From positions 1 through 31,665 of the forward strand of contig JAEYNP010000093.1 of assembly GCA_023412495.1 (NCBI GenBank): a DNA stretch of 31,665 nt, read 5' to 3'. Below are positions 1 to 31,665 of this stretch, in pieces. Source of the DNA: Pseudomonadota bacterium (GTDB lineage Bacteria > Desulfobacterota > Desulfobulbia > Desulfobulbales > Desulfocapsaceae). The notes below the pieces were generated by a model. The model searched no databases, had not been told where the DNA came from, and saw only the letters and a program-made list of their open reading frames with translations. The first letter of the stretch is position 1. Every line of letters starts with the position of its first letter. Position numbers and translations under genes: made by a program.

Positions 1-256
1 CATTCTCCTTGTTTTGGTTTTGCTGGATACAAAACTATACCAAGAAATGCCATGAAGCTCAATTATTTCAAAGTGTTAAGCAAATACTCCTTGTTTTTGT
101 TATCGCGCTTCATTTTGCAAGAAGCTCGGCCTGATTAACTTTATAAATAGAAATAAACGGCATGAAAGACAACGGCAATTACTGCATAAAAAATAAGGAC
201 AAAAGCATCTGTGCATGGAACACAATTTAAAGTCAACTATTATTGAGGTAAGGTCA

Positions 257-934
257 ATGAGTAATATTATCAAAGCCGATGTTGTTGAGAATCGACTTTA
301 TTTCAAGCTATCAGGTGATTTTGCCAAAGAGGAAATTGATAAGCAGTACTCTGATATAACTTTTTTGGTTGCAGATCTGGCTCCGACTACTGAAAATGAA
401 GAAGGTTCTAACGCTGCAACAGCAAACCCGAAAGCTTCGAAGTTGAAAAACTATCTTATTACGAATGGTCTCGGTGAAGTAGTCAGGGTGATAAATGGCA
501 ACAGCCTTCTTGTCGAGCAATCAAAGTATTTATCTTCAGGATCATCGGGTGTTATACCCGTTTATGCTAAATTGAGCGCAGAAGCCAGAGATCATCTTGT
601 TGGCCCAAAACGTAACGGAATACGGTTCTATGTAAACAAGATCCCGATCAGTTATTTAACGCCAAAGACGTGTGGAACCGGACGGTTAGTGAACATTTCA
701 ACTGGTGGATGCTCCGTAGAATCAATCACAACACCACTCAAACCGGGTGAGGAGTTGGTCATGCGGATAACATTCGTTAATCAAGACTTGAGTATAGAAG
801 AATTTCAAGTAAAAGCACGAGTCATTGGTGGGGACCATGATTCTTTCGCTGCAAAATTTCTCGAATTAACAGACGACCAAAAACACCAATTGTGGAAATG
901 TCTCATTCGCGGATCACTTGACGGAGGAGAGTGA
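257..934 (+). CDS. PilZ-domain protein, probable c-di-GMP receptor
   Basis: A protein of 225 residues whose C-terminal half is a PilZ domain. The c-di-GMP-binding RxxxR motif is seen as RNGIR (about residues 119-123), followed by the second signature NISTGG (about 146-151). The N-terminal half, with alternating beta-strand and helix character and a segment ending GLGEVVRVI, loosely resembles a STAS fold, but that is only an impression. The start at 257 is chosen because AGGTAAGG lies just upstream; an in-frame ATG at 215 would add 14 residues but has a poorly spaced ribosome site. PilZ proteins sense c-di-GMP and change motility, surface or regulatory behaviour. A diguanylate cyclase is encoded at 3581-4501, so the local genes could both make and read the signal, though they are not in one operon. 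The upstream 250 bases are AT-rich and hold no recognisable gene. Confidence 0.85.
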   Translation: MSNIIKADVVENRLYFKLSGDFAKEEIDKQYSDITFLVADLAPTTENEEGSNAATANPKASKLKNYLITNGLGEVVRVINGNSLLVEQSKYLSSGSSGVIPVYAKLSAEARDHLVGPKRNGIRFYVNKIPISYLTPKTCGTGRLVNISTGGCSVESITTPLKPGEELVMRITFVNQDLSIEEFQVKARVIGGDHDSFAAKFLELTDDQKHQLWKCLIRGSLDGGE

Positions 935-936
935 AT

Positions 937-990
937 AATGGATGGGGGTCAATCTTAGAATGGATGGGGGTGAAATCTTTATCTTTGACA
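937..990. repeat. REP-like element with 13-bp direct repeat
   Basis: The 13-mer AATGGATGGGGGT occurs at 937-949 and again at 959-971. The second copy is followed by a tail reading AAATCTTTATCTTTGACA. A G-rich core followed by a CTTTGACA-type tail reminds me of REP elements mobilised by REP-associated tyrosine transposases. No transposase gene is present here, so this would be a stranded fragment. The family assignment is from memory and is weak; the direct repeat itself is seen directly. Confidence 0.4.
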
Positions 991-1084
991 CAGAACGACA
1001 AGCCAGGGATTTTGAGGCATCTGATTAACAATGCCTGCGATGAGAAAACCAAAACTGGTCAGGCTAGAAATTGAAGCTTCCATA

Positions 1085-1349
1085 ATGGCAGTCCGCCTGG
1101 CGGGCGATCGGGAGAAGCCGGACATTCTCCTGATCCACGGTTTCCCAAGCTCCTCGACATCGTTCTGAAGGGTTATCGGCCCCTTTCGCGGGACTGCTTC
1201 GTGATCGCCCCCCGACCTTCCGTGGTTCGGTGGCTCGTGGAAACCTCTCCTGGATGAAGGCGCTCCCGCGCATGGAGGCGCACATCCTCGACGGCCCCCA
1301 TTTCCTGCTGGAGACCCATCCTGCCGAATGTGCCGCATTAATGGGCTGA
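1085..1349 (+). pseudogene. Decayed alpha/beta hydrolase, first relic
   Basis: Starting at the ATG at 1085, the reading frame gives a typical hydrolase N-terminal core (DILLIHGFPSSSTSF) and is then stopped by TGA at 1166-1168. A shifted frame continues with CFVIAP and, after an extra C, APDLPWFG, matching the usual HGFPxS...VIAPDLPGFG order of epoxide-hydrolase-like proteins. From 1272 a third stretch reads MEAHILDGPHFLLETH then PAECAALMG and stops at 1347-1349. This is the histidine-containing C-terminal end of the same family (GPHFLLETHP). The middle of the protein, including the nucleophile region and cap domain, is missing. At least one stop, one frameshift and one large internal deletion make it a pseudogene. 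Confidence 0.7.
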
Positions 1350-1412
1350 GGGCGCCTTCGTCAAACGCCTGGAGTGGCTGGGTTAGGGAGAGTGTGCAAT
1401 TCGCGATAAATT

Positions 1413-2156
1413 CTAATCGAGCCTATCGAAGAACAACTGCACGCAATAGAACTTCACCGGCCCCTTTTCGCCTTCTTCCTTGGAACAGCCTGTTCCGAGA
1501 AACTCCGCTTTCTCTGCAAGGATATTCTTCCGATGACCCTGCGATTTCATCCAATTATCCACCAGGGTTTCGGCAAACGAGCGGTAGGTATGACTTTCGA
1601 TGGGCTCACCTCCCCGCTCGTAGTAGTATTTGGTTTCGCCATCCTCCTCGACAGCAAACACCATCTCTCCCGGCTCATACTGAATTCCGAAGTGTGAAGC
1701 CACATTTTCAGCCACGAAGCGGATATCGTTCAATCCCGCCTCCCGAACCCGATCGAGCGGCCGGCGAAGCTCCTGCTCCCTTGGGTTGATATGAGCAACA
1801 TACTCATGTTCGGCCATATCCCGGGCATGCATTCTGGACGCTTCATCGAGGCGAGGGAGATGATCGAGTTGCTCTTTACCATTTTCTTTACGTTTCTTGT
1901 TGGTTTCATGAAAGAGGGCGGCCGAGAGCAGGTCGTGATTGATGTGCTTGAGGTCAATCTTCTCGTCGACTTCCGCCTTACTGAAGAATTCTGATGCGGC
2001 CATCCTGTAGAGCGAATCACTTTTCCCGTCTCCCGAATCCTTGGGGCCGTCGCTGGAAGGTGCGGAAGGCTCGCCGTACCCAGCGATGCAGGCCATCATT
2101 TGCAAGCCGAAGATAAAAACGAAAACGACAATCGCTTTTTTCAATTCAATTATCAT
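1413..2156 (-). CDS. CAP (SCP/PR-1) domain lipoprotein
   Basis: A 247-residue protein beginning with a hydrophobic signal segment and a lipobox-like FGLQMMAC (Cys23), so it is probably exported and lipid-anchored. Residues 75-245 form a CAP domain. The expected clustered residues are visible: His122 in HEYVAHINP, Glu150 in AENVA, and His208 in SQGHRKNIL. A short insertion rich in charged residues and tyrosine lies at about 165-185. The start at 2156 is preferred over the longer in-frame start at 2240 because it has GGAGGG upstream and places the signal peptide at the terminus. Bacterial CAP proteins are secreted, and some have protease or ligand-binding roles; the substrate here is unknown. 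The gene stands alone, with a decayed hydrolase relic on each side in the opposite orientation. Confidence 0.85.
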   Translation of the reverse strand: MIIELKKAIVVFVFIFGLQMMACIAGYGEPSAPSSDGPKDSGDGKSDSLYRMAASEFFSKAEVDEKIDLKHINHDLLSAALFHETNKKRKENGKEQLDHLPRLDEASRMHARDMAEHEYVAHINPREQELRRPLDRVREAGLNDIRFVAENVASHFGIQYEPGEMVFAVEEDGETKYYYERGGEPIESHTYRSFAETLVDNWMKSQGHRKNILAEKAEFLGTGCSKEEGEKGPVKFYCVQLFFDRLD

Positions 2157-2315
2157 AATGATGCCCTCCGCTCCGAACGACCGGGAGCCTGGATTATGCC
2201 TTTTCCATGGAAGCTTTTCCTGACATAAATTATTACCCATAAAACATTACTGTGTCAAAAATCTCTCTTCGATCCGACTCTTTCGATGGCAGAACACCCC
2301 GAGTGCGCCTCTGCC

Positions 2316-2376
2316 TTGGACATCCTGCCGAATGCGCCGCGTTGATGGAACCCTTCATCAGGCGCGAGGAAGGGGG
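2316..2376 (+). pseudogene. Second alpha/beta hydrolase C-terminal relic
   Basis: The sequence translates as GHPAECAALMEPFIRREE, the same C-terminal signature as the relic at 1317-1344. Over 28 aligned bases (2321-2348 against 1317-1344) the two differ at three places. All three are silent third-codon positions (Cys, Ala, Leu), which points to two once-functional paralogues and not to a recent copy. Upstream and downstream sequence does not continue the hydrolase alignment. The rest of the 2157-2572 interval holds no gene that I can support. Confidence 0.55.
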
Positions 2377-2572
2377 TTGCGTTAGGCTGGCAGGCTTCTG
2401 CCGGCATGCAGTAGGCGTTAATCACAGAAGAATTTGCCATTTTCTTGAAATAGATCACATCTCCTGTTATTACTAGTGACTACCTTGACTGATTCTGCCC
2501 GTCCGGGCTGAAGCAAAACTCAAGGCGAACAATGGCAAAAATCGAAGGTTCATCCTTTCACCGACGAAGCTT

Positions 2573-2944
2573 ATGATCAATGTAATACTTATTGTCGACG
2601 ACTCTCCTGTTTCCCGAAAAATGCTCAAAAGCTGCATCCCCAAAGATGGAGGATATCTTTTCCACGAAGCGGGTGACGGCGCGGCCGGTCTGGAAATGTA
2701 CAAGAAGAAACAACCGGATGTGACCTTCATGGACTTGACCATGCCGGTAATGGATGGGGTCAAGGCCCTGGAAGAAATAAAAAAATACGACAGACATGCG
2801 CTGGTTATAGTGGTTACCGCCGATGTCCAGGCCCAGTCGATAGCCAGAGTTCTGGAACTCGGGGCGTTTCTTGTCGTGAAAAAACCAGCCACGAAAGAAA
2901 ACATTCAGGAAGCCCTTGCCAAAGCGGAAGAAAAACTTCGGTAA
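2573..2944 (+). CDS. CheY-like single-domain response regulator
   Basis: A 123-residue stand-alone receiver domain with no output domain. The acidic pocket is Asp9 and Asp10, the phospho-acceptor is Asp54 in FMDLTMP, the switch Thr is Thr82 in VVTAD, and the conserved Lys is Lys104 in KKP. Such proteins carry a phosphate from a histidine kinase to a partner by binding, as CheY does at the flagellar switch. It ends 5 bases before a cheC-like gene, so its partner phosphatase is encoded directly downstream. No histidine kinase gene is present in the window, so the input must be encoded elsewhere. The ribosome site upstream is weak. Confidence 0.92.
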   Translation: MINVILIVDDSPVSRKMLKSCIPKDGGYLFHEAGDGAAGLEMYKKKQPDVTFMDLTMPVMDGVKALEEIKKYDRHALVIVVTADVQAQSIARVLELGAFLVVKKPATKENIQEALAKAEEKLR

Positions 2945-2949
2945 ACGAT

Positions 2950-3588
2950 ATGGACCAAGTCGATCAGATAACCGATGAAGAACGGGACATCCTACAGGAA
3001 ATCATGAACATCGCTTTCGGCCAGGCGGCCGCCGACCTTGCCGAAGTCGTCAATATTTTTGTCGTTCTCAGTGTTCCGGATATACGGATAGTGCCCGCTG
3101 CCGATCTCCCTCAATATATTCACACCGAATTCAGTGAATTCGGTAATATAAGTATCGTTGAACAAAACTTCTGGGGAGAATTCAGGGGCAATGCCCTCCT
3201 GATCTTCCCCTCCGATTCCGGCAGGGAGCTCGTCTCACTTCTGGGCGACGGCGACCTCGCCTCCTTTGAAGCGCAGGCGAGTGATTTTCTGGAAAACGAA
3301 ACGCTCATGGAAGTCGGCAATATTCTCATAGGCGCCTGTGTCGGCAAAGTGGCCGAGTTGTTAAAGGATGTGGTGACCTACTCACCGCCCCGAGTGATCA
3401 TCGAAAACCACCCCAGCATCTCAATGCCTGACACCCTGTTCGATCCCGGCAACTCCGCCATCATCCTGAAGACGGTATTCTGCTTCAATGAACGTAATGT
3501 CAATGGTTTCCTCTTCCTGATCACCAGTCACAAATCCGTTGCTTGGCTGAAAAAGGCTCTTGCCGATTTCATGGAACAGTATGAATGA
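2950..3588 (+). CDS. cheC: CheC-type CheY-P phosphatase
   Basis: A 212-residue CheC-family protein with both phosphatase signatures. The first is Asp13-x3-Glu17-x2-Asn20 (QEIMN) with Pro43 downstream. The second is Glu121-x2-Asn124 (EVGN) with a Pro pair at 146-147. In this family the Glu and Asn of each motif position a water for attack on the aspartyl phosphate of CheY, so both sites look competent. The gene lies between a CheY-like receiver and a diguanylate cyclase, away from any chemotaxis operon visible here. The simplest reading is that it dephosphorylates the upstream receiver. Its stop overlaps the next start by eight bases, implying coupled translation. Confidence 0.85.
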   Translation: MDQVDQITDEERDILQEIMNIAFGQAAADLAEVVNIFVVLSVPDIRIVPAADLPQYIHTEFSEFGNISIVEQNFWGEFRGNALLIFPSDSGRELVSLLGDGDLASFEAQASDFLENETLMEVGNILIGACVGKVAELLKDVVTYSPPRVIIENHPSISMPDTLFDPGNSAIILKTVFCFNERNVNGFLFLITSHKSVAWLKKALADFMEQYE

Positions 3589-4501
3589 ATTTGCCCAGAT
3601 TTTCGAGACGATCAATTTCGGTCTGATCATCCTGGATCCGGGACTGAAGGTCCGGCACTGGAATCATTGGATGGCACGACACAGCGGGATCGAGGCCAAG
3701 CAGATCATCGGAAGCCCCCTGTTCGATTTCTTCCCGGAACTCAATACGCCGCGTTTTCTGCGAAACAGTCAGGCCGTGCTGTCCTTCGGCAATTTTTCTT
3801 TTTTCTCGCAGAAACTCCATCACTATCTCTTCTCTTTCAAGCCGATAGGTGCGTTTCAATCGTCGATGTTCGAGCAAATGCAGCAAAACTGCACCATGGG
3901 CCCTCTGCGGAACAATGACAATCAGATTTCGGGCCTGTTTCTCATCGTCCAAGATGTCACCGAACTCGCATCGTATGAGCAGAAGCTCATTCAGATGAAT
4001 ATCAAGGACGGGCTGACCGGCGTCTATAATAGGCGTTTTCTGCAAACCCGACTCGGTGAGGAGTATAACCGCAGCAAACGGTACGGCACCAGTCTCAGCC
4101 TGATTATGTTCGATATTGATTTTTTCAAGAAGGTCAACGACACCTACGGTCACCAGTGCGGTGACGCTGTCCTGCAGGCGGTCGCAACAAATATCAACGG
4201 CCACATTCGCAATACCGATTACCTGGCACGTTATGGTGGCGAGGAATTCTGCTGTCTCCTGCCCGAAACCGATATATCGGGAGCGCGTGTTCTTGCCGAA
4301 CGATTTCGACTGCATGTCGAAGCGCACACGACTACTTGCCGGGAGCACGCTATTCAGGTGACTATTAGTCTCGGGGTTGCGGAACTGACCGTTGAAGACT
4401 CCGTCGAAGCGTTGCTGAAAAGGGCGGACGAAGCGCTCTATCAAGCCAAGCATTTCGGCAGAAATAAGGTGGTCAGCTTACCTTCACCCTCGACACAATA
4501 G
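3581..4501 (+). CDS. PAS-GGDEF diguanylate cyclase
   Basis: A 306-residue cytosolic protein with no membrane segment. Residues 1-130 form a PAS sensor domain (GLIILDPGLKVRHWN near the start, LIVQDVTEL at its end), and 135-300 form a GGDEF domain. The catalytic loop is GGEEF at 219-223, the metal-binding FDID is at 177-180, and an intact inhibitory site RNTD lies at 210-213, five residues before the loop. It should therefore make c-di-GMP from two GTP and be feedback-inhibited by product. The start at 3581 lies inside the cheC stop region (ATGAATGA), so translation is probably coupled. An alternative upstream in-frame start at 3560 lies within cheC and is less likely. No haem or flavin ligand can be recognised in the PAS domain by eye. 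Confidence 0.92.
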   Translation: MNEFAQIFETINFGLIILDPGLKVRHWNHWMARHSGIEAKQIIGSPLFDFFPELNTPRFLRNSQAVLSFGNFSFFSQKLHHYLFSFKPIGAFQSSMFEQMQQNCTMGPLRNNDNQISGLFLIVQDVTELASYEQKLIQMNIKDGLTGVYNRRFLQTRLGEEYNRSKRYGTSLSLIMFDIDFFKKVNDTYGHQCGDAVLQAVATNINGHIRNTDYLARYGGEEFCCLLPETDISGARVLAERFRLHVEAHTTTCREHAIQVTISLGVAELTVEDSVEALLKRADEALYQAKHFGRNKVVSLPSPSTQ

Positions 4502-4757
4502 GTAGATTGGGATTCACTATTGGGAACCGCATTCTCGCCTCCGCCGATGAGGGTGGGATTGCAAGCGGAATGTGGTGATTTATCCTTTTCGACACCCAGG
4601 GTCTTGCCTCACGGATGCCGCGAAACTCCTCGTGAGATTGCAGCGAGAATATTGTCCGATCAGGGAAGTACGAGAATCGGGCGTAACATAGGAAGCATCG
4701 ACCGATGCCGTCCGGGATGACATTGGATATCTATTAATTTTTAAAGGAGACCAGAAG

Positions 4758-5096
4758 ATGATGTCGTTGATGGGAAAAAACAGGGTGATGCAAATCATGG
4801 CACGGTTGGCCATAATAGCCTGCGCTTCGTTGCTGTTCGCGGCGCCCGATGCGGCTATGGCGAAGCGTGGCGGAGATGACGATAATCGTTCGAGGTTTTT
4901 CGGCATCATTGAAAAACGTCCGCAAGACGGGCTGCAAGGCGAATGGGTGATCGGCGGTCAAACTTTCATAACCGTTCCGGGGACGGAATTCGATGAGGTC
5001 GATGGCCCCCTGGAAGTAGGTAGCTGTGCAAAAGTGGATATTCGGAATGGCCGTGTGCACGAGATCGACAGTGAATCTATGGAAAAGTGTCCGTAA
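4758..5096 (+). CDS. Small exported DUF5666-like protein
   Basis: A 112-residue protein with a hydrophobic signal peptide (about residues 14-34, ending AMA) and a mature part of about 78 residues. The mature part has a single repeat-like beta unit: FGIIEKRP, LQGEWVIGGQTF, a TEF motif, LEVGSCAKVD and a C-terminal acidic tail ending in Cys. This pattern resembles single DUF5666 modules, small beta-barrel domains of unknown role. AAAGGAG at 4744-4750 gives good spacing to the start at 4758. Two cysteines in the mature part could form a disulfide outside the cytoplasm. The preceding 256 bases after the cyclase gene contain nothing I can name. Confidence 0.75.
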   Translation: MMSLMGKNRVMQIMARLAIIACASLLFAAPDAAMAKRGGDDDNRSRFFGIIEKRPQDGLQGEWVIGGQTFITVPGTEFDEVDGPLEVGSCAKVDIRNGRVHEIDSESMEKCP

Positions 5097-5222
5097 TTGA
5101 GAGCGGTACCCGGACCAGCCGACAGTTCGCCCGTGGGTGAGAAGTCTGCCTGATTTTGGCGAGAGACAGGCGGAAACATGCCAATACGATCGATCTTTTG
5201 GGGAAGGAGACAGAAGTTGAAC

Positions 5223-6125
5223 ATGAAGAAAAATGCAATTATTGGATATCTTGTAGGCTGTCTGCTGTTCCTGATTCTTTCCTCGGGACCGCTTCAAGCT
5301 CAATCCATCTGGCCCCAAGTAACCTCGTCCATTGACGGAACGCCGATCTCCTATGAAATCTACGGCTCCGGCGAACCCACCCTCGTCTTCGTTCACGGCT
5401 GGAGTTGCGACTCCCGCTATTGGCGGGCCCAGATTCCGCATTTTTCCAAAAACTACCGTATCGTCGTTCTCGATCTTGCCGGGCACGGCCATTCCGGGAT
5501 GTCGCGCCAGCGATACGGTATGATCGATTTCGGCCAGGATGTCCGGGCTGTGGTGGATGCGGTCGGCAGCCCGAGCGTCATCCTGATCGGCCACTCCATG
5601 GGCGGCACAGTCATCGCGGAGGCTGCCAGGCTTATGCCGAACCGAGTAATCGGCCTGGTCGGCGTGGATACGTTGGAAAATATCGAATACCCGCTGACCC
5701 GCGAGGAGTTCAGAACCATGGTCGAGCCGCTGGAGAAGGACTTCGCCAATGCCAGCAGGCAATTTGTGGGCGAGATGATCTCACCCCAGACCGACCCGCG
5801 GCTTCGTGAGTGGATTCTTGCCGATGTGGGCGCTGCGCCGCCTGCCGTCGCCTTGAGCGCGATGAACGAGATGATGGAACAATACATAACCGGTGAAGCG
5901 GCCAAGGTTTTCGAGAAGATCAAGGTACCTGTCGTGACCGTGAACGGAGATCTGTGGCCGATCGACTACGAGGCCAACCGGCGGCATATGGTGTCTTACG
6001 AAGCGATAGTTTTGAAAGGCGCCGATCACTTCCTGATGATGAATCGTCCCGAAGAATTCAATGGCGCCTTGGAAAAAGCCATTATATTGCTCCGGGGAAA
6101 GCGGCCTGAGAAAATAGTCGAATGA
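5223..6125 (+). CDS. Exported alpha/beta hydrolase
   Basis: About 300 residues: a signal peptide (MKKNAIIGY onward, ending PLQAQS) followed by a full alpha/beta-hydrolase fold. The oxyanion motif HGW is seen early, the nucleophile Ser125 lies in GHSMGG, a likely acid is in VNGDLWPID, and the catalytic His is in KGADHFLM. It should hydrolyse an ester or similar bond in the periplasm; the substrate is unknown. An AAGGAG at 5204-5209 is ideally placed for a TTG start at 5217 (two residues longer) and somewhat far from the ATG at 5223, so the true start may be TTG. It is a complete gene and, judged by its motifs, of a different subfamily from the decayed hydrolases near 1085 and 2316. Confidence 0.88.
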   Translation: MKKNAIIGYLVGCLLFLILSSGPLQAQSIWPQVTSSIDGTPISYEIYGSGEPTLVFVHGWSCDSRYWRAQIPHFSKNYRIVVLDLAGHGHSGMSRQRYGMIDFGQDVRAVVDAVGSPSVILIGHSMGGTVIAEAARLMPNRVIGLVGVDTLENIEYPLTREEFRTMVEPLEKDFANASRQFVGEMISPQTDPRLREWILADVGAAPPAVALSAMNEMMEQYITGEAAKVFEKIKVPVVTVNGDLWPIDYEANRRHMVSYEAIVLKGADHFLMMNRPEEFNGALEKAIILLRGKRPEKIVE

Positions 6126-6210
6126 CGGCGTGAGCTGCGGCAAAGGTTCTGTTAAACCTGAAAAAAACTTCCCGGGAAACAGTCGAACAGAATATTTTTG
6201 GCATTTTACC

Positions 6211-6540
6211 ATGCAAATCAACGACATACCCTTTGGCATCACCGACTGGTCGGAAGTGGAAACCACCGAACATACGGGCGAACAAGGCAAGGCCTACTGG
6301 CGCACGCGCCATTTCGGTCAATTGCGAGTGAGAATGGTCGAGTACACTCCCGGCTATCTTGCCGATCACTGGTGCAGAAAGGGGCACATCCTGCTCTGCC
6401 TCGAAGGAGAGTTGCATACCGAGCTCGAGGACGGTCGCAGGTTCGTTCTGAAAGCCGGCATGAGTTATCAGGTTGCCGACAACGCTGAACCGCATCGTTC
6501 GTTTACAGAGAACGGGGCAAAGCTGTTCATCGTCGATTGA
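6211..6540 (+). CDS. DHCW-motif small cupin
   Basis: A 109-residue single-domain cupin. The motif DHWCRKGHILLCLEG carries the DH-W-C signature after which this small family is named. It is followed by the second beta motif with glycine-rich turns and a C-terminal SYQVADN...PHRS region supplying another histidine. Cupins bind a metal or small ligand in the barrel; no activity is established for this family to my knowledge. The start at 6211 is chosen because upstream in-frame residues from 6130 look like translated leader. The ribosome site is weak. The gene may be co-transcribed with the hydrolase ending at 6125. Confidence 0.8.
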   Translation: MQINDIPFGITDWSEVETTEHTGEQGKAYWRTRHFGQLRVRMVEYTPGYLADHWCRKGHILLCLEGELHTELEDGRRFVLKAGMSYQVADNAEPHRSFTENGAKLFIVD

Positions 6541-6630
6541 AATATCCGCAGAACTGGAATCTCCTCTCACGACGATGCGTAGCGCTTGGCATCTTGATTG
6601 GGGATATAGTGAGCAGGAAATAGCCGGTTC

Positions 6631-6649
6631 TTGTCAAAATGATTGACAA
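6631..6649. promoter_or_regulatory. Inverted repeat, candidate operator/promoter
   Basis: A perfect 7-bp inverted repeat TTGTCAA-N5-TTGACAA lies about 185 bases before the crotonase gene at 6834. Its right arm contains TTGACA, a consensus -35 hexamer, but the best -10 match 17 bases on is poor. It could be a repressor or activator site overlapping a promoter. The rest of the 6541-6833 gap shows nothing else I can support. Confidence 0.4.
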
Positions 6650-6833
6650 ACAGTTGAAGATTGGTGAATCTGGAACGAAATCCGATTGAGCGCTTGATCG
6701 GCAGTGTTTCTTAGGCCGGACGCTTCGATTTTTTCTGGAGCAGATCTGCTCCGGAATTTTGCAAGCAATGGGAATTGCAAAAATCTTCTAAGGCCAAAAA
6801 ACCGGGCAACCGAATATTTCAGAGGAGGAGAAT

Positions 6834-7613
6834 ATGTCTTACGAAAATCTCATTGTCGAAGTAGACGATCCCTACCTTGGTGCCATAACCTTGAATCGCC
6901 CCGAACAGCTCAATACCTTTACCACTCCCATGGCCGGGGAACTGCACCGGGCTCTTCTCGAACTGGACGGCGACGACAGGGTGCGTGTCATCCTCATCAA
7001 GGGCGCCGGCAAGGCCTTCTGCGCCGGGATCGACGTCCACGAACTGGAAAACAAGTCGGCCATCGAATACAAGGAGTGGATCGAGCGGATGGAGCGGCCG
7101 CTGGTGGCGATCAGCCAGCTGAACAAGCCGGTGATCGCCCAGGTTCAGGGTGTGGCCGCGGCCAACGGCATGGGGCTTGCGGTGGCTGCGGATCTGGTTA
7201 TCGCCGCCGACAATGCCAAGATGGGGCTGACCGCCATCAATGTCGGCCTGAACTGTGTCGGCCCTGTGATCCCTGTCGCCCGGATCGTCGGCAGGAAGAA
7301 GGCCCTGGAGCTGCTGCTCTTCGGTGAGCTGATCAAAGCCCCCGAGGCAATGGCCCTGGGCCTGGTCAACCGGGTCGTGCCCAAGGAAGAGCTGGAACAG
7401 GAAACCCGGGCCTGGGCTGCAACCCTCGCCAGGAAGAGCCCGCTGGCCGTACAGATAGCCAAGAGGGCCTTCTACGGTTCGGAGGACATGGACTACCTCA
7501 GGCAGTTCGATTACATGAACGACGCCTTCGCCCGCTTATGCACAACACGGGACGCCAAGGAAGGAGTGGCGGCCTTTTTCGAAAAACGGCCCCCGCACTG
7601 GCAGGGCTGCTGA
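6834..7613 (+). CDS. Crotonase-family (enoyl-CoA hydratase/isomerase-like) protein
   Basis: A 259-residue crotonase-fold protein. The CoA-binding and oxyanion-hole motifs are present (GAGKAFCAGIDVHEL at 57-71, and the NGMGL turn at 111-115). By alignment to the classical hydratase, the first catalytic glutamate falls on Asp120 (AADL) and the second on Ala134 (LTAINVG). Standard hydration is therefore doubtful; isomerase, hydrolase, decarboxylase or retro-Claisen chemistry on an acyl-CoA is possible. A strong AGAGGAGG precedes the start. The gene stands between a possible operator and a convergent lipoprotein gene, with no beta-oxidation partners nearby. Confidence 0.85.
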   Translation: MSYENLIVEVDDPYLGAITLNRPEQLNTFTTPMAGELHRALLELDGDDRVRVILIKGAGKAFCAGIDVHELENKSAIEYKEWIERMERPLVAISQLNKPVIAQVQGVAAANGMGLAVAADLVIAADNAKMGLTAINVGLNCVGPVIPVARIVGRKKALELLLFGELIKAPEAMALGLVNRVVPKEELEQETRAWAATLARKSPLAVQIAKRAFYGSEDMDYLRQFDYMNDAFARLCTTRDAKEGVAAFFEKRPPHWQGC

Positions 7614-7679
7614 CGGAGAAATCGCCCGAGGTATTCAGTGTTTGGTCCGGCGATTCCGGCTGGCGACCACAAAGGTTCG

Positions 7680-8123
7680 TCACCTCCTGATCGTCTTCGG
7701 TTCGGCGGAATACCTGAAGGAAAAGCCTGCGGCGCCGGCGGGCACTTTCAGCTCATCCTGGAATGAGTTGTCGCGGGTGCCCGGCCAGTGCCCGACCCGG
7801 TAACCGGAGTAATAGACGATCTTTCTCTGCAGGACGGCGCCGGTTGCATCGATGAACACAAGATAGGCGCTCAGGGAATCGAAACCGCCGCGATACCATG
7901 CCGTCCCTTCCACATGAAGGTCATCTCCTCTCAGGGTGTAGCTGTAGTTCGCCGTGAACTGACCGGACTCGAAAACGCCTTGACCGGATTCCCTGTCAGA
8001 AAAAAGGATTTGTTTGTCGTCAGGCACCTTGCCCAAACCCGCACAGCCGAAGACACTCAGCCAGGTCAGGAGAATCAGGGAGGCAACTGACCCTCTGCTC
8101 ACTGCTGTGGCAAATTTTTCCAT
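7680..8123 (-). CDS. Putative lipoprotein of unknown function
   Basis: A 147-residue protein with a signal segment and lipobox LSVFGC, so it is probably anchored to a membrane. The mature part is rich in beta-strand and aromatic residues (NYSYTLRGDDLHVEGTAWYRGG, SGYRVGHWPG) and ends in a basic tail. The fold suggests a small beta-sandwich domain, and I do not recognise a family. The start at 8123 has AAGGAG upstream; a longer in-frame start at 8168 is less likely because it would put 15 polar residues before the signal peptide. It faces the crotonase gene convergently and is divergent from the cluster beginning at 8384. Confidence 0.7.
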   Translation of the reverse strand: MEKFATAVSRGSVASLILLTWLSVFGCAGLGKVPDDKQILFSDRESGQGVFESGQFTANYSYTLRGDDLHVEGTAWYRGGFDSLSAYLVFIDATGAVLQRKIVYYSGYRVGHWPGTRDNSFQDELKVPAGAAGFSFRYSAEPKTIRR

Positions 8124-8383
8124 ATTTTCGCTCCTTGCATTGTACTGATTCTCCTCTACCCTAACCATTACATCGAAATATTCAAGAAAGGGCGGTTTAG
8201 GCCCGCTGATCGGAACGGCGACGAGCTTCGTCAGGATTCCGGCTCCGCCGGGGATTCCGGTTCATTTTTCTTTTGCTAATGCAAAAAACTTTGTAGTATC
8301 CCTGTCGATTTTCGCACAACACAATGGGGAAACATTTCCTCATCCTTGTTTCCTCAATCTCTTTTTTCTTAAGCAACTCCATC

Positions 8384-8644
8384 ATGACCAAAGACGAAAT
8401 CGCAGAGAAAATTCTCACCATCCTCACCGAGGATTTCGAATTCGAGCGGCCGGGCCTTACCGACAACCTGCGGGACGTGCATGGGTTCGACAGTATCGAT
8501 GCCATTGAACTTCTGGGTAAAATCGAAAAATCCATCCTGGGCTTTTCGCTGACCCGCGAGGAGAAGGAAAAGGCCATGAGCATCCGGACCATCAACGATA
8601 TCGTGAGTTATATCGAAGAGATCAGACTCTCCCGCAGCAAGTGA
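8384..8644 (+). CDS. Acyl carrier protein 1
   Basis: An 86-residue ACP with the phosphopantetheine attachment Ser37 in GFDSIDAIEL and the expected four-helix, acidic composition. It would carry growing acyl chains for the ketosynthase encoded 12 bases downstream. The start at 8384 is picked over an in-frame ATG at 8324 because the extra residues would be a hydrophobic run atypical of ACPs. The ribosome site is poor. The upstream gap (8124-8383) has a small GC hairpin (CCGGC-TCC-GCCGG, 8239-8251), a GGATTCCGG direct repeat and a possible -10 (TAGTAT, 8294-8299), so a promoter there is plausible but unproven. Confidence 0.88.
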   Translation: MTKDEIAEKILTILTEDFEFERPGLTDNLRDVHGFDSIDAIELLGKIEKSILGFSLTREEKEKAMSIRTINDIVSYIEEIRLSRSK

Positions 8645-8656
8645 GCACCACCCGCC

Positions 8657-9901
8657 ATGAAACGTCGCGTCGTCATCACCGCCTGTTCCGCCATCACGCC
8701 CATCGGGTATGAAAAAAACGAGATCATCGACAGCCTCAAGGCAGGCAAATCCGGCGTTCGTCCCCTTCGCGACGACGGCCTTCTGACCAAGCACATCCAC
8801 TCCCGGGTGTTCGGCACCGTCGACTACCCGATCGAATATGCTTTTGCCCGCCAGTATCGCAAGACCATGGGGCCGGTGGCCTACTATGCCTGCCAGGTGG
8901 CAAAGGATGTGCTGGAACGATCCGGGCTCGCCAAGGATTTCATTTCCTCCGGCCGCCTCGGGGTGGCCTTCGGCTCGACCCATGGCAGCCCGACCGTCCA
9001 GCGGGAGATCTACCATACCTTCTTCAATGCCTTGGAAGAGAAGTTTTCCTCCATCGGCGCGGTGGATTACCTCCGCTCCATGGTCCACACCACCGCCGTG
9101 AACATCACCCGGATGTTCGGCATCACCGGACGGATCATCGCCTCGTCCACGGCCTGTACGACCTCCAGCCAGTCCATCGGCTACGGCTACGAGATGGTGA
9201 AATTCGGCATGCAGGACGCCATGCTCTGCGGCGGGGCTGACGAATACGACACTACCACGGTGGCGGTTTTCGACAACCTGCTGGCCTGTTCCGTTGGCTA
9301 TAACGACACTCCGCACCTCACGCCCCGGCCCTTCGACGCCGGCCGGGACGGCCTGGTTGTGGGGGAAGGCGGCGGCGCGGTCATGCTGGAGGAATACGAA
9401 TCGGCGAAACGCCGGGGAGCCGTCATCCTCGGCGAAATCCTTGGTTTTGCTTGCAACAACAACGGCGGCGACATGATCCTTCCCAATCTCGACGGGATCA
9501 CCGCGACCTTGAGGATCGCCCTCGCCGACGCCGGGCTCCAGCCTTCAGAGGTCGATTTCATCAGCGCCCACGCCACAGCCACCAAGATGGGCGATGTCAT
9601 CGAGGCCCAGGCCATCGGCGCCGTCTACGGCGATGGTCCGCACGTCACCGGCCTCAAGAGCTACATGGGCCACACCATGGGCACCTGCGGGGTAATCGAG
9701 ACGATCCTGACCCTCTACATGATGGAACAGGGCTTCATCGCCCCGACCTTGAATCTCGTCGATGTCGACGAGCGCTGCGGGATGCTGCGCCACACCCGCG
9801 AGCTGACCGAGAAGGAAGTCCGGATAGCCGCCATCCAGAATTTCGCCTTCGGCGGCGTGAACACCTGCCTGCTCATAAAAAACGGCAGGTTCGTGGACTG
9901 A
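8657..9901 (+). CDS. FabF-type ketosynthase 1
   Basis: A 414-residue beta-ketoacyl-ACP synthase with a complete triad: Cys167 in STACTTSS, His305 in SAHATATK, His339 in MGHTMG. The C-terminal GFGGxN-type ending (FAFGGVNTC) is also present. It should catalyse decarboxylative condensation of an acyl chain with malonyl-ACP. It sits between its own ACP and a lysophosphatidate-type acyltransferase with short gaps (12 and 5 bases), forming the first transcription unit of the cluster. It differs clearly in sequence from the two ketosynthases at 14700 and 15977, suggesting a separate role such as initiation or a different chain length. Confidence 0.93.
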   Translation: MKRRVVITACSAITPIGYEKNEIIDSLKAGKSGVRPLRDDGLLTKHIHSRVFGTVDYPIEYAFARQYRKTMGPVAYYACQVAKDVLERSGLAKDFISSGRLGVAFGSTHGSPTVQREIYHTFFNALEEKFSSIGAVDYLRSMVHTTAVNITRMFGITGRIIASSTACTTSSQSIGYGYEMVKFGMQDAMLCGGADEYDTTTVAVFDNLLACSVGYNDTPHLTPRPFDAGRDGLVVGEGGGAVMLEEYESAKRRGAVILGEILGFACNNNGGDMILPNLDGITATLRIALADAGLQPSEVDFISAHATATKMGDVIEAQAIGAVYGDGPHVTGLKSYMGHTMGTCGVIETILTLYMMEQGFIAPTLNLVDVDERCGMLRHTRELTEKEVRIAAIQNFAFGGVNTCLLIKNGRFVD

Positions 9902-9906
9902 TCTAA

Positions 9907-10692
9907 ATGTCTTCCTCAGAACAGTCGCAAAGCCTGCCCCGGCCGGCAAGGCTGCACGACCGGCTGCTCGACGCGGGCGCGACGCTCATCTGCTGGGCCT
10001 GGTTTCTTTTCGGCTTCATCATCTTTTTTTCCTGGCGCTACCTGATCTGCGCCCTCTTCCGAAAGAACCCGGAACTTCACTTCCAGGGGATGAACTGCCA
10101 GTTCTACCGGATCTTCTTCCGCATCGTCAGACTCACCGCCCCCCGACAGAAAATCGAGATCGACGAGCGGGTTGCGGCCATCAGGTCTTCGGTCATCGTC
10201 TGCAACCACCTCTCCTATCTCGACCCGCTGCTCCTGATCGCCCTCTTTCCCCGGCACAAGACCATCGTCAAGACCCGGTTCTTCTCCACACCGATCTTCG
10301 GCTGGATGATCACCAAGTCGGGTTACCTTCCCGCCACCAGCGAGGGGCGTTTCTCGGGGATGATGCTCGACCGGATGAACACCATGGAAGACTATCTCAA
10401 TTCAGGCGGCAACCTCTTCATTTTTCCCGAAGGAACGAGAAGCCGCGACGGCAGGCTCGGCAATCTCAACACCGGGGCCCTCAAGATCGCCCGAATGTGC
10501 AAGTCCCCGATCTATGTCCTGCAGCTCAAGAATACCGACAAGCTCTTCACCCCGGGCAGATTCTGGTTCAACACCCGGGTGCCCAACACCATCAGCGTGA
10601 AGATCATCGAGCGCATCGAACCGGACTACCGGCGCCAGTCTCCCGCCATCGCCGATCTGCTGCTTCAGGTGAGACAGGCTTATCTCGATTGA
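9907..10692 (+). CDS. PlsC-type lysophospholipid acyltransferase
   Basis: A 261-residue acyltransferase with a membrane segment at about 25-50, the catalytic NHLSYLD (His101, Asp106) and the phosphate-binding FPEGTRSR (173-180). In this family the acyl group from ACP or CoA is transferred to a glycerol-phosphate lipid. In aryl-polyene-type clusters such enzymes are thought to attach the product to a lipid, and the same role is plausible here. It follows the ketosynthase by 5 bases and is the last gene of the first unit; the next gene runs in the opposite direction. Confidence 0.88.
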   Translation: MSSSEQSQSLPRPARLHDRLLDAGATLICWAWFLFGFIIFFSWRYLICALFRKNPELHFQGMNCQFYRIFFRIVRLTAPRQKIEIDERVAAIRSSVIVCNHLSYLDPLLLIALFPRHKTIVKTRFFSTPIFGWMITKSGYLPATSEGRFSGMMLDRMNTMEDYLNSGGNLFIFPEGTRSRDGRLGNLNTGALKIARMCKSPIYVLQLKNTDKLFTPGRFWFNTRVPNTISVKIIERIEPDYRRQSPAIADLLLQVRQAYLD

Positions 10693-10775
10693 TACCCGGC
10701 TCCCTTACCTCGATTTCGACAGCGATCCCGCTTTCACTGACTATCCAAGATCCTCAAAGGGTTCGTATCCGATAC

Positions 10776-11486
10776 TCATTTATCGAATGAACCAGATTCT
10801 CTGGTTCCGGTTTCCACGTGCCCGTACACCGCAAACTGCAGCGGCGAGGCCGTGGCGACCTGAAGGGAGCGGGAGAGCCCTGCCCGCTCCAGCTGGACGG
10901 ATATCTCCGCCGGAGTGTACGCCGCGCGGAGCGAGAGGAGCATATCCTGGCGAAGCTTTAGAGGTGCGCCGGGGACATAGGTGTCGATCACCAGTTCGGC
11001 CGCCTCCTCGTCCGCCGGACGCACAAGATCCATGACCAGAACCGCCGCCCCCGGCAGTCCATACCGGCGGATCGCCTGCCACAGGTCCATCGGCTCAGCC
11101 AGATGATGCAGGAAACTGTTGGAGACGACGGCCTCGTAGCGGCTGCGTGGCAACACCAGATCATCCGGCAGGATTCCGTGAATCAGCCGGATACGCTTTT
11201 CCAGTCCTTCCTTCCGGACGGCTTCCACGCCGGCACTCAGCATGGCGGGCGAGCCATCCACTCCGTGAATCTCCCACTTCGGCAGGAGCCCGGCAAGGCG
11301 GAGAGGAATGACGGCCGGACCGCAACCCAGGTCGAGAATGGCCCCCTTCTCTGCCAGCCGCGGGAAGAATTTGCGGAAGCGCTGGATAAAGATCCAGTAA
11401 CCCTTATCCAGATGAGGGCCGGTGTAGGCCTCGACCTGGCGGGGGTCGTCCATGAGTTCCTCCGGTTCCGGAATTCGCTCCATCAT
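10776..11486 (-). CDS. Class I SAM-dependent methyltransferase
   Basis: A 236-residue methyltransferase with the SAM-binding motif I at 50-60 (ILDLGCGPA), an acidic motif II (HGVDGSPAML) and a later SNSFLHHL motif typical of small-molecule O- or C-methyltransferases. It is encoded against the cluster direction, convergent with the acyltransferase, and could methylate the cluster product or be unrelated. It has a start at 11486; a ribosome site upstream (GGGAGTCAGGAAG) is plausible. GC content and codon choice look like those of its neighbours. Confidence 0.85.
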   Translation of the reverse strand: MMERIPEPEELMDDPRQVEAYTGPHLDKGYWIFIQRFRKFFPRLAEKGAILDLGCGPAVIPLRLAGLLPKWEIHGVDGSPAMLSAGVEAVRKEGLEKRIRLIHGILPDDLVLPRSRYEAVVSNSFLHHLAEPMDLWQAIRRYGLPGAAVLVMDLVRPADEEAAELVIDTYVPGAPLKLRQDMLLSLRAAYTPAEISVQLERAGLSRSLQVATASPLQFAVYGHVETGTRESGSFDK

Positions 11487-12012
11487 TTTTCTTCCTGACT
11501 CCCCACGCGGGGTATGAGTAGCTTGGCTGGTTTTTTACAGTATCAACAAGAAATAATCTGTAAGAAGGTATTAAGATCTTCGAATCAGAGCTTCCGTCTC
11601 AGTTCGTATATCCCTCTTCCTTACACGAGACTCTCAAGTCGGACCTGGCCTCATTCTCGCCAGGTTTACCAACAACAGCTGGAAAGACAAGATTTCTTTC
11701 GAAATCCGGGATCTGTGGCAGCAGGCTGGGCAATTGGAATATACTTTTGAGAAAGGCCGGAAAGGGTGATAGAATTATCAGAACTATCGGCAAAAAATGA
11801 TCGCATGTCAACACATTGCGTGACCATACGGCAGTTTCCCCGGAAAAGATACTTTCTGTGACGGCTTACCTGTTGTATATTTGCAGCCCGAATGGTATAC
11901 GTTTGCACCCAAGATTGCGTGATCCCTCTGCCAACCCAAGGAGAACTCGCCTGATTTTTTTGTTTGCTGTGCCATGATACTTTAGGGTATTTATTTGCTC
12001 TGTGCATTAAGA
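11487..12012. other. Gene-free interval, candidate promoter region of the second operon
   Basis: About 520 bases, visibly more AT-rich than the flanking genes, with no convincing protein on either strand; short frames here lack family motifs. It contains an imperfect dyad GATAG-N11-CTATC (11768-11788) that also holds GATA-N4-TATC. A possible promoter lies near 11960-11993 (TTGTTT/TTTGCT, then TATTTA). It is the only sizeable break before eleven tightly spaced plus-strand genes, so the transcription start of the long operon is expected here. This is inference from position. Confidence 0.35.
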
Positions 12013-12345
12013 ATGGAAGTAATGAAGATTACCGCATCCGTAACAGCTGACAGCAACTCTTCCTGGTTCTCCGGCCATTTCCCGAACAATCCGATCCTGC
12101 CTGGAATTGCCCAGTTAAAAATGGTTGCCGATCTTATCAAGAAACCCGAACGGGGCAACTTGTCCTTGACGGGCCTGAGCCGGGTGAAATTCAGAAAACT
12201 CGTCAAACCCGGCGACCGGCTCGACATCGAGGTCGAATGCTGTGCCGGTGAAGACCACTTTATGTTCAAGATTACCAGCGGGAACGATGATGTCTGTTCC
12301 GGCAAGATGCTTTTTACCCACAACGAAAGACAGCAGAATCCATGA
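12013..12345 (+). CDS. Hotdog-fold ApeI/FabZ-like dehydratase homologue
   Basis: A 110-residue single hotdog protein with the diagnostic GHFPNNPILPG (His22 in GHF). In FabZ the catalytic glutamate sits about ten residues beyond the PG; here the corresponding position appears to be Lys in AQLKMVAD. It resembles the dehydratases of aryl-polyene clusters (ApeI-like) more than housekeeping FabZ, an impression from the short length and this segment. Expected role: removal of water from 3-hydroxyacyl-ACP to leave a double bond. The stop overlaps the next ACP start by four bases (ATGA). Starts at 12013 or 12022 are both possible; neither has a strong ribosome site. Confidence 0.78.
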   Translation: MEVMKITASVTADSNSSWFSGHFPNNPILPGIAQLKMVADLIKKPERGNLSLTGLSRVKFRKLVKPGDRLDIEVECCAGEDHFMFKITSGNDDVCSGKMLFTHNERQQNP

Positions 12346-12608
12346 GTAACGATATCAACCAGACCATCACTCGGATCTCAGAAATCATCATCAACGAACT
12401 GAAGCTTGAAGATGTGACCCCCGAAACCTTCAATCCGGACCTCGACCTGGTCGACGAGGTTGGAGTCGACTCCATGGACCTGGCCACCGTGGCCCTGGTG
12501 CTGCGGGACGAGTACGGCATCCGTATCGACGAAGACGATTATCCCAAGCTGACCACGGTCCGCATCATCGCCCAGTACATCCTCGACAAACTGAACAGCC
12601 AGGAATAG
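12342..12608 (+). CDS. Acyl carrier protein 2
   Basis: An 88-residue ACP with Ser44 in GVDSMDLATV as the phosphopantetheine site. It begins within the stop of the dehydratase gene (ATGA overlap) and ends directly before the first radical SAM gene, so a physical or kinetic link between this carrier and both enzymes is likely. A tight overlap of this kind suggests equal expression. It is distinct in sequence from ACP 1 and ACP 3. Confidence 0.9.
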   Translation: MSNDINQTITRISEIIINELKLEDVTPETFNPDLDLVDEVGVDSMDLATVALVLRDEYGIRIDEDDYPKLTTVRIIAQYILDKLNSQE

Positions 12609-13697
12609 ATGTCCGCCCCACAGCCATATAAAGCTGAGTCGAGCAGCTTGCCTGCTCAGTACAAGTTCTCGGATATCATCGCCGACCCGCGGATCAGGGA
12701 GCGCTGGGAAAAGGTTCGCCGCTGGTTCTTCCTGCGCGAATCGACCTACGACATGAGCAATCGCTGCAATATCCGCTGCGAGGGCTGTTATTACTTCAAC
12801 GGCGAGAAGCAGTTCGCGGCGGAACAGGGCGACGAAGAGGCCTGGCGGGCGCTCATGCGGGGCGAGAAGCAACGCGGCATAACCTTCGCCGTCCTGGCCG
12901 GGGCCGAACCGTCATTGGTGCCAAACCTGTGCAGGATCTGCCACGAGATCGTTCCCCACGGGGCCATCGCCACCAACGGGCTCAAGACCATCCCGCGGGA
13001 CATCGACTACCGGATCCACATTTCGGTCTGGGGCAACGATACGACCAGCCGCAAGATCCGCAAGGCGGGGGACATGCTGATCCGGCAGATGGCCAACTAC
13101 CAGGACGACCCCCGGGCGGTATTCGTCTACACCTTCACCCCCGAAAATATCGACGAGGCGCGGGAGGTGACCGAGATCCTCGCCGCGGGCGGGCAGCAGA
13201 TCACCTTCAACATGTTTTCCGCTCCGGTGGGCTACAGCGGCCATTTGAAGCATTCGCCCGAGTCGCTCGCGAAAACCCGGGCGATGATGGCCGAGCTCCT
13301 GGTCGAGTATCCCGCGACCGTGCTCTTTTCCCACTACAACATCGTCGCCCACACGGACCGGCTGGCCCTGCACGATCTCTTCTCCTGCTCCTATCCGCGG
13401 ATGAACCCCTCGACCGATATCGGCCTCGGCCGATCGTTCCGGCAGTACCGGACGGATCTGCAGTGGGACCGGGAGGCCGCCTGCTGCGTGCCGGACACCG
13501 ACTGCGGCGACTGCCGCCATTACGCCGCGGGCAGCGCCGTGGTCACCGCCCGGATGTACCGCCATGCGACGGATCCGGTCACCTTTTCCGCCTGGCTCGA
13601 CTACGTGGACACCTATCTTGCCGTCTGGGTCCGGGGCTACGAAAAGGGCTCCAACCTCTGCCATACCTTTGTCAGTCCGCCACCAACCAATGCGTAG
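12609..13697 (+). CDS. Radical SAM enzyme A with C-terminal cysteine cluster
   Basis: A 362-residue radical SAM protein. The SAM-cluster motif CNIRCEGC gives Cys53, Cys57 and Cys60. The usual GGEP motif is altered to AGAEP (97-101). A second set of cysteines, Cys260, Cys292, Cys293, Cys299 and Cys302, near the C-terminus suggests an auxiliary Fe-S cluster of SPASM/twitch type, but the spacing is not a textbook match. It would use a 5'-deoxyadenosyl radical to abstract hydrogen from a substrate, probably an acyl-ACP given the adjacent ACP gene. It starts immediately after the ACP stop and is a paralogue of the next gene. Confidence 0.88.
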   Translation: MSAPQPYKAESSSLPAQYKFSDIIADPRIRERWEKVRRWFFLRESTYDMSNRCNIRCEGCYYFNGEKQFAAEQGDEEAWRALMRGEKQRGITFAVLAGAEPSLVPNLCRICHEIVPHGAIATNGLKTIPRDIDYRIHISVWGNDTTSRKIRKAGDMLIRQMANYQDDPRAVFVYTFTPENIDEAREVTEILAAGGQQITFNMFSAPVGYSGHLKHSPESLAKTRAMMAELLVEYPATVLFSHYNIVAHTDRLALHDLFSCSYPRMNPSTDIGLGRSFRQYRTDLQWDREAACCVPDTDCGDCRHYAAGSAVVTARMYRHATDPVTFSAWLDYVDTYLAVWVRGYEKGSNLCHTFVSPPPTNA

Positions 13698-13700
13698 AAT

Positions 13701-14699
13701 ATGATAACCGTCAGTTCCCTTCTCGATGAACGCTGGTACGAGCGTTACAAGACCATCAGCAAGCTCAATATCCGCAGCTCCATCTATGACGTGACCAACC
13801 GCTGCAACCTGCGGTGCAAGGGCTGTTTCTTCTTCTCCTCCGGCGAGCACAAGGTGGCGGACGAGGAGACCGACATCGACAAATGGCATGCCTTCATCGA
13901 CCGCGAAAAGCAACGCGGGGTGAACCTGGCGATCCTCATCGGCGGCGAACCGACCCTCTGTCTTGACCGAGTCGAGGCCTTCTACCGGAAATTGCCAACC
14001 TTCTGCGCCACCAACGGCCTGATCAAGGTGCCCCGGGACCGCTTCCCGGATCTGATGGTCGGGATCTCCATGTGGGGCGATGCCGAGGACGAGAAGATCC
14101 TGCGGGGCAAGGACACCTTCGCCATCTCGAGCGCCAATTACGCCGGCGACCCCAACGCCTATTACCTCTACACCATCACCCCCAAGCAGCTGGGCAAGAC
14201 CGAGAGCAACATCAGGAAAATCCGCGACGTGGGCCTGAAAGTCCACATGCAGCTGCTCTCCAACGACGAGGGCGTCGACGGCTTCTCCTGGAAACCCGAA
14301 GAGCTGGTGGCGGTGCGCGAGGAGATGGATGCCATGCTCGATGCCTATCCGGATACGGTCATCTCCTCCAAGTACTACCACGAGATCATCACCACCGGCA
14401 AAATGATGGGCCGGTCCTTCGGCTGGATGGAATGCCCCTCGGTCACCGAACCCATCGACAACCGCAACCCCAAGCCCAAGCGGCTGATCGGCTTCATCCG
14501 CTGGTCCTCGCAGCTTGCCGCCATGCACCGCTGCTGCACCTCGGAGACCCGCGACTGCTCCACCTGCAAGGACGGCGCCGCCCACATGAGCTGGGTCATG
14601 GTCAACAAACGGGCGCACATCAAGACCGCCAGGGACCTCCAGAACTGGATCGAGGTCTACGAGATGTTCGCCAAGCTGTACCGCTTCATCCCCTGGTGA
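13701..14699 (+). CDS. Radical SAM enzyme B, paralogue of A
   Basis: A 332-residue radical SAM protein with CNLRCKGC (Cys35, Cys39, Cys42) and a standard LIGGEPTL motif. The same late cysteine pattern as enzyme A is seen at Cys245, Cys278, Cys279, Cys286 and Cys289. The two share the opening YDxxNRCNxRCxGC(Y/F)(Y/F) and the helix-rich middle (EKQRG, CATNGL or IATNGL, ISxWG). Paired radical SAM enzymes next to FabF-type ketosynthases are the theme of the proposed ladderane loci of anammox bacteria, but sequence alone does not show what they do here. The gap to enzyme A is three bases, and the next start directly follows the stop. Confidence 0.88.
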   Translation: MITVSSLLDERWYERYKTISKLNIRSSIYDVTNRCNLRCKGCFFFSSGEHKVADEETDIDKWHAFIDREKQRGVNLAILIGGEPTLCLDRVEAFYRKLPTFCATNGLIKVPRDRFPDLMVGISMWGDAEDEKILRGKDTFAISSANYAGDPNAYYLYTITPKQLGKTESNIRKIRDVGLKVHMQLLSNDEGVDGFSWKPEELVAVREEMDAMLDAYPDTVISSKYYHEIITTGKMMGRSFGWMECPSVTEPIDNRNPKPKRLIGFIRWSSQLAAMHRCCTSETRDCSTCKDGAAHMSWVMVNKRAHIKTARDLQNWIEVYEMFAKLYRFIPW

Positions 14700-15965
14700 G
14701 TGAGTAAAAAAGAAATGGGCCCGAAGGATGCGGTTATTGTCGGCTACGACGCTATTTCCCCTTTGGGGCTGGAGCTCGAGGACCAGTGGCGGAAGGCCCT
14801 GGACGGCAAAAGCGGCGTAGGTCCTCTCACCCGCTTTTCCCTGCCGCCGAACTTTCCCGTGCGGGTCGCCGCTCAGGTCCCCGACATCGACCACTTGAAT
14901 TACCCCTTCCTCTCGGCCCGCCATCAGGCGGCCTGGACTTCGCCCCTTTTCAAATACTCGCTGCTTTCGGTGGCCCGGGCCCTTTCGCGCAGCCGGATTG
15001 AACTTTCCTCCGATATCGCCGCCCGCACCGCGGTCACCTACAGTTCGGCGATCGGCGGGCTGGATGCGGTGCTGGCCGCCGACCGGAGGCTATCGGCCGA
15101 GAACAAACTGCCCCATCCCTACACCAACCCCAATTCCTGCATCAATATGGTCGGAGGCAAGATCGCCATCGAAACCGGGGCGAAGGGGCCGATCGTTGCC
15201 ACCATCACCGCCTGCGCCACGGGCCTCACCTCGATGCTGGTCGCCTCGATGTTCTTCACCCAGGGACGGGCCGACGTAGCCATCTGCGGGGCGGTCGACT
15301 TCGCCCTGGTCGAGCCGATCGTCGCCGGCTTCCACACCATGAACGGAGTCTATCACCCGAAGGACGGCAAGGACGTGGACCCAGCCGAAAAGGCCAGCCG
15401 GCCGTTTTCGGCGGACCGCCGGGGTTTCGTCATCGCCGAGGGGGCGGGCGCCGTGATCCTTGCTACCCGCGAATTCGCCGTGGCCCACGGTCTCCGTTAT
15501 AGTGCGGAACTGGCCGGCTGGGGCATGACGTCGGACGCCCACCACTTCGTCGCCCCCCATTTCGAGACCGTCAAGAAATGCATGGCGGATGCCCTGGCCG
15601 ACGCCGGACTGCAGCCGCAGGATATCTCCGCGGTCAACGCCCATGCCGCCTCGACCAAGGTCGGCGACAAGATCGAATACGATGCGCTCCGGGCTATCTT
15701 CGGCGGGAAGATCCCGCCGGTCTCGGCCAACAAGTCGCTCTTCGGCCACGCCATGGGGGCGTCGAGCGTGCTGGAAACCATCTTCGCCCTCAAGGGCATG
15801 GAGGAGAGTGGCCTGCCGCCCACCATCAACTACCGGCCCGATCCGGAGATCGAGATCGACTGCGTGGCCGAGGGGAGTCGTCCGCTCGCCCAGGAATTCG
15901 TGCTCAAGAACTCCTTCGGCTTCGGCGGCTGCAACGCCTGCGCCGTCCTGAAAAAATCAGCATAA
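14700..15965 (+). CDS. FabF-type ketosynthase 2
   Basis: A 421-residue ketosynthase with Cys172 in ITACATGLTS, His315 in NAHAASTK and His350 in LFGHAMGA, so all three catalytic residues are present. It ends in the usual FGFGGCNAC. The start shown is GTG at 14700, directly after the previous stop; an ATG at 14715 is an alternative that removes five residues. It is encoded next to a second complete ketosynthase. In type II polyene systems one of an adjacent pair is often a chain-length factor lacking the cysteine; that is not the case here. Confidence 0.92.
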   Translation: MSKKEMGPKDAVIVGYDAISPLGLELEDQWRKALDGKSGVGPLTRFSLPPNFPVRVAAQVPDIDHLNYPFLSARHQAAWTSPLFKYSLLSVARALSRSRIELSSDIAARTAVTYSSAIGGLDAVLAADRRLSAENKLPHPYTNPNSCINMVGGKIAIETGAKGPIVATITACATGLTSMLVASMFFTQGRADVAICGAVDFALVEPIVAGFHTMNGVYHPKDGKDVDPAEKASRPFSADRRGFVIAEGAGAVILATREFAVAHGLRYSAELAGWGMTSDAHHFVAPHFETVKKCMADALADAGLQPQDISAVNAHAASTKVGDKIEYDALRAIFGGKIPPVSANKSLFGHAMGASSVLETIFALKGMEESGLPPTINYRPDPEIEIDCVAEGSRPLAQEFVLKNSFGFGGCNACAVLKKSA

Positions 15966-15976
15966 TTGAAGGAAGT

Positions 15977-17242
15977 ATGAAGGCACCGAAAAACAGAAGG
16001 GTCTTTGTGGTCGGCTATGACGCGGCAACCGCCCTCGGCAGTACCTTTGCCGCGACCTGGGAGGCCGCGGCGGCGGGCCGGGCGGGCTTTCGCCGGCTGA
16101 CCCGCTGCGAGAGCACCAGCCGCAGCAACGTGGTGGGCGAGATCCCGGACTGGGACCCGAACCAGCTCCCCTACGTCGACCGCAAGGAGGCCTCCCTGTG
16201 GAACGCGTCTTACGTCTTTCTGACCATGGAGGTCTGCCGCCGGGCGCTCGAGAACGCGGGACTGGAAATGAGCGGCGAGACCGGACCAAGAATGGGCTGC
16301 CTCATCGGTTCGGCCCTGAACGGCACCGACTCCTACCGGATCGCCATGGACAACTATGTCAACCACGGCCCGCTCAAGGTCAGCCCTTACCTCCTGCCCA
16401 ATGTCTGCGCCAACCTGCCGGCTGGCAAGGCGGGGATGCTGATGGGCTTCACCGGCCCGATCTTCTCGCCCCAGGGTGCCTGCGCCTCGGGCAACCACGC
16501 CATCGGCATCGGCGCCCGGATGATCCGCGACGGAGACTGCGATTTCGTCCTGGCCGGCGGCGTCGAGACCTGTCTGGTACCGGAGATCATCCAGGGCTTC
16601 TCCAACATGCTCGCCACCATCAAGGTCGGCCCCAAGGACCGGGCGGCGGAAGACCCGACCCAGGCCTCGCGGCCCTTCAGCCTCGACCGCAAGGGCTTCG
16701 TGCTGGCCGAGGGGGCTGGGGTGCTCGTGCTCGCCGCCGAAGACGCGGTCCGGGCCCATGGCCTGACGCCGAAGGCCGAGATCTCAGGAATCGGCTGGAA
16801 TTCCGATGCCCATCATTTCACCCGGCCCAATGCCGGGACCATTATCCGGGCCATCCGAGACGCCATCGACGACGCGGAGATATCGCCCGCCGATATCGGC
16901 GCGATCAACGCCCACGGCACCTCCACCCCCACCGGCGACCGCACCGAGGTCGACTGCCTGCGGACGGTGTTCGGTACTGGCATATCCGCCATTCCGATCT
17001 CGGCCAACAAGTCCCAGGTCGGCCATTCGCTCGGGGCATCCGCCGCCATCGAGGCGGCGCTGGCCATCGAGGCCATGGGGAGGGGACTCGTTCTGCCGAC
17101 GGTCAACCACATTCCCGACCCGGAATTCGGCGACCTCGATGTGGTTCCCAACACCTGCCGCAAGCACCCCCACGAGTTCGTCCTCTCCAACTCCTTCGGC
17201 TTCGGCGGCACCAACTGCTGCATCGTCTTCCGGGGGGTGTGA
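15977..17242 (+). CDS. FabF-type ketosynthase 3
   Basis: A 421-residue ketosynthase with Cys169 in PQGACASGN, His313 in NAHGTST and His350 in VGHSLGA. The GACASG context differs from the TACATG of ketosynthase 2. The start at 15977 has GAAGGAAG just upstream. The open frame extends back to 15578 through the previous gene, but those residues are an arginine-rich shadow and are not included. Together with its neighbour at 14700 it may form a heterodimer, as in aryl-polyene and type II polyketide systems; this is an inference from adjacency. Confidence 0.92.
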   Translation: MKAPKNRRVFVVGYDAATALGSTFAATWEAAAAGRAGFRRLTRCESTSRSNVVGEIPDWDPNQLPYVDRKEASLWNASYVFLTMEVCRRALENAGLEMSGETGPRMGCLIGSALNGTDSYRIAMDNYVNHGPLKVSPYLLPNVCANLPAGKAGMLMGFTGPIFSPQGACASGNHAIGIGARMIRDGDCDFVLAGGVETCLVPEIIQGFSNMLATIKVGPKDRAAEDPTQASRPFSLDRKGFVLAEGAGVLVLAAEDAVRAHGLTPKAEISGIGWNSDAHHFTRPNAGTIIRAIRDAIDDAEISPADIGAINAHGTSTPTGDRTEVDCLRTVFGTGISAIPISANKSQVGHSLGASAAIEAALAIEAMGRGLVLPTVNHIPDPEFGDLDVVPNTCRKHPHEFVLSNSFGFGGTNCCIVFRGV

Positions 17243-17257
17243 GGAAAATAAAACAAG

Positions 17258-17734
17258 ATGCGACCGCGACCCCTCATCCCGGAAATTCTGGACCGTCCCT
17301 GCTACGTACGCGACGTCAACAGCGGCAAGATCTGGCACCGCTGCGAACTGCGCACCCTCTACGTCGACACCGACCGCTCACAGGTAGTCTATCACGCCAA
17401 CTATTTGAAATATTTTGAATTCGGCCGGGCATCACTGATGCGGGACGCCAATTACCCCTACAAGAAGATCGAAGAGAGCGGCTATATCTACCCGATCATC
17501 AAGACCGAGCTCAACTATTACTCGCCGCTCTTTTACGACGATCTGATGTACATCTACACCCAGCCCGGAAAAATGGAGCTGGTCAAGCTTCAGTTCGATT
17601 ACTGCATCACCCGCGCCGACACCGGCGAGATCTGCTGCACCGGCTTTACCAAGCATTGCGCGGTGAACGGCAAGCACGTCCCGGTCGAGATCGACGAGAA
17701 GACCATCAACCTCTGGAACGAGTTTCCGCGTTGA
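17258..17734 (+). CDS. 4HBT/YbgC-type acyl thioesterase
   Basis: A 158-residue hotdog thioesterase. The family motif is clear: YVDTDRSQVVYHANYLKYFEFGR, split here as VDTDRSQVVYHANY followed by LKYFEFGR, with the catalytic Asp in DTD and the VYHANY helix. It would hydrolyse an acyl-CoA or acyl-ACP, either releasing the product or editing stalled chains. The C-terminal half contains unusual paired cysteines (ICCTGF). GAGGAAAA lies before the ATG. The stop and next start share a base (TGATG), indicating coupled translation. Confidence 0.87.
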   Translation: MRPRPLIPEILDRPCYVRDVNSGKIWHRCELRTLYVDTDRSQVVYHANYLKYFEFGRASLMRDANYPYKKIEESGYIYPIIKTELNYYSPLFYDDLMYIYTQPGKMELVKLQFDYCITRADTGEICCTGFTKHCAVNGKHVPVEIDEKTINLWNEFPR

Positions 17735-18546
17735 TGAGCGCCGGCCGTCTGCCCTGCAAGGTCCGCGTCCAGCACTGGCTGAAGGATCATTGTGTAGGGG
17801 AGAGAATCGTGCTGCCCGCGGTCGAGACTCTGCTGTTTCTGGCCGAGCAGTGTGCGGCGAACCACCCCGAGGCGGACATCCGAGTAATGGAAGAGGCTCG
17901 ATTCGGCAAATTCCTGGAGGTTCCGCCGGCGGTCCCGGACCTTCCCGTCCTGGTGGAAGAGGAGGTCTGCGGCGACGGGCGAATCCGCATGAAGCTCGCG
18001 AGCCTTGTCCGGTTCAAGGCCGCCTCGAGGATCAAGGAACATGGGGATGTTACTTTTTCCGCCGGAAGTTTTCCGGGTGACATTCCTGTTGTCGATCCGG
18101 CCCCGCCGGGGAAACCCGCCGCCGAAGTCGATGCCCAATACCTGTATCGTCACCTCGTGCCTTTCGGCTCGAATTACCATACCCTGCAGGACACGCTCTT
18201 GCTCACGGAACGCGGGGCATGGGGGAGGATCGAGGCCCCTGCGCTGCCTTTCAGTTACGCAGTCCAGGAGCAGCTCGGCTCGCCCTTCCCGCTGGACGGG
18301 GCCATGCATGCCGCCTGCGTCCTGGGTCAGCGGCTGGTGGATTTCGTCCCCTTTCCGGTTGGCTTTGCCAGACGCATCGTCAACCGGCCTACCCAGCCGG
18401 GCAAAAGCTACCTGACTCGGGCGACGCTTATCTGCAAAACCCGGGACGAGCTGATGTTCGATCTGGAAATTTTTAGCCATCAAGGCGAGGTATTCGAGAC
18501 TGTCGAGACCCTCCGCATGCGGGATGTGGGGGCCTTCAAGAAGTAA
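17734..18546 (+). CDS. Polyketide-type double-hotdog dehydratase homologue
   Basis: A 270-residue protein resembling a stand-alone polyketide synthase dehydratase domain. The N-terminal hotdog has KDHCVGERIVLPAVETLL, where His19 occupies the usual catalytic position and LPA replaces the usual VPG. The C-terminal hotdog has FPLDGAMHAACVLGQ, where Asp188 matches the usual catalytic Asp. If active, it dehydrates beta-hydroxyacyl-ACP. A discrete enzyme of this type beside single-hotdog dehydratase 12013 suggests two separate dehydration steps or chain positions. The overlap with the preceding gene is one base. The reading frame continues upstream to 17656 in shadow, which is excluded. Confidence 0.72.
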   Translation: MSAGRLPCKVRVQHWLKDHCVGERIVLPAVETLLFLAEQCAANHPEADIRVMEEARFGKFLEVPPAVPDLPVLVEEEVCGDGRIRMKLASLVRFKAASRIKEHGDVTFSAGSFPGDIPVVDPAPPGKPAAEVDAQYLYRHLVPFGSNYHTLQDTLLLTERGAWGRIEAPALPFSYAVQEQLGSPFPLDGAMHAACVLGQRLVDFVPFPVGFARRIVNRPTQPGKSYLTRATLICKTRDELMFDLEIFSHQGEVFETVETLRMRDVGAFKK

Positions 18547-18557
18547 GGAAGAGAGCA

Positions 18558-18833
18558 ATGGAACCGTTGGAAAGAGAATTACTGGCACTTATCTGCACCA
18601 CCTGCAACCTGACCGAGGTGGATCAATCCCGGGTCGGCCGGCACGATCCCCTGATCGGCCCCGACTCCCCCTTGGGCACCGACTCCCTCGACGCCCTGGA
18701 GATCGCCGTGACCGTGCAGCAGAAATACGGGGTGAGGATGGATTCGGAGAATACCAGCCGGGTCGTGCTGCAGTCGCTCGCGACGCTTGCCGAATATATC
18801 ACCAGCAACCGGGCAGTCAGCCTTGCTGCTTGA
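18558..18833 (+). CDS. Acyl carrier protein 3
   Basis: A 91-residue ACP with Ser43 in GTDSLDALEI. It is the third carrier of the cluster and sits directly before the ammonia-lyase gene, so it may carry the aryl starter unit; this is only a positional argument. Two cysteines in LICTTCN near the N-terminus are unusual for an ACP. A GGAAGAGAG ribosome site precedes the start. Confidence 0.88.
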   Translation: MEPLERELLALICTTCNLTEVDQSRVGRHDPLIGPDSPLGTDSLDALEIAVTVQQKYGVRMDSENTSRVVLQSLATLAEYITSNRAVSLAA

Positions 18834-18943
18834 CATGAGTGGCAGCCCAACACCCTAAGAATTGGTCATTATTTCCAGTTCTTCAATTCAAAAGGAGTCT
18901 CCGGATTTGTTGTTTATCACAGACTTTCAGGAGTAAGGCACTA

Positions 18944-20542
18944 ATGAACATGAGTACACCTCCTTTGATCCACCTCTCCGGCAGCGACCTCACCGTGAGA
19001 GATATCGTCGCCATCGGCCGCGGCCGGAAAAAGGTCGCCCTCGACTCGGATGCCATCGCCCGCTGCCGGGCCTCGCGCGCCTTCCTGGAGCAGGCGGTGC
19101 GGGACAAAAAGATCATCTATGGGGTCAACACCTCCTGCGGCCCGATGTGCAACAAGATCATCAACGACCGGGATATCGAGACGCTGCAGCAAAACCTCAT
19201 CGTCAGCCATGCTGCTGGCCTGGGCGAGCCGCTTAGGCCTGTCATCGCCCGGGCGGTCATGGCCGTCCGCCTCAATACGCTCGCCAAGGGCTTTTCAGGG
19301 GTGCGGATCGAGCTCCTCGAACTCATGCGGGACATGATCAACGCCGGCATCGCCCCCTACATCCCGGAATGCGGCAGCGTCGGGGCCTCGGGGGACCTCA
19401 TCCACCTCGCCCACATGTCGCTCGCGGTTATCGGCCGGGGCAAGGTGTATCTCGACAGTGAACTGCTGGAGGCGCAAGACGCCCTGGAACGCTGCGGTCT
19501 TTCGCCCTTGACCCTGAGCTTCAAGGAGGGCCTGGCGCTTGTGAACGGCACGGCGGCGATGACGGCGATCGCCGCCTTCGCTCTTGACGGCGCGGAGAAG
19601 CTCTTCAATGTGGCCTGCGTCAATGCCGCCTTTGCCGTGGAGATCTTCGGCGGGATCGACGACGCCTTCGATGCCGACCTGCACGCGGTCAAGCCCCACC
19701 CGGGCCAGGTCCGGGTGGCCCGGCTCATCCGAAAGCTCTACAAGGGCACCGGCAATGTCACCCGCCGTGAAGACTTGCATGCGCGGATTCGGGGCGAAAA
19801 CCAGGTCGATATCCCGGTGTATGAAACCAGCGTCAACGTCCAGGACGTCTACTCCCTGCGCTGCACACCGCAGATCCTCGCCCCCGTACGGGAGTCCCTC
19901 GACTTTGCCATCGCCACCGTCGAGACCGAGGCCAACTCCTCCAATGACAACCCTATCATCATTCCGGACAGGAACAAGATCATCCACGGCGGCAACTTCC
20001 ACGGCCAGAGCATCAGCTTCGCCATGGACATGCTCTGCATCGCCATCGCCACCCTCTGCAACCTCTCGGAGCGGCGACTGAACAAGCTGCTCGACCGCAA
20101 TCTCAACGAAGGCCTGCCCGAGCATCTCATTCCCGGACAGGTCGGACTCACCATGGGCTTCATGGGCGCCCAGTACCTGGCCACCTCCACCACCGCGGAA
20201 AACCGTAACCTGGCCTCGCCTATGAGCGTCAACTCGATCTCCTGCAACGCCTCCAACCAGGACGTTGTCAGCATGGGGACGGTGGCGGCGAGAAAGGCCT
20301 GCCGGCTGGTGGGCAACGCCAAGCACGTCGTCACGCTGGAGACCCTGGCAGACCTCCAGGCCCTGTCGTTCAGGAATAGTGACAAACTCGGCCGCGCCAC
20401 CGGCAAAATCCATGCAATCCTCCAGAGGGATTTCCGGGTCTACGACGACTCGCGGATCTTCCATGAAGACTTGACTGCCTTCCGGCGGCTGCTCTTCGCC
20501 GGTCCGCTCTTCGAGGATCTGTCCGTCTATTTCACCGATTAA
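18944..20542 (+). CDS. MIO-dependent aromatic amino acid/histidine ammonia-lyase
   Basis: A 532-residue ammonia-lyase. Ala148-Ser149-Gly150 in SVGASGD form the MIO cofactor by self-cyclisation. Tyr59 (IYGVNTS) and Tyr303 with the SLRC motif complete the active site. The selectivity pair corresponding to His89-Leu90 of Rhodobacter tyrosine lyase is Ser88-His89, typical of histidine lyases, as is FHGQ at 352-355. Yet the late motif is NQDVVSMG (438-445), as in phenylalanine/tyrosine lyases, not the histidine-lyase NQEDHVSM. In an aryl-lipid cluster the likely job is making coumarate or cinnamate from tyrosine or phenylalanine. No urocanase or other histidine-degradation gene is present. The start at 18944 follows AGGAG; an upstream GTG at 18839 is excluded. 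Confidence 0.87.
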   Translation: MNMSTPPLIHLSGSDLTVRDIVAIGRGRKKVALDSDAIARCRASRAFLEQAVRDKKIIYGVNTSCGPMCNKIINDRDIETLQQNLIVSHAAGLGEPLRPVIARAVMAVRLNTLAKGFSGVRIELLELMRDMINAGIAPYIPECGSVGASGDLIHLAHMSLAVIGRGKVYLDSELLEAQDALERCGLSPLTLSFKEGLALVNGTAAMTAIAAFALDGAEKLFNVACVNAAFAVEIFGGIDDAFDADLHAVKPHPGQVRVARLIRKLYKGTGNVTRREDLHARIRGENQVDIPVYETSVNVQDVYSLRCTPQILAPVRESLDFAIATVETEANSSNDNPIIIPDRNKIIHGGNFHGQSISFAMDMLCIAIATLCNLSERRLNKLLDRNLNEGLPEHLIPGQVGLTMGFMGAQYLATSTTAENRNLASPMSVNSISCNASNQDVVSMGTVAARKACRLVGNAKHVVTLETLADLQALSFRNSDKLGRATGKIHAILQRDFRVYDDSRIFHEDLTAFRRLLFAGPLFEDLSVYFTD

Positions 20543-20552
20543 TCAGAATTTC

Positions 20553-21947
20553 ATGGCCGCAGTATCCTCGCAAGCTTCTATTTCCCCGGCATCTTCCTCG
20601 GTTCGCCCGGCCCGCTGCCTGCTCGTCTCCGCCAACCGCATGGCCTCACCCTACCCGGTGTATCCCATCGGCATCGCCTATATCATGGGGGCCTTGCAGC
20701 GCCACGGCCACCGGGTAGACCACGTCGACATCCTGGCCTCGGGCGGCTACCAGGTTCTGGAAGAGCGGCTGCGGCAGAACATTTACGACCTCGTCGGGGT
20801 CTCGATCAGAAACATCGACAATGTCGACAGCACGGCACCCCAGGAACTGCTCGCCGACATCGCCGAGGCGGTGCGCCGGATCCGCACACATTCGCAAGCC
20901 CCGCTGGTGCTTGGCGGTCCGGGTTTTTCCATCATGCCCGAGCGGCTTCTCGACCACCTGGGGGCCGACTACGGCATCGTCGGCGAGGGCGAGGAAGCCC
21001 TGCCGCAGCTGTTGAACCGGCTGATGGCCGGGGAATGCCCGGAGCGGAAGATCCTCTCCCGGAGTCTCACCGGCTTTCCCGACTGTTCGCCGCTCTATTC
21101 CCCGGAAGTGACCCCCTACTATATCGGCCGCGGCGGCATGCTGAACGTGCAGACCAAGCGCGGCTGCCGGCACGGCTGCAGCTACTGCTCGTATCCGAGC
21201 ATCGAGGGGCGGACGATGCGCTACCGCGATCCTGCCACCATCGTCCGGGAGATCGAGGAGCTCCGCGCCGAATTCGGGGCCCGCTATATCTTCTTCACCG
21301 ACGGGGTGTTCAACGACCCTGACGACCGTTATCTCGAAATCGCCGAGGAGCTGGTCCGGGCCGGGAACAAGGTGCCCTGGTGCGCCTTTTTTCGTCCGCA
21401 GCACCTGTCCCGCGAGGCGCTCCGACTGCTCAAGCGGAGCGGCATGGCCGGCATGGAGCTGGGCACAGACTCCACCTCGGACGAGACGCTTGCCGCCCTG
21501 CACAAGGGCTTCACATTTGCCGAGGTGATCGCCGTCAACGAGTCCATCGTGGCAGAGGAGATCCCCTGCGCCCACTTTGTCATGTTCGGCGGTCCCGGAG
21601 AAACGGCTGAGACTGTGGAAAAAGGCCTGAAAAATCTCGAGCAACTGAACAGGACCGTGGTTTTCGTCTATCTCGGCATCCGCATCCTGCCCGGCACCAG
21701 GCTCTACGAACGAGCCCTTTTGGAACAGGTGATCACGGCTGAAACCGACCTCATCCGCCCGGTCTTCTATTATTCGCCCCTGGTCGACCGGGAATTGGTC
21801 GACAGCCGGCTGCGCCTGGCCTTTCACGGCAGGCAGGACCGGCTCTTCCCCGTGACGGAGCGCGAGCATTTGATCCCGGTATTGCACCGGAGGGGGTATG
21901 ACGGCCCGTTATGGAACCTGCTGATCAATACCTCCTCGCCACAATGA
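20553..21947 (+). CDS. B12-binding radical SAM protein, lipid-cluster type
   Basis: A 464-residue enzyme with an N-terminal cobalamin-binding-like Rossmann domain (20-165; PIGIAYIMGAL near the start, GGPGFSIMP, GEGEEALPQL). A radical SAM barrel follows with CRHGCSYC giving Cys205, Cys209 and Cys212. A C-terminal helical domain ends with YDGPLWNLL. Members of this broad class perform methylations at unactivated carbons, rearrangements or ring closures. I recall database names linking close homologues to lipid biosynthesis, consistent with the ketosynthase context. It begins 10 bases after the ammonia-lyase stop, and the glycosyltransferase start overlaps its stop (ATGA). Confidence 0.88.
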   Translation: MAAVSSQASISPASSSVRPARCLLVSANRMASPYPVYPIGIAYIMGALQRHGHRVDHVDILASGGYQVLEERLRQNIYDLVGVSIRNIDNVDSTAPQELLADIAEAVRRIRTHSQAPLVLGGPGFSIMPERLLDHLGADYGIVGEGEEALPQLLNRLMAGECPERKILSRSLTGFPDCSPLYSPEVTPYYIGRGGMLNVQTKRGCRHGCSYCSYPSIEGRTMRYRDPATIVREIEELRAEFGARYIFFTDGVFNDPDDRYLEIAEELVRAGNKVPWCAFFRPQHLSREALRLLKRSGMAGMELGTDSTSDETLAALHKGFTFAEVIAVNESIVAEEIPCAHFVMFGGPGETAETVEKGLKNLEQLNRTVVFVYLGIRILPGTRLYERALLEQVITAETDLIRPVFYYSPLVDRELVDSRLRLAFHGRQDRLFPVTEREHLIPVLHRRGYDGPLWNLLINTSSPQ

Positions 21948-23119
21948 CCTCGGATTCTCCCGTCTTCCTGGTCATCGTCACCCGCAATCACGCTTCGAGC
22001 CTGCCCGCCGTTGTCCAATCTGCCCTGGCCGCAGGATACGAATTGCTGGTGATCGACGACGGCAGCGACGACGACAGTCTTGGGACGATCGCCGGCCTGC
22101 CCTGCCGGACCATGCGCTTTGCCGCTGCGAGGGGACACCGTTCCGCCGTGTTGGAAGGAGCGGCCCTGGCGGCGCAACTCGGGTTTGAATCCATGGTCAC
22201 GATGGCCGGCGACGGCCGGCACGATCCATTGGATATCCGGCTGCTGGTTGAGGAGGCGAAAAGACAGGATGGTGCCTGTCTGGTTGTGGGCAGCCCCAGC
22301 GACTCAGAAAACTCGTCGGCCGGGCGGAACTTTCATATTGCGGATGCCCATTTCTGGATCCGGCTGGAATGCGGCCTGGAGATTCCCGACCCCACCTCCG
22401 TTTTTCGCCTCTATCCCGTCAAAGAATTACTGGCCCTGAAATTCAGCCTCGGCAGCGGCAACTTTGCCACCGAATCGATCGTGAGGTTCGCCTGGTCGGG
22501 ACTGCCGGTCGTTGCGGTTCCCGTTGCGGTCGGGCCGCCGGCGGAACGGGAACAATGTCTGGCCGAAAGGATGAAGCAAAAGCTGTCACTGATTTCACTG
22601 CACTGCCGGCTGGTGGCGAGGAGACTGCTGCCCCTGCCCCATCAGCGCTTCGTCCCCGAGGACTCGCTACACCGAAAGGTCGTCGACACCATTTCGCAAA
22701 ACCCCTTCCGGGTCCTCGGCCGGATCTGCCGGGAACACACCTCGCCGCTCTGGCTGGCCCTGGCCGTCTGGCTCGGCATCTTCATGGGCGCACTGCCGCT
22801 CTTTTCGATCCACACCATCGCCATCATCTACGTGGCCCACCGGCTGCATGTCAACAAGGTTGCAGCCGTCGCCGCCAGCCAGTTCTGCATGCCGCCCGTG
22901 GTCCCGGTTCTCTGCATCCAGGTCGGCTACTATCTCAGAAAGGGCGAGTTGCTCCTCGATTTTTCGTGGCAGAGGTGGCTGCTCGAGATCCACGAACGAT
23001 TTTGGGAATGGCTTATCGGCTCGCTGCTGCTCGGCCCCCTGCTCGGTCTCATCGGCGCCGGCATCATCTATTGGATGGCCGTCCGGCTACAGAGGAAATC
23101 CCTCTCGTCGGCCGGGTAA
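21944..23119 (+). CDS. GT2 glycosyltransferase fused to DUF2062 membrane domain
   Basis: A 391-residue protein. Residues 1-225 form a family 2 glycosyltransferase with LLVIDDGSDDDS (Asp38, Asp39) and a metal-binding-type MAGDGRHDP. Residues 240-390 form a DUF2062-type domain with several membrane segments (WLALAVWLGIFMGALPLF, SQFCMPPVVPV, LIGSLLLGPLLGL). The ATG at 21944 lies within the previous stop (ATGA overlap), so translation is coupled. The likely role is transfer of a sugar to a lipid product at the inner membrane. The substrate is unknown. It is the last gene of the long operon, with no good T-rich terminator seen directly after it. Confidence 0.82.
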   Translation: MTSDSPVFLVIVTRNHASSLPAVVQSALAAGYELLVIDDGSDDDSLGTIAGLPCRTMRFAAARGHRSAVLEGAALAAQLGFESMVTMAGDGRHDPLDIRLLVEEAKRQDGACLVVGSPSDSENSSAGRNFHIADAHFWIRLECGLEIPDPTSVFRLYPVKELLALKFSLGSGNFATESIVRFAWSGLPVVAVPVAVGPPAEREQCLAERMKQKLSLISLHCRLVARRLLPLPHQRFVPEDSLHRKVVDTISQNPFRVLGRICREHTSPLWLALAVWLGIFMGALPLFSIHTIAIIYVAHRLHVNKVAAVAASQFCMPPVVPVLCIQVGYYLRKGELLLDFSWQRWLLEIHERFWEWLIGSLLLGPLLGLIGAGIIYWMAVRLQRKSLSSAG

Positions 23120-23328
23120 GCCCCTATATCTCCCTGCATGGAAACCCGGTGGGAACGAGCACCTGGTACTAAGCCGGACGTAGATTCATCTGTCACCTAA
23201 ACCCCTAAAGGGGCAATTGCTTTGGCTTTGAATGATCTTTGCTGTTTCAACACGATTTTGCAGGCGGAATTCTTCTGGATTTAAAGGTACGACCAATGCC
23301 CATTCGATCACAAGTGATCCGAAAAATC

Positions 23329-23357
23329 TTGACTCTCTCATAATTCCATATTAAATA
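23329..23357 (+). promoter_or_regulatory. Promoter of first nhaD
   Basis: TTGACT at 23329-23334, a 17-base spacer and TAAATA at 23352-23357 (a 16-base spacing with TTAAAT also works). The predicted start, near 23363, falls about 15 bases before the first RNA element. The same arrangement, TTGACT with a 17-base spacer and TAAGAA, is found before the second nhaD at 25438-25466. That shared layout strengthens both calls. Confidence 0.6.
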
Positions 23358-23377
23358 TGACCAGAAATAAATAGCGT

Positions 23378-23462
23378 GGGTCCAGAGGCGAAGAGGCTTC
23401 TGGAGGTTTTTTGTTAGCCGGGCCGCTAACTGGAGCTGATGCTCCGGCTAGCGGCTTTTTTT
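23378..23462 (+). promoter_or_regulatory. Riboswitch-like unit A (aptamer plus terminator)
   Basis: Two aptamer-like stems are followed by a mutually exclusive terminator. Stem 1 pairs 23382-23389 with 23396-23403 (CCAGAGGC/GGCTTCTGG region) after an unpaired GGG. Stem 2 pairs GTTAGC (23413-23418) with GCTAAC (23425-23430) around the loop CGGGCC. The terminator uses GCCGCTA (from 23422) with TAGCGGC (to 23455), with an inner TGGAGC/GCTCCG stem and seven T (23456-23462). Stem 2 and the terminator compete for GCTAAC. This is classic transcription attenuation. By gene context it may be a cation sensor such as the Na+-I (DUF1646 motif) class; I could not verify the consensus. Confidence 0.7.
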
Positions 23463-23491
23463 ATGCACACGCTACACAGATAGGTTTTTCT

Positions 23492-23575
23492 GGGTCCAGA
23501 AACGGATGTTTCTGGAGGGTTTCATCGTTAGCCGGGCCGCTAACTGGAGCTGATGCTCCGGTTGCGGCTTTTTTT
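23492..23575 (+). promoter_or_regulatory. Riboswitch-like unit B, tandem with A
   Basis: Same layout as unit A, about 114 bases downstream. GGG (23492-23494) precedes a perfect 8-bp stem CCAGAAAC/GTTTCTGG (23496-23503 with 23508-23515) with a GGAT loop. The GGAGG linker leads to GTTAGC/GCTAAC (23527-23532 with 23539-23544) around CGGGCC. The terminator is GCCGC (23536-23540) with GCGGC (23564-23568), with TGGAGC/GCTCCG inside, then seven T (23569-23575). Each unit ends in its own terminator, so both must allow read-through before nhaD is transcribed. A further small hairpin CTGCC/GGCAG (23592-23612) lies before the ribosome site. Confidence 0.7.
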
Positions 23576-23652
23576 ATGCAAAGGAGGTTGACTGCCGGCT
23601 GCCGGGTGGCAGATGTAGGTTAATCAGCCAAAACCGACAAAAAGGAGTCGAA

Positions 23653-25083
23653 ATGCGCATATTGAGTCTTGTCTTATTCGTTGTGATGGCCGCCGTTTGC
23701 GGTAGCGCCGGCACGGCACTGGCGGCTGCCGGCGGCGGTGGCCAAACCATGGACCTGACCGTTCACTGGGTCGGCTACACGAGCATTGTGGTCTTTGTCG
23801 TGGCGTACGCCTTCGTCATGCTGGAAGAAGTGACGCATATGCGGAAGTCGAAGCCGGTCCTGCTCGCCGCCGGCATCATCTGGGGGCTGATCGGCCTGAT
23901 CTATGCCAATAACGGCATCGATCATACGGCAGAACAGGCAATCCGTCACAACATCCTCGAGTATGCCGAGCTGTTCCTGTTCCTGCTGGTCGCCATGACC
24001 TACATCAACGCCATGGACGAACGGCTGGTGTTCGAGGTGCTGCGGGTGAAACTGGTCAACGCCGGTTTCTCGTATAAAAAATTGTTCTGGATTACCGGCC
24101 TGCTCGCCTTCTTCATCTCCCCTGTTGCCGACAACCTCACCACAGCCCTGCTCATGTGTGCGGTCGTGATGGCCATCGGTAAGGAAGACACCAAGTTCGT
24201 CTGCCTCTCGTGCATCAACATTGTGGTGGCGGCCAATGCCGGCGGAGCCTTCAGTCCCTTCGGCGACATCACCACCCTGATGGTTTGGCAGAAAGGCATT
24301 CTCCAGTTCCAGGAATTCCTCGTACTGTTCGTTCCCTCCGTCGTCAACTGGGTGGTGCCCGCCGCCGTCATGAGTTTTGCCGTGCCCAACAAGAAGCCTG
24401 ACGCCAACGTCGAACAGCTGAAGCTGAAGCGTGGCGCCTTCGTCGTCATGGGGCTCTTCCTCTGGACCATCATCACCGCCGTCAGTTTTCACAACTTCCT
24501 CCATCTGCCGCCGATGGTCGGCATGATGTCCGGCCTGGCGCTCCTGAAACTGTTCGGCTATTACCTGCACAAGACTCATAAAAAGGATATCGCCATGTTT
24601 GATCCCGAGAAGGATCAGGAGAGACTCGGCCAGATCCAGCCTTTCGATATCTTCAAGAAGGTCGCCCGGGCGGAATGGGATACCCTGCTGTTCTTCTACG
24701 GCGTCATCCTCTGCGTCGGCGGACTCGGTTTCATCGGTTACCTGGCCATGGTGTCGAAAGTGATGTATCTCGATTGGGGCGCGACCACCGCCAATGTCAT
24801 GGTCGGCCTGCTCTCCGCCATCGTCGACAATATCCCGGTGATGTTCGCGGTCCTCACCATGATGCCGGACATGTCGCACGGCCAATGGCTGCTGGTCACC
24901 CTCACCGCCGGTGTGGGCGGCAGTCTGCTGTCGATCGGTTCAGCCGCAGGCGTCGCCCTGATGGGCCAGGCCCGCGGCAAGTATACCTTTTTCGGCCACC
25001 TGAAATGGACGCCGGTTATCGCCCTCGGCTACGCGGCGAGTATCTATGTCCATTTCCTCATCAATGCCTCCACGTTCCACTGA
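23653..25083 (+). CDS. nhaD: NhaD-type Na+/H+ antiporter 1
   Basis: A 476-residue membrane protein with a signal-like N-terminus and about a dozen hydrophobic helices. Diagnostic antiporter motifs are present: PVADNLTTALLMCAVVMAIGK, read as PVADNLTTALL plus AVVMAIGK; NAGGAFSPFGDITTLMVWQ, seen as AGGAFSPFGDITTLM; and IVDNIPVMFAVL near the C-terminus. NhaD exchanges internal Na+ (or Li+) for external H+, supporting pH and salt balance. AAAGGAGT at 23642-23649 sets the start. It lies downstream of tandem RNA attenuators, and an about 92% identical copy follows at 25770. Confidence 0.93.
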   Translation: MRILSLVLFVVMAAVCGSAGTALAAAGGGGQTMDLTVHWVGYTSIVVFVVAYAFVMLEEVTHMRKSKPVLLAAGIIWGLIGLIYANNGIDHTAEQAIRHNILEYAELFLFLLVAMTYINAMDERLVFEVLRVKLVNAGFSYKKLFWITGLLAFFISPVADNLTTALLMCAVVMAIGKEDTKFVCLSCINIVVAANAGGAFSPFGDITTLMVWQKGILQFQEFLVLFVPSVVNWVVPAAVMSFAVPNKKPDANVEQLKLKRGAFVVMGLFLWTIITAVSFHNFLHLPPMVGMMSGLALLKLFGYYLHKTHKKDIAMFDPEKDQERLGQIQPFDIFKKVARAEWDTLLFFYGVILCVGGLGFIGYLAMVSKVMYLDWGATTANVMVGLLSAIVDNIPVMFAVLTMMPDMSHGQWLLVTLTAGVGGSLLSIGSAAGVALMGQARGKYTFFGHLKWTPVIALGYAASIYVHFLINASTFH

Positions 25084-25097
25084 TTCGGCGGAACAGG

Positions 25098-25136
25098 CAG
25101 CGGGGAGGGAGGGGCCTTGGCCACCCTCCCCCGCTG
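25098..25136 (+). terminator. Probable terminator of nhaD 1
   Basis: Fifteen bases after the nhaD stop, CAGCGGGGAGGG (25098-25109) pairs with CCCTCCCCCGCTG (25124-25136) with one bulged C, and GGCC/GGCC pairs inside the loop. The downstream tail (TGTCTTGACTTTT) is only partly T-rich, so termination may be incomplete. Confidence 0.55.
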
Positions 25137-25437
25137 TGTCTTGACTTTTCCACTGTGATTTTCTCTAGATAATGCGGTTTGAGCTTCCCGGGTAAGAACA
25201 GGGCTCACTCGAAGAATTCCCGCGCAGCAACAGGAAACAATACGAAACACTTCATGCCATCTTCCCGATGATTTACCGGCGAAAATCCGCCACGAAAATT
25301 CATGGGAACAAGCACATGCGATTGCGCATATATGCTCCATGGATCGACCTGAAACAATAGCACAATCGGTTCTAAGAATAACGAACGGCAAACGGCATGG
25401 CATGACTATCGGAGCAAGTGGTGGTTTCTAAATGAAC

Positions 25438-25467
25438 TTGACTGTTTCATCATTTCACATTAAGAAT
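25438..25467 (+). promoter_or_regulatory. Promoter of second nhaD
   Basis: TTGACT at 25438-25443, a 17-base spacer and TAAGAA(T) at 25461-25467. It mirrors the promoter of nhaD 1 in position and spacing, with similar spacer bases (CATCATTT against CATAATTC). The preceding 25137-25437 interval has no gene that I can support. Confidence 0.55.
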
Positions 25468-25486
25468 TCCATAAATTAGATTTTTT

Positions 25487-25571
25487 GGGTCCAGAAGCGT
25501 AACAGCGACTGGAGGTTACTCGTCAGCCGGGCCGCTGACTGAAGCTTCTGCTTCAGTCAGCGGCTTTTTTT
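25487..25571 (+). promoter_or_regulatory. Riboswitch-like unit C (aptamer plus terminator)
   Basis: GGG (25487-25489) precedes the stem CCAG/CTGG (25491-25494 with 25509-25512), continued by GC/GC after an internal mismatch. Stem 2 is GTCAGC/GCTGAC (25522-25527 with 25534-25539) around CGGGCC. Relative to unit A this is a compensatory change of T-A to C-G, direct evidence that the pairing is maintained. The terminator is a perfect 15-bp stem from GCCGCTGACTGAAGC (25531-25545) with 25550-25564, loop TTCT, then seven T (25565-25571). Confidence 0.72.
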
Positions 25572-25599
25572 ACGCATACGGCACATAAATACATCGATA

Positions 25600-25687
25600 G
25601 GGCCAGAAACAGTCGCAGTTCCTGGAGGCGTAATCGTTAATCGGGGCCGCCGTCCGGAGCGTAATGCTCCGGTCTACGGCCTTTTCT
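25600..25687 (+). promoter_or_regulatory. Riboswitch-like unit D, partly degenerate
   Basis: This is the second unit before nhaD 2, about 113 bases after unit C. The first stem is recognisable (CCAG at 25603-25606 with CTGG at 25622-25625), but the T of GGGTCC is missing. Stem 2 is weakened: GTTAAT (25636-25641) faces GCCGTC, so the pair seen in A-C is lost. The hairpin GGCCG...CGGCC (25645-25681) with CCGGAGC/GCTCCGG inside remains, followed by the imperfect tail TTTTCT. Ligand control at this unit may be reduced or lost. A small CTGCC/GGCAG hairpin (25713-25726) follows, as in the first copy. Confidence 0.6.
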
Positions 25688-25769
25688 ATGCAAGGGGATG
25701 GTTAACTGTACGCTGCCGGTGGGCAGGTTATAGGTTAATCGCCAAAAACGACGACAAAGGAGTCAAAAA

Positions 25770-27200
25770 ATGCACATGTTGAATTTTGTCTTGCTCGCCG
25801 TGCTCGCCGTCCTCTGCGGTGGCGCCGGCACGGCCTTGGCGGCTGCCGGCGGCGGTGGTCAAACCATTGATCTGACGGCTCACTGGGTCGGCCTTACGAG
25901 CCTGCTGGTCTTTGTCGTTGCGTACGCCTTCGTCATGCTGGAAGAGGTGACGCATATGCGGAAGTCGAAGCCGGTCCTGCTCGCCGCCGGCATCATCTGG
26001 GGTCTGATCGGCCTGATCTATGCCAACAACGGCATAGACCATACGGCGGAACAGGCGATCCGCCACAACATCCTCGAGTATGCCGAGCTGTTCCTGTTCC
26101 TGCTGGTCGCCATGACCTACATCAACGCCATGGACGAACGGCTGGTGTTCGAGGTGCTGCGGGTCAAACTGGTCAATGCCGGTTTCTCTTACAAGAAGCT
26201 GTTCTGGATCACCGGCATGCTCGCCTTCTTCATCTCCCCCGTCGCCGACAATCTCACCACCGCCCTGCTCATGTGCGCGGTGGTCATGGCCATCGGCAAG
26301 GATGACGCCAAATTCGTCTGCCTCTGCTCCATCAATATCGTGGTGGGAGCCAACGCGGGCGGCGCCTTCAGTCCCTTCGGCGACATCACCACCCTGATGG
26401 TCTGGCAGAAAGGCATTCTCCAGTTCCAGGAGTTCTTCGCTCTGTTCATCCCCTCCGTGGTCAACTGGGCGGTGCCCGCCGCCATCATGAGCTTTGCCGT
26501 CCCGAACAAGAAGCCTGACGCCAACGTCGAACAGCTGAAGCTGAAGCGAGGCGCCTTCGTCGTCATGGGGCTCTTCCTCTGGACCATCATCACCGCCGTC
26601 AGTTTCCACAACTTCCTCCACCTGCCGCCGATGGTCGGCATGATGTCCGGCCTGGCGCTACTGAAACTGTTCGGCTATTACCTGGCGAAGACCCACAAGA
26701 GGGATCTCCGTACCTTTGACCACGAAAAGGCCCAGGAGGAGCTCGGCCAGATCCAGCCCTTCGATATCTTCAAGAAGGTCGCCCGGGCGGAATGGGATAC
26801 CCTGCTGTTCTTCTACGGCGTCATCCTCTGCGTCGGGGGTCTCGGCTTCATCGGTTACCTGGCCATGGTGTCGAAGGTGATGTACCTCGACTGGGGCGCG
26901 ACCACCGCCAACGTCATGATCGGCCTGCTCTCCGCCATCGTCGACAACATCCCGGTGATGTTCGCGGTCCTCACCATGATGCCGGACATGTCGCACGGCC
27001 AGTGGCTGCTGGTCACTCTCACCGCCGGGGTGGGCGGCAGCCTGCTGTCCATCGGTTCGGCCGCAGGCGTCGCCCTGATGGGCCAGGCACGTGGCAAGTA
27101 CACCTTCTTCGGCCACCTGAAATGGACGCCCGCCATCGCCCTCGGCTACGCGGCAAGCATCTATGTCCATTTCCTCCTCAATTCCGCGAAGTTCCACTGA
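25770..27200 (+). CDS. nhaD: NhaD-type Na+/H+ antiporter 2
   Basis: A 476-residue paralogue of the gene at 23653, differing at about 40 positions by eye, mostly in the first 50 residues, in a loop near 310-330 (LAKTHKRDLRTFDHEKAQEE) and at the C-terminus. All antiporter motifs are kept (PVADNLTTALL, AGGAFSPFGDITTLM, IVDNIPVMF). AAAGGAGT (25756-25763) sets the start. The duplicate could differ in ion preference, pH range or expression. The shared promoter, RNA units and 5' UTR show that the whole locus was copied, not just the gene. Confidence 0.93.
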   Translation: MHMLNFVLLAVLAVLCGGAGTALAAAGGGGQTIDLTAHWVGLTSLLVFVVAYAFVMLEEVTHMRKSKPVLLAAGIIWGLIGLIYANNGIDHTAEQAIRHNILEYAELFLFLLVAMTYINAMDERLVFEVLRVKLVNAGFSYKKLFWITGMLAFFISPVADNLTTALLMCAVVMAIGKDDAKFVCLCSINIVVGANAGGAFSPFGDITTLMVWQKGILQFQEFFALFIPSVVNWAVPAAIMSFAVPNKKPDANVEQLKLKRGAFVVMGLFLWTIITAVSFHNFLHLPPMVGMMSGLALLKLFGYYLAKTHKRDLRTFDHEKAQEELGQIQPFDIFKKVARAEWDTLLFFYGVILCVGGLGFIGYLAMVSKVMYLDWGATTANVMIGLLSAIVDNIPVMFAVLTMMPDMSHGQWLLVTLTAGVGGSLLSIGSAAGVALMGQARGKYTFFGHLKWTPAIALGYAASIYVHFLLNSAKFH

Positions 27201-27216
27201 GTTACCGACCAGAGCT

Positions 27217-27257
27217 GCTTCGGGAGCAAGGCGAACATGAAGCCTTGCTCCCGAAGC
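27217..27257 (+). terminator. Perfect 16-bp hairpin after nhaD 2
   Basis: GCTTCGGGAGCAAGGC (27217-27232) pairs exactly with 27242-27257 around a 9-base loop. It lies 17 bases after the nhaD stop. No strong T run follows directly, so it may protect the 3' end or act as a weak terminator. Confidence 0.5.
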
Positions 27258-27303
27258 CTCCAGTCTGTTGTTCAGTCCGTGCCAATTTTATTTTTCTTGA
27301 ATT

Positions 27304-27339
27304 TTAAGGGGCAGATTTCGGATAGAAATCAGCCCTTAA
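27304..27339. repeat. Bipartite inverted repeat between convergent genes
   Basis: TTAAGGG (27304-27310) pairs with CCCTTAA (27333-27339), and inside it GATTTC (27314-27319) pairs with GAAATC (27325-27330) around GGATA. It lies between nhaD 2 and the opposite-strand gene at 27388-27573. Neither flank gives a good T tail, so I cannot call it a terminator. A G8 run follows at about 27343-27350. Confidence 0.45.
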
Positions 27340-27387
27340 GCAGGGGGGGGACGGAAAGAGTCCTTTTCTCTGGACGGTGAAGAAGCT

Positions 27388-27573
27388 TTATTTTCCGGTT
27401 TCCCTTTTCAGGGATTCTTCTTTGGACTCTATCCTGGCCATGCTGTAGATAACAAGCAAAACCAGAGGCAACACGAGGCTAGCAGTCAACCAGGCGTTGA
27501 GATCCAGTGTTTTTATTAAAAACATTGCCGCCGTTGCTACAACAAAGCTCAACACCACAAAAAGATACTGCAT
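27388..27573 (-). CDS. Small two-helix membrane protein
   Basis: A 61-residue protein with two hydrophobic helices (YLFVVLSFVVATAAMFLI and LTASLVLPLVLLVIYSMA) and a charged C-terminal tail (ESKEESLKRETGK). The start at 27573 has AAGGAG upstream at good spacing. I recognise no family. It is encoded convergent to nhaD 2 and, with the tetR gene, reads leftward; the two are not close enough to be an obvious operon. Confidence 0.6.
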   Translation of the reverse strand: MQYLFVVLSFVVATAAMFLIKTLDLNAWLTASLVLPLVLLVIYSMARIESKEESLKRETGK

Positions 27574-27696
27574 GTCATACTCCTTTTCTTTGAATACCAA
27601 AGACTTAAGCAATAAATGCCCGTGCTGCCCATCCTTTTCCGCAAGTAAATTACCCTTACGCTGTCGCTTGAGTGGCTTCACCAGCGACAACAGCAT

Positions 27697-27738
27697 GTAA
27701 GTAATTACACACTTCCATAATAGTTAACGTTTACTTAC
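27697..27738. promoter_or_regulatory. Inverted repeat, possible TetR-type operator
   Basis: GTAAGTAA (27697-27704) and TTACTTAC (27731-27738) are exact inverted arms 26 bases apart in an AT-rich region, with AGTTAACGTT between. The site lies upstream of the small membrane protein gene (27573, leftward) and downstream of the tetR gene. It could be the operator of the regulator encoded at 27862-28464. This is inference from symmetry and position. Confidence 0.4.
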
Positions 27739-27861
27739 AAGTCAACACAATCTTTCAAATCAACAAGTAGTTAGACAAGTAATCACTCTCCCGACTTGCC
27801 GGGATTGCGCTACTAATAATCGGAATAATGGAAAAAGATGTCGGACAGAAACGGAGGGGTT

Positions 27862-28464
27862 CTAGCGGCGGGCGACGGCTTCGCGGTAGATCTTCCAGAG
27901 AGAGGTATATTTATCCATAAGCTTGAACTTGCCTTCCTTCAGGGACCAGATATTCACCAGACCCTGAACGAGAGCGAAGAGCAGGGTTGCGGCAGCCTCC
28001 AGATCGATATCCTGGCGGACAGCGCCTTGCCCGACTCCCTCGGAAAGAAGTTCTTTCAACCGGGCGATGTAGTTGTCTATCGCCTGCGAGGCCTGCTTGT
28101 TCAGTTTTTTATCGCCGAGACTGATGATTTCGGCAATGACTTGAAATGAGATCCCCTTTCTTTTGCCGATAGAGGAAAAGTGCGTCCCGATGATGTTCTC
28201 GATAACATCGAGGGTGACCGGTTCCCTGGCCACCATTTCCGGCGAAATATCCTTAAGAAGGGTCTCTTCGATGTAGGAGACCAAAAAGGATATGATGCTC
28301 TTCTTGCTTTTGAAGTGGCGGTAGATGGCAGCTTCGGAAATGCCGACTTCCTCAGCTATCTTTTTGACTGTAAGGTGTTCGCTGCCGTACTTGAAGATGA
28401 GGATCGCAGCGGCGTCGATAATCTGCTGCTGTCTCACCTCTGTGTGTTCCCTTTTTTGAACCAC
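27862..28464 (-). CDS. TetR-family transcription regulator
   Basis: A 200-residue TetR regulator. The N-terminal DNA-binding helix-turn-helix is clear (LTVKKIAEEVGISEAAIYRHF, in parts IAEEVGISEAA then IYRHF, about 31-51), followed by the long ligand-binding helical domain. The start is probably GTG at 28464, with GGAGA at the right distance. The longer open frame to 28593 has a hydrophobic lead-in atypical of TetR proteins. It should bind an operator as a dimer and release on ligand binding. Possible targets are its own gene, the small membrane protein gene or the divergent trhA-like gene at 28904. Confidence 0.85.
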   Translation of the reverse strand: MVQKREHTEVRQQQIIDAAAILIFKYGSEHLTVKKIAEEVGISEAAIYRHFKSKKSIISFLVSYIEETLLKDISPEMVAREPVTLDVIENIIGTHFSSIGKRKGISFQVIAEIISLGDKKLNKQASQAIDNYIARLKELLSEGVGQGAVRQDIDLEAAATLLFALVQGLVNIWSLKEGKFKLMDKYTSLWKIYREAVARR

Positions 28465-28903
28465 TGCGGCGTCTCCGATGAAAGATGTTCCCGCTTCCCG
28501 GGTACGGTGAATTCTGCAACTGAAAAGTACAAGAAAGATCCAACCTGCGATGGATTCAAAACCCGCCGTTGCCAGGAGCATAGTGAACGGCAATCAAATA
28601 AGCAAGCAAAATTTGATAGTTGGAAAACAACTGCAGGGCTTCTCCATACGTTAACAAGGCGAGCGTCTCGTGTCCTGCCATACCTCAGATGTTGCATCTC
28701 GGCTAGGAGTGTGCTGAGCTCTGCCTTTTTGGCTTGCTGTCTTCGTCGTTCCTTCGATAACATAGCGCTTGCTATGCGCTCAGTCGTGCCCGCCATCGCT
28801 GCAAGTCTTCCTCAAACTCCATTGACAGCTGCCGCAAGCCTGCTGATAGTAAGCCGAAGCAAACGCTCGTTTTCCGTCCAAACCCTTTCATCCGCCGACA
28901 CAT
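28465..28903. other. Non-coding interval between tetR and trhA-like gene
   Basis: About 440 bases without a gene that I can support. It contains a perfect hairpin CATAGC-GCTT-GCTATG (28761-28776). The reading frames on both strands lack family motifs. The two flanking genes diverge from here, so promoters for both are expected, but I see no strong hexamers. Confidence 0.35.
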
Positions 28904-29557
28904 ATGGCTCCCGTCCCACCTCGGTACACATCGCGCGAAGAACTTGCCCATGGCATCACCCATGGGATAGGAACCGGCCTCGCCATCACCGGCCTGATCT
29001 TTCTCCTTATCTTCGCCGTCCGTAACGGCAACGCCTGGCATATCGTCAGTGCCGCGATCTACGGCAGTTCCCTTATCCTGCTGTATCTGGCTTCCACTCT
29101 CTACCACCTCCTGCCCGGTCCTCGCTGCAAGAAGATCTTCCGGCAGCTCGATCACTCGATGATATACATTCTGATCGCCGGCACCTATACACCGATCACC
29201 CTTGTTTCACTTCGCGGCGGATGGGGCTGGACCCTGTTCGGACTAGTGTGGGGAATGGCGCTCCTGGGACTGGCATTAGAATTACTATTTAAACGTAAGA
29301 TCAAGTGGCTATCGTTAACACTCTATCTTGCAATGGGCTGGCTGGTAGTGATAGCCACAAAACCTCTCCTGGCTTCCTTGGCCAGGGAAGGCATTGTCCT
29401 GCTCGTGGTCGGGGGTCTCTTGTACTCGTTCGGAGTCATCTTTTACGTCTGGAAGAAGCTCACCTACCACCATGCCATCTGGCATCTTTTTGTCATGGGC
29501 GGCAGCACGGCCCATTTCTTCTCCATCCTGTTCTATGTGATGTCTCCAGGCGTGTGA
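28904..29557 (+). CDS. trhA: Hemolysin III / TrhA family seven-helix protein
   Basis: A 217-residue integral membrane protein with seven hydrophobic segments. Conserved family motifs are ELAHGITHGIG near the start, STLYHLL, LDHSMIYILIAGTYTP and HHAIWHLFV with AHF near the end. These histidines and the Asp are the metal-site residues of the PAQR/hemolysin III superfamily. The function in bacteria is uncertain; links to membrane homeostasis have been proposed. The ribosome site before 28904 is weak. Confidence 0.9.
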   Translation: MAPVPPRYTSREELAHGITHGIGTGLAITGLIFLLIFAVRNGNAWHIVSAAIYGSSLILLYLASTLYHLLPGPRCKKIFRQLDHSMIYILIAGTYTPITLVSLRGGWGWTLFGLVWGMALLGLALELLFKRKIKWLSLTLYLAMGWLVVIATKPLLASLAREGIVLLVVGGLLYSFGVIFYVWKKLTYHHAIWHLFVMGGSTAHFFSILFYVMSPGV

Positions 29558-29605
29558 CATCACACTGGTTCCTATAAAGCTTCCGGCAGCGTAACTGCCG
29601 ACAGC

Positions 29606-30403
29606 CTAAAACCCGTGATGGGTGGCGAGTTTGCCGAGCATCTGGGCAATTCCGGTACCCAGGGAGAAGGCCGAATCGACGCCGATGTTATCCCCGGCGC
29701 TCCTGTCGAAAAAGATGTTGAGAGTCGAAGCCATTCCTTCATCTGGCTTCCAGTAGCAGATCATCATCGGTACACGGGGCAGCGGGGTGAGCACGACGGA
29801 GACATCCGCCTCGAACTGCTTCTCGACTGCACGGCCGTCGAACATGTGGATGATATCGTCGAAAAAATCGGTATAGCGATCTGCGAGGTCCCGCAGCACC
29901 TCTTCCCCCCGCTTCTGGAAGAGGGCGTACTTCTCCCTGCCGCCGGGGATCTCCCGGAAGGAGATCCATTCCCCTGCGACCGGAAATCCAGGGCAGTTGA
30001 CCACATATTCGAGCAGCGGGACGACCACCCAGGGAATCACATGCAGATCCGTGACAAAGGATCCGTCCCGGCGGAGGCCGAAAAGCTTGCCGAGGACAGG
30101 TATCTGGAGGGTGTCCCCGGAAAGCTTCGCGCCGGTTCGTTCGGCTGTCGTCGCAAAATCCAGCTGCATCACCTTTTCTTTCATCTCGGCAATATATTCC
30201 GCCAGTTCGTCCTCCTTCGCCTGCCGACTCTTTTGCGTCTCGAATTTGACGATGACGGTCTTTTCCAGCCGCGGACACTCATCGATCCGGCGCGCCCCAC
30301 GAAAGACTGACCCGGCGAAGGCAAGGCATGTTTTTTCGCCGCATTCCCGGCAGTTGCTTTTCTCGAGATGAAGAAATATCTCCATCGCATTCGTCCCGAC
30401 CAT
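29606..30403 (-). CDS. Fe-S protein with DUF3786-type domain
   Basis: A 265-residue protein. The N-terminal CRECGEKTCLAF with a later Cys (Cys18, Cys21, Cys26, Cys43) fits a [4Fe-4S] site of the type found in corrinoid Fe-S proteins of the acetyl-CoA pathway. The rest resembles DUF3786, a family common in anaerobes. It probably acts in the cytoplasm in electron or corrinoid chemistry, but no partner gene is present. GGGAGG lies before the start at 30403. The gene is convergent with the trhA-like gene. Confidence 0.8.
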   Translation of the reverse strand: MVGTNAMEIFLHLEKSNCRECGEKTCLAFAGSVFRGARRIDECPRLEKTVIVKFETQKSRQAKEDELAEYIAEMKEKVMQLDFATTAERTGAKLSGDTLQIPVLGKLFGLRRDGSFVTDLHVIPWVVVPLLEYVVNCPGFPVAGEWISFREIPGGREKYALFQKRGEEVLRDLADRYTDFFDDIIHMFDGRAVEKQFEADVSVVLTPLPRVPMMICYWKPDEGMASTLNIFFDRSAGDNIGVDSAFSLGTGIAQMLGKLATHHGF

Positions 30404-30670
30404 CGCACTCCCTCCCTAATCCCTTAGAACGTGACATTAATGGGCATCGGGGGACTGGTTCTTTGCGATGCTTTTCATGAACACCGCTGCGTCCCCCAGG
30501 TTTCATTACCAGAGATGTGAAGATTGTACACTCCAGGTGGGATTGACTCAACCAGGACTTGACGAAATATCTTGGACTTAGTACCACTGGGACGTATACG
30601 AGTAACACTTTGGTTTATAGCTATATAGGAGCCTCGGTTCCGACGCAGCCTCTATCCCGTACACATTCAA

Positions 30671-31543
30671 ATGAAAAAACTGACCCTCGGCACCGCGCTT
30701 CTCATCTCCTCCACAGTTTTATATTCATTGTCTGCCCAATCACAGAACCTTGACGCAACCGAAGCCGCCGCACAAGCACCGGCAATCGACGAACAGGAGG
30801 GGTGGTGGACCAGTCTGCCCAAGGAGAAGAAAATGCTGTACACCAACGCGACGGCCGCCGGAGCGTTAGTCGTCTGGGGCCTCATCAAGTGGGATTACGG
30901 ATCGGTGGACTGGGGCTCTGCCGATGAGGGCTGGTTCGAGAAGGATTCAAAATACGGCGGCGCCGACAAACTCGGCCATTTTTGGTCCACTTACGCCTTC
31001 GCCGATGCCCTGACCGGACTCTACACGAGTTGGGGGTATGAATCCAAAGAGGCGAACATCTACGCGGCGCTCTCGTCCTGGACGGTCCAGGCGGTCATGG
31101 AAATAGCCGACGGAACCAGCGGCTCTCAGGGTTTTTCCTGGGAGGACATGGTTGCCAACACGGCGGGCGCCCTGACCAGCATCCTTATGGCGAGGCATCC
31201 CGGCCTCGACCGGAAAATCGACTTCAGGGTTGAGTATGTTTTCGAGAACGACGTCAACAACATCTTCGACGACTACTCCAACATGTATTTCTCGGCGGCT
31301 CTGAAGCTCGACGGCTTCGACGCCCTGGAAAACACCTTACTCAAATGGGTCGAACTTCACGCGGGCTATTATACCAGAGGTTACGATGATCAGGATAAAG
31401 AGGACAGCAGGTCGCTTTACGCCGGCATTACCTTCAACTTCTCAAGGCTGCTCCGGCAAAACGACTGGAGCAAGACCGGCAAGGTTCTGGAATACGTCCA
31501 GATCCCGTACACCGTGCCGAAAGTTTCCCACGATCTGAACTGA
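30671..31543 (+). CDS. Exported DUF2279-like protein
   Basis: A 290-residue protein with a signal peptide (MKKLTLGTALLISS onward, cleavage near residue 23). The family core GADKLGHFWSTYAFADAL lies at about 97-114, with GFSWEDMVANTAGAL later. The C-terminal part is rich in beta-strands and aromatic residues (FRVEYVFEND, LHAGYYTRGYDD), suggesting an outer-membrane or periplasmic location. Its function is unknown. The final 120 bases of the window after it contain nothing I recognise. Confidence 0.8.
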   Translation: MKKLTLGTALLISSTVLYSLSAQSQNLDATEAAAQAPAIDEQEGWWTSLPKEKKMLYTNATAAGALVVWGLIKWDYGSVDWGSADEGWFEKDSKYGGADKLGHFWSTYAFADALTGLYTSWGYESKEANIYAALSSWTVQAVMEIADGTSGSQGFSWEDMVANTAGALTSILMARHPGLDRKIDFRVEYVFENDVNNIFDDYSNMYFSAALKLDGFDALENTLLKWVELHAGYYTRGYDDQDKEDSRSLYAGITFNFSRLLRQNDWSKTGKVLEYVQIPYTVPKVSHDLN

Positions 31544-31665
31544 TCTTGAAAATCGGATTCCGGAAGCTGTTTTCCAGAATCGCTTGAAACGGCAACGGCC
31601 GCCACTTCGAACGTGTCGGCCCTTGGCGTTTGTGTTTGCGATGCCAGCTTGTCTTGTTTTTCAGG

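Follow-up and report, generated by a model that had tools for sequence, protein, structure and literature searches.

Described systems and the gene content of the locus

Aryl polyene (APE) clusters, such as APEEc of E. coli and APEXd of Xenorhabdus, combine several ACPs and ketosynthases (KSs) with an ApeI-like dehydratase, a thioesterase, an acyltransferase, a glycosyltransferase and a methyltransferase, all of which are also found in the locus described here. The flexirubin cluster of Chitinophaga pinensis (flxA-flxY) shares with it the starter logic of an MIO ammonia-lyase, and the flexirubin deacetylase, acyltransferase, glycosyltransferase and exporter types recur in relatives of the locus. 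Anammox ladderane-candidate clusters of the Kuste3335-3352 type (L120, L122 and L127, assigned by gene content) have a TIGR04072 B12 radical SAM enzyme, a KS and ACP/FabZ/FabG-like genes in common with it; a survey reported antiSMASH “ladderane” clusters in Desulfobacterota, and in the available part of its text their function is left open (PMC9902471). The LipS1/LipS2 lipoyl synthases of sHdr clusters are a radical SAM pair that acts on a carrier-protein-bound acyl chain, according to the available part of PMC10332631.

The window is the whole 31,665-nt stretch of contig JAEYNP010000093.1, and the locus under study occupies positions 8384-23119. Genes were annotated by Pfam and NCBIfam scans, and active-site motifs were read in the translations (Table 1). 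All of the gene families named in the initial annotation are present. The three ACPs score above the PF00550 cut-off (motifs DSID, DSMD and DSLD), all three KSs have an intact Cys-His-His triad, the PlsC acyltransferase has NHX4D and FPEGT motifs, and the B12 radical SAM protein, the MIO ammonia-lyase and the GT2-DUF2062 fusion were likewise confirmed. The overlapping or nearly touching arrangement described there holds for 12013-23119 (spacing -4 to ∼+110 bp). Upstream of this stretch, a methyltransferase gene absent from that annotation lies on the minus strand and is followed by a 526-bp gap; there are therefore at least two forward transcription units. Scans for promoter-like sites (3 found, 4.1 expected) and terminator-like sites (16 found, 13.4 expected) gave no signal, and the window contains no tRNA. 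A 670-aa minus-strand open reading frame (12912-14924) lies opposite rSAM1, rSAM2 and KS2.

Table 1. Genes of the locus. Searches with KS3 and the ammonia-lyase used query frames 15995-17239 and 18941-20539, respectively; the DH2 start codon is TTG 17731 or ATG 17734.
Feature	Positions	Strand	Evidence
ACP1	8384-8644	+	PF00550 27 bits; DSID motif; orthologue in 6/80 loci
Ketosynthase KS1, intact C-H-H	8657-9901	+	PF00109/PF02801; 80-86% identity in 6/80 loci
PlsC-type acyltransferase	9907-10692	+	PF01553 75.8 bits; NHLSYLD, FPEGT
Class I SAM methyltransferase, convergent	10776-11486	-	PF13649 47.9 bits; orthologue in 7/80 loci
ApeI/FabZ-like single-hotdog dehydratase, cassette gene 1	12013-12345	+	PF07977, PF22818 above cut-off
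ACP2	12342-12608	+	PF00550 37.7 bits; median 82% identity, 73/80 loci
Radical SAM protein rSAM1	12609-13697	+	CNIRCEGC, CCVPDTDCGDC; weak radical SAM NCBIfam matches; in 78/80 loci
Radical SAM protein rSAM2	13701-14699	+	most conserved gene of the cassette
Ketosynthase KS2, intact C-H-H	14700-15965	+	GTG start; in 72/80 loci
Ketosynthase KS3, intact C-H-H, FabF-like	15977-17242	+	ATG start 15977; in 63/80 loci
4HBT (YbgC/FadM-type) thioesterase	17258-17734	+	TIGR00051 80.8 bits, cut-off 68.7
DH2, free-standing double-hotdog type I PKS-like dehydratase, cassette gene 8	17731-18546	+	predicted model, invariant residues
ACP3, lyase module	18558-18833	+	PF00550 25.6 bits; DSLD
MIO aromatic amino-acid ammonia-lyase, TAL/PAL/aminomutase type rather than HutH	18944-20542	+	PF00221 564 bits; ATG 18944
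B12-binding radical SAM protein, TIGR04072 (rSAM_ladder_B12)	20553-21947	+	616.6 bits, cut-off 360
GT2-DUF2062 fusion	21944-23119	+	PF00535, PF09835 above cut-off

The APE-type pairing of an ApeI-type dehydratase (PF22818, 32.6 bits against a cut-off of 28.5) with a thioesterase is found here. Unlike APE clusters, the window has no KS/chain-length-factor pair (ApeO/ApeC), ketoreductase (ApeQ), aryl-CoA ligase or RND/MMPL exporter, as judged from the scanned frames and from tblastn with the relatives’ genes, and in relatives the KS and chain-length factor (CLF) are fused. Conversely, the twin radical SAM pair and the type I PKS-like free dehydratase of the locus are unmentioned for APE clusters in the available part of PMC8253772. 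Unlike the flexirubin cluster, the locus has a lyase below the FlxA cut-off (458 against 700), and the window yielded no FlxY 4-coumarate CoA ligase; for the flexirubin cluster, the available part of PMC3992019 mentions no radical SAM enzymes.

A conserved eight-gene cassette

By gene content and synteny, the locus consists of two modules. Module A is a cassette with the order ApeI/FabZ-ACP-rSAM1-rSAM2-KS-KS-4HBT-DH, which is fixed across sulfate-reducing Desulfobacterota; named carriers include Desulfofustis glycolicus DSM 9705, which gave no lyase match, and Desulfopila inferna, which has a lyase as well. The homologous-locus set comprised the 80 closest loci, many of them incomplete, with rSAM2 identities of 80-90%. 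Synteny was taken from tblastn positions across loci, because gene calls in GC-rich loci are length-greedy and sometimes wrong (e.g., L034). All eight genes were detected in 51 loci, and the order is the same in every one, an agreement beyond what chance would produce; the FabZ-like to DH2 stretch is thus shown by comparison to be a conserved unit. Pairwise correlations of the distance matrices of the eight genes are r 0.62-0.90 (47 loci), values explicable by shared descent alone.

The last gene of the cassette, DH2, falls below the cut-off for Pfam PS-DH (21.6 against 23.7). Type I PKS dehydratase domains are nevertheless structural matches to its predicted model (Foldseek 1.9e-14; pLDDT 94.0), and all 22 aligned sequences share His20, Asp189 and His193 (numbering from 17731), in agreement with the double-hotdog dehydratase initially proposed.

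The two radical SAM proteins encoded directly behind ACP2 are paralogues (30% identical), each with CX3CX2C, a radical SAM barrel and a C-terminal CC..C..C, and so belong to the radical SAM superfamily, although rSAM2 scores 29.4 against a Pfam Radical_SAM cut-off of 29.5 and rSAM1 matched no family in the Pfam scan. Many radical SAM enzymes resemble the predicted model of rSAM2 (pLDDT 74.6); since none stands out among the families listed, assigning a function from the fold was dropped. The pair may be likened to LipS1/LipS2 in that two radical SAM enzymes would work together on a carrier-bound acyl chain. Distant rSAM2 relatives at 1e-20 occur in 5 of 343 Planctomycetota genomes, and in four of four Planctomycetota loci the relative is the gene directly after LipS1/LipS2-like lipoyl synthase genes. 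Neither rSAM1 nor rSAM2 has a LipS1 or LipS2 NCBIfam match listed at 1e-3, and the LipS, GcvH-like, DsrE and Hdr genes of locus L143 have no matches in the cassette loci at 1e-10. No description of the twin-radical SAM cassette was found in the open-licence literature, nor did a search there for radical SAM, ketosynthase, sulfate-reducing and polyene together give a match.

Around the cassette, the 80 loci contain FabG (32 loci), GT25-like (29), MMPL-methyltransferase (28) and deacetylase (25) genes, and ApeP-like genes also lie nearby in relatives; these fit the gene sets listed for the APE cluster of E. coli and for flexirubin clusters. Its steady partner is a fused KS-CLF protein encoded outside the window, with the ketosynthase Cys motif present once, in the N-terminal half. 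Among 146 genomes of one order, KS-CLF and rSAM2 are both present in 45, each occurs alone in 1, and neither is found in 99 (Fisher p 2e-35), so that sequence comparison shows the two to co-occur almost without exception. In the 45 genomes, the genes are linked within 8 kb (28), at 8-25 kb (6), at 320 kb (1) or lie on different contigs (10), some of the last probably due to contig breaks. In window-type genomes, the fusion is full-length in four of five and a fragment in the fifth. Relatives add APE-like KS-CLF, FabG, ApeP and an MMPL exporter to the parts seen here, and encode chain-length factor and ketoreductase in a second sub-cluster. This sub-cluster holds FabG in G001, G002 and G082, and in two of these genomes, G001 and G082, it also has a weakly MMPL-like gene (26-27%). 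None of the five window-type genomes has a FlxY-like ligase (at 1e-50) or an MMPL-methyltransferase (at 1e-60).

The ammonia-lyase module and its B12 enzyme

Module B, ACP3-ammonia-lyase-B12 radical SAM-GT2/DUF2062, is shown by sequence comparison to be a second module that is attached to the cassette in one small subgroup; elsewhere the lyase sits apart, in most cases accompanied by the B12 enzyme and GT2. A lyase lies near the cassette in 3 of the 80 loci (many incomplete), and in the genome of L002 it follows the cassette, but on another contig. In the order sample it is missing from 43 of 46 rSAM2-bearing genomes, and the association is weak (three of four lyase genomes carry the cassette, Fisher p 0.09). 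The cassette-ACP3-lyase-B12 radical SAM order recurs in five other genomes (L001, L003, L010, G082 and G007, the last split over two contigs). Certain parts are missing from individual window-type loci: GT2 was unrecognised in L003 and L093, the methyltransferase in L010 and L133, and ACP1-KS1-PlsC in L001. The initial proposal of an aryl-primed, radically tailored lipid matching neither standard product stands in that the parts are mixed and neither standard cluster is matched, but one hybrid, aryl-primed pathway as a general property was rejected because the lyase is separable from the cassette.

This separability raises the possibility of two neighbouring but independent pathways, the cassette making a non-aromatic lipid and the lyase, B12 enzyme and GT2 serving a different, aryl-polyene pathway, brought together by chance or co-regulation. 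Besides the many cassette genomes that lack a lyase, four genomes have a lyase with no adjacent cassette: in D. inferna (G076) a full APE-like cluster with the lyase, B12 radical SAM and GT2 genes lies ∼30 kb away from the cassette, a similar cluster occurs in G119, which gave no rSAM2 match, and the lyase stretches of G135 and G536 hold no cassette genes. We consider this reading possible but doubtful, given that in the subgroup the lyase follows closely behind DH2 and ACP3 in the five other genomes, that a single tree branch (support 90/91) sets the fused-type lyases apart, and that the KS and desaturase genes accompanying the D. inferna lyase were unrecognised in the stretches read beside fused loci. 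A module that probably supplies an aromatic starter, to judge from its genes, is the reading we prefer.

What that starter might be depends on the lyase, which has the ASG of the MIO motif and scores below every listed NCBIfam cut-off (hutH 501/539, PRK09367 517/524, Tyr mutase 453/501, FlxA TAL NF053541 458/700). If it were a histidine ammonia-lyase or an aminomutase, the starter would be neither cinnamate nor coumarate; the best NCBIfam scores are indeed those of HutH, a tyrosine aminomutase is the closest chain of solved structure (4.7e-98), and substrate is not predictable from sequence, as stated in the available part of the flexirubin paper (PMC3992019). Several observations make this unlikely. 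Lyase relatives in G119 and G536 lie near a FlxY-like ligase, and the tyrosine aminomutase score is below its cut-off. In addition, the QED motif, which we take to be a mark of HutH and which the housekeeping HutH-like L095 shows, is replaced by NQD in the lyase and five close relatives (the alignment left out L096, L097 and the lyase-like L099, which gave no usable frame), and a separate enzyme in G002 carries QED. With neither the curated score nor the motif of HutH, a HutH reading was disfavoured.

The B12 enzyme invites comparison with ladderane loci, in which radical SAM enzymes would cyclise a polyene into cyclobutanes. It meets the TIGR04072 model, named rSAM_ladder_B12 and not mentioned in the open-licence literature, and is 35% identical over ∼97% of its length to an enzyme in an anammox-type cluster with KSs, a CoA ligase, MMPL, a phytoene-desaturase-like protein and GT2; synteny between Kuenenia and Desulfotalea clusters has also been published (PMC2649909, available part). 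The nearest solved chain to the B12 enzyme is 6wte (2e-29), a B12 radical SAM tryptophan 2-C-methyltransferase. The ladderane-candidate clusters differ, however, in their second radical SAM protein and in having a phytoene-desaturase-like protein, for which the window gave no PF01593 protein in the scanned frames and no tblastn match with that of D. inferna. Moreover, L122 has one KS-like protein with none of the three KS motifs and another that lacks one of them, whereas none of the three KSs here has an altered active site. Compared with rSAM2, the other radical SAM protein of these clusters aligns over 58 residues only in L122 (36 bits); that of L120 and L127 aligns over roughly one quarter of its length (37-38 bits). 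The genomes whose anammox-type clusters were read (G247, G327 and G417) are not among the five Planctomycetota genomes with an rSAM2 relative. D. psychrophila, which has clusters like Kuenenia’s, showed no ladderanes according to the available part of PMC2649909. A ladderane-type function is thus highly improbable, and filing the locus as a ladderane locus was rejected, the likeness of the twin radical SAM proteins to the other radical SAM protein of anammox-type clusters being confined to the core.

A predicted lipid pathway

On balance, we favour a type II lipid pathway of the aryl-polyene/flexirubin-like kind, part of which this locus would encode, in a Desulfobulbales-type sulfate reducer. 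Paired radical SAM enzymes would modify its carrier-bound chain, and the aromatic starter module would be an addition made here. The KS-CLF protein, with ketoreductase and ApeP encoded elsewhere, would build a polyenoyl chain on ACP, which KS2/KS3, the ApeI-like FabZ and the PKS-type DH2 may extend or dehydrate. rSAM1 and rSAM2 would work in tandem on the chain held by ACP, release would be the task of the 4HBT enzyme, and PlsC and GT2-DUF2062 could link the chain to a membrane lipid and decorate it. The starter in the window subgroup would be of the cinnamate or coumarate type and made by the lyase, and C-methylation of the head group or the chain might fall to the TIGR04072 enzyme. We know of no product for any relative of the locus.

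More tentatively, rSAM1/rSAM2 could represent a two-component radical SAM system of a new kind, installing sulfur, a C-C ring or another radical modification on ACP-bound polyenoyl chains, much as LipS1/LipS2 act on carrier-bound octanoate. A large proportion of the sulfate-reducing Desulfobacterota would then make a structurally new class of membrane lipid, the version in the window subgroup being aryl-primed.

If the favoured reading is right, about a third of the sampled genomes of one order (46/146) would have an undescribed lipid pathway, and its most conserved enzyme would be an uncharacterised radical SAM protein. Whether clusters of this kind in sulfate reducers make ladderanes, aryl polyenes or another product is directly testable with the named carriers.

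Gene content and the conserved cassette

All of the gene types reported in the initial annotation were recovered within 8384..23119 by ORF calls and family scans. Each of the three ketosynthases (KS1, KS2 and KS3) has the cysteine and both histidine motifs of a complete triad, and the two radical SAM proteins, rSAM1 and rSAM2, are paralogous as proposed (30% identical, with common CX3CX2C and C-terminal CC..C..C motifs). For the double-hotdog dehydratase homologue, DH2, the Pfam match is sub-threshold, yet its predicted structure (pLDDT 94.0, built from 22 sequences) resembles type I PKS dehydratase domains (Foldseek 1.9e-14 to 7zmf_B, TM about 0.75), and its His and Asp are invariant in 22/22 aligned sequences. 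The genes form two blocks, ACP1-KS1-PlsC and a twelve-gene run with intergenic spacings of -4 to about +110 bp. Search queries for KS3 and the lyase used ends a few codons off the starts in the table.

Features with coordinates in the window and in loci of relatives (L-numbers)
Feature	Location	Strand	Remark
Alpha/beta hydrolase, cupin-like protein, enoyl-CoA hydratase	5178-7613		just 5' of ACP1; no match for any in the 80 fetched loci
Methyltransferase	10776-11486	minus	splits the span together with a 526-bp gap
Twelve-gene run	12013-23119		
KS3 start	15977		ATG, start-codon check
Lyase start	18944		ATG, start-codon check
Tandem CitMHS (NhaD-like) transporters	23653-25083; 25770-27200		directly 3' of the cluster; 92% identical, probably a recent duplication
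MMPL exporter with fused C-terminal methyltransferase domain	L004:16047-19088; L013:15598-18690; L015:16163-19282		3' of the cassette
Fused KS and CLF-like (Ketoacyl-synt_2) domains	L013:4558-6732; L134:7758-9923		about 725 aa; Desulfobacterota

One scan of genome contigs returned 222 rSAM2 relatives, of which the best 80 were analyzed; these are labelled mostly as Desulfo- genera, families or 'Deltaproteobacteria', with a few only as 'Proteobacteria' or 'bacterium' and one as Planctomycetota. The complete cassette FabZ-ACP2-rSAM1-rSAM2-KS2-KS3-4HBT-DH2 is present in 51/80 loci, with identical gene order in all 51, while the other 29 lack at least one cassette gene and many end at contig edges. 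Identity of rSAM2 is 80-90% across the 80 loci, which were chosen by rSAM2 itself, and over 47 well-covered loci mean identity is highest for rSAM2 (84%) and lowest for DH2 (43%). L066 (8 kb) is the sole locus of the 80 with rSAM2 and no other recognised cassette gene. The cassette on the Planctomycetota-labelled contig (L065, genome G159), whose rSAM2 is 82% identical to that of the window, may stem from horizontal transfer or from a foreign contig that was wrongly binned.

Flanking genes and the KS-CLF fusion

Where 4 kb or more of sequence precedes FabZ (53 loci), an ACP, a fused ketosynthase/chain-length factor (KS-CLF) and a B12 radical SAM lie directly upstream in 28, other sets in 20 and nothing recognised in 5. 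Downstream of DH2 (43 loci with at least 3 kb), a GT25-like gene with an MMPL-methyltransferase fusion is found in 22, the MMPL fusion alone in 4, ACP3-lyase-B12 radical SAM in 3, other genes in 4 and nothing recognised in 10. A FabG homologue (32/80 loci) and a further B12-type radical SAM (28/80) are as a rule upstream and divergent. The upstream B12 radical SAM of Desulfofustis glycolicus scores 361 bits against TIGR04072 (cut-off 360). These flanking parts are of the aryl polyene (APE)/flexirubin type, as such clusters are described in PMC8253772 and PMC3992019.

In a sample of 146 genomes from Desulfobulbales, the order to which Desulforhopalus sp. IMCC35007 (G006) belongs, rSAM2 (1e-60) and KS-CLF (1e-120) each occur in 46; 45 have both and 99 neither (Fisher p 2e-35, which overstates independence because the species share descent), the exceptions being G025 (rSAM2 alone) and G092 (KS-CLF alone). 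The two genes are 320 kb apart on one contig in one genome and on separate contigs in 10, some perhaps assembly breaks, so that close linkage alone does not account for all of the co-occurrence. The window, which extends only 8.4 kb upstream of ACP1, yielded no KS-CLF. Of the genomes with the window's arrangement, G001, G002, G007 and G082 carry a full-length KS-CLF and G003 a fragment; the gene sits in a second sub-cluster, which in G082 (14.6 kb) and G002 (about 26 kb) shares the contig and lies upstream.

The ammonia-lyase module

The lyase clade occurs in 4/20 genomes behind chosen loci (G001, G002, G003 and G007), in 4/146 of the order of G006, 3 of them with rSAM2 (p 0.09), and in 2/146 genomes from the order that includes Desulfatitalea alkaliphila (G010). 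As in the window, the lyase comes after DH2 and ACP3 in five other genomes (L001, L003, L010, G082 and a second contig of G007). GT2 was not recognised in L003 or L093, nor was the methyltransferase in L010 or G082, nor ACP1-KS1-PlsC in the stretch of L001. In a tree of ten lyases, the six fused ones fall on one side of a branch (support 90/91), and L093 is a long branch. Distribution and tree together indicate attachment of the module in a single subgroup, a pattern consistent with one event.

The Desulfopila inferna (G076) lyase lies about 30 kb from the cassette, in the order KS-phytoene desaturase-like-KS-ACP-acyltransferase-lyase-PagL-B12 rSAM-GT2-acyltransferase-ACP-FabG-ApeP. The similar cluster of G119 also includes a FlxY-like ligase (417 bits, cut-off 520); this genome gave no rSAM2 match. 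In G135 and G536 the cassette is absent from the stretch read around the lyase. The aryl-primed, radically tailored lipid proposed initially is upheld in part: APE-like parts with radical SAMs speak for it, and the separability of the module in these four genomes speaks against a single aryl-primed pathway.

For all NCBIfam families listed, the lyase score falls short of the cut-off. SH and NQD/QED residues have a role in ammonia-lyase specificity; the window enzyme has NQD at HutH's QED position (QED is present in a separate enzyme of G002) and has SH and NQD in common with a tyrosine aminomutase. Its chemistry is most likely of the tyrosine or phenylalanine type.

Relatives of the radical SAM pair and the putative product

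TIGR04072 is above cut-off in 20/343 Planctomycetota genomes, and three of ten regions read (L120, L122 and L127) fit Kuste3335-3352, as described in PMC2649909, by gene content. These anammox-type clusters have the B12 radical SAM in common with the window (33-35% identity), but their other radical SAM matches rSAM2 in the core only, spanning 58 residues in L122 and about a quarter of the protein in L120 and L127. At 1e-20, rSAM2 relatives occur in 5/343 Planctomycetota genomes and in none of the three carrying these clusters. On both grounds the locus is not classed as a ladderane locus.

Besides G159, four Planctomycetota loci (L140-L143) hold distant rSAM2 relatives (31-36% identity), each directly after LipS1-/LipS2-like genes as a third radical SAM protein. 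The LipS names rest on L143 (LipS1 234 bits, cut-off 230; LipS2 201, below its cut-off of 270), to which the genes of the other three are 69-72% identical. GcvH-like protein, DsrE and HdrABC are nearby in 3/4; in L141, matches to DsrE and, weakly, to GcvH lie further away. During the assembly of lipoate on octanoylated proteins, LipS1/LipS2 introduce two sulfur atoms (PMC10332631). LipS, GcvH-like, DsrE and Hdr genes had no match in the cassette loci at 1e-10. A carrier protein adjoins the rSAM2-family gene in both settings, which suggests that the family may act on a carrier-bound acyl chain.

By gene content, the locus would be a variant of APE-like lipid clusters that includes an uncharacterised paired radical SAM component.
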